Shown here: positions 1 to 39,927 of the stretch, piece by piece
How the letters are laid out: each line of letters opens with the position of its first letter
Position numbering within the stretch: the stretch's first letter is position 1
IMG/VR virus record: IMGVR_UViG_3300036770_002192
Location: 1-39,927 of that record
Source of the DNA: a virus
Reading direction: 5' to 3' (one strand)
DNA: 39,927 nt
The notes under the pieces: model-generated
What the model was told of the DNA's origin: nothing
Databases searched by the model: none
What the model saw: the letters and a program-made list of their open reading frames with translations, nothing else
Position numbers and translations under genes: made by a program

Positions 1-46
1 CATTTTAAATATTTAGTCAACCTCTGTTTGCCCAATAAATATTTCT
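1..46. promoter_or_regulatory. Short divergent intergenic region with TAAATA boxes
   Basis: The first 46 bases precede the plus-strand gene that starts at 47. AATAAATA lies at 34-41, exactly 5 bases before that ATG, and there is no Shine-Dalgarno sequence. On the minus strand the bases CAT at 1-3 could be the ATG of a divergent gene cut by the window edge, with TAAATA at 15-10, 6 bases upstream. The plus-strand box fits the T4/cyanophage late consensus NATAAATA. The divergent gene is only a guess. Confidence 0.35.
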
Positions 47-598
47 ATGGATTATTCTGCTTTATCACACGGCCAAACACAAAGTAAGATTTGGTTATGC
101 GAAAACCTAGAACCTTATATACCTCACAAAGCAATTGTTGCTAATCTAGGATCTTGGTACAACTTACTAGGATACACTATGTTAGCACGAAACCATAATT
201 TATATCAATCAATTTTGGGCATAGACATTGATCCTAATGTAAAACCCATTGCAGACAAATTATGTGAGGGTTGGATGTTGGGTAAAAACGCTAAGTTACA
301 AAATGTTACAACTGATGCTAACCTATTTAACTACTATGGGTATCACGTTGTAATAAACTGTAGTGTAGAACACATGGATAGTCTTTGGTTCTATAGAATT
401 CCAAAAGGTACATTAGTTTGTATTCAATCCAGTGATGTAGTTCATAATGATAGTATATGGAAAGTTACAAATCCTAACATATCATTGGATGCACTAATCA
501 AAAAATATCCCCTCTCTCATTATATGTTTACTGGTGATAAACATATAGGATATGAAGATTGGGGATATAAGAGATTTATGGTAATTGGTGTTAAGTAA
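47..598 (+). CDS. Putative class I SAM-dependent methyltransferase-like phage protein
   Basis: This 183-residue protein has the layout of a Rossmann-type methyltransferase. A glycine-containing loop near residues 31-46 (VANLGSWYNLLGYTM) is followed by an acidic strand end, GIDIDP (about residues 58-63), where SAM ribose would be bound. A VVINCSVEHMDSLWF motif (about 101-115) resembles the post-motif of phage methyltransferase-like proteins. The substrate cannot be told. It is one of only two plus-strand genes here and ends base-to-base against the convergent ahpD-like gene. No Shine-Dalgarno sequence precedes the ATG; instead AATAAATA ends 5 bases upstream, so the message may be leaderless. 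The fold assignment rests on motif shape only, and a non-catalytic Rossmann protein is possible. Confidence 0.6.
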   Translation: MDYSALSHGQTQSKIWLCENLEPYIPHKAIVANLGSWYNLLGYTMLARNHNLYQSILGIDIDPNVKPIADKLCEGWMLGKNAKLQNVTTDANLFNYYGYHVVINCSVEHMDSLWFYRIPKGTLVCIQSSDVVHNDSIWKVTNPNISLDALIKKYPLSHYMFTGDKHIGYEDWGYKRFMVIGVK

Positions 599-1114
599 TT
601 ATAAAGCCACTTTACCAATTGCCGCAACAACAGCCGCGATTTTCCCCACAGCCTGTAATTCCTGCACCGTCATGCCTTCTTTCTTTAATGTATCATAGTG
701 GTTCTTGACACAAAAATGGCATTTACCGACAATACTTGCAGCCAGTGCATACATCTCAAACTTTTTCTTTGACACACCTCCATGTGTTGCATATGCATTC
801 ATACGTAAGCCGGGTGGTAATCCTTTTAACTGATCATCACCTGTCATTTCTACGAATGGATAGTACACATTATTCATACCCATCAATGCTGCCGCAGTCT
901 TTGCAGCCTCACGTTCTAGAGTCTGGAACAATGGACCGTCCATAGAAATTTCATATGCCAACTCGCCATTGCTTGCCGCAATTGCAGCCGCAAAAGCACA
1001 AGCATGTGCGTCAACTTCATCTAAACCTGATCTATTCATAACTGCATCAAGATTTAACTTGATATCTTTAGCATGATCAGGGATGCTATCCTTAACCTTA
1101 TCTACCCAATTCAT
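599..1114 (-). CDS. ahpD: AhpD-like alkylhydroperoxidase (carboxymuconolactone decarboxylase family)
   Basis: In bacteria AhpD is a small all-helical thiol oxidoreductase that re-reduces peroxiredoxin AhpC. This 171-residue copy keeps the active centre: E120 in KKFEMYALAAS, then KCHFCVKNH with C132, C135 and H139, matching the Glu, Cys-x-x-Cys and His of mycobacterial AhpD. The length is normal for the family. A strong ribosome site (TTTTAGGAG) precedes the ATG. It lies downstream of ahpC on the same strand, with a 31-residue membrane peptide gene between them, so the three are probably co-transcribed. Its stop abuts the stop of the convergent gene with no spacer. AhpC/AhpD pairing is established family knowledge; expression during infection is inference. 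Confidence 0.85.
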   Translation of the reverse strand: MNWVDKVKDSIPDHAKDIKLNLDAVMNRSGLDEVDAHACAFAAAIAASNGELAYEISMDGPLFQTLEREAAKTAAALMGMNNVYYPFVEMTGDDQLKGLPPGLRMNAYATHGGVSKKKFEMYALAASIVGKCHFCVKNHYDTLKKEGMTVQELQAVGKIAAVVAAIGKVAL

Positions 1115-1136
1115 TTATATACTCCTAAAAAGTTCA

Positions 1137-1232
1137 TTATGAATCATTGTTGTCTTTCATTAACTCAGATAAACTGATAGCAACAATTATAGTTATTAGT
1201 AATGCAATAAAAGCAACAATCCAAAAATACAT
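1137..1232 (-). CDS. Small single-pass membrane peptide (31 aa)
   Basis: A short reading frame fills the gap between ahpC and ahpD. It begins ATG at 1232, three bases after the ahpC stop, and ends TAA at 1137-1139. The peptide starts MYFWIVAFIALLITIIVAIS, one uninterrupted hydrophobic stretch long enough to cross a membrane. A short polar tail (SELMKDNNDS) follows. A weak purine-rich ribosome site (GGTGA) lies about 13 bases upstream, and translational coupling to ahpC is possible. I do not recognise a family. The near-perfect fit into the gap and the amphipathic layout argue for a real gene, but at this length chance cannot be excluded. Confidence 0.45.
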   Translation of the reverse strand: MYFWIVAFIALLITIIVAISLSELMKDNNDS

Positions 1233-1235
1233 ATT

Positions 1236-1781
1236 TTACAGTGTTTCACCGCCAATTGGGCGTGAGCATGGGCATAGTTCGCCAGTCTGTAATGCGTCAA
1301 GAATACGCAATGTCTCGTCTGGATTACGACCAACATCTAAGTTATTAACGGTAACGTGTTGAATCACATTATCAGGGTCAACAATGAATGTCGCACGAAG
1401 TGCCGCACCTGCTGGTGCATAGAATATACCTAATTGTTCTGCTAGTGACAATTCACCGCGGGCAACATCAGCAAACATCCAACTATTTGTTTTCTTTAAA
1501 TCCTCATGAGCATTACGCCATGCTAACTTACAGAACTCGTTATCTGTTGAGCCGATTAGTAATACAGCATCACGATCAGCAAAATCCTTGTTCAACTTGT
1601 CATATGCAACTATTTCTGTTGGGCATACGAATGTAAAGTCTTTGGGATAGAATACTACAACTTTCCATTTACCTTCAAAACTCTTTTCTGTAATTGTTTC
1701 AAACGCATTGTCTGGTGTCAATACACTTGGCTTAACGCCTGTAATTGCAAATGTTTCAACCTTATCACCTATTGTTTTCAT
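1236..1781 (-). CDS. ahpC: Peroxiredoxin AhpC (alkyl hydroperoxide reductase, AhpD-dependent type)
   Basis: AhpC reduces hydrogen peroxide, organic peroxides and peroxynitrite using a reactive cysteine. The 181-residue protein shows the typical 2-Cys centre P46-x3-T50-x2-C53 (PKDFTFVC, followed by PTEI). A C-terminal Cys-Pro-Cys (C170, C172 in ELCPCSRPIGG) resembles the extra resolving cysteines of mycobacterial AhpC, which works with AhpD rather than AhpF. The partner gene ahpD is indeed downstream. The start is supported by AAGGAGAAAC upstream of the ATG. The gene looks intact and full length. It would act in the cytoplasm of the infected cell, plausibly against oxidative stress during infection; that role is inferred. 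Confidence 0.92.
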   Translation of the reverse strand: MKTIGDKVETFAITGVKPSVLTPDNAFETITEKSFEGKWKVVVFYPKDFTFVCPTEIVAYDKLNKDFADRDAVLLIGSTDNEFCKLAWRNAHEDLKKTNSWMFADVARGELSLAEQLGIFYAPAGAALRATFIVDPDNVIQHVTVNNLDVGRNPDETLRILDALQTGELCPCSRPIGGETL

Positions 1782-1803
1782 TCTGTTTCTCCTTGTGTGT
1801 GAA

Positions 1804-2145
1804 TTACTTTTGTGATCTACAATTGGGGCAAATCAACTGTAAATTTTTTTCATCATAGTTATGATGATTGCCATCTAAATGATCTACTAATAAAGGAATT
1901 TCATGTTTATTGTGTTTTGTATTGTTACATACTTCACACTTATGACCTTTCTGTGAAATAAGATATTTCTTAACATACTCGGGGACTTGTCTCCAAGATT
2001 GTTTTGGATTTTCTTTCCATTCATTAACTAACAATCTGCTACGGTGTTGCTGTTGACAACTATTGTTACAGTATTTGTTGGTATATGAATGACCCTTTAC
2101 AGGGTTTATCTTACCACAATTTAAACAAGTAAAGCATCCATTCAT
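1804..2145 (-). CDS. HNH endonuclease, probably degenerate
   Basis: This 113-residue protein has an N-terminal zinc-ribbon-like part (CFTCLNCGK, then YCNNSC, residues 4-30) and a C-terminal HNH nuclease domain. The HNH part shows CEVC (about 71-74), VDHLDGN with the first His, NLQLICPNC with the Asn, and then RSQK at the end. Phage relatives normally read CPNCHSQ and continue for another 10-20 residues; here the last catalytic His position is Arg and the protein stops four residues later. Such free-standing nucleases usually spread as homing genes. It sits between the pstS terminator and ahpC. The nuclease may be inactive, though the zinc-binding cysteines are kept. Confidence 0.8.
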   Translation of the reverse strand: MNGCFTCLNCGKINPVKGHSYTNKYCNNSCQQQHRSRLLVNEWKENPKQSWRQVPEYVKKYLISQKGHKCEVCNNTKHNKHEIPLLVDHLDGNHHNYDEKNLQLICPNCRSQK

Positions 2146-2221
2146 TGTAAAGCACTCTGTATGTATATATTGCTCTACTAATATTTAAATATGCTACTAT
2201 TTTGTTTTGTTTACCCAAAGA

Positions 2222-2242
2222 AAAAGGTCGTGACGACCTTTT
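2222..2242 (-). terminator. Rho-independent terminator after pstS
   Basis: A perfect 9-bp stem (AAAAGGTCG / CGACCTTTT) with a 3-base loop lies about 10 bases after the pstS stop. In the minus direction it is followed by a T-rich run (TTTTTCTTT). This separates the pstS transcript from the HNH/ahpC/ahpD genes downstream, which therefore probably have their own promoter in the AT-rich stretch 2146-2220. Confidence 0.85.
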
Positions 2243-2251
2243 CAAACCAAA

Positions 2252-3241
2252 TTATTTAATTTTATTGATTTCTTTTTCTACAAGTGCTACAACATTATCA
2301 GGTAGAGGAACATAATCTAAATCCTCTGCCATTTTGTCACCTTTAGCAAAAGCCCATTTAAAGAATTTAATTGCCTCTTGTGCCTCTTGTGGCTTGTCAT
2401 TCTTTAGATACATAATAATAAATGTTGCACCTGTAATAGGCCAACTTTGCTTACCGGGTTGTTCTGTTAAGATTTGATAGAATGATTTATCCCAAGTAGC
2501 ATTTGCTGCCGCAGCCTTGAATGTTGAATCATCAGGTGCTACCCATTGTCCATCTTTATTCTGCATCTGTACCCAATTCATTTTAGTTTGCTTAACATAT
2601 GCATACTCAACATAACCAAGAGAGCCTGGCAACTGTCGAACCATTTGTGCTACGCCTTCGTTACCTTTTCCACCTGCTCCTACTTTCCAGTTAACAGCGG
2701 TGCCTTCACCAATACTAGATTTAAACTCACTACTAACTTTACTCAAATAGTTTGTCCATAAGAACGTAGTACCACTACCGTCCGCTCTACGTACTACCAT
2801 AATTTGTTGATCAGATAGTTTACTTGCAGGATTTAATTTAACAATAGCAGGGTCATTCCACTTAGTAATCTTTCCTAAATAGATATCTGCTATAACTGCT
2901 CCAGTTAACTTTAGTTCGCCGGGTTTAACATCTTTAAGATTGATAACTGGAACCACTCCTCCAATGGCAGTTGGAAACTGTGTTGCTCCCAAACTTGCTA
3001 GTTTGTCATCTTTGAGTGGCATGTCACTTGCACCAAACGTTACTGTTTTGTTTTCAATCTGTTTTATACCTGCACCACTACCAATACTTTGATAGTTAAG
3101 TCTGATGCTTGTTTCTTTGTTATACGCCTCTGCCCATTTAGCATAAAGCGGAGCCGGAAATGTTGCTCCGGCTCCATTAATTGTCTGTGCGTGTGCCGTA
3201 AATGTTACAGCCGCTAGTAAGGTAGCGAGTAGTTTGTTCAT
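2252..3241 (-). CDS. pstS: Periplasmic phosphate-binding protein PstS
   Basis: PstS captures phosphate in the periplasm and hands it to the PstCAB ABC transporter. The 329-residue protein begins with a clear Sec signal peptide (MNKLLATLLAAVTFTAHA, cleavage before QTINGAG). It keeps the phosphate-binding loops: GAGATFPAP, SIGSGAG, FGASDMPL and VRRADGSGTTF. The length and C-terminal LDYVPLPDNVV match proteobacterial PstS. No pstC, pstA or pstB is present, so it must work with the host transporter. A perfect ribosome site (AAGGAGATA) precedes the ATG, and a Pho box lies 45 bases upstream. T4-like cyanophages are known to carry PstS; here the protein looks proteobacterial. Confidence 0.96.
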   Translation of the reverse strand: MNKLLATLLAAVTFTAHAQTINGAGATFPAPLYAKWAEAYNKETSIRLNYQSIGSGAGIKQIENKTVTFGASDMPLKDDKLASLGATQFPTAIGGVVPVINLKDVKPGELKLTGAVIADIYLGKITKWNDPAIVKLNPASKLSDQQIMVVRRADGSGTTFLWTNYLSKVSSEFKSSIGEGTAVNWKVGAGGKGNEGVAQMVRQLPGSLGYVEYAYVKQTKMNWVQMQNKDGQWVAPDDSTFKAAAANATWDKSFYQILTEQPGKQSWPITGATFIIMYLKNDKPQEAQEAIKFFKWAFAKGDKMAEDLDYVPLPDNVVALVEKEINKIK

Positions 3242-3285
3242 ATTATCTCCTTATAAAATGTGAACAAGAATATTTACTAAAAAAT

Positions 3286-3304
3286 TGTGTCAAAATTATG
3301 ACGG
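3286..3304 (-). promoter_or_regulatory. Pho box (PhoB binding site) upstream of pstS
   Basis: Read on the minus strand, the site is CCGTCAT-AATT-TTGACAC followed by A. It matches the two 7-bp PhoB half sites (CTGTCAT) at 6/7 and 5/7, with the correct 4-base A/T-rich spacer. A TAAATA hexamer begins about 9 bases downstream (3276-3271), the usual position of a -10 element behind a Pho box, and the pstS ATG follows at 3241. It lies cleanly in the intergenic gap after the preceding gene. This implies that the host PhoB/PhoR system switches on the phage gene under phosphate starvation. Confidence 0.65.
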
Positions 3305-3309
3305 TTGTG

Positions 3310-3948
3310 TTACAACAATCTTTGTGTGAAGTCAGCAAGTAACTTATGATGATACCAGTAATGCCACTTTTCTTTGAGGTATTTCTTTGGATACCAACTA
3401 GGCATGCTTTCAGGATGACATCCTATAATACCTATGTTGTCTTGTATGATAGCCATTGGATCACCGTTTTGATAATATGCTATCGTTTCAAATTTATTTT
3501 GATTACCAATCATAGCACATCCATCATAGAAAAACATTTCATATTCTTCATCCTCCCAATATACATTGGTAGTTGTGCTAAAGGATCTTTTTATTTCAGC
3601 GTGAGGTCTTTTAATATATTGAACTGTATCAACACCTTCAAGTATATTAAAGTAATGCTTGCCAGCCCAATATGCTCCCATGCATATACCTAAATATTTT
3701 TTACCTTGATATAGTAAACTTTGAAATAATTCTTTATGTGGCTTAAGTATTTTATCAAATATATCACTATCGCCTATTCCGCCCGGGAAAGATATTATAT
3801 CAACATCTTTAAACGTTGACTCTTTAATATCGTTAACTGTAAAGAAAGTTGTTTTAAAGTGTGGTGATAATGCTTCATACATTCCTGCACCACATTGCAG
3901 ACTACAATATGGGTGATGTAAAAATATAGAAAGTTTTGGCTTTCTCAT
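3310..3948 (-). CDS. Class I glutamine-amidotransferase-like protein (BPL_N type)
   Basis: The 212-residue protein has a class I glutamine amidotransferase-like flavodoxin fold. It shows FPGGIGD (about 54-60), a nucleophile elbow GICMGAYW with C89, and a C-terminal GCHPES carrying H178 and E180, so a full Cys-His-Glu triad is present. The FPGG plus GICMGAY combination is typical of the domain named for the N-terminus of eukaryotic biotin-protein ligase (BPL_N), whose substrate is not established. No synthetase domain or partner subunit follows. It starts 3 bases after the stop of the small Cys-rich gene and precedes the Pho box of pstS. A papain-like or DJ-1-like hydrolase activity is an alternative. 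Confidence 0.7.
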   Translation of the reverse strand: MRKPKLSIFLHHPYCSLQCGAGMYEALSPHFKTTFFTVNDIKESTFKDVDIISFPGGIGDSDIFDKILKPHKELFQSLLYQGKKYLGICMGAYWAGKHYFNILEGVDTVQYIKRPHAEIKRSFSTTTNVYWEDEEYEMFFYDGCAMIGNQNKFETIAYYQNGDPMAIIQDNIGIIGCHPESMPSWYPKKYLKEKWHYWYHHKLLADFTQRLL

Positions 3949-3951
3949 ACT

Positions 3952-4251
3952 TTATTCATCTGTAGGATCTATTCCATTACTGTGTTTATCTGTTCTATGG
4001 TCTACATCTTGCATAAACTTACGTTCCTGAATAGTTCTTTCTTTGAATATTTTTCTAGGATTTCCACATAACACACAATTAGGTTGACCACAATTCATAG
4101 CATGATGTTTTGCATATTTATGAGGCTCTATTTTAAGCAAGTCATCTTGAGTAAGTCCATGGGCTTTTGCAATTTTTACTTGCTTGCGAACTGCATTATC
4201 GTCTTTTAATCTACGTTTACTGACCTTAACTTTAGTTTGTTCATTGCTCAT
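3952..4251 (-). CDS. Conserved small Cys-rich protein, unknown function
   Basis: This is a roughly 99-residue basic protein (MSNEQTKVKVSKRRLKDDN...). Its core reads KHHAMNCGQPNCVLCGNPRK, a Cys-x4-Cys-x2-Cys cluster with preceding histidines that could hold zinc or a metal. It is followed by a charged FKERTIQERKF helix. I recognise this core as recurrent in environmental phage genomes and some bacteria, but no function is known. The ATG at 4251 is preferred over an in-frame TTG at 4266; it overlaps the end of the DUF1289 gene by 11 bases. Together with that gene and iscU it forms a run of three cysteine-cluster proteins, which suggests, but does not prove, a link to metal or Fe-S metabolism. 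Confidence 0.6.
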   Translation of the reverse strand: MSNEQTKVKVSKRRLKDDNAVRKQVKIAKAHGLTQDDLLKIEPHKYAKHHAMNCGQPNCVLCGNPRKIFKERTIQERKFMQDVDHRTDKHSNGIDPTDE

Positions 4252-4429
4252 TTTTAACTCTATCAATGATTAGTTGTTTATCTGTATTGGATAAAGAGGA
4301 CCAACTTGCTATTTCAGCAATGGTCCTCTTACATCCTATGCAAACATTATTTTTATCTAACTTACAGATATTAATGCACGGGCTCTGTACGTTTACTTCT
4401 GTAATCTTCAATTGCTGCCTTGATTGCAT
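4241..4429 (-). CDS. DUF1289 family protein, possible Fe-S or zinc binder
   Basis: The protein contains the DUF1289 signature: SPCINICKLD, then NVCIGCKRTIAEIASWSSLS and a C-terminal helix. Its four cysteines (C-x3-C and C-x2-C) could bind a metal centre. DUF1289 proteins are small and common in proteobacteria, and their function is unresolved. The ATG at 4429 lies 59 bases inside iscU; an in-frame TTG at 4411 has AAGG six bases upstream and would give a 56-residue protein closer to family length, so the true start is uncertain. Close coupling to the Fe-S scaffold gene supports a shared role in Fe-S supply. Confidence 0.75.
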   Translation of the reverse strand: MQSRQQLKITEVNVQSPCINICKLDKNNVCIGCKRTIAEIASWSSLSNTDKQLIIDRVKNEQ

Positions 4430-4766
4430 CTTCTGCTAAGATTGAGCAGTGGATTTTGACTGGGGGCAACGCAAGTTCTTCTGCGATTTCTGTGTTTCTG
4501 ATTGTTGCTGCCTGGTCCAATGTTTTACCCTTGACCCACTCTGTGACAAGACTTGACGAAGCAATCGCCGACCCGCACCCATACGTTTTAAATCTAGCAT
4601 CTGTAATTACTCCTGTACTTTCGTCTACTTTGATCTGTAATTTCATTACATCCCCGCAAGCAGGTGCACCAACCATACCAGTGCCAACACCACTATCGGA
4701 CTTATCAAAACTACCCACGTTTCTGGGGTTTTCATAGTGATCAACTACCTGTGTACTATAAGCCAT
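4371..4766 (-). CDS. iscU: Iron-sulfur cluster assembly scaffold IscU
   Basis: IscU is the scaffold on which Fe-S clusters are built from IscS sulfur before transfer by HscA/HscB. This 131-residue protein has all the key residues: C37 and D39 in ACGDV, C64 in YGCGSA, and C107 in HCSILAEDA. It also has the HscA recognition motif LPPVK at 100-104. The start MAYSTQVVDHYENPRNVG is typical of proteobacterial IscU. No iscS, hscA or fdx is seen in this window, so it would plug into host machinery. A good ribosome site (AAGGAT) precedes the ATG, and an exact TATAAATA box lies 25 bases upstream. The gene seems intact and under purifying selection. Confidence 0.95.
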   Translation of the reverse strand: MAYSTQVVDHYENPRNVGSFDKSDSGVGTGMVGAPACGDVMKLQIKVDESTGVITDARFKTYGCGSAIASSSLVTEWVKGKTLDQAATIRNTEIAEELALPPVKIHCSILAEDAIKAAIEDYRSKRTEPVH

Positions 4767-4791
4767 AATTAATCCTTATATCTATACCATG

Positions 4792-4799
4792 TATTTATA
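4792..4799 (-). promoter_or_regulatory. T4-type late promoter TATAAATA upstream of iscU
   Basis: The exact T4 late consensus TATAAATA, followed by C, lies 25 bases before the iscU ATG on the minus strand. It embeds the TAA stop of the preceding gene (4795-4797). Predicted transcription would start near 4786, giving a short leader that holds the AAGGAT ribosome site. This would make the Fe-S scaffold a late-expressed gene. Confidence 0.55.
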
Positions 4800-5358
4800 C
4801 AGGTAAATCATCATCTTCTATAACTATCCACCCTAACTTCAATAAATCAGCACGGATTTCATCAGTTACATAGCCTTCACCTACAAAACTTTTGGTAATT
4901 TCATATCTGTCTAGTTGTTCTGCATTTAATTCTTTTAACTCATCCTCAGTCAAACTATTTTTAATACCGCTACAGTACCAATCAATATAATCCCCTTCTT
5001 GTCTCATATCGGCAATGATACCACCGGCATAACGCCAACTGCAACTCCACCTCTTTTCAGAAAGTATAGGCCATACATCATTCTTTATGAAGTCAGTATT
5101 ACACATACTGGCATATAGATTTTGTGCGTATGCTTCACTATTTCGCACTTTTTCTAAAATCCACTGAGTGGTACGCAAATCATATTCTAAATTGTCAATA
5201 TGTGAACTTGGATCATCAAATTTAGAATCAGCATCTCTTTGCGTTTCTAAAAACATTTCTAGGTAATCTTTTGACGGCTCTTTATCTTCTTTTTTGCAAC
5301 GCTCAATGTAACTTTCCATCTGAAAAGTATTTCGTTGTGGACTTTTACTAATAGTCAT
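4795..5358 (-). CDS. Conserved phage protein of unknown function (187 aa)
   Basis: A soluble acidic protein with no signal or membrane segment. The best conserved part is NDVWPILSEKRWSCSW followed by RYAGGIIADMRQEGDYIDWYCSG (about residues 93-131), a block I recognise from many environmental T4-like phages without a function. Two cysteines and several tryptophans cluster there. It overlaps the upstream gene by four bases (ATGA-type junction), so the two are translated together, and its stop codon lies inside the iscU late promoter. No catalytic motif is evident. Confidence 0.65.
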   Translation of the reverse strand: MTISKSPQRNTFQMESYIERCKKEDKEPSKDYLEMFLETQRDADSKFDDPSSHIDNLEYDLRTTQWILEKVRNSEAYAQNLYASMCNTDFIKNDVWPILSEKRWSCSWRYAGGIIADMRQEGDYIDWYCSGIKNSLTEDELKELNAEQLDRYEITKSFVGEGYVTDEIRADLLKLGWIVIEDDDLPV

Positions 5359-5858
5359 AATGTCTGTGTTCCGTCACTTCCATCGGGGTTAACTTCAAGC
5401 CAGGTATAATCACCTAACCATTTTACTCTTGTAATATATTCCCATTCTTTAGGGGCTCCAGTAGACCAATCATTGGGACCTAATGGACAAAGTATAGTAT
5501 AATTCTTTCTATGATCAAATGCAAGCCAGTAACATTGATTATGGTACAATTGAAAATTGTATTTTGCACTATGAACCATGTCGGTTAATTCTAGTCTACG
5601 TCTTATCTGTGCTGCCTGATTCTGTAATACAGTAACCAGTTCCATGATTCTATCATACTCTTGATTTGCATGCAACCTTGCAACATTGAGCATGATGTCC
5701 TTTTGCTTAGTGACCGGAACTAAGTCAAATTTAGGACCTCCTACCTCAGTGGGGTAAGGAGTGACGTTTCTATTAAAAAAGGTGACAAGATTGTCACCAA
5801 CAGTCATGTCGTAACTATCTCGCCCTTTGGCTTGGTTAGATTTTTTATCTTCTTCCAT
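5355..5858 (-). CDS. DUF2452-like conserved protein
   Basis: The 167-residue protein has a central helical stretch (RLHANQEYDRIMELVTVLQN, then QAAQIRRRLELTDMVHSAKY, about 61-100) followed by a beta-rich end (YWLAFDHRKNYTILCPLGPNDW and a closing VKWLGDYTWLEV). This order resembles the DUF2452 family, short proteins of unknown function found in bacteria, eukaryotes and phages. It overlaps the start of the 187-residue gene by four bases and abuts the membrane protein upstream. No catalytic residues are known for the family. Confidence 0.6.
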   Translation of the reverse strand: MEEDKKSNQAKGRDSYDMTVGDNLVTFFNRNVTPYPTEVGGPKFDLVPVTKQKDIMLNVARLHANQEYDRIMELVTVLQNQAAQIRRRLELTDMVHSAKYNFQLYHNQCYWLAFDHRKNYTILCPLGPNDWSTGAPKEWEYITRVKWLGDYTWLEVNPDGSDGTQTL

Positions 5859-6184
5859 TATTTGAAGAAGATGAGTGCCATAACGACTGCTTGAGCCATA
5901 AATCCAACTCCAATTGTAATCAAGTTAAGGCGATCTTTCATAATGATTGCTTTCATAAACAACAATGCAAGACCTGCCCAAACAATCAATATAATATCGA
6001 TTGGTGGCATAGTATCAGTAAGACCAAACATTAGACCCAATAAATTAGGTGCGGTTGCGGCATGCAAGCATAGAACTGCCATCCAATGAATAGTGTCGCT
6101 AGACAGTTTGGTAATCTTTTCTTTGAAATCTTTACCAATGTTTGCAAAAAAGTTTAAAAATTTATCAGCCAATGTCTCTGTCAT
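5858..6184 (-). CDS. Three-helix membrane protein, candidate holin
   Basis: The 108-residue protein has a charged amphipathic N-terminus (to about residue 32). Three hydrophobic segments follow, near 33-54, 61-78 and 87-107, with short charged loops (FMKAIIMKDRLNL). Its start overlaps the stop of the SleB-type hydrolase by four bases. A small three-segment membrane protein translationally coupled to a wall hydrolase fits a class I holin, but similar proteins of unknown function are common in phages and no holin motif is diagnostic. Membrane location is well supported; the lysis role is inference from context. Confidence 0.55.
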   Translation of the reverse strand: MTETLADKFLNFFANIGKDFKEKITKLSSDTIHWMAVLCLHAATAPNLLGLMFGLTDTMPPIDIILIVWAGLALLFMKAIIMKDRLNLITIGVGFMAQAVVMALIFFK

Positions 6185-6726
6185 TTTACTGTCCTTTCGT
6201 TGTAAAAAATATGAGTTCCTATTTTTGCTACTCGTTCATGCTTCCAATTAGGTTTTACATAGTCTGCATGATAATACAATGCATTCTTGACTCCGTCAAG
6301 CCTAAAACCCTCAAGCATCACTTTTTTGGCTACCTCATAACTTTCTTTATAGGCAGCATTATTAATTGGTCTTGCTCTATGAACAGAATCACAATACCAA
6401 CTAAATTGACATACGACTTTTTCCATAATAACATTCTTTTGGTACACTACTGCACAAACATCTTTTGGGAACGAAGGATGCCCCACACGATTCAATGTGA
6501 CTTGTGCTACTGCTACTTTACCTTCGAACGGCTCATTTCCGGCTTCACGGTAAATGTTTAATGCTAAACAATTTAATCTTTGTTCAATGACCTTAATAGA
6601 TACATTATCAGAGTCTCCAAAGTTTTCTTTATAATATTGAAACTTATGATTGGTGATCTGGAATGTAAACATCGCCACTAGTATGAAACCAATTATATGG
6701 TACATACCTTTCATCGATTTTTCCAT
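6181..6726 (-). CDS. SleB-type cell-wall hydrolase with N-terminal signal anchor (probable endolysin)
   Basis: The Hydrolase_2/SleB domain is recognised from NCLALNIYREAGNEPFEGKV and the following AVAQVTLNRV, with the likely catalytic Glu in the YREAGNEP motif. Further family marks are FPKDVCAVVYQ, CQFSWYCD and the late NALYYHADYVKP. These enzymes cut peptidoglycan glycan strands. An N-terminal hydrophobic segment (YHIIGFILVAMFTFQI, about residues 9-24) would act as a signal anchor or SAR-type export signal. I chose the ATG at 6726 (181 residues) over an upstream in-frame ATG at 6807 because AAGGAGAAG lies 5-6 bases before it. It is coupled to a three-helix membrane protein, forming a likely lysis pair. 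Confidence 0.8.
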   Translation of the reverse strand: MEKSMKGMYHIIGFILVAMFTFQITNHKFQYYKENFGDSDNVSIKVIEQRLNCLALNIYREAGNEPFEGKVAVAQVTLNRVGHPSFPKDVCAVVYQKNVIMEKVVCQFSWYCDSVHRARPINNAAYKESYEVAKKVMLEGFRLDGVKNALYYHADYVKPNWKHERVAKIGTHIFYNERTVK

Positions 6727-6822
6727 TTTGCTTCTCCTTTCTTGTTCGGACAATTCCGAATTATCTAGGCAAGACGTTATTCTAATATAGTTTTTAATAC
6801 TATACAAGTTTTTTGGTCTTAC
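6727..6822 (-). promoter_or_regulatory. Leader of the lysis hydrolase with a small hairpin
   Basis: The 96 bases between the 1189-residue virion gene and the hydrolase ATG hold a perfect 6-bp hairpin, TTCGGA-ATTG-TCCGAA (6745-6760), directly upstream of the ribosome site AAGGAGAAG. An AT-rich stretch (about 6780-6800) contains an ATAGT/ACTAT inverted repeat and could include a promoter, but I see no clear NATAAATA box. The hairpin could protect or tune the lysis message. Confidence 0.35.
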
Positions 6823-9800
6823 TTATGTGATCCAGCAGTCACAGTTACATTCGATTACCTTATCGATTGCTTCTTGTACTGATAAACTTGCTGGTAATAA
6901 CGTGCTATTAGTATACAGAGGATTTAAATTTACGGGTATGGGCGATTTACCCAAAGGTGCGCCAAAGCCCGGAGGGGTCACAATTACTATTCCACCTGGA
7001 TTACCTCCTACTGTTCCCGAACCTGTAGTTCCTCCACTACCTGTTCCTCCAGGATTGCCGCCTCCAGTGCCGCCTCCAGTGCCGCCTCCAGTGCCGCCTC
7101 CAGTGCCATTTCCACCACCATTATTAGTAGACCCGCCGCCACCGCTTCCTCCGCCACCTCCGGGATTACCTCCTCCCCCACTTGGGATTCTATTAGGATC
7201 ACCGTCTGTTTCAAAGTCAGGCACTTGTCCAATCTCAGGATAAGTGTTTACATAATCACCGGGTCCAACTACAACAATAGGACCAACTGCGGGGAATGGT
7301 AAATTTGAGGTGATTGCCGTAAACTCTCCAGGAGTTGTTCCGTCACCTATGATTGGCCCAGAGCCTGTCATTCTGCCTGTTGGCTTAGGTGTTATTAAAT
7401 CTCCACCCTCACCCAAATTACCTGGCCATGCAGGTAGTGTATAATTCTTAGTGTCAGACGGTACTCCGTCAACTGCTCCTGGTATAACTCCATTCATAGT
7501 TACTACTTGTGTTTGCTGTGAAGTCATATCAGTGTTTAAGTTGTTGTCTAACGGAACTCCAACTGTTTGTAATCTTGTTTGATTACGTTCTTGACGTTGC
7601 ATTACAACTGTACTCTGTCCACCAGTAGTATCTAAATCAGATATCGCCTCTAATGTTTGTGCGCTCATATGTGGTTTAGTATCTTGTGCTAAACTTGGAA
7701 TAGAATCAACAAAAACATATAACGACGTTGGGTATAAATTAATCCATATATCTTTTGGTACGGGCACAGGGGGCAATGCAGTAAATCGTGTGCGTTGTTC
7801 TCTTGTTAACTGTGTGCCTAGAATTCTATACATCAAATTATTGTTTACTGTCTCAGTGGGTTTTGCAAGAGATATAGCCAAAATTTCTGCATTAGCCTGA
7901 TCAATGTATTGTTGAATATTGCTATTCATTGGTGCGGGCCATGGATTAGTGCCATAACTTTGTATGCCTTCTCCGTCTAATCCAGGAAACAAGAAAGGAT
8001 CCGAACGAATATCACCCGGAGTGTTTTGACCATTGGTTGCAACATCACCGTTGACACTAACCGGCAACTGTGCTATAGGCCCATGTTGTATAGTAATAGT
8101 TTCTTGTGGTATCGTACCTACTACCCAAGTATAATCTCTGGATACTGATCCATAACCTGGATATCCTCCAAAATATTCAGGCGGGGTAGGTTCTGCATCA
8201 TCGGTATCAGACCCTTGAATATTTACCCAGTTGTCTTGTACTTGTCCGGTAAACCATCTATATCTGCCACCGTTGTTGCTAGTTTTTAATGATACTCTAC
8301 CAAAGGTTCCTCCGCCTAACGATTCTGCAATTGCATCATTTCTGCCTACATCTGTTGTCGCACTTGCTCCCACGTTATTAGGTTTTATTGTAACAACAGG
8401 ATTGGGAGCAGTACCTCTGCCATATCCTCCACCATCTTCTGATAAGTTAATCTTTAATTCATAATACCAATCATAAATCTCAGGCTTTCCTCCATCACTA
8501 TAATATGTAGGACAAGTAGTTTCTGCTCCTGTACTACCATTAACATATGGTATAGGATTATATGCTGGATTAGGTATATAGGGTGGTGCTGACGGATCAG
8601 CAGGATACGCTGGATTAGGTATTTCTTGTCTAGGATCATATGCCGGATTGAATCCATTAGCACTTACAGTTGGTGGAACATATGCTCTAGATATTTGTAT
8701 GTAATAAGGCTGTTGAATCGACATTACAGCCTTTTCCCAAGTAATTGCTAGAAAATCTTGTTGATATATATTGTGTAATTTGCGTGTCTGTAACTTTAGA
8801 ATGCTCTCATACAAGTTTTTCCATGGATAAGGAAGACCACTCATACAACCAAACAAATCACTCATAGTGAATGATCCATAAACTCCGCTACCTTGTGCGC
8901 AAACATTTAATCCATAGTTTGCCATTTCAGTAACAACTGGTCTATCAGTGCCGGTGGCTCTAGGATAACCTGTTCCTGTTTCTGTACCTAATGCTACTAA
9001 AGCAAATTTAGTTATTTCAGCCTGTTGAACATTTCTTATTTGACGCATTGAATAACTAAATGCACCGGCTGCAACCGCATCATCTTGAGGTATAATGCCT
9101 ATTAAATTTGCTCCAAAACCTTTAGGCGGCAATGTAAACGAAGTACCTGAATTTTGTATATCACTAACTGGAGGTGTTCCTGCTGGAATCTGTTCACCTA
9201 CAATTTCTTTTATTGCATTTGACGTAATTTGTGAATTAATTCCAGTACCACTATAAATTAAATAATATGTTTTACTATTAGTTGGCCCGGGCTGTGTATT
9301 GTATATTGGAACCGTCATTGAGGGGAAACTTATAGGAAATAATTTTCTTACACTCAATAAGTCTGCTAATGATATCAACCCTGCTGTTTTACATTGCAAT
9401 GGTGCTAATACGTTTTGTAAATTAATTCCTTGAATTAATAAGAATGCACCATATATTTGTTGTTCTTGTTCTCTAGTTACATCAGTCTTTTGTCCTGATC
9501 CTATTTTACTAATATCAACACTTGATAATCCTGCGGCGATTAATGCTAAACTTAAATCTTGAGTTATTGCACCATTTAAGCCTAATGTTCTTAATAATGT
9601 AGAAGGTAAACCAAATGTAGCAATTGTGCTTAAATCAAGTGCTTTACCTAAGTTAACTAAATCAAGACCAAAATTGTAAACTGCTAAATTGACACCAGTG
9701 ATATCTGCACTAATTAAATCATTACTATTACTAAATGCGCCAACTAAGAATTCTTTACTGTCCTGCATTGCAAATATTGCTTGATTGCTATAATTTACAA

Positions 9801-10392
9801 ACGCATTGGAACTTAAAAACGATGAACAAAATTCTTTGTATTCAGGGGCAGTTAATGCATTATCAGAATTATATTTAAATTCATTCCATGCCTGTAATGC
9901 ATGTAAACGAATATAACCCCACATAGTTACACTTCTATTAACGTTAGATGTATTGTATGGTATCCAACTTGCACTTTGTTTTTGCCATGTATTTCCCGAA
10001 GATGCCCATGCAGTACTTGCCGGTGTCCCTCCAGCAGTCCATAGATTAGCATTATCTATAGGTAAATATGTAGGTGATCTAGCATTACCTAAACTAGGAA
10101 TAGTAGTGAATCCTGTATAGATTAAATTGTCATACGTAGCATTATTTACTAATGTAGAAGCAGAAGAATCAACACCTGTAGTCAATCTTCCTCTATTGTA
10201 TGCATCATGTATCCCCCAAGTCTGTAATCTTAGTACAGTGCCTTGAACCAGTGAACCAAACGAATATAACCCATTGGTTTTACTTGCGCCCATGTAACTG
10301 GCAGCAACTTTATTAATAGTATAGCCCTTATTCTGTAGAACAGAGCCTAATACATTAACACCTAAGGGACTTTGTTTACCTGTATCTGCCAT
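6823..10392 (-). CDS. Large virion structural protein with glycine-rich linker, probably baseplate or tail
   Basis: This is a 1189-residue protein without signal peptide or membrane segment. The N-terminus (SPLGVNVLGSVLQNKGYTIN) is one I recognise from virion proteins of environmental T4-like phages. The middle is rich in Asn, Thr, Pro and Tyr. Near residues 1063-1130 there is an almost pure Gly linker with GGGT units, then a short C-terminal domain (IPVNLNPLYTNSTLLPAS, ending in ECNCDCWIT). It is read directly after the PAAR spike-tip gene, six bases apart, which points to the baseplate or central spike region. The Cys-rich end (C-x-C-x-C) is unusual. The exact T4 equivalent cannot be named. 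Confidence 0.6.
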   Translation of the reverse strand: MADTGKQSPLGVNVLGSVLQNKGYTINKVAASYMGASKTNGLYSFGSLVQGTVLRLQTWGIHDAYNRGRLTTGVDSSASTLVNNATYDNLIYTGFTTIPSLGNARSPTYLPIDNANLWTAGGTPASTAWASSGNTWQKQSASWIPYNTSNVNRSVTMWGYIRLHALQAWNEFKYNSDNALTAPEYKEFCSSFLSSNAFVNYSNQAIFAMQDSKEFLVGAFSNSNDLISADITGVNLAVYNFGLDLVNLGKALDLSTIATFGLPSTLLRTLGLNGAITQDLSLALIAAGLSSVDISKIGSGQKTDVTREQEQQIYGAFLLIQGINLQNVLAPLQCKTAGLISLADLLSVRKLFPISFPSMTVPIYNTQPGPTNSKTYYLIYSGTGINSQITSNAIKEIVGEQIPAGTPPVSDIQNSGTSFTLPPKGFGANLIGIIPQDDAVAAGAFSYSMRQIRNVQQAEITKFALVALGTETGTGYPRATGTDRPVVTEMANYGLNVCAQGSGVYGSFTMSDLFGCMSGLPYPWKNLYESILKLQTRKLHNIYQQDFLAITWEKAVMSIQQPYYIQISRAYVPPTVSANGFNPAYDPRQEIPNPAYPADPSAPPYIPNPAYNPIPYVNGSTGAETTCPTYYSDGGKPEIYDWYYELKINLSEDGGGYGRGTAPNPVVTIKPNNVGASATTDVGRNDAIAESLGGGTFGRVSLKTSNNGGRYRWFTGQVQDNWVNIQGSDTDDAEPTPPEYFGGYPGYGSVSRDYTWVVGTIPQETITIQHGPIAQLPVSVNGDVATNGQNTPGDIRSDPFLFPGLDGEGIQSYGTNPWPAPMNSNIQQYIDQANAEILAISLAKPTETVNNNLMYRILGTQLTREQRTRFTALPPVPVPKDIWINLYPTSLYVFVDSIPSLAQDTKPHMSAQTLEAISDLDTTGGQSTVVMQRQERNQTRLQTVGVPLDNNLNTDMTSQQTQVVTMNGVIPGAVDGVPSDTKNYTLPAWPGNLGEGGDLITPKPTGRMTGSGPIIGDGTTPGEFTAITSNLPFPAVGPIVVVGPGDYVNTYPEIGQVPDFETDGDPNRIPSGGGGNPGGGGGSGGGGSTNNGGGNGTGGGTGGGTGGGTGGGNPGGTGSGGTTGSGTVGGNPGGIVIVTPPGFGAPLGKSPIPVNLNPLYTNSTLLPASLSVQEAIDKVIECNCDCWIT
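7057..7104. repeat. Four perfect 12-bp tandem repeats encoding the Gly linker
   Basis: The unit GCCGCCTCCAGT occurs four times in tandem with no mismatch and is flanked by decayed copies. On the coding (minus) strand each unit gives Thr-Gly-Gly-Gly. Perfect identity at the DNA level suggests recent slippage, so linker length may differ between close relatives. Confidence 0.9.
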
Positions 10393-10397
10393 GATCG

Positions 10398-10679
10398 TTA
10401 TGGACAGTAAACATTGGGACTGCCTTGAATAATTTTATGACCACATGTGTTACCTGAAGTTACTCTAAGTACTGGTACCCCTTCACAAAATACAGTAGGA
10501 CTACCTTCGGTAGTCTTTGCTGCTTTGTGGGGCGGATGCGGTTTTCCAAATGGAGCGTGAGGAGTGATATCGCTTACATGTAATCCTACTGCGATTCCGT
10601 TGGCAAATACGGTGCCTGCGCCCCTAATAATTTGCCCTCCAGTTTCATTTTGATCACCCTTACGACTCAATTGTGGCAT
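10398..10679 (-). CDS. PAAR-motif spike-tip protein
   Basis: PAAR proteins form the sharp metal-bound cone at the tip of contractile-tail spikes (T4 gp5.4, type VI secretion). The 93-residue protein shows the expected beta-repeat pattern: GAGTVFANGIAVG with HVSDITPHAPF, then GSPTVFCEGVPVLRV and GHKIIQGSPNVYCP at the end. His and Cys residues near the repeats can hold the tip metal. The length is the minimal PAAR size, with no toxin extension. It is transcribed immediately before the 1189-residue virion protein and just after the nucleotide operon. Confidence 0.88.
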   Translation of the reverse strand: MPQLSRKGDQNETGGQIIRGAGTVFANGIAVGLHVSDITPHAPFGKPHPPHKAAKTTEGSPTVFCEGVPVLRVTSGNTCGHKIIQGSPNVYCP

Positions 10680-10681
10680 AA

Positions 10682-10987
10682 TTATCCTAATACTAATTTC
10701 TTCTCAGGAACTTTAATTCCTGTTGTTGCCTCAAGATATTTCATCTTTACATTGTCGTCTGTTGGACCAACGATAGCAACGCTATTAGTATTTAGTCTAA
10801 CTGCGGCCTTGGGTTCTGAGGTGAATAAACTGGGAACTAGACCCATGCCTTGCGGGCCGGGGGCAATACTTACTGGCTCTTCTAGTTCTACGTAACCTTC
10901 ACCTGCTGATTTAACTTTGGCTACTAATTCTTCGCCGCTGTTCATTTTAAATGTATATACTTGTCCTACTGTTGTGTTTAAATTCAT
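10682..10987 (-). CDS. Conserved small phage protein, Sm-like beta fold suggested
   Basis: A 101-residue, mostly beta protein beginning MNLNTTVGQVYTFKMNSGEE and continuing LVAKV. The N-terminal pattern, strand-turn-strand with GEELVAKV followed by GYVELEEPVSIAPGPQGMG, resembles Sm/LSm-like small barrels, but I do not recognise a named family. It overlaps the glutaredoxin stop by four bases and precedes the PAAR gene. The function is unknown; it could be a regulator of the operon or a small virion protein. Confidence 0.6.
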   Translation of the reverse strand: MNLNTTVGQVYTFKMNSGEELVAKVKSAGEGYVELEEPVSIAPGPQGMGLVPSLFTSEPKAAVRLNTNSVAIVGPTDDNVKMKYLEATTGIKVPEKKLVLG

Positions 10988-11208
10988 GCTGCTAACCTTT
11001 GTTTAAGTTCTGTAAATCCACCTACATACTCTTCACCCAAGAAGATTTGTGGTACTGTTTTGGCAGTTGGTACTGCTTCTAATAATTCTTCTTTTGTATA
11101 ACCGTCACCGATTTTACGCTCCTCAATCTCATATCCTTTTTGTGTTAATAATGCTTTTGCTTGATCGCAATAGGGACAATGGTACTTACTCCATACTATG
11201 GCTTTCAT
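10984..11208 (-). CDS. Glutaredoxin
   Basis: The 74-residue protein is a minimal glutaredoxin. It has a CPYC redox centre (C11, C14), the cis-proline loop TVPQIF (P53) and the GG motif in VGGFTEL (G63, G64), which together bind glutathione. In T4 the equivalent (NrdC) supplies electrons to ribonucleotide reductase. Its position directly downstream of nrdA and nrdB, 15 bases after nrdB with an AAGGAGAAA ribosome site, supports that role here. It is shorter than T4 NrdC but complete. Confidence 0.93.
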   Translation of the reverse strand: MKAIVWSKYHCPYCDQAKALLTQKGYEIEERKIGDGYTKEELLEAVPTAKTVPQIFLGEEYVGGFTELKQRLAA

Positions 11209-11223
11209 TTTATTTTCTCCTTA

Positions 11224-12336
11224 TTATAATGTAGGTAAATCTTCGTAGTCTATTGAATCGCTCATAACACCTATTACATAGTTGGTGCTTTCGTTTTCTT
11301 GCAATGCTGTTTGCTTTTTACTGGTTTCACTATGTTTGTTGAACCATGGAATAGGAGTAGTCTTTGGTGCTGTGTTCCAATACTTGATTCCAATCTGCTT
11401 CAATGCATCTTGTGCTGTATAGTCAACAAAGTCTTTTAAAATGTTTGCGTTAAGACCAATCACAGGACCTTTCTTAAACAAATACTCAGCCCATTCTTTT
11501 TCTTCACGTATAACATCACTATAAATTGCAAGAACCTCTTGTTCACATTCTTGTTTTGCTTTGGCAAATCTACTATCTTCTTTAACAACTTGGTTGATTA
11601 GGAATGCAGTCCAACCCTTATGTAGTAATTCATCTTGTAGGATCAAACTAATAATGTTGCCATTACCAATAAAGATTTTGTTTTCAACCATTGCTAGACT
11701 TGTAGCGAATGATACCATAAATCTAAATGCTTCTAGTGCATAACTTGCGTGTAATGCTAGATAGATTGCTTTAATATGGTCTGCTTCACTAAAAGGAACT
11801 GATGGAGACTCTGAAGTTTCTTTTAAACAATTTAATCTATGCAAGTCATCATAATACTTTCCAACACTACTTGCCATATCAACAATTTCTTTAGTGTCAT
11901 GGATAGTATTGAATACTTCCTTAGGTACATTATAGATGTTACGAATAATATGACTGTAACTACGACTATGAATGTTAGTCTCAAAGAATGTCCAATTATA
12001 AACAAGTGCTTCTAATTCAGGTAATGATATAACTGGTGTAAAGATTTGACTGGGTCCGCGCCCTTGTAAACTATCAAGTGCTGTTTGCCTAAGTAAGTTA
12101 CTAGTAAAGATATGTTTTACTGCGTCACTAGCGTCTTTAAAATCTTGCGAATCTTTAGTCAAACTGATTTCTTCGGGTACCCAAAAGAATCCACGTGCAG
12201 TCTTTTCAAAATCTGCAATCTTGTTATATTTTACTTCTTCAAAACGTTGAATGGTTACAGGACCAGCAGGGTCCAAAAACATTTTACGATTGATGTAGTC
12301 TGTCTTTGTCTGTAAGTTGTATTGTTGTCTACTCAT
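11224..12336 (-). CDS. nrdB: Class Ia ribonucleotide reductase small subunit
   Basis: NrdB carries the di-iron tyrosyl radical needed by NrdA to make deoxynucleotides. In the 370 residues the ligands and radical site are visible: D88 (ALDSLQGR), E119 and H123 (FFETNIHSRSY), Y127 as the radical tyrosine, E202 (LEAFRF), and E236 and H239 (DELLH). The end, SIDYEDLPTL, is the usual NrdA-docking tail. One oddity is that E119 and H123 are four residues apart, where E. coli (E115, H118) has three, because of an extra Asn. It overlaps the 143-residue gene by eight bases and is followed by glutaredoxin. Confidence 0.95.
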   Translation of the reverse strand: MSRQQYNLQTKTDYINRKMFLDPAGPVTIQRFEEVKYNKIADFEKTARGFFWVPEEISLTKDSQDFKDASDAVKHIFTSNLLRQTALDSLQGRGPSQIFTPVISLPELEALVYNWTFFETNIHSRSYSHIIRNIYNVPKEVFNTIHDTKEIVDMASSVGKYYDDLHRLNCLKETSESPSVPFSEADHIKAIYLALHASYALEAFRFMVSFATSLAMVENKIFIGNGNIISLILQDELLHKGWTAFLINQVVKEDSRFAKAKQECEQEVLAIYSDVIREEKEWAEYLFKKGPVIGLNANILKDFVDYTAQDALKQIGIKYWNTAPKTTPIPWFNKHSETSKKQTALQENESTNYVIGVMSDSIDYEDLPTL

Positions 12337-12760
12337 TTGTATGATATGTCTGTTTAAAAATGTCTGCTTTTACGACTCCATAATCACCGGGTCCGTGTCT
12401 TACAATATAATCGTTACCAGCAGTATAGTTCAATGTTTCTCCCCATGATGTTTTTACGCTACCATCATGGTCTGCAAGTTTTGCAACTTTCATAATCTTT
12501 TTAGGAGTACATACTCCATCACCCAAATCATCTTTAAGTTCTTTAAACTTTTCGGGTGGCATAGGATATTGTTCACCTTTGGGTCCAGTTAAAATATAAT
12601 ACCCTGCTTTGTAATTAACAGGACCCTCTAATGTTTGGATAGTTCCATCCTGTTGTGCAATCTCGTACTTTTCTTTTGCTGGCTTTTTATAAGTTTGAAA
12701 TCCATCTTTAAACCAAGCATCGTTCAATGTATCTTCCATTAGATTCAATAAATTTCTCAT
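12329..12760 (-). CDS. Duplicated-domain protein between nrdA and nrdB
   Basis: This 143-residue soluble protein is encoded inside the nrd operon, overlapping nrdA by four bases and nrdB by eight. Two halves are clearly related. EKYEIAQQDGTIQTLEGPVN, continuing YKAGYYILTGPKGEQYPMPPEKF (about 30-72), aligns with AKLADHDGSVKTSWGETLNY, continuing TAGNDYIVRHGPGDYGVVKADIF (about 93-135). Each half reads as a small beta-domain ending in a GP-G-Y loop and a short helix. I do not recognise a named function. The RNR context suggests a nucleotide-related or reductase-regulatory role, which is inference. Confidence 0.65.
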   Translation of the reverse strand: MRNLLNLMEDTLNDAWFKDGFQTYKKPAKEKYEIAQQDGTIQTLEGPVNYKAGYYILTGPKGEQYPMPPEKFKELKDDLGDGVCTPKKIMKVAKLADHDGSVKTSWGETLNYTAGNDYIVRHGPGDYGVVKADIFKQTYHTNE

Positions 12761-15078
12761 AACTTACATGCCTCGCAATCATCGTCTAATAATTCAATGT
12801 TCTCTACAGTTGTGTTCTCAATAACATCTTGTTCTTGAACCTTTGCACCCTGTTTGTTTATCAAACTATAATAGAAGGTCTTTAGACCCCACATATGGGC
12901 TTGCATCAAGTTCTTAGCAATAAGTGTAGTTGGAACCTTTCTGTCTGTAAAGTGTGCTGGGTTATAAAACGTGTTAGTACTTATGCTTTGATCAACATAA
13001 GCGGCCAAAACTGCCGCAGTTTTAATATACCCAACACAGTCCTTTTGTTCCCACATTAATTGATATTTGTTTTTGAGTTTCTGAAACTCTGGAACCACCT
13101 GTGTGAAACTACCTGCTTTACTTTCTTTAACAGTAATGAGGGACATAGGCAACTCAATACCATTAGTACTATTAATAACGACGCTACTAGATTCAACAGG
13201 AGCAATGGCCATAAGTGTTGCATTTCGTACTCCATATGTTTTCATTTGTTCACGTAACGGTTCCCAATCTAGTTCGGGACTAAAATTGGCCAATTCGTTA
13301 ACACCCTTTGCTCTGAGTTCCCAGGGAAACTTACCTTGACCGTAACGTGTTTTGCTACTCTCACTACACGGACCTCTTTCTTTTGCGAGTTCGACTGTGG
13401 CTTCTGTGAGATAGAATGCTTGGTGTTCCATCCAACTCTTAACTTCTTGCAGTGCTTCTTTGTCACCATATTTCAATCCTTTTTTAGCATGCCAATATGC
13501 TAAGTTGGTTACGCCAATACCTAATGGCTGAATCTCATCATTACTTAACTTAGACTGTATGGATAGAAAATCTTGATAATCCAATATATTGCAAAGGCTG
13601 CGCTGCAATATGCGGCAAGCCCTACGCATATCTTCAGGGTTTCTGAATGCACCCCAGTTGATTGAGCCCAACGTGCATAGAGCGATACGACCAGCGCTGT
13701 CATCCAAACGCTTAAAGGGCTTAGTAGGAAGTAGAATTTCACAGCATAAATTTGACTGATAGATAGTGTGGTATTCAGGGTCAAATGGTCCTTGATTCAT
13801 TACATTATCAATGAACACAAGATAAATTCTACCTGTATCAGTTCTCTCCTTTAGTATACCACTCTTAAAAACTTCTTCGGCTGACATAGTTTTCTTACGC
13901 AAGCCTTTTTGCTTTTCATATTTTACATATAGTTCTTCAAACTTTTCTGTATTAGAATAGAATGCTTCATATAAATCTGGTACTTCATTTGGATCAAAGA
14001 AAGTTATGTTTTCTCTGTTTTTGAATCTTCTCCAGAAGAAACTACTAAGCACAACCCCATAATCCATATGACGTACTCTGGTTTCTTCGGTTCCTTGATT
14101 GTTTTTAAGTACAATAAGATCATCAAACTGATGATGCCAAATAGGATAGAATACAGTAGCACTTGCATTGCGAATACCTCCCTGTGAGCAACTACGCAAA
14201 TCACCAAACCACTTCTTAAGGAAAGGAATCATGCCGGTGTGCATAATCTCACCGCCTCTAATAGGACTACCTAGAGGTCTTAATCTGCCAATCTCTAAAC
14301 CAATGCCAGCACGTTTGCTAGCATACTTTGCCATCATTTCTCCTGACGCAAAGATCGAATCCAAGTCATCGTCGCTACGGATAAGTACGCAACTGCTAAA
14401 CTGCTTAGTAGGAGTGCCAAGACCGGCGAGAACAGGAGTAGCAAGAGTAAATAAGCCGTCACTTGCGGCATTGTAATATTCCTTGATGTAACGCATGCGG
14501 GCACTGTTGGGTTCTTCTTTGTGGAATACAGTGGCGGCTGCAACCATGTAGCGTACTTGCGGTGTCTCATAAATTTCCTTTGTGCTACGATTACGCACAA
14601 GATATTTTTCAATTAATTGTTCGATAGCCGCATAAGAATATTGTTCATCTTTCTCATGCTCAAGCATATCATTCATTTTATTCCAATCGTCTTGACTATA
14701 CCATTCTAATAGTTCTGGTGAGTAAAGTCCGATGGATACATTCTTTTTTACGATTTCATAAAGATGAGGAGGATTATAACCTCCGTATACATCTTTACGT
14801 AACATACTTAATCTTTGTTTACCTGCAACATATTGATAATTTGTATTTCCAATATCTGGATTACTTTCAATATCAATAAGATCGACAACCGCACGTAATG
14901 TTATTTCATCAATTTCTCTAGTTGTAATTCCGTCATAGAAATGTGGTTGAGCCTTGATTTCTATCATTGACTGACTTACATCTGCTATGCCTTTACATAT
15001 TTTTGCTACTTGCGCTTGCCATTTTTCTAGTGTTAATAATTCTTTATTCCCGTCTCGTTTAGTGACATATATTTTCAT
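12757..15078 (-). CDS. nrdA: Class Ia ribonucleotide reductase large subunit
   Basis: NrdA reduces ribonucleoside diphosphates. The 773 residues begin with an ATP-cone (MKIYVTKRDGNKELLTLEKW onward, about 1-95), the site of overall allosteric control. The catalytic set is complete: C230 (FSSCVLI), N443, C445 and E447 (NLCCE), C468 (ALCTLGSINW), the radical-transfer pair Y736-Y737 (TFYYS), and a C-terminal redox pair C768/C771 (CEACKL) that takes electrons from glutaredoxin. The tail pair is C-x2-C rather than the C-x4-C of E. coli. It is first of the nrdA/143 aa/nrdB/grx run and overlaps the 147-residue gene by four bases. Confidence 0.96.
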   Translation of the reverse strand: MKIYVTKRDGNKELLTLEKWQAQVAKICKGIADVSQSMIEIKAQPHFYDGITTREIDEITLRAVVDLIDIESNPDIGNTNYQYVAGKQRLSMLRKDVYGGYNPPHLYEIVKKNVSIGLYSPELLEWYSQDDWNKMNDMLEHEKDEQYSYAAIEQLIEKYLVRNRSTKEIYETPQVRYMVAAATVFHKEEPNSARMRYIKEYYNAASDGLFTLATPVLAGLGTPTKQFSSCVLIRSDDDLDSIFASGEMMAKYASKRAGIGLEIGRLRPLGSPIRGGEIMHTGMIPFLKKWFGDLRSCSQGGIRNASATVFYPIWHHQFDDLIVLKNNQGTEETRVRHMDYGVVLSSFFWRRFKNRENITFFDPNEVPDLYEAFYSNTEKFEELYVKYEKQKGLRKKTMSAEEVFKSGILKERTDTGRIYLVFIDNVMNQGPFDPEYHTIYQSNLCCEILLPTKPFKRLDDSAGRIALCTLGSINWGAFRNPEDMRRACRILQRSLCNILDYQDFLSIQSKLSNDEIQPLGIGVTNLAYWHAKKGLKYGDKEALQEVKSWMEHQAFYLTEATVELAKERGPCSESSKTRYGQGKFPWELRAKGVNELANFSPELDWEPLREQMKTYGVRNATLMAIAPVESSSVVINSTNGIELPMSLITVKESKAGSFTQVVPEFQKLKNKYQLMWEQKDCVGYIKTAAVLAAYVDQSISTNTFYNPAHFTDRKVPTTLIAKNLMQAHMWGLKTFYYSLINKQGAKVQEQDVIENTTVENIELLDDDCEACKL

Positions 15079-15518
15079 GGTTTGCCTATTTTGGTTATTA
15101 TTGGCGAAACGTCATATCGTTTCGTTACTGTGAAGTCTTGTAGACAGTTATTTACTACCGTATTAGGCCAGTAATTCAATACATATTTTGCGTTATCAAC
15201 AAGGACTAATACCACATCTTCACTATTATCGTCTTTTGCGTCAACTAAGTCAATATCTTTGATACCCAATAACAATAGCGTATAAATTATACCCAAAGCA
15301 CGTGCATATGGACAATAATTATTATCTGCCAATAACTCCCATGGATTAGGCCAATGTGGCATATCAATTGGGTGTAAGTAATAAGTTACCTGCGGGGACT
15401 GTTGCCAAAATGCGTCTATCTGTATACATTTCTCTTTTAAATCGCAAGAACTTATTTTTTCTCTGAGGTCGTGCCAAGCACGTAGTCTTGTTTGATAATC
15501 TAATACAAATACATTCAT
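15075..15518 (-). CDS. Conserved phage protein upstream of nrdA, unknown function
   Basis: A 147-residue soluble protein. The best conserved part is PHWPNPWELLADNNYCPYAR and the following ALGIIYTL, a block I recognise from environmental phages but without a function. A DVVLVLVDNAKYVLNYWP strand pattern follows. A single Cys near an alpha/beta stretch could hint at a transglutaminase or NlpC-like fold, but this is weak. The ATG at 15518 is preferred to the in-frame TTG one codon earlier. It is the first gene of the nrd operon and is separated from the divergent plus-strand gene by only 27 bases. Confidence 0.6.
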   Translation of the reverse strand: MNVFVLDYQTRLRAWHDLREKISSCDLKEKCIQIDAFWQQSPQVTYYLHPIDMPHWPNPWELLADNNYCPYARALGIIYTLLLLGIKDIDLVDAKDDNSEDVVLVLVDNAKYVLNYWPNTVVNNCLQDFTVTKRYDVSPIITKIGKP

Positions 15519-15545
15519 CAATACTACTTATCATTAAATACATGC
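15519..15545. promoter_or_regulatory. 27-base divergent control region
   Basis: This short gap separates the nrd operon's first gene (minus) from the sulfotransferase-like gene (plus). For the plus strand, ATTAAATA at 15533-15540 lies 5 bases before the ATG and no Shine-Dalgarno is present, the same layout as before four other genes here. No equally clear element is seen for the minus strand. Confidence 0.4.
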
Positions 15546-16190
15546 ATGATTAATAATGAAACCTATCTAATCAGTTTTACTGCAGGGTGCTGTGGTGTTT
15601 TCATCAAAACAATACTAGAACAAATACTGGCTCAAGATCATGTAGCATATCAAAGAGTTATAGAGTTTCCTAATTCACATGCACATGATGTATGTTTTTG
15701 GAATAATTCAGAAGGTGATTCTACTTTTTATCCTTTTATGCCTTCTAGTACAATCGATGACAAAAAAGATTATCAATCTATATTGACAACATATGATGAT
15801 AAGCCATTAACATATAGAGAACACAATGCACCAAATTGGGAATCTTTTTTCAGTATATTTCCTAATGGGAAAAATATTGTAATTACCTTTTCAGAAAACA
15901 TGACAAAGTATATGATTAATTTTGCACATCATAAACTTGGAAAAAAATATGAGTTAAACACGTATAGTACACATGTGTTTCCATTCTCTTATAAGTATCC
16001 ATTAGTAGTACCAAATGAATATAAAGATAAAGTATTTGAAATCAAACTAGAAGATATACTGTTTAATAAAGAAAAGGTATTAGGCTTGTTGTCTATTATA
16101 ACAAACAAGCCTATACCAAATTTTGTAGATAAAACTTACGATAATTATTTGAGGGCACAGCGTGAGGTGTTCCCCGAATTGTTTAATTAG
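15546..16190 (+). CDS. Putative sulfotransferase-like phage protein
   Basis: The 214-residue protein starts with a strand-loop-helix, YLISFTAGCCGVFIKTILEQ, that resembles the degenerate P-loop (PAPS-binding loop) of phage sulfotransferase-like proteins. The C-terminus (VFEIKLEDILFNKEKVLGLL onward, with a final YLRAQREVFPELF) resembles the sulfotransferase end, where a conserved strand is followed by helices. Catalytic residues cannot be fixed by eye, so the call is tentative; a kinase-like or inactive P-loop protein is possible. It is one of two plus-strand genes, its TAG overlaps the TAA of the convergent fibre gene, and its ATG has a TAAATA box 5 bases upstream. Modification of surface sugars is a reasonable guess given the neighbouring fibres. 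Confidence 0.5.
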   Translation: MINNETYLISFTAGCCGVFIKTILEQILAQDHVAYQRVIEFPNSHAHDVCFWNNSEGDSTFYPFMPSSTIDDKKDYQSILTTYDDKPLTYREHNAPNWESFFSIFPNGKNIVITFSENMTKYMINFAHHKLGKKYELNTYSTHVFPFSYKYPLVVPNEYKDKVFEIKLEDILFNKEKVLGLLSIITNKPIPNFVDKTYDNYLRAQREVFPELFN

Positions 16191-19100
16191 AATCTACCAA
16201 CTGCTACTTCAATAATACCAGTATCACCGTCAAAGTTCTGTAACGCCTTACCAATAATAGTACCTGCACGTGCTATATTGTTAGCAATTGCATGACCATT
16301 TGCGCCAGTAACCATTAGATCGCCCTTATTCACTTTACCTGCAACTTTACATGGTACACGACCTTGTAGTGCTATTTCTGCAATATGTTGACCTTCGCAT
16401 GCGGTGTTCATTGAGAATGCTGGATCAGTAGACACAACACCTGCAACACGGGTACTGTCAAATTCATCTGCTAATGTAACTTCATGTACACCACCAAATA
16501 TCAATACTGTACCTGGCTCGTATGTTGCATCAGCAACATATTTTTCTGCCAAGTCAGCGTATGTAGCGTTCCAACGTGAGCCGGCACTTAGTGTCCAATT
16601 ACCTGTTACGGTACCTGCTGTGGTATTGCCACCAGTTGTTAATGTACCTAATGTTACTGTACCTGTGCTTACCGATAAATTACCGGCAGTTACGTTACCT
16701 GTAACTGTAAGTGATGTTAATGTTCCAACACTTGTTATATTGGGTTGTGCGGCTGTTGTCACTGTGCCAGAAGTTGTTGCTGCGCCACTTAATGTTGCAG
16801 TAATTGTTCCTGCACTAAAATTACCACTTGAATCACGTGCAACAACCTTGCTTGCTGTATTTGCTGATGTAGCATCTACTGCTATAGTATTTGCTGTTCC
16901 ACCATTGAAACTTGTACCGGTTAGATAACTACCAAATGTCAATGTTTGTGTTGTATTCGCAGTGATTGTACCTGAACCACCTAATGTTATACTTGTACCA
17001 TTAACAGTTAATGATGCATTAGCAAGTCTTGCTTGTGCTAGTGTACCAGTAGAGATATTGCTTGCGTTTAATGCTGTAAGACTACTACCATTGCCGGCAA
17101 ATACACCACTGTTCGCTGTTATGTTTGCGGCTGTTATATTTCCACTAACACCTAAACTGGTTAGTGTACCAACACTTGTGACATTAGGTTGAGCCGCAGT
17201 TGTTAACGTACCAGTTAATAAACTTGCGCCAATTGTGCCACTGTTAGCATATATATTACCAGATGTTGTCGTGCCTGTAACCGCAAGTGATGTTAATGTT
17301 CCAACACTTGTAATATTTGGTTGACTTGCGGTTGTTAGTGTGCCACCTAATGTAGTTGCTACTACCCCTGTTGCACCTATGTTTCCAACGTTAGCGTTAC
17401 CAGTAATGTTTGCTGTACCTGTAGCAATCAAGTTACCTAACTTAACAGTTGGGTATGTTGCATTTGCCCAATCAATAACTGTTGTTGGTTCTGCTACAAC
17501 ACCGTCAAAGAATGTCCAGTAGTCGTTGCTTGCGTTACGTGCTATACCTGTGTGATAGTATGTGCCATTGTTATAACTTGCAACAATACCTAAGTCATAG
17601 AGGTCACCTGTATTGTTAGCACCAATATAGATCAATGGGTCACCAACAACTAGATCAGTTACATTTGAATAGTTCAGATTACCTGTTACGTTGATATTAC
17701 CTGTTACATCTAAATTACCGTTAGTAACGGTCAATGTACCTGCTGATACTTGTAATCCATTACCTGCTGTTACTTTATTAGTAGTAGTTAAATTATTTGC
17801 TGATATATTACCAGTGAATACACCTGCGGCTGCGCCTATGTTTCCAACGTTAGCGTTACCAGTTACACTCAATACACCACCTGTTACTAAATTAGCACCG
17901 GTTATGTTACCTGTAACATCTAAAGTTCCTGCAACATTGGCACCTGTACCAGTAACTACTAATACATTGGCGTTGCCGGCTGCACTGATATTGACATTTC
18001 CACCACTAGAAGGTATACTTAATGCACTTGTACCATTAGCAAGTTGTCCATTAACATTGCCTGATAAGTTACCAATGAATGTTGTTGCTGTTAAACCACC
18101 GTTTGCAATATTAGCACTAAAGCCTGAGTTTGCTGCAAGTGCGTAATTAGCACTTGAACTACCGTTAACGAATGTAGGATAATATGTACCTGTACTTTGT
18201 GCTGTTACAACACCAAAGTCACTTACGTTAGCATATGATACATTTAGATTTGCAACACGTGTTGTGCTTACTACTGCTAAAGGAGCAGTACCTGTTGTAA
18301 CATTACTTTCTAAACTACTTGCTACAACTTTACCCGCTGTATTTAAATTGCCACCTGCTACGTTTCCAGTAACAGTTAAACTTGTTAGTGTTCCTACTGA
18401 TGTAATATTTGGTTGCGCGGCTGTTGTTAACGTACCACCTACTGCATTACCTGTGACAACATTTGCGCCTATAGTACCGCTGTTTGCATAGACATTACCA
18501 GCAGTTACATTACCTGTTATTGTAGCACTTGTTAGTGTTCCTACCGATGTAATATTTGGTTGCGCGGCTGTTGTTAATGTACCTGTTAATAAACTTGCAC
18601 CAACTGTACCGCTATTTGCATAGACATTTCCAGCGGTCACATTTGCTGTTACTGCTAATGAACCTAATGTACCAACGCTTGTAATATTTGGTTGACTTGC
18701 AGTAGTTAATGAACCACCCAATGTAGTTGCTGAAATATCAGTTGCGCTAACATTTCCTGCGCTAACATTTCCACCAACTGTTAATACGTTAGTAATTGAA
18801 TTAAATGTAAGATTTGCGCTTGCGCCAAAATCATTATTATCATTATACTGTAATTGTGTGTTTGAGCCGGCTGCTTGTTGAAAGTCAACTGGACTACCGT
18901 TAGCATAGTAATAATTGTTTGTCTTAATACCGTTTGCAGATATGTTACCTACAACGTTTAAATATCCTGAAGTGAAAATACCTTCTGCGTTATCTGTAGT
19001 TTCTATACCAAATATGTTTGCTTTACCGGTGCTATTAAATGTTAGGGCAGCATTTGAATTATCTGTTAAGTCCCAAAACGTTGCATTCTCAATACTAGCG

Positions 19101-20155
19101 ATACCACCATTCTGAATGTAGAATGCATAGTTACCTACTCCGCTACCCATAGCATTACCAAGAATACCAATATTGTATCCACCGCTATGTGTATCTACTG
19201 CATATCCACGAATACCAACTGCGGCGCCGGTGTCTGCTGTGTTAGTTACAAATGCTTGACCTTGTACACCAGTTGCTTTAGTACCATTCGCTACTCTAGC
19301 GTGACCTAATAAACCTATACCGGTAACACTTGTGTTTGTACCGTCGGCAACGCCTTCACCAACTAAACCTATGTTATCACTTGCACTATTACCAACATTG
19401 TCTTGTGAACTGATTGATTTTGCATTAGCAAAGTCAACGTTGCTAGATGTTGCTCCTACATATAAACTTGTTAGTGTACCTACACTTGTTATATTTGGTT
19501 GGGCTGCATATGTCAATACACCAGTAAAATAGTTACCAGTGACTACATTTCCTAAGTTTGCATTGGCTGCTGTTAGGTTTCCACTAACATCTAAAGTACC
19601 TGACACGTTTGCGCCGGTACCGGTTACAGTTAAAATGTTAGCATTTCCTGCAACACTTACTGTTACATTACCGCTTACACCTACAATGTCTACATTACTT
19701 GTTCCATTAGCGATACTTGAAACAGCAATGTCTCCAGCAATCAATGTGCCGGTTACTGTAAGATTGCTAACAGTTAATAATTCTGTTGAGTTATTCCATG
19801 TAAAGTTTGCGCTACCGCCAAAACTTTCACTGTCATTAAATTGTACTGCTTGATTAGAACCACCAGGATTATCCAAATCCCAAGGGTTACCATTAGCATA
19901 ATAGAGATTGTCAGTCTTAATACCGGTAGTAGCAAGATTACTACCGTCAAATGTTAAATTTGCGCTTCCTGCTAATGAACCATTAGCATTGTATACGATT
20001 TGAGTATTACTTGTAGTTACTGTAGGGAAAGTTTGAGTATTACCAGTGGCGTCTTTTACGACCACCTGATCACTGGCGTTTAAAAATAGTGTTCCTTTAC
20101 CTGCGGGAGGGGTAGGTACGTTTGCTGACGATTCTTGCTTTAATATTAATGACAT
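16187..20155 (-). CDS. Long repeat-built tail fibre protein (1322 aa)
   Basis: The protein opens with a short fibre module (SSANVPTPPAGKGTLFLNAS, residues 9-28). It is then made of Gly/Asn/Thr/Val beta repeats built around QPNITSVGTLTSL-x-VTGNVTAG; I count seven QPN(I/V)TSVGTL copies. One inset (LVVGDPLIYIGANNTGDLYD onward) is related to a duplicated module in the 1809-residue fibre. The last 120 or so residues (LAEKYVADATYEPGTVLIFG to the end) form a distinct non-repetitive head that recurs at the ends of phage fibre and structural proteins. It lies at the end of the fibre locus behind two tandem late-promoter boxes. Receptor binding is inferred. Confidence 0.85.
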   Translation of the reverse strand: MSLILKQESSANVPTPPAGKGTLFLNASDQVVVKDATGNTQTFPTVTTSNTQIVYNANGSLAGSANLTFDGSNLATTGIKTDNLYYANGNPWDLDNPGGSNQAVQFNDSESFGGSANFTWNNSTELLTVSNLTVTGTLIAGDIAVSSIANGTSNVDIVGVSGNVTVSVAGNANILTVTGTGANVSGTLDVSGNLTAANANLGNVVTGNYFTGVLTYAAQPNITSVGTLTSLYVGATSSNVDFANAKSISSQDNVGNSASDNIGLVGEGVADGTNTSVTGIGLLGHARVANGTKATGVQGQAFVTNTADTGAAVGIRGYAVDTHSGGYNIGILGNAMGSGVGNYAFYIQNGGIASIENATFWDLTDNSNAALTFNSTGKANIFGIETTDNAEGIFTSGYLNVVGNISANGIKTNNYYYANGSPVDFQQAAGSNTQLQYNDNNDFGASANLTFNSITNVLTVGGNVSAGNVSATDISATTLGGSLTTASQPNITSVGTLGSLAVTANVTAGNVYANSGTVGASLLTGTLTTAAQPNITSVGTLTSATITGNVTAGNVYANSGTIGANVVTGNAVGGTLTTAAQPNITSVGTLTSLTVTGNVAGGNLNTAGKVVASSLESNVTTGTAPLAVVSTTRVANLNVSYANVSDFGVVTAQSTGTYYPTFVNGSSSANYALAANSGFSANIANGGLTATTFIGNLSGNVNGQLANGTSALSIPSSGGNVNISAAGNANVLVVTGTGANVAGTLDVTGNITGANLVTGGVLSVTGNANVGNIGAAAGVFTGNISANNLTTTNKVTAGNGLQVSAGTLTVTNGNLDVTGNINVTGNLNYSNVTDLVVGDPLIYIGANNTGDLYDLGIVASYNNGTYYHTGIARNASNDYWTFFDGVVAEPTTVIDWANATYPTVKLGNLIATGTANITGNANVGNIGATGVVATTLGGTLTTASQPNITSVGTLTSLAVTGTTTSGNIYANSGTIGASLLTGTLTTAAQPNVTSVGTLTSLGVSGNITAANITANSGVFAGNGSSLTALNASNISTGTLAQARLANASLTVNGTSITLGGSGTITANTTQTLTFGSYLTGTSFNGGTANTIAVDATSANTASKVVARDSSGNFSAGTITATLSGAATTSGTVTTAAQPNITSVGTLTSLTVTGNVTAGNLSVSTGTVTLGTLTTGGNTTAGTVTGNWTLSAGSRWNATYADLAEKYVADATYEPGTVLIFGGVHEVTLADEFDSTRVAGVVSTDPAFSMNTACEGQHIAEIALQGRVPCKVAGKVNKGDLMVTGANGHAIANNIARAGTIIGKALQNFDGDTGIIEVAVGRF
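16600..19900. repeat. Degenerate DNA repeats inside the 1322-residue fibre gene
   Basis: Imperfect 40-70 bp units encode the QPNITSVGTL modules. Two copies, near 18381-18435 and 18527-18581, are almost base-identical across about 50 bases, so copies have recently duplicated or recombined. The units are shared in weaker form with the 1809-residue fibre gene. Confidence 0.75.
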
Positions 20156-20242
20156 GTCTAATCCCTAATACAAGTATTTATCTTTTTTGAACCCATAAGT
20201 ATACATAAAAGTCTATGTATATTTATCGATTTTTACAAATAC
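20156..20242 (-). promoter_or_regulatory. Tandem late-promoter boxes and inverted repeat before the 1322-aa fibre gene
   Basis: Two GATAAATA boxes on the minus strand (20182-20175 and 20227-20220) are spaced 45 bases apart upstream of the fibre ATG at 20155. Between them lies a perfect 8-bp inverted repeat, TATACATA / TATGTATA (20200-20207 and 20214-20221), with a 6-base spacer; it overlaps the distal box. The layout suggests two stacked late promoters for this fibre gene, or a promoter plus a processing or termination hairpin for the gene before it. Confidence 0.5.
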
Positions 20243-21283
20243 TTAAACTAGGAAAGTCATTGTTCCTGCTACAGACAATAATAGTATTCCCCAAATTCCT
20301 AATGCATAATAATATGTTTTCAGACTTGTTCCAAAGTATCTGTTGCCCACCATAACACATTTATGAGTTGGGCTTAGTAAATATCCAACATAATCTACAG
20401 CAAAAAACCATAAAAAGTACTGAGGTCCAAATACTGTAGACATTAAAACTGCTAATGCTATGAATTTTCCACTGCTTCCCATAACAAAACTCGCCGCAAA
20501 TCCTATACCAGATACTATCAGCATACCTATTAAGGTTGTTACATCAATACCCAATCCTTTAATATACGCATTAATAAGTGCTTCTTGGCTCTTAAAATAG
20601 TTGCCTAATATAATGACAACTGCGACAGTCAATAATACTTCCCAATTTATATAGGACGATAGTTTTTTAATATTCCACGTTTGTGTTAGGAAAATATAAT
20701 ACAATGCAAGCAATCCAAATATTGTAAAGACATGCTTTTCACCACCTAGATAGATATATGTTCCTACAGCGACAAAGAAGGGTAATACGTTGCGCATGAC
20801 TGCGCTAATTTTAAATGGCACCGCTTCAATATTAATCTCATCTTCTTGGACTCTAAAGAAAATGTAATAGAAAATGAATAAACTTGTAACTAACAGCAAC
20901 GGCCACACCATACCCAACCAAGCAGTATATCCTAAACCAAATGTAGCCATTGGAATGATAACTGTTTTTTCTAGTGGGCTCCATAGATAATAATGGTGAG
21001 TAGACAAATAATCTACGATACCCATCTTTTGACGACCATGGTTATGTTCGCAATCTTTATGAGAAATTGTATCTAGTACGCCGGCGCTTACTGTAACTCT
21101 ACCCTCAATGGGTAATACTCCACTTATTGCGCTAATTAAAAATAATACAACACGATTACTTTTAAACGAATCCTTAATATATGAATACACCGGCATAAAG
21201 AGGCTCTTCTCTTTCGCAATGCCTGCAACTATCATAATAAAGAATACTAACCAAAGATATTCTAATCCCTTCAAATACTGCAT
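20243..21283 (-). CDS. DUF401-like multi-pass membrane transporter
   Basis: The 346-residue protein has about ten hydrophobic segments. The pattern SGVLPIEGRVTVSAGVLDTI (about 54-73), followed by a YLWSPLEK loop, matches the shape of the DUF401/TIGR00529 family (reentrant loop with proline and glycines), grouped with ion-transporter superfamily carriers. A second likely reentrant loop, FVMGSSGKFIALAVLMS with LLSPTHKCV, lies near residues 266-310. The substrate is unknown for the family. Charged or His-rich loops (SHKDCEHNHGRQK) might bind a metal. The gene is preceded by a GGAG ribosome site and sits between a conserved unknown protein and a fibre gene. A complete transporter in a phage is unusual; its role is not known. 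Confidence 0.65.
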   Translation of the reverse strand: MQYLKGLEYLWLVFFIMIVAGIAKEKSLFMPVYSYIKDSFKSNRVVLFLISAISGVLPIEGRVTVSAGVLDTISHKDCEHNHGRQKMGIVDYLSTHHYYLWSPLEKTVIIPMATFGLGYTAWLGMVWPLLLVTSLFIFYYIFFRVQEDEINIEAVPFKISAVMRNVLPFFVAVGTYIYLGGEKHVFTIFGLLALYYIFLTQTWNIKKLSSYINWEVLLTVAVVIILGNYFKSQEALINAYIKGLGIDVTTLIGMLIVSGIGFAASFVMGSSGKFIALAVLMSTVFGPQYFLWFFAVDYVGYLLSPTHKCVMVGNRYFGTSLKTYYYALGIWGILLLSVAGTMTFLV

Positions 21284-21286
21284 AAA

Positions 21287-22042
21287 TTACTTTCTCCAAA
21301 AATGAAACGGACATTTCTTTTCTTCTTTATGAAAGTGCCCTTCATATAATTTACGTAATCTAGTCCTATTTAAAATGTAACTCATACTGTTTACAAAATT
21401 ACGCTTTTTAGACCATATATCATCATGTGCGTTCTTATCACGAACAACTAGTTCTAATTCATCTTCACATAAAGGTATGATATGTGCTAAAGGTGTTCCC
21501 GCAGTTATTCTTCCACTACCATTAGGTATATTCCAATTCATTTGAATATTGATTTCTGTACTGATTGCAGGATCTAATATACCGGTCATTGCTTCAAAAT
21601 CAAAACTATCAGGATAAGGAACTGCGGTTATCAATAATTTTACACCTTTAGGAGCGATAACATGCCACGGGGTGTTCAATTTTAATACGCTAGGATGTGC
21701 CCATTTTGGTCTAGGAAGATGTTTACCAGTAGTCTTATAACTATGTGCTGAAGCAATATCTTCATTAGATTTTAATTTTACTAATTCTTTACTAGGAACT
21801 TCCCATGCATAATTGTCGCCGTCAGTTTTGAATGATATGTCATGCCACGCGGGTACGATATAACCATGATTGAATAAATCAAAAATTCCTGGACAGCGAT
21901 ATAAATGAGTCTGATCCTTATCACTTTGCTTGTAATCTGCACGAACAATGTTTACCCATTTTGGTAAACAATCTATGGGTTTTATTACGGGAACGGTGTC
22001 TGCTAGTCCGTATACATCACTATAAAATTCAATTTTGCGCAT
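21287..22042 (-). CDS. Conserved phage protein, DUF6065-like
   Basis: The 251-residue protein is beta-rich and probably barrel-like. Recognisable parts are HLYRCPGIFDLFNHGYIVPA (about 47-66), then WAHPSVLKLNTPWHVIAPKG (about 124-143), then NIQMNWNIPNGSGRITAGTP. This order resembles DUF6065, a phage and bacterial family of unknown function. The C-terminus has a Cys/His patch (HFHKEEKKCPFHF). It overlaps the upstream 2OG oxygenase gene by 14 bases and comes just before the transporter gene, so all three may act in one pathway. No catalytic residues can be assigned. Confidence 0.55.
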   Translation of the reverse strand: MRKIEFYSDVYGLADTVPVIKPIDCLPKWVNIVRADYKQSDKDQTHLYRCPGIFDLFNHGYIVPAWHDISFKTDGDNYAWEVPSKELVKLKSNEDIASAHSYKTTGKHLPRPKWAHPSVLKLNTPWHVIAPKGVKLLITAVPYPDSFDFEAMTGILDPAISTEINIQMNWNIPNGSGRITAGTPLAHIIPLCEDELELVVRDKNAHDDIWSKKRNFVNSMSYILNRTRLRKLYEGHFHKEEKKCPFHFWRK

Positions 22043-22640
22043 ATTGTTGTTCTGGTTTAGGGTTAAATCTGATATTCATTGATATGTTTATTCTATCTCT
22101 ATCGCTTGTGTTTGTCTCAACCTCATGAGGTAGCCAAGCAGGGAATACAAGTAAATCTCCATCTTGAGGAGATATAGCGATAGTGCTTGTGAAGGGTGCA
22201 AATAAATTACAACTATCTGTTATGTTATTAGGGTTATAAAATACAATGTCCCCTGTGCCTGTTGCTTGTAGATAATACACTGCAACATACTGCCATAATC
22301 TATGTTCATGAACCTTGTTCTTACTTCCCGGTTTATTGATATTAGTCCAATATGCTATCTCACTGCCCACAAATTCTTTTGTTTTATCTTTATATGTAGG
22401 GTCTAATTCTTGATAATACATTCCGGCTTCGCTAACAACTTGTTGTATCTCTTTCATTAACCAGTCAATGTTGTTATACTTGTAATAAGTTCTCCAGCAC
22501 CCCGGATTAGTAAACATCATAGTATTTGGATTTTTACGTTGGTCCTCATATGCTTGGTTGATTAAGTCTTGTCTTTGTTCAGGTGTACCGATGTTTACTT
22601 GAAATACATCCCCTGTTAACACTAAAAATCTTTTAATCAT
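22029..22640 (-). CDS. 2-oxoglutarate/Fe(II)-dependent oxygenase-like protein
   Basis: The 203-residue protein resembles phage double-stranded beta-helix oxygenases. A metal-binding block, KVHEHRLWQYVAVYYLQ, is followed by GDIVFYNP. The closing block GDLLVFPAWLPHEVETN, with its metal His, precedes RINISMNI, where the Arg would bind 2-oxoglutarate. I chose the ATG at 22640, which overlaps the upstream stop in an ATGA junction, rather than an in-frame ATG at 22676. Substrates of such phage enzymes are mostly unknown; protein, nucleotide or sugar hydroxylation are all possible. Its coupling to the U32-methyltransferase fusion suggests a shared modification route. Confidence 0.7.
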   Translation of the reverse strand: MIKRFLVLTGDVFQVNIGTPEQRQDLINQAYEDQRKNPNTMMFTNPGCWRTYYKYNNIDWLMKEIQQVVSEAGMYYQELDPTYKDKTKEFVGSEIAYWTNINKPGSKNKVHEHRLWQYVAVYYLQATGTGDIVFYNPNNITDSCNLFAPFTSTIAISPQDGDLLVFPAWLPHEVETNTSDRDRINISMNIRFNPKPEQQYAQN

Positions 22641-24265
22641 TTTTGCACCACCGCAACGTATAATCCATTCCACCACATGTTCTTATTTTCAGGACTATTC
22701 AACATCATCTTAGAATATATCTTTGTAAGTTTTGCGGCGCCAATACCCATATCAGCACCTTGAACTACACCCTGCCAATTAGCATCGTCAAATATTAAAA
22801 TAGCAGTATCAGCAAAGCAATCGCTAAAATATCTTACAGCCCGCATTGTTGTTTCCATATCATGCGGACCATCATAGAAAAATAAATCTATGTCTTTTAT
22901 TTTAGACTTGTCTGTAGCAAATACATCATTATCATGTATATTGATTTTGAAGCCGTTTAGATTCTTTAAGAATTCACCTTTTGTATTGTCGGGTAGACTA
23001 AACTCTTCACTCATAGGTTGAATATTACCTGACCAATTGTCTACACAATGCATATTGATACCTGCTAATGCAACAGGATATGCTGTTGCACCCATAGCAC
23101 TACCAACTTCTAAATAGTTTGTGCTACGTTTGGCTAATGCATGTAAGAGTTTTTGTACTCTAGGACTTGTTAGTCCCTCAACCTTGATATCCAAATCAAT
23201 ATTTACAGAATTAACTAGTTCTTCAGTAACAGCCAATATTTTTGGATGTGCAACTTCCTTAGATTTTGCTTGATATATCTTATCGCAATAATCACAGTCC
23301 CAACAATCAAACTTACAATTCTTTATTTTATCACGCCATGCTTGTATAGGCTTACCCTTAAGATTGGTATCTTCTAAGTATTCCTCAAATGCATTAAACA
23401 GTATTGGTTCATTATTTCTATATCTACGAACAATGTCCATAGTATCATATAATCTATCAATGCTTTCACGCCCATGCATTTTAATCACATCAGCATATTG
23501 CATCAACTCTACCCAATCTTCACGCCATGGTGGAAAGTTTGCAGTCTTAAGCATACTGCTAGGATCTTCCATTTCCCATTTAACACAACTAACTCTGCTT
23601 ATTGTATCGTTAAAGTATTGTGCCCCGTCTTGACCTCTAGTGTTATTGAACTGGAAATGTTCTTTCATAATTGCACAACCGCCAGTGCAACCTTCGTTAG
23701 CAAGCAAACTTATCTTTATACCATATTTGTCTGCGACTTTTCGTATCTTAATAAGTTCATCACGGTCACGCATTAGATCACGGTCAAGATTTACATAATG
23801 AAATCCTGCTTCTGCTAATTTTGCTACATCATTAGCACGATTAACGTCCCATAATATAGTATTCTTAATGAATAATTCAGGAAATGCTTTTTGTATCTGT
23901 CCCGTCAATATCCAAGTAGTATGTGGAATAGTTGCACTACGAACTCCAGCATCGTATAAAAACTTAAAGTTATGTATAAACAAGTCTAAGTTATCTTGAC
24001 TAGGTCTTACTAGTGTATTGTTAAACGTTGCTGATACTTTAATACCCAATGATTTTTGAATATATAATGCAGCCTCAATAGGTGCAGTATCATTGATATT
24101 GAATACGTCACCCATTGCATCCTGTATAAAGGGAGGCATACGACTTGTGAAATACAAATCGTATATAACGTCTTTGTTTTCTTTTAAAAACTCGTAAAAG
24201 TCTTTAAATTGTTGCTCGTTTAGTTTTGGGTTGATAGGAATAGAGAACATATCTCTATGTATCAT
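22637..24265 (-). CDS. Fusion of a U32-like Fe-S TIM-barrel domain and a SAM methyltransferase
   Basis: Residues 1 to about 340 resemble the peptidase U32 superfamily (UbiU/UbiV, RlhA, TrhP). There is a barrel with IPHTTWILTG and LDRDLMRDRDEL, then the signature LLANEGCTGGC with C193 and C197. More cysteines follow: C227 and a cluster C317, C321, C324 and C327 (CKFDCWDCDYC), enough for a [4Fe-4S] cluster. From about residue 378 a class I methyltransferase follows (NYLEVGSAMGATAY, then HCVDNWSG, FFYDGPHD and ILIFDDANW), similar to Methyltransf_24. U32 enzymes work in prephenate-dependent or oxygen-independent hydroxylation of RNA or quinone. This architecture in a phage is unusual, and its substrate cannot be told. 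Confidence 0.75.
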   Translation of the reverse strand: MIHRDMFSIPINPKLNEQQFKDFYEFLKENKDVIYDLYFTSRMPPFIQDAMGDVFNINDTAPIEAALYIQKSLGIKVSATFNNTLVRPSQDNLDLFIHNFKFLYDAGVRSATIPHTTWILTGQIQKAFPELFIKNTILWDVNRANDVAKLAEAGFHYVNLDRDLMRDRDELIKIRKVADKYGIKISLLANEGCTGGCAIMKEHFQFNNTRGQDGAQYFNDTISRVSCVKWEMEDPSSMLKTANFPPWREDWVELMQYADVIKMHGRESIDRLYDTMDIVRRYRNNEPILFNAFEEYLEDTNLKGKPIQAWRDKIKNCKFDCWDCDYCDKIYQAKSKEVAHPKILAVTEELVNSVNIDLDIKVEGLTSPRVQKLLHALAKRSTNYLEVGSAMGATAYPVALAGINMHCVDNWSGNIQPMSEEFSLPDNTKGEFLKNLNGFKINIHDNDVFATDKSKIKDIDLFFYDGPHDMETTMRAVRYFSDCFADTAILIFDDANWQGVVQGADMGIGAAKLTKIYSKMMLNSPENKNMWWNGLYVAVVQK

Positions 24266-24994
24266 TTACAAATCGTACTTAGAACTTTCCTCTATACCCA
24301 ATTCTAATTGCTGTTTGACAGGCATATTATATCCAAAACGATTGTGTATAAGCACATTCAAGTCACGCATGTCTTTGCATTCTCTGATTTCTTTTTCAAT
24401 CAGTTGTTTTTTGGACAATAGTATTGATACTTGATTATCAAATCTATTCTTAGCATCAACTACTTTATTTGCCATTTCAGTAAGTGAAATGTTTCTTTGC
24501 TCTGCCAGTGATTGCAACATTGGAAGATTAGTTTCATTTGTTTCTAAATGTTGTTTCGCTTCTGCAAATTGCGTGTTCCAAGATAAAAACTCTAAGGTAC
24601 TTACGCCCAGATTCAAATGTTCTAATCTTTTATCGTAGACTTCATCTAGCATTTTTCTTAAAACTATCTTCATAAATTTAGCACCATTCTCTAAATCTTT
24701 TTCTGTAAGATAGTATTTCTTTTTTACACTAGAAGGTTCATCGCTACTAACAATATCTAGTTGATCATTGATAAGTGTGTTAACTCTTACACTTACATAA
24801 CCACTGAAATTACCTGCAAACTTCCATGCTAGTGCAACATCTTCGTCATCAATGACTGTAGGATTAAGATGTTTGATTGGTACTAAATCTTTAACGCTAT
24901 CATCTAACCAACCAACGATATAGTCAATGTATTGACCAACACGTTTAACTAATCCTAACTGCGGTTCACTGATCGTTTTGAATATTAGAAACAT
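24266..24994 (-). CDS. Coiled-coil phage protein of unknown function (242 aa)
   Basis: The N-terminal part (about 1-90) is mixed alpha/beta. The C-terminal part is helical, with long charged heptad-like stretches (FAEAKQHLETNETNLPMLQ, and NRFDNQVSILLSKKQLIEKE). It starts 29 bases inside the preceding 252-residue gene, after a purine-rich GAAGAAGAAA that can serve as ribosome site. Position between the fibre genes and the modification enzymes suggests a virion or assembly role, but no family is recognised. Confidence 0.55.
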   Translation of the reverse strand: MFLIFKTISEPQLGLVKRVGQYIDYIVGWLDDSVKDLVPIKHLNPTVIDDEDVALAWKFAGNFSGYVSVRVNTLINDQLDIVSSDEPSSVKKKYYLTEKDLENGAKFMKIVLRKMLDEVYDKRLEHLNLGVSTLEFLSWNTQFAEAKQHLETNETNLPMLQSLAEQRNISLTEMANKVVDAKNRFDNQVSILLSKKQLIEKEIRECKDMRDLNVLIHNRFGYNMPVKQQLELGIEESSKYDL

Positions 24995-25724
24995 TTTCTT
25001 CTTCTGCCTTAAACATCAATTGTTTTACTAATGGTGAATTAGTTAACATATTGTTTTGGACGTTTTGGTTTACTTGACTTAGTAAATTATTAGTACGAAT
25101 TTCATTTCTTACAAAGAAATCGCATGCTAACTTCATTACTTCTAACTGTTGGTCAGGAGCAAGCATGACTACTGCATCCATATTACCTACACCTGCACGA
25201 CCATAAGCAATCATATCCATTGCTGTTTGTTTTGCTAATCGTAATGTCCAATAATCTCTTTCTAATCTCTCACATAATTCAGGATCATCAAACACATCAA
25301 TCAACTTAGTACCATCAGGTAATGTTCCTTCAGGACTGTTATTAAAGTCATCAATGACTTTTAAAAACAGATTTCTTTCTGCTGTGGCATCACGTAGTCT
25401 AAGTTGACTTCTTTTCAATGCAGCCTGCATCTTAAAAATTTCAAGTTCATGTAATGCTTTCTGTGCAGGGCTTTGGCATGCGGCTGCTTTTTCTTCTTCA
25501 AGTTCTATCTCAAGTTGAGCCTTTTTATTCTCATATAACATCGACTCAACTGCCATTTCACGGCCGTTTAGTTCTATGATATATTGTTTTAATTTTGCAT
25601 ATGGTGTGATTTGAGCATTACCCACAAAGTGCTTAACTTTGAATTCGGGCATTACCAAATTACGATTATTTGATTTTTCTATAAGGTCTCTGTGTTCTTG
25701 GCTTAAATTGTCATGGTCATTCAT
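24966..25724 (-). CDS. Coiled-coil phage protein of unknown function (252 aa)
   Basis: A mostly helical, highly charged protein. The middle has a long coiled-coil-like stretch (MLYENKKAQLEIELEEEK, then ALHELEIFKMQAALKRSQLR). The C-terminal half is also helical (LAPDQQLEVMKLACDFFVRN). The ATG at 25724 has GGAG eight bases upstream. It overlaps the following gene by 29 bases. I recognise no domain; a tail or neck structural or scaffolding role is possible. It follows the three short fibre genes. Confidence 0.55.
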   Translation of the reverse strand: MNDHDNLSQEHRDLIEKSNNRNLVMPEFKVKHFVGNAQITPYAKLKQYIIELNGREMAVESMLYENKKAQLEIELEEEKAAACQSPAQKALHELEIFKMQAALKRSQLRLRDATAERNLFLKVIDDFNNSPEGTLPDGTKLIDVFDDPELCERLERDYWTLRLAKQTAMDMIAYGRAGVGNMDAVVMLAPDQQLEVMKLACDFFVRNEIRTNNLLSQVNQNVQNNMLTNSPLVKQLMFKAEEENVSNIQNDQ

Positions 25725-25747
25725 TTATCGACTCCTTCTGCTACTAC

Positions 25748-26821
25748 TTATGCCTTCCAAAAGCCGTGCCCAGAACTTCCTCCCGGGACGCCAGTTCTAA
25801 CACTTCCTGATCCTAATTCATAACCAGTGTCAGAACTATATGTGAACTTCCAACCTACATTATTTTGAGCACCATTATACATACCCATCATATATTGCCA
25901 ATTTTGACCCATATCAAAGTTTTCTTCACCTGAGTTACCTACGGGTTTAGTTACGGTCCAGTATGAATCAGTGGCAGAAACATAACGTCTTAGATTGTAG
26001 CCCTCATTATATGTTCCTTCGTTACCCATATAACCTTTACCCCATTTGCTACTAATTCCCTTTTGTTGTCCGTTTGTTTGCACTCCGTTTGCTGTACCTA
26101 AGGTAAATGTAGTGCCTGTACTAAAAGTTAACTTTTGTCCTGAACTACCCCAAAAATATCCAAATGTCTCGTCACTCCAAGCACTAACACCATATTGATA
26201 ATTACTATCGCCCGTCTGCCCCGTGCCGCTACCTGTTACAAATACTTCTGTAGCCATTGTCCATACACTAATTGATGAGTCACCCCCACCTGTAACATAT
26301 GCATATTGATGCTCTTTAAATATCGTACCACAGTCGTTTCTTGCTACTGGCATATCCCAAGAACCCTGTGTTCCTGCTGTAGTCTCAGTATTCATATTAA
26401 ATGCTACAGTTGTTCTTGTTGTTTCTCCAAATGCCGCGGCCGCTGCACACCACATCCAAGCACGTGTTAAACTACATGCACCAGAAGTGTAGTTTGCATT
26501 TTGTGCTAACAGATCGCCTAGATTAGTACATACGTCGGTCGCATGTTGCATGCGATTAACGTTTTTCCATGGACTACTATCTTTGTAGCCACCTGCAACA
26601 TAACTTGCTGTAATGATTTGTCTATAAGGAAATTGTAATCCACCTGCTGTTTGTGTTACGTCTTTCCATAATCCACCATCATAAATTTCCATGATGTTAG
26701 TATCTGAATTATAGATTACTTGACCAGTAACTGGACTTGCTGGTCTTGTAGCCGAAGTATATACTGGAATACTAACTCCATTAGCACTTAGTATATCAGT
26801 ATTGTTTAATTTAAAAGCCAC
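25748..26821 (-). CDS. Short tail fibre paralogue 3 (357 aa)
   Basis: This is the last of three tandem paralogues. Its start is GTG at 26821, directly after the previous stop, with GGAGAGG as ribosome site. The N-terminal module TSATRPASPVTGQVIYNSDT, followed by MEIYDGGLW, is shared by short fibres of many phages. The core has NVNRMQHATDVCTNLGDLL, then AYVTGGGDSS and KGISSKWGKGYMGNEGTYN. The C-terminus ends LGSGSVRTGVPGGSSGHGFW, nearly identical in all three. Two of its last residues (GFW) differ from the CYW or CVW of the sisters. The repeated beta pattern would suit a propeller or kelch-like fold. Host recognition is the likely role. Confidence 0.8.
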   Translation of the reverse strand: MAFKLNNTDILSANGVSIPVYTSATRPASPVTGQVIYNSDTNIMEIYDGGLWKDVTQTAGGLQFPYRQIITASYVAGGYKDSSPWKNVNRMQHATDVCTNLGDLLAQNANYTSGACSLTRAWMWCAAAAAFGETTRTTVAFNMNTETTAGTQGSWDMPVARNDCGTIFKEHQYAYVTGGGDSSISVWTMATEVFVTGSGTGQTGDSNYQYGVSAWSDETFGYFWGSSGQKLTFSTGTTFTLGTANGVQTNGQQKGISSKWGKGYMGNEGTYNEGYNLRRYVSATDSYWTVTKPVGNSGEENFDMGQNWQYMMGMYNGAQNNVGWKFTYSSDTGYELGSGSVRTGVPGGSSGHGFWKA

Positions 26822-27895
26822 TTAACCTCTCCAATAACAATGACCAGAACTACCACCAGGTACCCCTGTTCTTACACTACCACTACCCAATTCAAAACCT
26901 GTATCAGTTGAATATGTAAATTTCCAACCTCTATTGTTTTGCACGCCGTCATACATGCCCATCATATATTGCCATGCTTGTCCCATATCATAGTTTTCTT
27001 CACCTATGTTGCCAATTGGTCTTGTAACAAGTGTATATGTATCAGTTGAAACTACATATCTTCGAAAATTATAACCACCGTTATAACCTCCTTCATTACC
27101 ACAATATCCCCTACCTAATTTACTACTGATACCCTTTTGTTGACCATTAACATTCACACCACTGGCAGTAGCAACTGAGTAGGTAGTTCCTGATGCAAAA
27201 GTAACTTTTTGTCCTCCGGCACCCCACCAGTAACCAACATTTTCGTCACTGAATGCGCTGGTTCCATAACTATAACCAGAATCACCAGTAACTCCGGCAA
27301 CTGCTCCGGCACTCATAGTTTGTGTTGCGAAAGTGAAAACATTTACTTGAGTTCCGCCACCGCCGGTTACATATGCATATTGTGTTTCTTTGAACACTGT
27401 AGCACTATCATTCTTGCCGTTAATTAGATTCCAATTGTTGTTTGTGCCAACAGTTGTTTCAGTAAACATTTGAAAGGCTACTGTTAATGTTGCGGCACTA
27501 TTGTTATTATTACCCTCTGCCCCCCAAGTGTATGCTGTTGTTAAATCGTTTGCTCCAGATGTGTAGTTTGCCGCAACACTTAATAAACTACCTAAGTTAG
27601 TACATATATCTGTACTATGATTCATTCTATTGACATTTTGCCATGGTGTGCCATCTTTGTATCCACCTGCTACAAAACTATTAGTAATAATTTGTCTATA
27701 TAAAAATGCACCACCGCTGGTATTATAGATGACAGGTTTCCAAATACCCTGATCATACATCTCTAAGTAACCAGTTGTACTGTTATAAATTGTTTGTCCT
27801 GTTGTAGGATTGCTAGGTCTTGTGGCTGTAGTAAATGAGGGTACAGATATACCCAGTGTTGACATTATATCTGTAGAACCAACTTTAAATGTCAT
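26822..27895 (-). CDS. Short tail fibre paralogue 2 (357 aa)
   Basis: This is the middle member of the tandem trio. The ATG at 27895 is chosen (TAATG overlap with the upstream stop), giving MTFKVGSTDIMSTLG aligned with the sister N-termini; an in-frame ATG at 27907 adds four residues. It carries the shared RPSNPTTGQTIYNSTTG module, NVNRMNHSTDICTNLGSLL, KGISSKLGRGYCGNEGGYN, and the end GSVRTGVPGGSSGHCYW. The middle part differs in length and loop sequence from its neighbours, as expected for duplicated adhesins under diversification. Confidence 0.82.
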   Translation of the reverse strand: MTFKVGSTDIMSTLGISVPSFTTATRPSNPTTGQTIYNSTTGYLEMYDQGIWKPVIYNTSGGAFLYRQIITNSFVAGGYKDGTPWQNVNRMNHSTDICTNLGSLLSVAANYTSGANDLTTAYTWGAEGNNNNSAATLTVAFQMFTETTVGTNNNWNLINGKNDSATVFKETQYAYVTGGGGTQVNVFTFATQTMSAGAVAGVTGDSGYSYGTSAFSDENVGYWWGAGGQKVTFASGTTYSVATASGVNVNGQQKGISSKLGRGYCGNEGGYNGGYNFRRYVVSTDTYTLVTRPIGNIGEENYDMGQAWQYMMGMYDGVQNNRGWKFTYSTDTGFELGSGSVRTGVPGGSSGHCYWRG

Positions 27896-29022
27896 TATGC
27901 GCTCCAAACACAGTGACCAGAACTACCACCAGGTACTCCTGTTCTTACACTACCACTGCCCAATTCAATACCGGTATCGGTACCATAAGTAAACTTCCAA
28001 CCTCGATTGTTCTGTGCTCCATCATACATGCCCATCATGTATTGATGTGATTGTCCCATGTCGAGATTTTCTTCTCCGCTATTACCAATTGGTTTATTAA
28101 TTGTTGTTGCTGTTTCTGTGCTGAATACCATACGATACATAATATAACCACCGTTATAAGTTCCATTGGCGCCTGCATATCCACGACCTAGTTTACTGTT
28201 AATACCCTTTTGCTGACCATGTGCGCCACCTAATGGGGTACCTCGTATTTCATATGCAGGTTTTAAAAGATTATTACTTGTGAATGTATGTGTATTAAAT
28301 GTTAATTTAGTACTACCCTGACTTGTACTCCAAAAATAGCAAGCATTCTCATCACTAACTGAACTACTATCTGCACTTCCTTGAGCATTATATGATAATG
28401 ATGTATTGAATGGTTGCTGCCATGGAATGCTAGTGTACATTGCTTCTGTTGTTAGATTAAAAATATCCATGCTTGCAGACCCGCCACCCATAACAAATGC
28501 AAATTCTGTTTCTTTAAAGCCAGTCGCACTATCATCTCTACTAACTCTGATATTCCATGCACTGTTAGTACCGGCAGTAGTTTCAGTATTCATATTGATA
28601 GCACATGTAGTTGTACCTGATCCCATACCATTACATGACCAAATAAATCCTCTAGTAGTATTATTGACCCCGCTAACATATGCACCGGCTTGTGATAACA
28701 AGTCTCCTAAGTTAGTACATACATCTGTAGCATGTGTCATTCTATTAACATTGCGCCATGGGCTACTATTTTGATAGCCACCGCAGACAAAACTTTTTGT
28801 GATAACCTGTCTATATAGATATCCAGCAGTGCCGGGAAATACTCCAACGTTATTCCATGCTCCATTAGCATAGACTTGCATTGTCTGTGTAGTAGAGTTG
28901 TATATTACTTGACCTTGCACAGGGCTTGCAGGTCGTGTTGCAGTAGTAAATGTAGCAACGTTAAATCCATTGCTAGTAGCATTAACGTTTGCGTTAGCGT
29001 TGTTGCCTACATAGAAACCCAT
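27895..29022 (-). CDS. Short tail fibre paralogue 1 (375 aa)
   Basis: This is the first of the trio, joined to the long fibre gene by a TAATG stop-start overlap with AAGGTGAA upstream. It shares TATRPASPVQGQVIYNSTTQ, then NVNRMTHATDVCTNLGDLL, KGINSKLGRGYAG and the final GSVRTGVPGGSSGHCVW. It has an insertion near residues 195-250 (WQQPFNTSLSYNAQGS, LLKPAYEIRGTPLGGAHG) missing from the others. The N-terminus has an Asn/Ala-rich start (NNANANVNATSNG). A homotrimeric adhesin is the likely role; the target is unknown. Confidence 0.82.
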   Translation of the reverse strand: MGFYVGNNANANVNATSNGFNVATFTTATRPASPVQGQVIYNSTTQTMQVYANGAWNNVGVFPGTAGYLYRQVITKSFVCGGYQNSSPWRNVNRMTHATDVCTNLGDLLSQAGAYVSGVNNTTRGFIWSCNGMGSGTTTCAINMNTETTAGTNSAWNIRVSRDDSATGFKETEFAFVMGGGSASMDIFNLTTEAMYTSIPWQQPFNTSLSYNAQGSADSSSVSDENACYFWSTSQGSTKLTFNTHTFTSNNLLKPAYEIRGTPLGGAHGQQKGINSKLGRGYAGANGTYNGGYIMYRMVFSTETATTINKPIGNSGEENLDMGQSHQYMMGMYDGAQNNRGWKFTYGTDTGIELGSGSVRTGVPGGSSGHCVWSA

Positions 29023-32000
29023 TATTCACCTTTTAATTTTTTAATTTCTTGTTTCAATTCTTGAATCGTATTCTCATGTTCTTTGATTGATTCGATTAAG
29101 TATGGAACTAATCTTTCATACATGACTGTTAGATATTCAGGATGTAATGGACTTGGCTTAACAGTCTCGCTTGCAACTTTTTGTACTGATCCTGCGCCGA
29201 CACCAACTTGTAATTCATCAGTAACGCCTAGTGATTTTGCTAATTCGTTTGGACGATAATAGAATGTATCTATAGCACAAACTTTTTCTACTGCATTATC
29301 AATCTTACCAACTACATCTTTAAGTTTTTCATCAGAGTAATTAGTTATAACGTCGCCTACGCAATAAATGTTACCAGTGTTTCTAAATGAACCATCACTA
29401 CTACGTAATTCTGCTACGATGCTTGGGTTACTACCATTGGCTGCTGATTCCCATGTCCAACCATATCCACTAGAATTTTCAATAAAACTACGCAATCCCC
29501 AACTAGTTACAATGTTACCTGTTGGTGCTGTGATATTCGCTGTAGGTCCACAACCAGTAGCCCCTGCAGGTGACATATATTCGGTCCAAGTATTATAGTT
29601 AGTAGCATACCAATTTATACCAGTAGCATTACCACTTGAACGATTAATATAAATGTCAGTTAATGTTGCGGCGCCTGACACAGTTACACTTGTTAATGTG
29701 CCCACTGACGTAATATTGGGTTGTGCTGCCGTTGTTACTGTACCGGCTGTACCTGCGCTTCCTGATACACTTCCTGTGATAGTTGCTGTTACAGTAAGAC
29801 CACTTAGTGTGCCCACTGACGTAATATTGGGTTGTGCTGCCGTTGTTACTGTACCTGCTGTTGTTGCACTTGTTGCAGTTCCTGCACTTGTTGCATAAGT
29901 TGCATTTGCTACGGTACCAGTTACATTAGCGCCAGGTATACTTGTTAATCCTGTGGCTGCACCATAATGAGTTGCGGTGATGTTACCTGCTGTAATGTTG
30001 CCGGTTACTGAAAGACTTGTTAGTGTGCCCACTGACGTAATATTGGGTTGTGCTGCCGTTGTTACAGTTCCGGCGGTACTTGCAGTAGTTGCACTACTTG
30101 CACTTGTTGCTGATCCTGCACTTGTTGCATAAGTTGCATTTGCTACTGTGCCAGTTACATTAGCACCTGCTAAGTTAGTAAGTCCTGCACCATTACCACT
30201 GAATATACCTGTGTTTGCAGTTATATTTGCAGCCGTTATATTACCACTTACACCCAATGAGCCTAAGGTTCCTACACTTGTAATTTGTGTTTGGCTTGCA
30301 TTTACACTAAATGTTTGTCCTGTTAATGTTAAACCAGTGCCCGCTTGATATGTACCTGCTCCGCTGAATTGTGTAAATGTAATATCACTTACACCTACTA
30401 CAGGGTTATCGTTTGTTTGTACCCATCCTGAGTCTGCTTGAGTAGTACCTGATGTTACAAATAAGAAGTCACCACCTGCCATTTCTGCGGTAGTATCGTA
30501 ATCGGTTGCTCTAGTTAATGTTGTTGCATTGGTATAAACGTATACACCATTCCATGCGGCATTTGCTTCATTTTTAACAAGTACACGTGTACCTACAGTA
30601 GCAATATTAACACCGTCAATCGTTGTATATGTACCTGTTGTAGTTATCGTTGCACCAACACCACTGCTGCCGTTATTATAACTTGTAGTACCACCTGATG
30701 CCGTTGCTAATGTTCCAGTAGTTGCTGAAATACAACTATCATGAACGTGTAATCCTTGTGCAGTTGTATCAACATAATTCTTTGTAGCAACATCTTGTGC
30801 GTTTACTGGCTCAGCGACATTACTAATATTTTTGTTATTCATATTGACGTTACCGCCAAATGAACCTGTTCCTGTTGCCACTAATGCTGCTGTACCAATA
30901 TTACCAACGTTGGCATTGCCTGATACAGTTAATGAACTTAATGTTCCTAAACTTGTGATATTTGGTTGGCTCGCAGTGCTTAACGTACCAGTTAGTAAAT
31001 TACCTGTAATTACGTTAGCACCAATTGTACCACTATTTGCATAGACATTTCCAGCAGTAATATTACCAGTAGTTGATATAACATTTGATCCAAAACTTGC
31101 TAAGAATGTTGATACGTTACTATTACCATATGTGATAGGTGCGCTTGCAAAAGTACCATTACCATAAAGTATATTACTTGAGTTACCGTCAATGTTAACA
31201 TTAGCAATGTTACCTATTCCAACTACATTGGCTAATGCTATACTGTTTGCAACACTAGCATATGGAACAGCACCACTTACGTTTGCGCCTGGAATATTTG
31301 TTAGTCCGGCTGCATTTCCTGTAAACTTACCTGTGTTTGATGTAATATTGGCTGCTGTAAAATTGTTACTTACATTTAAGTTGGCTAATGTACCTAAACT
31401 TGTAATGTTTGGTTGACTTGCAGTTGTTAATGTGCCTGTAAAGTAATTTGCTGATACTGTATTTCCACCTAATACATTGGCTGCACTTAAATCGCCGCTG
31501 GCTACTATACCTGCAACTTCTAAATTACCTGCAACGAATGTACCATAACTATTTACATTAACGATATAATTAGCAATATCTACATCAGTAGCCGCAATAA
31601 TTTTACCTGAACTATTATCATAACCTACAAAACTTGATTTCTCGCTTGTAGTATAATACCACATTTGAGAACCACGATCAAACCCATCATTGTTTACCAA
31701 CGGCGCATCGTTTGCACCTCTGCCCATAGTAATAATTGGGTTTTCAACATTTAAACTATTTGCATTTGTATATGTTGTATTGCCTACAACTGTTAAGTTA
31801 CCATTAATAGTTGCATTGCCAGCAACTTGTAATTCACCTTGCGCTATCAAACTACCTGCAACAAAGTTACCCCAACTGTTTACTGAAACAACTTCGTTGA
31901 ATATAGATACATCTGTAGCCGCTATTAAGTTAGCAGTGCTATTATCATAACCTATAAATGCTTGTTTTTCTGTAGAAGTAAAGTACCAAAGTTGTTCACC

Positions 32001-34451
32001 GCGATCTTTACCATCATTAGTTGTTAATGGCGCATTATTAGGGCCGCGACCAACACCAATGATTGGATATTCAACATCTAATGTTGCTGTGTTGACAAAC
32101 GTTGTTACGCCTGAAACAGTTAAGTTACCTGTAATTGTTGCGTTTCCACTTACTGCTAATGATGCGGCATTAGCACGACCAGTGGTATTAAGATTACCGC
32201 CATTGATGTTTCCTGTAACTGTTAGTCCAACCAATGTACCTAAAACAGTAATATTTGGTTGACTTGAATTTGTAACTGTGTTTGCTGTACTTGCATGTGT
32301 AGCATTTGCAACCGTACCAGTAACATTAGCACCAGTTAGACTTGTTAATCCTGCACCATTACTTATAATATTTGTTACTGATAATGTGTTTGTAGTTTTA
32401 TCAAATGTGAAGTTTGCAACACCACCAAATATATTGGCGTCATTAAACTGAACATATGTATTTGATCCGCCGGCGTTTGTAGTAAATTCATATGGATCAC
32501 CGTTAGCATATTTAATTACATCAGTTAATACAGCACCTACATTAGCATTACCACTTACAACTAATGAAGTTAATGTGCCAACACTTGTAATGTTTGGTTG
32601 TGCATTAACAGAAACAGTATTTGCTGTGTCTGCTCCACCTGCTGTAGTAGCATAACTCGAATTAGCCACTGATCCTGTTATGTTTAATCCTGGTATGTTG
32701 CTTAAGTTACCACCATCACCATTAAAGACTCCTCCGTTGCTAGTTATATTTCCATTAATAACTAATCCAGTGGTTGCAAATGTTGCTATAGTATTGCTTG
32801 CAACACCTACTGTTACATTACCATTAACTACGGCTGCACTAACATTACTTAAACCATTTTGTATTTTCCAAGTATCGATAGTTACGAAACTTAAATTACC
32901 ATTACCATCTGTGCTAATAACTTGGCCGTTACTACCACCTGTAATAGTCACATTACCAATAGCATTTAAATTACTTTCACCTGTAACAGATAATGTTGCA
33001 ATATTTGCATTACCTGTAGTGCTTATATTTCCTGCACTAACATTACCTGTAACTGATAAACTAGTTAACGTGCCAACGCTAGTTAAATTAGGTAATGCAG
33101 TGTTTACACTAAACTGTGTACCGGTTAATGTTAGGCCATCACCTGCTGTATATGTACCGCCTCCTGAGAATTGTGTAAATGCAATTGCATCTGTACCAAC
33201 AATAATTGCTTCACCGGGGCCTGTTCCTGTTGCTGTTTGTGTCCAACCAGTTCCGGCAAGTGTATCACCCTCTTGGATATATACAAAGTCGCCGGCTTCA
33301 ATTTCTCCACTTGGACTGTTATCAAAATCAACTGATCTAGTAAATACCCAAGGTCTACCACCTGGATCATTTTGACCTAAATCTGTAATATCATAGATAC
33401 CATTTTGTACTGCGTTTGCTTGACTCTTAACAAGAACTCTATAACCTACGCTAGGAGATAAGTATCCATCAATAGTAGGAAGTACTCCATTAGTTGTACC
33501 TGTTAATGTTGCACCAACGCCACTGCTACCATTATTATAAGTTGCAGTTAGCGGTGCAGTTGTACCTAATTGACATGCTTCTTTAGTATGCAATCCTTGT
33601 GCAGTACTATCAACATAATCTTTGGTTGCTACATCAGTACTAGCAGTAGGTGTTGCAACGTTTGAGATTCTAAAATTACCAGCATCAATAACACCAATCC
33701 CAGTTGGTCTAAGATTAACGTCTTGATTTGTACCTTCTGCTGATATTGTTATCGCAGTGCCATTGCCAGTAATATTATTTGAAACTACATGATTAGCAGT
33801 TACAATATTACCTGTTACTGATAAGTTGACTAATGTACCTAATTGTGTTACATTTGGATGTGATGAACTTGTTAATGCGCCGCCCAATGTTGTTGCAGAT
33901 ATATTGCCTGCAACACTTAAATCTGTAAGTGTACCTACACTTGTAATATTTGGCTGTGAACTTGCTGATACTACATTCGCTGTTGCAACTTCACCGCTAA
34001 CTGCATTTCCAAATACAAAATTAGCAGTATTAGCAACGTTTGCGAAACTAGCGTTACCATTTAGATTTCCAACAAAGAAATTAGCAGTTACGCTGTTGCC
34101 TAAATTAGCATTTCCACCTGTGATTAATCCATTAACTGTTAAGTTAGCCGCAAAATTAGCCTCAGTCTCAGAAAATGTTACACGATTACTATATCCGGCA
34201 ACGCTAAAATTAATGTTTGCGTTGTTAAGAATATTAATATTGCTGACACCATTGGCTAATTCGCTAGTGCTAGCAGTACCTGTGCCCGCAACTGTGAACG
34301 TTCCGCCGTCTGGATTTTGTAATATTATTGAGTTGCCATTAGAATAAATGACAGCATTACCGACGTTTACGTTGCCGGTAACTGTTGCGTTTCCGAACGT
34401 GTAGTTCGCAGTATCGTTTAAGTTAAAGGGTTGAAGTTCGGTTAAAGCCAT
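29022..34451 (-). CDS. Very long tail fibre with C-terminal peptidase S74 chaperone domain (1809 aa)
   Basis: The body is a chain of beta repeats like QPNITSVGTLTSLSVTGN; I count about eleven full or degenerate copies. Two larger modules are duplicated. One contains ATKDYVDSTAQGLH to FTQFSGGGTYTAGDGLTL (and ATKNYVDTTAQGLH to FTQFSGAGTYQAG). The other is a tandem pair with EYPIIGVGRGPNNAPLT and ENPIITMGRGANDAPLV. Residues about 1705-1809 form an S74 intramolecular chaperone (YSDEKLKDVVGKIDNAVEKV) with the likely Ser-Lys self-cleavage site and a closing coiled coil. S74 domains assemble trimeric fibres and then release themselves. The ATG has no ribosome site but a GATAAATA box 7 bases upstream. 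Confidence 0.9.
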   Translation of the reverse strand: MALTELQPFNLNDTANYTFGNATVTGNVNVGNAVIYSNGNSIILQNPDGGTFTVAGTGTASTSELANGVSNINILNNANINFSVAGYSNRVTFSETEANFAANLTVNGLITGGNANLGNSVTANFFVGNLNGNASFANVANTANFVFGNAVSGEVATANVVSASSQPNITSVGTLTDLSVAGNISATTLGGALTSSSHPNVTQLGTLVNLSVTGNIVTANHVVSNNITGNGTAITISAEGTNQDVNLRPTGIGVIDAGNFRISNVATPTASTDVATKDYVDSTAQGLHTKEACQLGTTAPLTATYNNGSSGVGATLTGTTNGVLPTIDGYLSPSVGYRVLVKSQANAVQNGIYDITDLGQNDPGGRPWVFTRSVDFDNSPSGEIEAGDFVYIQEGDTLAGTGWTQTATGTGPGEAIIVGTDAIAFTQFSGGGTYTAGDGLTLTGTQFSVNTALPNLTSVGTLTSLSVTGNVSAGNISTTGNANIATLSVTGESNLNAIGNVTITGGSNGQVISTDGNGNLSFVTIDTWKIQNGLSNVSAAVVNGNVTVGVASNTIATFATTGLVINGNITSNGGVFNGDGGNLSNIPGLNITGSVANSSYATTAGGADTANTVSVNAQPNITSVGTLTSLVVSGNANVGAVLTDVIKYANGDPYEFTTNAGGSNTYVQFNDANIFGGVANFTFDKTTNTLSVTNIISNGAGLTSLTGANVTGTVANATHASTANTVTNSSQPNITVLGTLVGLTVTGNINGGNLNTTGRANAASLAVSGNATITGNLTVSGVTTFVNTATLDVEYPIIGVGRGPNNAPLTTNDGKDRGEQLWYFTSTEKQAFIGYDNSTANLIAATDVSIFNEVVSVNSWGNFVAGSLIAQGELQVAGNATINGNLTVVGNTTYTNANSLNVENPIITMGRGANDAPLVNNDGFDRGSQMWYYTTSEKSSFVGYDNSSGKIIAATDVDIANYIVNVNSYGTFVAGNLEVAGIVASGDLSAANVLGGNTVSANYFTGTLTTASQPNITSLGTLANLNVSNNFTAANITSNTGKFTGNAAGLTNIPGANVSGAVPYASVANSIALANVVGIGNIANVNIDGNSSNILYGNGTFASAPITYGNSNVSTFLASFGSNVISTTGNITAGNVYANSGTIGANVITGNLLTGTLSTASQPNITSLGTLSSLTVSGNANVGNIGTAALVATGTGSFGGNVNMNNKNISNVAEPVNAQDVATKNYVDTTAQGLHVHDSCISATTGTLATASGGTTSYNNGSSGVGATITTTGTYTTIDGVNIATVGTRVLVKNEANAAWNGVYVYTNATTLTRATDYDTTAEMAGGDFLFVTSGTTQADSGWVQTNDNPVVGVSDITFTQFSGAGTYQAGTGLTLTGQTFSVNASQTQITSVGTLGSLGVSGNITAANITANTGIFSGNGAGLTNLAGANVTGTVANATYATSAGSATSASSATTASTAGTVTTAAQPNITSVGTLTSLSVTGNITAGNITATHYGAATGLTSIPGANVTGTVANATYATSAGTATSATTAGTVTTAAQPNITSVGTLSGLTVTATITGSVSGSAGTAGTVTTAAQPNITSVGTLTSVTVSGAATLTDIYINRSSGNATGINWYATNYNTWTEYMSPAGATGCGPTANITAPTGNIVTSWGLRSFIENSSGYGWTWESAANGSNPSIVAELRSSDGSFRNTGNIYCVGDVITNYSDEKLKDVVGKIDNAVEKVCAIDTFYYRPNELAKSLGVTDELQVGVGAGSVQKVASETVKPSPLHPEYLTVMYERLVPYLIESIKEHENTIQELKQEIKKLKGE
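29640..34400. repeat. DNA repeat array inside the 1809-residue fibre gene
   Basis: Three copies of one 41-base stretch are identical (29698-29738, 29809-29849 and 30025-30065) in a region of otherwise diverged units, spaced 111 and 216 bases. They encode ITSVGTL-type modules. The identity at synonymous sites shows recent duplication or conversion. Larger, more diverged duplications occupy the 5' half of the gene (about 31,400-33,650). Confidence 0.8.
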
Positions 34452-34476
34452 AGTATAGTATTTATCTTACTATACT
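34452..34476. promoter_or_regulatory. Inverted repeat containing a late-promoter box before the long fibre gene
   Basis: Perfect 9-bp arms AGTATAGTA and TACTATACT are separated by 7 bases. On the minus strand GATAAATA (34466-34459) overlaps the spacer and proximal arm, and the arm ends directly at the fibre ATG (34451). The stop of the upstream 121-residue gene (TAG, 34470-34472) lies in the other arm. No Shine-Dalgarno is present. Confidence 0.5.
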
Positions 34477-34835
34477 TTCTCTACCCAACTTGTTGTGTTT
34501 TCATCCCAAATATACGGTTTATCATCATTAGGATGTGGAATAGGAGAATACCATCGACATGTATCTTCATTGAATAGCCAACTTGGATAGGGTTGCGGAG
34601 GAATAAAACCATCTAATATTTCATCATACTTATAACCTACACCGGCATAATTTTTTCTAAAGTTATGATTATAACTTGTTTGTTTCCAAATTGTATCTTG
34701 TCCTAACAAGTTTCTACAAAAAGCAATACCTATATTTTCATTCTCTACACCATCTTCTGTAGAAGTATCTTTGTTGTCTACAACAATCACTCTTATTACT
34801 ATATTGTTTTCATCTAACTGTGCAAAATGTGCCAT
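34470..34835 (-). CDS. Small fibre-associated protein, MAHFA family (121 aa)
   Basis: A small acidic protein beginning MAHFAQLDENNIVIRVIVVD. It ends with an aromatic block: PPQPYPSWLFNEDTCRWYSP, then PIPHPNDDKPYIWDENTTSW. It is paralogous to the 125-residue gene at 37.7-38.0 kb (same MAHFA start, QPYPSW and W-x-x-P-x-P-x-D-D ending). Proteins of this shape are frequent beside phage fibre genes; the function is not known, and a chaperone or fibre-tip cap is a guess. A GAGGT ribosome site precedes it. Confidence 0.65.
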   Translation of the reverse strand: MAHFAQLDENNIVIRVIVVDNKDTSTEDGVENENIGIAFCRNLLGQDTIWKQTSYNHNFRKNYAGVGYKYDEILDGFIPPQPYPSWLFNEDTCRWYSPIPHPNDDKPYIWDENTTSWVEKV

Positions 34836-34845
34836 GATTACCTCA

Positions 34846-35934
34846 TTACTGATATCTATATTTAATAATTACTATGCCGGAACCACCATTTCCGCCCGTT
34901 TGATACGGAGAAGGAGCACCATTTCCTGCACCTGATCCACCACCACCGCCGGTGTTTGCACCGCCGGCACCACCTAAATATCCACTACAACTTCCTCCTG
35001 GATTTCTTCCACCAGTTCCGCCACTACCAAATCTACTGCTGTCTCCCCAGCCGGCTCCGCCGCCACCTGCACCACCATTACCTCCATAAGTGCCTGCTGT
35101 GTTATAGTAATATATCATTCCGGCACCACCACCACCATAATAATAATTGTTACCGTCTATATTATTTTGAACTCCTGTGCCCCCATTGCCACCTGAACTT
35201 GCATTGTTTGGTGGACTGCTACCATTACCCCCGGCGCCGGCGCCGCCACCTGTAGGGTAATTTCCACCATTCTGTCCTGTTCCACCTGTGTAGCCACCAT
35301 ATCTAGTAAAAGTATTCCAAACATTAGTACCTGTTTGTCCTTGATAGCCTGCGGTTCTTGATCCGCCCCCGCCACCGTTAGCAATAGTATTTCTTAAAGT
35401 TGTTACCCCGTAATAGTCTGAACCTACACCGCCGCCACCAGGTAATGCTGTTTCGCCAAATGCAGTAGTAGAACTCCCTGGTGGTATATTAATACTAGGA
35501 CCATTACCTGGATCTGTGCCTCCGCCTCCAATCACAATAGGATATGCAGTTGCACTAACTGTAACTGAAGCGCAGTATATGACTTCTCCACCACCGCCAC
35601 CGCCAGTGTAACTACCGCCGGACGCACCTCCTCCAACCATCAAAACTTCAATTGAAGTGTTATAAGGTGCGACACTTACAAGAAATGACCCTGAACTTGT
35701 GAAAGTATGTATTTTGTAATTACCTGATGTAGTTACTGTACCGCCAGTTGCTTCTATGTATCCTATTTTGATTGCGCCGAACCAACCACCGTTTGTGTAT
35801 ATTTCAATATAATTAGTATCAGTATTGAATCTAGTATACCCTTCAGCAGGGCTTGACGGTCTTTGAGCAGTGGTTCCCATTGGATATTGTAAATATCCAG
35901 TGTCATTCACTGATGTATTTTTAAGAGTTGCCAT
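34846..35934 (-). CDS. Glycine-rich tail fibre paralogue (362 aa)
   Basis: The N-terminal module NDTGYLQYPMGTTAQRPSSP (residues 10-29) is followed by a strand-rich part (YKIHTFTSSGSFLVSV and EVLMVGGGASGG). A long Gly/Asn/Ala-rich body with short GGGG and GNGG runs fills most of the rest, ending NGGSGIVIIKYRYQ. Such proteins resemble the polyglycine-helix adhesins of T4-like phages (gp38 of Salmonella phage S16), which bind host receptors through loops between Gly-rich helices. It is joined to the preceding gene by a TAATG stop-start overlap. The Gly-rich body is likely variable between relatives. Confidence 0.8.
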   Translation of the reverse strand: MATLKNTSVNDTGYLQYPMGTTAQRPSSPAEGYTRFNTDTNYIEIYTNGGWFGAIKIGYIEATGGTVTTSGNYKIHTFTSSGSFLVSVAPYNTSIEVLMVGGGASGGSYTGGGGGGEVIYCASVTVSATAYPIVIGGGGTDPGNGPSINIPPGSSTTAFGETALPGGGGVGSDYYGVTTLRNTIANGGGGGSRTAGYQGQTGTNVWNTFTRYGGYTGGTGQNGGNYPTGGGAGAGGNGSSPPNNASSGGNGGTGVQNNIDGNNYYYGGGGAGMIYYYNTAGTYGGNGGAGGGGAGWGDSSRFGSGGTGGRNPGGSCSGYLGGAGGANTGGGGGSGAGNGAPSPYQTGGNGGSGIVIIKYRYQ

Positions 35935-37013
35935 TATTGATATCTATATCTTATAATCACAATACCACTACCGCCGGTGCCGCCTGATAATCCACCAGGC
36001 CCTCCATCACCAGCGCCGGCACCGCCGCCACCGCCTGTATTTGCGCCACCGCTTCCACCTACATATCCAGATGGATTTCCTCCTGAATTAAATCCTGCAC
36101 CACCTGTTCCAAAATAACCACCTGGTGCCCAGCCACCACCTCCGCCACCTGCACCGCCGTTGCCACCTCTTGTGCTAGCAGAGCCGTTATAATAAATCAT
36201 TCCTGCGCCGCCACCGCCCCAGTATAAAGCAGCGCCTGTTATAGAAATGCTTACACCATCTCCACCATTACCACCGCCTACACCATTGTTTACAGGGGCA
36301 ACACCGTTAGCAGTTGCGCCTCCACCACCACCGCATGGATAATTACCGTTGTTTTGTCCACTGCCGCCACTATATCCACCGTATCTAGTAAAAGGTATTG
36401 ACACGTTAGTGCCTGTTGAGCCACCATAACCACTTGAGCGTGATCCTCCTCCGCCACCATTAGCATATGTGCTAGATGCAGGAGTTGTAGTTGAATCAGA
36501 ACCTTTACCTCCACCCCCGCCTTTGGCAGTTTCCCCAAAACCTGTAGTTGTAGAACCACCTCCACCTATAATATCACCACCGTTACCATTACTAGATGCA
36601 CCACCTCCACCTATAACTAATGAATAAGAGGCTGCTGATAGTGATGCTGTTGATGTATATAATACTTCCCCTGCACCACCGCCACCTGAGTAACCACCTG
36701 AGCCTCCACCGCCACCAACCATTAATATTTCAAATGTTGAGCCAGTAGGAACTGAAGTTACTGTAAAAGTACCTGATGCTGTAAAGGTATGTATTTTGTA
36801 ATTACCTGAATAGGTAATTGTTCCGCCAGTAGCCTGAATCGTGCCTATAGGAGCAACGGTATTCCATACACCGTTGTAATACATTTCTATAGATGCTGTT
36901 GTGGAATTTACCCTCATGTAACCATTAGCAGGTGAAGGTCTTTGAGCAGTAGTTCCTACTGGTAACTGTAAGTACCCTGTATCATTTATAGATGAATTTT
37001 TTAATGTAGCCAT
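35934..37013 (-). CDS. Glycine-rich tail fibre paralogue (359 aa)
   Basis: It shares the opening MATLKNSSINDTGYLQLPVG and the closing TGGSGIVIIRYRYQ with its neighbours. The N-terminal 100 residues and the SGIVII end are conserved among the paralogues, while the Gly-rich centre differs in loop content (TRYGGYSGGSGQNNGNYPCG against TRYGGYTGGTGQNGG in the next gene). No ribosome site is seen before its ATG; AATAAATA lies 5 bases upstream inside a perfect inverted repeat. A gene-duplicate adhesin is the natural reading. Confidence 0.8.
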   Translation of the reverse strand: MATLKNSSINDTGYLQLPVGTTAQRPSPANGYMRVNSTTASIEMYYNGVWNTVAPIGTIQATGGTITYSGNYKIHTFTASGTFTVTSVPTGSTFEILMVGGGGGSGGYSGGGGAGEVLYTSTASLSAASYSLVIGGGGASSNGNGGDIIGGGGSTTTGFGETAKGGGGGKGSDSTTTPASSTYANGGGGGSRSSGYGGSTGTNVSIPFTRYGGYSGGSGQNNGNYPCGGGGGATANGVAPVNNGVGGGNGGDGVSISITGAALYWGGGGAGMIYYNGSASTRGGNGGAGGGGGGWAPGGYFGTGGAGFNSGGNPSGYVGGSGGANTGGGGGAGAGDGGPGGLSGGTGGSGIVIIRYRYQ

Positions 37014-37034
37014 AATACTATTTATTATAGTATT
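37014..37034. promoter_or_regulatory. Inverted repeat containing a late-promoter box at the oxygenase/fibre junction
   Basis: Perfect 8-bp arms AATACTAT and ATAGTATT are separated by 5 bases (37014-37021 and 37027-37034). The minus-strand AATAAATA (37026-37019) lies across the loop, 5 bases before the fibre ATG at 37013. The TAA stop of the oxygenase gene (37027-37025) is also inside. The arrangement repeats that at 34452-34476. Confidence 0.5.
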
Positions 37035-37642
37035 AATTCTGTTAGTTCGTTATCGTCTCCTAACTTTCCAACAGGAAATGTGTTGAAACTTAAACTCATT
37101 CTAGTATATTGAGTCTCTAATCTAGTTTCAACCATATGCGTAAGTTTACTAGGAAACAACAATAATTGACCAGTTACACTAGGTAACCACCAACTGTCGC
37201 TATTGTAGGTGTTATATTCTCTAGCGGGGATCTTAAATTGTTTGTAACTATCCTCATAGAAATAAATTTTGTCAGTTTCATTATTAGTTTGAAAATAAAA
37301 TACACCACTAATAAAACTGTTTGGATGTGTATGTCTATGATGGAATTCCATACCCTCAGTATAGTTACACCAACTCTGTGTAATTCTTAATCTTACATTG
37401 TTTTTTGGCTGATATATTCTATCAAAGTATTCTTGTGTACAAGAATTGAGGAAATCACTTATTTCCGTCAATTCAGGTTCTTTAAGTACATAGAAATTTG
37501 TACTTTTCTGATTACCAATATTCTTTGCTTTTTCTAAATCACGAACAAAAATTAGTTCTTCTTGTGTGAATTCTCTAGGAAATGTGTAGATTCCAACTGG
37601 TGTAGGGAAAAGATTGACTATATTAGATTGTATGTTATTCAT
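37025..37642 (-). CDS. 2OG-Fe(II) oxygenase, TIGR02466-like
   Basis: The 205-residue protein begins VNLFPTPVGIYTFPREF, the typical start of the TIGR02466 putative oxygenase family. Metal and cosubstrate motifs are visible: FHHRHTHPNSFISGVFYFQ (His ligand region) and GQLLLFPSKLTHMVE with the distal His, then RMSLSFNTF with the Arg expected to hold 2-oxoglutarate. Members occur widely in T4-like marine phages beside fibre genes. Hydroxylation of fibre residues or a host molecule is possible but unproven. There is no ribosome site, but ATTAAATA lies 5 bases before the ATG. Confidence 0.75.
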   Translation of the reverse strand: MNNIQSNIVNLFPTPVGIYTFPREFTQEELIFVRDLEKAKNIGNQKSTNFYVLKEPELTEISDFLNSCTQEYFDRIYQPKNNVRLRITQSWCNYTEGMEFHHRHTHPNSFISGVFYFQTNNETDKIYFYEDSYKQFKIPAREYNTYNSDSWWLPSVTGQLLLFPSKLTHMVETRLETQYTRMSLSFNTFPVGKLGDDNELTELIL

Positions 37643-37647
37643 TCAGA

Positions 37648-37655
37648 TATTTAAT
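37648..37655 (-). promoter_or_regulatory. ATTAAATA box 5 bases before the oxygenase ATG
   Basis: On the minus strand the box is followed by TCTGA and then ATG at 37642. There is no Shine-Dalgarno sequence. The first two bases deviate from NATAAATA, but the spacing equals that at 47, 15546 and 37013. Confidence 0.4.
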
Positions 37656-38028
37656 TGATAAATTCTATCCAAGATAATTCATCTTCGTTCCAAACATATC
37701 GTTTACCGTCATCTGGGTAAGGTACACGACTTTCCCATAAACAAGTTTGTTCGTTTAATACCCAACTTGGATATGGTTGTTGTTCATAAAAAGCATCACG
37801 GACTGGGTCGTATGCAAATCTTACTCCAGCAAAATTCTTTCTTAATGCTTTAGATTGGTCTAGGCTAGGAGTATTTGTATCAGGATCATAATGGATTCCT
37901 CCTCTAGTGTTGTAACTAGTTTGAATCCATTGACCAGGAATACCATCATCATATGTATCTATAAATTCCTGTTCTGCTACAATGACATTAATTACTAAAC
38001 CATCAACTACTTTTGCAAAATGTGCCAT
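37651..38028 (-). CDS. Small fibre-associated protein, MAHFA family (125 aa)
   Basis: Paralogue of the 121-residue protein at 34.5-34.8 kb. It shares MAHFA, a central KNFAGVRFAYDP block against KNYAGVGYKYDE, the QPYPSWVLNEQTCLWES block, and the closing PYPDDGKRYVWNEDELSWIE. Both copies precede or follow Gly-rich fibre genes, so it seems to belong to a duplicated fibre cassette. It has no signal peptide or membrane segment. Function is unknown; assembly factor and virion protein are both possible. Confidence 0.65.
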   Translation of the reverse strand: MAHFAKVVDGLVINVIVAEQEFIDTYDDGIPGQWIQTSYNTRGGIHYDPDTNTPSLDQSKALRKNFAGVRFAYDPVRDAFYEQQPYPSWVLNEQTCLWESRVPYPDDGKRYVWNEDELSWIEFIN

Positions 38029-38040
38029 AATTTATTCCCA

Positions 38041-39120
38041 TTATATCAAATATCTAATAATAACAATACCGCTGCCACCGGTGCCGCCTGAATAAGTGCT
38101 CCAAGCGCCACCGCCTCCACCTCCACCGGTGTTTGTTCCGCCGGCTCCGCCGTTGCTAGTATTTGAAGCGTTACTACCATTGTTTATTCCGCCGGTACCG
38201 CCTAATCCACCTCCCCCACCATTGGCGGAGCCACCTCCACCGCCACCGTAACCGCCATATCCACCTACTGCACTAGTATAGGTTCCACCGCCCCCACCAC
38301 CAGCCCAATAATAGTTTGTGCCATTAATTGCACTTTGCATACCAGGCCCGCCTGAACCTTGACCACCATATCCAGTATCACCTGTGGTGTTGGGATTAGT
38401 ATCAGGGCCTTGTCCTCCAGCGCCACCTCCACCTGCCGCTCTAGTAGGGTCTCCGGTTCGTCCTGCCGTCATGTTACCGCCCCGAGTACCATATATTGTA
38501 CCTGTGTTACTTCCAGTGCTATTACCTGAAGTTCCACCACCTTGATTTATTCTACTGTTGTTCGATGCGGCGCCTCCACCGCACCCGCCGGCAACGCCAT
38601 CACCACTATCATGTTGACCTGAACCTCCTCCACCTGCTCCAGTAGCACCAAATGCAGTTGAGTTTCCACCGCTTCCACTAGTTCCAGACGATACTGCGGA
38701 TCCTCCTGCACCTACTACGATAGAATAATTAGTAGCCGTAACAGGAACTGCTGGTAAATATACTACACCACCACCTCCACCACCTCCACCCAAAGCTGGG
38801 CCGCCGGCTCCGCCACCGCCGACTATAAGAACGTCTACAGTAGATGATGCATTTGCAGATGACACTGAAAATGTACCTGAAGTAGTAAATGTGTGAATTT
38901 TATATGAACCTACCGTAGTTATAGTTCCACCGGTAGCACTAATAGACTGCAACGATGCTGCCTGCACCCAAGATGAATTAAAATAAACTTCTAACGCACT
39001 AGTAGTAGAGTTTACTCTAGTGTATCCAGTTGTAGGGCTTACTGGTCTTTGTGCTGTAGTACCGACAGGAAGTGCTAAAAATCCAGTATCATTAACCGTT
39101 GTGTTTTTAAGTGTTGCCAT
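38041..39120 (-). CDS. Glycine-rich tail fibre paralogue (359 aa)
   Basis: Opening NDTGFLALPVGTTAQRPVSP and ending GGTGGSGIVIIRYLI, this is the second Gly-rich fibre in transcription order. The N-terminal strand region (YKIHTFTTSGTFSVSS, VDVLIVGGGGAGG) matches the other copies. The Gly-rich body is its own (RINQGGGTSGNSTG, GGQGPDTNPNTTGD). The ending lacks the final YQ or FQ of its paralogues. It starts 1 base after the stop of the preceding partial gene. Confidence 0.8.
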   Translation of the reverse strand: MATLKNTTVNDTGFLALPVGTTAQRPVSPTTGYTRVNSTTSALEVYFNSSWVQAASLQSISATGGTITTVGSYKIHTFTTSGTFSVSSANASSTVDVLIVGGGGAGGPALGGGGGGGGVVYLPAVPVTATNYSIVVGAGGSAVSSGTSGSGGNSTAFGATGAGGGGSGQHDSGDGVAGGCGGGAASNNSRINQGGGTSGNSTGSNTGTIYGTRGGNMTAGRTGDPTRAAGGGGAGGQGPDTNPNTTGDTGYGGQGSGGPGMQSAINGTNYYWAGGGGGGTYTSAVGGYGGYGGGGGGSANGGGGGLGGTGGINNGSNASNTSNGGAGGTNTGGGGGGGAWSTYSGGTGGSGIVIIRYLI

Positions 39121-39121
39121 A

Positions 39122-39927
39122 TTACTGAAACCTATATTTTATAATAACTATACCACTGCCGCCTGCGCCACCAATACCGTTTTCATTTGCACCGGAACCT
39201 CCGCCGCTACCTGTGTTTGCGCCGCCGGCGCCGCCTGTTCCTGAATCTGTTACTGATCCATTGCCACCTGCATTTCTACCTTGAAGTCCGCCTAATCCTG
39301 CAGTCATATAACTAGAAGTTACACCCCAAACTGATGCGCCACCACCGCCACCTAATCCACCACTTCCTCCCCATGAAGGTACATTAGTATTATTAAATGC
39401 GGCTCCACCTCCTCCTGCTCCATACAAATAGTTGTTTCCGTCTATATTTATAAGAATTCCGTTTCCACCTGTACCACCTTTGGTTGAATTACCGTTGATT
39501 CCACTTGTGCCGGCGCCACCGCCCCCTCCGCAACCATAATTATATCCAGTACCGGGATTACCCGATCCACCTGATTTGCCTGCATAAACTGTGTATCCGC
39601 TAACAACAGGAGCAGTGGCAGTACCTGCTATACAATTATAGGATCCGCCACCGCTATTGGCACCATTGCCACCGTTACCACCTCTACCGGAAGTATCATC
39701 TCCATATTCGTTTGCTCCGCTACCTCCTCCTGTAGCAGTAACACCAAATGCGCTACTAGAACTACCTGGATTATTTGATGCATTACTAGTAGATTGGGAA
39801 CCGCCGGCTCCTACCACTATAGAATAGGTTCCAGCAGTTATAGATGCACTTGCGCTATATAACACGGCGGCGCCTGCTCCACCTCCTCCATGACCAAAAC
39901 CTCCTGCTCCACCTCCTCCTACTATAA
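39122..39927 (-). CDS. Glycine-rich tail fibre paralogue, 5' end outside the window
   Basis: The reading frame stays open to the window edge (encoding IVGGGGAGGFGHGGGGAG just before AAVLYSASASI), so the true start lies beyond 39927 and a GTG at 39865 is internal. Family marks are present: the Gly-rich body and the end GGSGIVIIKYRFQ. About 268 residues are visible. It is the first Gly-rich fibre in transcription order and shows the cassette continues outside the window. Confidence 0.8.
   Translation of the reverse strand, partial: IVGGGGAGGFGHGGGGAGAAVLYSASASITAGTYSIVVGAGGSQSTSNASNNPGSSSSAFGVTATGGGSGANEYGDDTSGRGGNGGNGANSGGGSYNCIAGTATAPVVSGYTVYAGKSGGSGNPGTGYNYGCGGGGGAGTSGINGNSTKGGTGGNGILINIDGNNYLYGAGGGGAAFNNTNVPSWGGSGGLGGGGGASVWGVTSSYMTAGLGGLQGRNAGGNGSVTDSGTGGAGGANTGSGGGSGANENGIGGAGGSGIVIIKYRFQ

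Follow-up and report, generated by a model that had tools for sequence, protein, structure and literature searches.

TAAATA boxes five bases before start codons in a viral genome fragment and in pelagimyophages: predicted leaderless late mRNAs

The window analysed here, a 39.9-kb stretch of viral DNA (IMG/VR record IMGVR_UViG_3300036770_002192), carries four TAAATA hexamers exactly five bases before an ATG and a fifth at seven bases, together with boxes at larger distances (Table 1). On the plus strand these read AATAAATA-N5-ATG at 47 and ATTAAATA-N5-ATG at 15546, and on the minus strand AATAAATA-N5-ATG at 37013, ATTAAATA-N5-ATG at 37642 and GATAAATA-N7-ATG at 34451. The TAAATA core is exact at all five; three octamers (AATAAATA twice, GATAAATA once) match NATAAATA, the cyanophage form of the late-promoter octamer, and ATTAAATA, found at the other two, deviates from TATAAATA and NATAAATA alike. 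Only two plus-strand genes, including 47..598, appear in the gene list of the fragment, and no near-match at the DNA level was found in named phages for the 8.3-kb stretch 6823-15078.

Table 1. Boxes and associated genes in the window.
Feature	Position	Strand	Remarks
TAAATA late box	36..41	+	5 bases to ATG at 47
Gene, 183 aa, without Pfam or PHROG family	47..598	+	begins 46 bases from contig end
TAAATA box, leadered, SD (AGGA)	4792..4797	-	25 bases to ATG at 4766
TAAGTA, box-like hexamer	15525..15530	-	6 bases to ATG at 15518, divergent gene 15075-15518
TAAATA late box	15535..15540	+	5 bases to ATG at 15546
Gene, 214 aa, without known family	15546..16190	+	homologues in L005, L006 54-56% identical
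TAAATA box	20175..20180	-	19 bases to ATG at 20155; without strict SD 4-mer
Long gene, 1809 aa, tail-fibre matches	29022..34451	-	
TAAATA late box	34459..34464	-	7 bases to ATG at 34451; inverted repeat, 9-base arms; predicted 2-base leader
TAAATA box, leadered, SD (GAGG)	34859..34864	-	23 bases to ATG at 34835; comparison case
Gene, 359 aa, phrog_2295 (unknown function) and glycine-rich domain, fibre-like by context	35934..37013	-	
TAAATA late box	37019..37024	-	5 bases to ATG at 37013; within inverted repeat, 8-base arms
2OG-Fe(II) oxygenase gene, 205 aa	37025..37642	-	
TAAATA late box	37648..37653	-	5 bases to ATG at 37642; its TAA doubles as stop codon of upstream gene 37651-38028

All five sites had been listed in a sequence-only reading of this DNA and were confirmed by direct inspection, the one at 34451 with its seven-base gap. 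The pattern TAAATAN5ATG occurs four times in the window, each time at the start of a called gene, and the reversed control pattern twice. In dinucleotide shuffles of the 45-base regions upstream of the 38 called genes, the four observed sites compare with a mean of 0.11 and a maximum of 1 in 200 shuffles; the same regions hold no box at spacing 4 or 6 and one at 7. The hexamer itself is not over-represented (41 occurrences versus 70 expected); the enrichment concerns its position alone. No Shine-Dalgarno (SD) 4-mer is present 3-12 bases before the ATG of any of the five genes, as the same reading had maintained. At a spacing of five this absence is largely forced, because the box fills most of the -3 to -12 stretch, and the SD counts at spacing-5 sites in two groups of genomes (0/20 and 3/110) are likewise largely dictated by box position. 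Its statement that most other genes possess an SD was only half right (16 of 34).

The functional labels given to these genes fared unevenly. The product starting at 37642 is a 2OG-Fe(II) oxygenase, as proposed, and of the two supposed fibre proteins the one starting at 34451 has tail-fibre matches, but matches of the 37013 product are limited to families of unknown function and the glycine-rich domain, a fibre being plausible there by context. The methyltransferase (47) and sulfotransferase (15546) identities were set aside as unsupported, since neither product matched a PHROG or Pfam family, with Pfam searched up to E 5; the single NCBIfam match of the 47 product (E 0.0087) lies far below the family cut-off.

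Across phage genomes, the distances from TAAATA to ATG form a one-base-wide spike at 5 and, apart from it, a broad mode at about 17-36. This spike was seen in relatives of the window, in the pelagimyophages HTVC008M and Mosig, weakly in the OM43 phage Melnitz, and in G037 and G029; it was absent in T4, KVP40 (part) and six cyanophages, and X1 has one site. It is thus restricted to certain lineages. Among 80 relatives (L005-L084), 12 spacing-5 sites compare with 1.98 expected and at most 5 in 60 shuffles. Counted as gene families at spacings 4/5/6, the pelagimyophage set gave 2/33/2 and the window group a blunter 6/15/5, and the values were 0/2/0 both for the six cyanophages and for T4, KVP40 and X1 together; many records are near duplicates, a redundancy that counting by family removes only in part, and the gene sets are simple ORF calls except for HTVC008M. 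G037 has 31 boxes at spacing 5, none at 4, three at 6 and five at 7, and the analysed part of G029 (220 of 517 kb, 45% GC) has 23 at 5, one at 4 and none at 6. Of the late-type boxes near gene starts, 31/52 in G037 and 23/43 in the G029 part stand at spacing 5.

At orthologous sites, gene 2 has the box at spacing 5 in all five pelagimyophage and OM43 phage genomes, with homologues down to 38% identity; no box lies near the gene 2 homologues of three cyanophages, T4 and X1. For genes other than gene 2, membership of the spacing-5 class varies even among pelagimyophages. Gene 4 belongs to it only in HTVC008M and G022, with spacings of 32-43 in Mosig, G023 and Melnitz; the baseplate gene at 31132 shows spacings of 5, 5, 8, 8 and 16, and the regulator gene has the box at 5 in HTVC008M only. 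The sole spacing-5 site of X1 is at its gene 3 homologue. Within the window, 15546 is the only site clearly kept, at spacing 5 in both homologues (L005 and L006) with an unrelated spacer, and at 37013 one of several partial homologues has it. For 47, 37642 and 34451, no box at spacing 5 was found in the homologues; a homologue of the first had spacing 24, those of the oxygenase had a box at 21 or 41 or none at all, and spacing 15 was seen in a partial homologue of the third. The box before 20155 lies at 19, 19 and 18 in L005, L006 and L009.

The genes behind spacing-5 boxes include many of virion type. In HTVC008M they comprise the tape measure, DNA end protector, head closure, tail tube cap, baseplate and tail completion genes, alongside genes for an oxygenase, a cyclase and a regulator. 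Ten such genes were searched in each of two further genomes and gave terminase, virion proteins and tail collar/fibre in G029, and sheath and head-tail adaptor, but endonucleases too, in G037. In the window, a fibre gene carries the box, at spacing 7. Judged from these annotations, the box appears to be placed before late (virion-type) genes. Spacing-5 genes have a divergent upstream neighbour more often than others (11/33 versus 81/869, p=0.0002) and overlap the upstream gene far less (1/33 versus 407/869). T-runs of at least five just upstream accompany 35/101 spacing-5 sites, 29/186 leadered boxes and 153/1919 genes. The start codon at spacing 5 is ATG in 108/110 and 19/22 cases, a weak indication.

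The arrangement also occurs in a symmetric form, CAT-N5-TATTTA-N4-TAAATA-N5-ATG, in 82 IMG/VR stretches, with 14 and 3 for the N6 and N4 controls. Inverted repeats round the box were found at 21/104 spacing-5 sites of the pelagimyophage set (6.1 in shuffles) and 2/19 of the window group (1.6 in shuffles). We rejected the inverted repeat as a separate element, about half of the pelagimyophage cases being two back-to-back boxes (TATTTA-gap-TAAATA). The enrichment of the five-base gap in related genomes, which had been predicted from the window, was borne out by the one-base spike, the family counts, a conserved site and the divergent cassette.

The idea of a distinct late regulon found no support, as the same box also stands 17-36 bases before other genes of the same genomes. 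In the pelagimyophage set, an A before the box (ahead of the core at 0.81 of 110 spacing-5 sites), T at +7 and A at +8 are preferred in the spacing-5 and leadered classes alike; given these similar flanks, the spacing-5 sites seem to be ordinary late promoters set apart by position rather than a separate regulon. When leadered boxes are scanned from +6 to +14, each of the four groups has its highest fraction of A at +11 (equalled by +8 in the pelagimyophage set), the position that the A of the ATG occupies at spacing 5. We consider it highly probable, on sequence grounds, that gp55-type late promoters are placed with +1 on the AUG and yield leaderless late mRNAs. TAAATA would be the core of a T4-type late promoter recognised by a gp55-family sigma factor, with initiation six bases past its last A, give or take one or two bases. 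Gene starts would usually lie some 12-30 bases downstream of +1 in T4 and cyanophages, and a subset of late genes in the window group, pelagimyophages and some other large phages would begin at +1 (gap 5) or at most two bases off, so that their mRNAs would have the AUG at the very 5' end and undergo leaderless translation.

That the hexamer is instead a translation signal, an A/U-rich element at -11 to -6 binding S1 or 16S rRNA in hosts with weak SD use, would agree with the fixed distance to the start codon and with its occupying the usual SD position. We hold this to be improbable, because these genomes also carry the hexamer 17-36 bases ahead of other genes, in many cases with an intervening SD (48/85 and 133/193), spacing-5 genes tend to come first in their transcription units and seldom overlap upstream genes, and a distance exact to one base would be needless. 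Moreover, permuted hexamers at spacing 5 average 1.9, with a highest count of 8 (ATAAAT) versus 18 for TAAATA. The permutations, together with the shuffles and family counts, also contradict an origin by chance, in which AT-rich upstream DNA and TAA stops would yield TAAATA near ATGs. The fragment is AT-rich and the box before 37642 borrows the stop codon of its upstream gene, but the spike persists at 45% GC (G029) and the cassette outnumbers its controls; chance is rejected for the class as very improbable indeed, and any single window site could still be due to it.

More room, if still unlikely, is given to very short leaders, with +1 varying by a few bases and a ribosome that tolerates leaders of 0-4 bases, which would make 'leaderless' approximate. 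The raised spacing 7 in the window group (five sites in G001-3 and one in the window), along with the sites at 6 and 7 in G037, speaks for it; against it stands the single-base spike of HTVC008M, G022, G029 and the gp23 loci, where spacing 4 has 0-1 sites and spacing 6 none. This reading overlaps with late promoters placed on the AUG, which themselves allow up to two bases, and the confidences in the two do not add.

T4 late transcription is a textbook system in which promoters normally lie well upstream of the start codon, and a start-site map reportedly exists for Syn9. The late box of T4, KVP40 and cyanomyoviruses (TATAAATA, NATAAATA) is described in sections of PMC2984593 and PMC2988020. 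Their gp55-gp33-gp45 promoters share with those described here the core box and comparable kinds of genes downstream of it, and homologues of gp55 are also encoded by pelagimyophage and OM43 phage genomes; T4, KVP40 (part), X1 and the six cyanophages differ in having the box mostly 17-36 bases before the ATG, with no spike at 5. Leaderless initiation is treated in part of PMC3160421 for lambda and as frequent in Actinobacteria and Deinococcus-Thermus. There, too, a -10 element adjoins the start codon, without an SD and with an AUG start, but it is a host-type Pribnow box, whereas here a putative phage late-sigma box precedes many virion genes. A passage of PMC5312081 states in general terms that phage transcripts are often leaderless, so that the existence of such mRNAs in phages is no novelty in itself. 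For pelagimyophages, late-promoter prediction was unsuccessful according to sections of PMC7029224, and 15 late promoters were obtained in Melnitz with a TATAAAT query, as given in part of PMC9004378. The sections consulted of these two papers make no mention of a fixed box-ATG distance or of leaderless late mRNAs; the word 'leaderless' is absent from PMC7029224, and in PMC9004378 and PMC7892664 (Mosig) it occurs only within the title of a gene-finder reference.

In phages of SAR11 and relatives, gene starts shifted onto +1 would predict that essential virion genes are expressed from leaderless mRNAs, and the shift may be one reason why late-promoter prediction failed in pelagimyophages. With TAAATA-N5-ATG as a simple rule, late genes of metagenomic phages can be located and start codons checked; the pattern also raises a testable question about the translation of leaderless messages in streamlined hosts. 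Box, spacer and start codon take up only 14 bases, and the unit can therefore move with a gene and double back to back.

As to the factors involved, each of the 14 reference genomes or part genomes compared encodes gp55, as do 6 of 27 cassette contigs; it was not found in the window and 10 window-group records (0/11, all fragments). The phage-encoded ribosomal protein bS21 is present in all five pelagimyophage and OM43 phage genomes and in none of 15 other phage genomes tested. A tie between bS21 and the whole spacing-5 class was rejected, as the protein is absent from the 22 window-group fragments and its five carriers are mutually related. We put forward, as a speculation with the odds against it, that a leaderless late programme operates in part of the T4 superfamily; late in infection, bS21 could then adapt the host ribosomes to 5'-terminal AUGs, and box-N5-ATG could serve as a portable promoter of inserted genes such as endonucleases, oxygenases and opposite-strand orphans. 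The box-like TAAGTA at 15525..15530 has its GATAAGTA in L005 and L006 as well, as judged by eye.

Every occurrence of TAAATAN5ATG in the window (n = 4) is the start of a called gene, whereas shuffled upstream regions gave a mean of 0.11 and a maximum of 1 (200 shuffles). The sequence-only reading, which had proposed leaderless late mRNAs there, placed its five box sites correctly (Table), and the Shine-Dalgarno (SD) 4-mer is, as it claimed, absent from all five genes, the position of the box leaving little room for one. Its statement that most other genes possess an SD was too strong, because 16 of the 34 others have one.

Table. Coordinates of the box sites and associated features (spacing, number of bases between TAAATA and ATG)
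Feature	Position	Strand	Spacing	Homologues or remarks
Window gene	47	+	5	box of homologue at spacing 24
Window gene	15546	+	5	spacing 5 retained in two relatives, L005 and L006 (54-56% identity, spacers unrelated)
Window gene	37013	-	5	spacing 5 in one partial homologue (L035); box absent in others
Window 2OG oxygenase gene	37642	-	5	homologues without box, or box at 21 or 41
Window fibre gene	34451	-	7	partial homologue with box at spacing 15
Window inverted repeat	34452-34476			9-base arms
Window inverted repeat	37014-37034			8-base arms
Window ribonucleotide reductase subunits	12757-15078; 11224-12336			
HTVC008M baseplate gene	31132		5	spacings 5, 5, 8, 8, 16, then 20-26 in four cyanophages; Syn9, X1 and T4 homologues without box
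HTVC008M bS21 gene	L101:11228-11428			

In the window, the box is carried by the oxygenase gene, the gene of a glycine-rich protein, the fibre gene (spacing 7) and the only two plus-strand genes listed (47 and 15546), a set that would fit a small portable promoter. The two inverted repeats each enclose a window box and end at the ATG; they could fold in a readthrough mRNA, but not in a leaderless one.

The enrichment is also present in related genomes, a scan of which the earlier reading had called for. In 1.21 Mb from the window and 80 relatives (81 sequences), TAAATA precedes an in-frame ATG at spacing 5 on 18 occasions, against a mean of 1.9 and a maximum of 8 for 14 permuted hexamers. Tallied as gene families rather than individual copies, spacings 5, 4 and 6 account for 33, 2 and 2 families in the pelagimyophage set and for 15, 6 and 5 in the window group; cyanophages have two families at spacing 5, and T4, KVP40 and the Xanthomonas phage X1 also two. 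Spacing 0 is rather common in the pelagimyophage set as well (13 families). Around gene 2 in relatives of the pelagimyophage HTVC008M (31 loci), 68 boxes lie at spacing 5, none at 4 and three at 6, and around gene 23 (80 loci) 64, one and none, respectively, near-identical contigs each being tallied. Individual counts at spacing 5 were 10 in HTVC008M, 9 in G022 and 6 in G023 (two records grouped with the pelagimyophages), 5 in Mosig and 3 in the OM43 phage Melnitz, whose signal is weak alone, one or more of its 200 shuffles having reached the same number; the window-group fragments G001-G003 have nine combined. Among cyanophages, S-SKS1, DSL-LC03, Syn9, S-PM2 and S-CAM4 have none and P-HM2 two (2 for all six vs 1.5 in shuffles). 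KVP40 has none in 180 of its 245 kb, the single T4 match is lost once first ATGs alone are counted, and the one X1 site (own shuffle mean 0.07, maximum 1) is located at the gene 3 homologue. In 40 kb of another phage record (G024, L468-L469, 58% GC) the box occurs five times at spacing 4 and three times at spacing 5, and the distance to the start may shift by one base in some lineages.

Twelve of the 14 TAAATAN5ATG matches in HTVC008M are annotated starts, namely those of the tape measure, DNA end protector, head closure, tail tube cap, tail completion and baseplate wedge proteins, a second baseplate gene, CsgF, a 2OG oxygenase, a cyclase, a regulator and one unknown. Genes 2 and 4, for the DNA end protector and head closure proteins, point away from a common stretch of 26 bases in which both boxes lie. 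The five pelagimyophage/OM43 genomes all have spacing 5 at gene 2, with 38-67% identity to the HTVC008M protein. The homologues found in DSL-LC03, S-PM2, S-CAM4, X1 and T4 lack TAAATA within 60 bases; inspected by eye, they have a stretch resembling an SD. The baseplate gene listed in the Table (31132) is probably gene 53. At gene 3, spacing 5 occurs in HTVC008M, Mosig, G023 and X1; Melnitz has 22, two cyanophages have 21-24 and three others have no box; at gene 4, spacing 5 is restricted to HTVC008M and G022, with 32-43 in Mosig, G023 and Melnitz. Of the other sites, those of CsgF, the cyclase and the second baseplate gene are retained in G022 and that of the cyclase in Melnitz; those of the oxygenase and regulator are retained in no compared genome. 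In the compared genomes, SD-like leaders precede the capsid genes and those sheath genes that were found.

A search of all viral contigs for the symmetric divergent cassette CAT-N5-TATTTA-N4-TAAATA-N5-ATG returned 82 stretches, with 14 and 3 for N6/N6 and N4/N4 controls. Open reading frames (at least 50 aa or open-ended) lie on both sides in 67 of the 80 loci analysed, compared with 3/14 and 1/3 for the controls; these 67 form 20 pair families, the biggest (23) being gene 2/gene 4 of pelagimyophages. In 332 sequences (4.8 Mb) obtained without the cassette pattern, but including the gene 2 loci, boxes with 5-base spacings on both sides were separated by 4 bases only (four distinct cassettes). 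Twenty-five cassette contigs contain 248 TAAATAN5ATG matches vs 31 of the reversed pattern, or 198 after subtraction of the two per contig that follow from selection. One cassette phage, G037 (126 kb, 33% GC), has 31 spacing-5 boxes, the hexamer standing at that distance before the first ATG of 29 called genes, and an SD in 12 of 143 genes; a 220-kb part of another, G029 (45% GC), has 23. Among the spacing-5 genes searched in G037 (10/31) are those for the sheath, a head-tail adaptor and endonucleases; among those searched in G029 (10/23) are genes for terminase, for virion proteins and for a tail collar/fibre protein. Two GIY-YIG homing endonucleases and two other endonuclease-like genes were among the ten searched in G037 (L450, L453, L454), each with TAAATA-N5-ATG, as if the promoter travelled with the gene.

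Gene context bears on whether the motif is a promoter or a translation signal. Genes with spacing 5 tend to stand first in their transcription units: a divergent upstream neighbour was found for 11/33 vs 81/869 other genes in five genomes (p=0.0002), 12/31 vs 18/113 in G037 (p=0.008), 12/21 vs 94/298 in G029 (p=0.017) and 4/12 vs 26/195 in the window with G001-G003 (p=0.077). Overlap with the upstream gene is scarce (1/33, 1/31, 0/21 and 0/12, respectively), compared with 33-47% of other genes. T-runs of at least five within 25 bases upstream accompany 35/101 spacing-5 boxes, 29/186 leadered boxes (spacing 17-36) and 153/1919 genes in pelagimyophages, and 3/18 spacing-5 boxes vs 45/1325 genes in the window group, the gene baseline being a fixed stretch from -36 to -10.

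SD 4-mers occur at 0/20 (window group) and 3/110 (pelagimyophage set) spacing-5 boxes vs 48/85 and 133/193 leadered ones; by this criterion, cyanophage leaders frequently lack an SD, which 35/155 have. Both classes show the same flanking preferences in the pelagimyophage set (A before the box, T at the second and A at the third base beyond it), a common preference not being clear in the window group. In leadered boxes, the fraction of A between +6 and +14 is highest at +11 (0.50-0.59) in all four groups, with an equal value at +8 in the pelagimyophage set; in the spacing-5 class, +11 is where the A of the start codon stands. Late boxes of T4 span about -13 to -6. PMC2988020 places the late box approximately one helical turn upstream.

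Most likely, RNA polymerase with the T4-type late sigma factor gp55 would initiate at the A of the start codon, six bases beyond the box, and the message would therefore be leaderless. Pelagimyophages would use this form for minor components of the virion and certain accessory genes and keep leaders for capsid and sheath; in G037 the sheath gene, too, has a spacing-5 box. gp55 was found in 6/27 cassette contigs, G037 and G029 among them, and in none of 11 window and window-group records, all fragments. The gp55 C-terminal tail is clamp-binding in T4. In an alignment, the tails of HTVC008M, G022 and Melnitz end in LEYFMQ or LEKFYDE-like residues and resemble those of KVP40 and T4; six cyanophage proteins stop short of the tail, and in Mosig and G023 it is longer and lysine-rich, without a clear motif. 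All five pelagimyophage/OM43 genomes encode ribosomal protein bS21 (PF01165), which was detected in 0/15 other phage genomes and 0/22 window-group records; it may be relevant to non-SD initiation.

In the accessible parts of the literature, cyanophage late promoters NATAAATA are already known (PMC2984593), and leaderless phage mRNA in general is not new, because phage transcripts are remarked to be often leaderless (PMC5312081). Late-promoter prediction was unsuccessful in pelagimyophages (PMC7029224, in part), for which the placement of the box near the ATG may be the reason. The accessible portions of open-access literature on leaderless mRNA, TATAAATA, phage late promoters and pelagiphages yielded no description of T4-type late genes as leaderless; in those of two pelagiphage papers, 'leaderless' occurs solely within a reference title.

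The window, an IMG/VR virus record of 39,927 bases, has all but two of its listed genes on the minus strand. Its 542-aa protein had 123 matches, exclusively to Synechococcus, Prochlorococcus and 'Cyanophage' records, each below 60% identity, and the 26 proteins with matches among 14 reference genomes pointed to Melnitz (6), P-HM2 (5) and X1 (3), the rest being dispersed. The near relatives G001-G003 contain remote homologues (28-36%) of HTVC008M capsid, portal or sheath proteins. We call the window a T4-like phage of uncertain host. Among the compared phages, X1, and not the cyanophages, is nearest in both ribonucleotide reductase subunits (60-61%), a similarity that hints at a proteobacterial host.

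Follow-up and report, generated by a model that had tools for sequence, protein, structure and literature searches.

Those U32 enzymes whose products are known act as hydroxylases of RNA bases or of quinone precursors. Hydroxylation of this kind can be followed by methylation: TrmR methylates 5-hydroxyuridine-34, the hydroxyl group of which is made by the U32 proteins TrhP1 and TrhP2, encoded in the same operon, with TrhP requiring prephenate (PMC6599085). This operon is yrrMNO of B. subtilis; in three eukaryotes, TrhO is fused to TrmR (PMC6599085). UbiU-UbiV are O2-independent ubiquinone hydroxylases that act on a small quinone precursor, and the usual four-cysteine motif of U32 proteins, CX6CX15CX3/4C, from which UbiV deviates, binds a [4Fe-4S] cluster (PMC6747719).

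The window studied here (the whole stretch of DNA analyzed, a viral record of 39.9 kb) contains, in a T4-like tail-fibre region, a gene whose product joins a U32-like domain to an O-methyltransferase domain and belongs to the same family as T4-GC 354 (phrog_1458), previously catalogued as hypothetical. Like TrhP1/TrhP2 and TrmR (YrrM), this protein would pair a U32 hydroxylase with a cation-dependent O-methyltransferase for the new hydroxyl. Whereas the former are encoded by separate genes, act on tRNA, and have a canonical U32 sequence and cysteine pattern, the phage protein is a single chain with seven invariant cysteines and sits in a fibre block. An earlier note on this DNA knew of no described system of such a make-up, which holds for this particular fusion but overlooks the operonic and eukaryotic precedents above. 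Within the literature searched, then, the pairing of U32 with an O-methyltransferase is known, and what is new is its fused, divergent, seven-cysteine version, the phage fibre module in which that version occurs, and its stand-alone bacterial relatives; for T4-GC 354, this adds a fold, the cysteines, the gene linkage, and bacterial homologues. Searches of a literature that comprised few subscription papers turned up nothing that connects cyanophages to U32 or to the sericin-like protein, nor any phage-encoded fibre modification of this type, both absences being weak evidence.

We propose that the U32-like barrel, carrying one or two Fe-S clusters, would hydroxylate a target and that the cation-dependent O-methyltransferase half would then methylate the new hydroxyl using S-adenosylmethionine (SAM). 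The target would most likely be a virion protein, foremost the adjacent receptor-binding-type fibre protein of phrog_1417; phrog_1409 and phrog_1604 may be partners of the fusion, and, as a guess, the DUF401 protein may supply or move a co-substrate.

Organization of the locus

The surroundings of the fusion gene comprise three phrog_1417 fibre-like genes and genes for long fibre proteins, followed by ribonucleotide reductase genes (Table 1). The earlier note had described four adjacent open reading frames (ORFs) on one strand with overlaps of 4 and 14 bases and a 3-base gap, and its coordinates were exact: all four are on the minus strand, the fusion and 2OG oxygenase genes overlap by 4 bases (ATGA) if the latter starts at the ATG at 22640, the oxygenase and phrog_7084 genes overlap by 14 bases, and 3 bases separate phrog_7084 from the DUF401 gene. 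Upstream, the block continues unbroken, with the end of the phrog_1604 gene (24266) abutting the start of the fusion gene (24265) and with phrog_1409 and the three phrog_1417 genes preceding it.

Table 1. Features of the fibre block in the window
Feature	Position	Strand	Basis or remark
Fusion protein, 542 aa	22637..24265	minus	phrog_1458, E 2e-153; T4-GC 354 of cyanomyoviruses
U32-like N-terminal domain, residues 1-341 (predicted)	23243..24265	minus	5d88 fold match; 7 invariant Cys
O-methyltransferase domain, ~residues 339-542 (predicted)	22637..23248	minus	Methyltransf_24, E 1.8e-6; D465, D493, D494 invariant
2OG-Fe(II) oxygenase	22029..22640 (ATG), or to 22676 with GTG start	minus	PF13759, phrog_81; optional part
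phrog_7084 protein, no assigned function	21287..22042	minus	PHROG match; optional part
DUF401 membrane protein, putative transporter	20243..21283	minus	PF04165, E 9.8e-9; phrog_14035
phrog_1604 accessory protein, no assigned function	24266..24994	minus	PHROG match, synteny
phrog_1409 accessory protein, no assigned function	24966..25724	minus	Homologue of T4-GC 353; co-occurs with fusion
phrog_1417 fibre-like protein, copy 3 (sericin-like, T4-GC 351)	25748..26821	minus	Proposed substrate
phrog_1417 fibre-like protein, copy 2	26822..27907	minus	PHROG family
phrog_1417 fibre-like protein, copy 1	27895..29022	minus	PHROG family

The fusion gene is common among T4-like phages, both marine and freshwater. 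It was found in at least 269 IMG/VR stretches and in 123 phage records, all from cyanophages; many of the latter are near-identical isolates, and judging by their names they represent about a dozen lineages. In the cyanomyoviruses Syn33, P-SSM4, P-HM2, and S-ShM2, it is annotated as hypothetical. No relative was found in the plasmid collection searched. An origin of the fusion as a contig artefact was ruled out by homologues spanning at least 80% of the query in 121 phage records. In some phages (L120, L130, and L147), the two halves are encoded at the same position by separate, overlapping genes, and because these remain neighbours at the same place, the halves probably act as a functional unit.

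The N-terminal domain

Profile searches of the N-terminal half gave no U32 match at an E value of ≤1 with Pfam and NCBIfam, either for the window or for 28 relatives. A PF01136 search of the record returned nothing although controls matched, and sequence searches of PDB, Pfam, and NCBIfam with the N-terminal domain retrieved neither U32 nor any other family. An AlphaFold (AF2) model was obtained with a pLDDT of 87.9 for the whole protein and of 84.1 for the N-terminal domain alone. The fold closest to the latter model is that of Mk0906, an archaeal U32 protein (PDB 5d88; Z score of 16.7 over 228 residues, 3.5 Å), which came first by both Foldseek (E 3e-7) and VIA-align, ahead of the next unrelated TIM barrel (Z score of 13.8, N-terminal domain alone), and which was also the best barrel match of the whole-protein model (Z score of 16.2); Mk0906 differs in having no methyltransferase and shares 8% identity over the aligned residues. 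As modelled, the N-terminal half thus has a U32-type TIM barrel fold; a match to an unrelated family, which the earlier note had named as speaking against its proposal, was not obtained. In profile comparisons, residues ~60 to 177 align in register with TrhP (score of 36.3) and RlhA (34.8), against 11 to 18 for eight E. coli controls that included two TIM barrels; no such alignment was obtained with UbiU and UbiV. The TrhP and RlhA scores are weak by themselves yet agree with the U32 fold.

Seven cysteines (193, 197, 227, 317, 321, 324, and 327), with the spacing CX3CX29C ... CX3CX2CX2C, are invariant in 32 phage members filtered at 85% identity and are also retained in distant bacterial homologues. 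They include both elements pointed out earlier, namely, the NEGC-x3-C motif (beginning at residue 190; C193-x3-C197) and a late four-cysteine cluster (C317-x3-C321-x2-C324-x2-C327), and since they stay unchanged from divergent phage copies to bacteria, a chance pattern was ruled out. From these cysteines, we infer that the domain may bind one or two Fe-S clusters. As read from the sequences, the first pair follows strand 6 (residues 184 to 189), as do C169/C176 in UbiU and C170/C177 in TrhP. The usual U32 motif is not present in the fusion, a difference in spacing that weakens U32 membership but not the likeness, given that UbiV deviates too. With the domain, UbiU and UbiV share conserved cysteines, which in these small U32 proteins carry a [4Fe-4S] cluster, and UbiV even has a C-x3-C pair (PMC6747719), but they form a heterodimer with four cysteines each, have no fused methyltransferase, and give no convincing profile match to the fusion. 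Without a curated-profile match and with unusual cysteine spacing, the phage domain is therefore best placed outside the curated family, as a separate U32-like clade.

The spacing of C317-x3-C321-x2-C324 is that of radical SAM enzymes, raising the question of whether the barrel might be a noncanonical radical enzyme instead of a hydroxylase. ThiC-like enzymes carry their cluster motif at the C terminus, which would fit its location here; the CX3CX2C motif and the fourth cysteine are invariant, and a radical-SAM/SPASM enzyme is found among the bacterial neighbours described below. However, the motif (residues 317 to 324) lies at the C terminus of the barrel and not in the first loop, where radical SAM barrels have theirs, the best fold match is U32, and none of 29 members had a radical-SAM Pfam match, so that we consider a radical enzyme very unlikely and retain a hydroxylase as the preferred reading.

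The C-terminal domain

The C-terminal half exceeds the Pfam gathering score for Methyltransf_24 (29.2 versus 26.3 bits; E 1.8e-6), and the family was matched in 28 of 29 members. Its model resembles the cation-dependent O-methyltransferases TomG, COMT, SafC, CCoAOMT, and TrmR at Z scores of 15 to 17.5. In a profile search of the whole PDB, B. subtilis YrrM (TrmR) was the sole match at an E value of ≤0.01 (6.4e-4, followed by 0.2), making it the nearest solved sequence. Three aspartates (D465, D493, and D494) do not vary in 23 members; alignment with YrrM places them opposite its FIDAA and TDN motifs, and by sequence they form a metal-binding acidic triad of the type D...D-N or D...D-D. By profile, fold, and acidic triad, this half is a predicted class I SAM-fold, cation-dependent O-methyltransferase. 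The central claim of the earlier note, a U32-like part fused to a methyltransferase, is therefore borne out by the fold match on one side and by Methyltransf_24 on the other.

The two halves thus resemble two enzymes that act in sequence, because TrmR methylates the hydroxyl made by TrhP1/TrhP2. Since the fold of the one half is that of U32 and the other half is TrmR-like, the sequence of hydroxylation and then O-methylation, already suggested in the earlier note, is well grounded in the TrhP-TrmR precedent (PMC6599085). On balance, we regard Fe-S-dependent hydroxylation, followed by SAM- and metal-dependent O-methylation, as the probable chemistry, although by no wide measure.

The conserved gene unit

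The fusion gene adjoins fibre genes at every locus that could be read, and nearly all loci with enough flanking sequence carry, upstream of it, phrog_1604 and phrog_1409 genes (in either order) and a phrog_1417 gene. Starting from phrog_1409, the N-terminal domain of the fusion was present in 51 of the 52 IMG/VR loci that extend 2.5 kb or more downstream. The IMG/VR sets were built from the nearest relatives, so that they overstate synteny. Among phage records, the fusion and phrog_1409 have the same count (123) and an identical organism breakdown, phrog_1604 occurs in 117, and full-length phrog_1417 occurs in 115, with ~40 further records matching only part of it, mostly a short N-terminal stretch. 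In S-ShM2, the fusion gene lies ~6 kb from phrog_1409, and both have been kept. Downstream, of the 43 IMG/VR loci whose flanks are long enough, 40 encode a DUF401 protein, 25 encode the 2OG oxygenase, and 22 encode phrog_7084; in the cyanophage loci examined, no DUF401 gene was seen beside the fusion. The conserved unit is therefore fibre (phrog_1417)-phrog_1409-phrog_1604-fusion, joined by DUF401 in most noncyanophage members, with the 2OG oxygenase and phrog_7084 as optional parts. By these neighbour counts, the four genes originally named form the downstream part, itself partly optional, of a fibre block that is larger, and the partners with the best support lie beyond the coordinates given earlier. 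The four genes do recur together, but two of them are each found in only about half of the loci, so that the unit proposed earlier does not stand as such; the fibre gene, phrog_1409, and phrog_1604, by contrast, are present almost everywhere.

The frequency of DUF401 might instead indicate a small-molecule or sugar pathway, yielding, for example, a methylated glycan of the fibre or of the host surface; the DUF401 protein would then transport a precursor or product, and the 2OG oxygenase would catalyze a further step. Sugar O-methyltransferases such as MycF/TylF also belong to the Methyltransf_24 family and have an Asp-Asp-Asp site, as the fusion does (D465, D493, and D494), and UbiU-UbiV act on a small precursor (PMC6747719). 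On the other hand, the neighbouring genes that were followed at 84 loci encode fibre-block proteins, no small-molecule pathway was recognized in the loci examined, in which part of the neighbours were scanned, and the cyanophage loci among them have no DUF401 gene beside the fusion; all in all, we consider such a pathway unlikely.

Bacterial homologues

A single genome-contig scan with two phage-like motifs, together with searches within the group, found homologues in 5 of 399 Campylobacterales genomes, a rarity estimate that covers Campylobacterota alone. These are stand-alone N-terminal domains of 323 to 355 residues without a methyltransferase, except that one of the five genomes instead holds two tandem, divergent copies of 540 to 550 residues, on a contig that shows nothing else. 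The neighbours include TolC, an HlyB-like ABC exporter with a C39-type domain, and HlyD at one locus (L095), DUF6445 and a radical-SAM/SPASM enzyme at a second (L195), and TolC, HlyD proteins, an M50-HlyD protein, a SecA-like protein, and a tryptophan halogenase at L196/L282 (TolC, HlyD, and SecA having been assigned by eye from the sequence and the M50, halogenase, DUF6445, radical-SAM/SPASM, and ABC proteins by Pfam), while the homologue at L194 adjoins CRISPR type III genes. Genes for export or for peptide or protein modification thus lie beside the homologue in three of the five genomes, which, in this small sample, fits a protein substrate.

Substrate of the fusion protein

The nearest solved relative of its methyltransferase being a tRNA enzyme, the fusion might also be a one-protein TrhP and TrmR, making 5-hydroxyuridine and, from it, 5-methoxyuridine (or similar) in host or phage tRNA or rRNA and so retuning translation during infection. 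TrmR was the single PDB match of the methyltransferase profile at an E value of <0.01, the profile comparison prefers the RNA-hydroxylating TrhP and RlhA over UbiU/UbiV, and in the known pathway the U32 proteins TrhP1/P2 precede TrmR and are encoded in one operon with it, TrhO-TrmR fusions existing as well (PMC6599085). However, the phage gene co-occurs gene by gene with fibre-block proteins, its bacterial homologues, being rare (5 of 399 Campylobacterales genomes) and devoid of a methyltransferase, do not look like a housekeeping tRNA enzyme, and an extra RNA-binding domain is absent. Both domains are acidic in most members, but so is TrhP, and isoelectric points do not separate an RNA from a protein substrate. 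The genomic context points away from tRNA, if not decisively, and we consider RNA an improbable target.

A fibre-protein substrate is favoured by the linkage to fibre genes, including the near-constant company of phrog_1409 and the retention of both genes across the separation in S-ShM2. A two-step modification of a fibre or other virion protein by the fusion, as an enzyme of the fibre module, therefore seems plausible to us, though somewhat short of probable. Several observations count against it: synteny cannot identify a substrate, and the genes of the fibre block, where many unrelated genes have been described (PMC7029224), may serve other ends; the phrog_1417 sequence shows no single obvious target residue; U32 sequence profiles are silent, and the cysteine spacing is off the usual pattern; one bacterial homologue lies near CRISPR type III genes, and another contig holds the tandem divergent copies alone; and the TrmR relationship points equally to RNA.

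More tentatively still, and on the unlikely side of possible, the fusion might be a single-chain Fe-S hydroxylase/O-methyltransferase that marks the receptor-binding fibres of its own phage with a methoxy-type group, as the phage branch of a wider U32-like family with which bacteria modify exported proteins or peptides. If this were true, both the posttranslational modification and the enzyme class (a protein-acting U32) would be ones not yet described. The divergent U32-like/O-methyltransferase family makes it possible to test directly whether such chemistry reaches proteins and whether host-binding fibres are modified by the phages that carry them, and it gives the conserved cyanophage orphan T4-GC 354 a testable function in phages isolated on cultured hosts (Syn33, Syn19, P-SSM4, and S-ShM2).

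Other genes of the block

As for the downstream genes, the transporter named in the earlier note is indeed a membrane protein, the window ORF having several hydrophobic segments, and corresponds to the putative transporter family DUF401/phrog_14035. The 2OG oxygenase matches PF13759 well above the cut-off (54.5 versus 27 bits; Pfam, window). In Syn33 and P-SSM4, the gene after the fusion is labelled "DNA endonuclease V," a doubtful label, since a PHROG of that name also matches the 2OG oxygenase of the window. The ORF at 21287 to 22042 had been called DUF6065-like, an assignment that we rejected: DUF6065 (PF19541) had no match in the record at an E value of ≤10 and reached only 0.2 in 1 of 14 relatives. 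This protein belongs to phrog_7084, for which two relatives gave a weak hint of a dUTPase fold.

The fusion of the U32-like N domain to an O-methyltransferase is naturally split in three related phage loci (L120, L130 and L147), where the N domain and the methyltransferase are encoded by separate genes with an overlap of about 20 bases. In S-ShM2 (L088:2251-4927), the T4-GC 353 gene is directly followed by a "minor coat protein" gene together with three genes for 2OG-Fe(II) oxygenases, and the fusion gene lies at a distance, beyond this set. The label carried by the T4-GC 100 genes of Syn33 and P-SSM4, "DNA endonuclease V," is doubtful, since the PHROG so named also matches the 2OG oxygenase of the window.

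Features of the window and of related phage loci
Feature	Source	Position
phrog_1417 fibre-like protein, three tandem paralogues	window	25748-29022
phrog_2295, four consecutive paralogues, upstream of long fibre gene	window	34846-39865
"DNA endonuclease V" (T4-GC 100), directly after fusion	Syn33 (L082)	10695-11195
"DNA endonuclease V" (T4-GC 100), directly after fusion	P-SSM4 (L089)	9704-10213
Split fusion, two overlapping genes	L120	5001-6628
Split fusion, two overlapping genes	L130	4995-6586
Split fusion, two overlapping genes	L147	4995-6604

The module with the fusion is also present on two contigs titled Euryarchaeota and Dehalococcoidia MAGs (L093 and L094); both appear to be of phage origin and to have been binned with the genome of a host. 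The phrog_1417 paralogues of the window strongly conserve Gly-Tyr, GEEN and GxYxGxQNN motifs, and the protein may be a propeller-like receptor-binding domain.

In Campylobacterota, a stand-alone U32-like protein is clustered with TolC, HlyD, GAF-HlyD, M50-HlyD, a SecA-like protein, a tryptophan halogenase and two kinase-like proteins (L196:172-8831 and L282:1999-6326), an arrangement that looks like a cluster for the modification and export of secreted proteins. A further locus (L197:662-3954) encodes a tandem pair of 540- to 550-residue proteins in which a divergent U32-like domain is preceded by an N-terminal extension.
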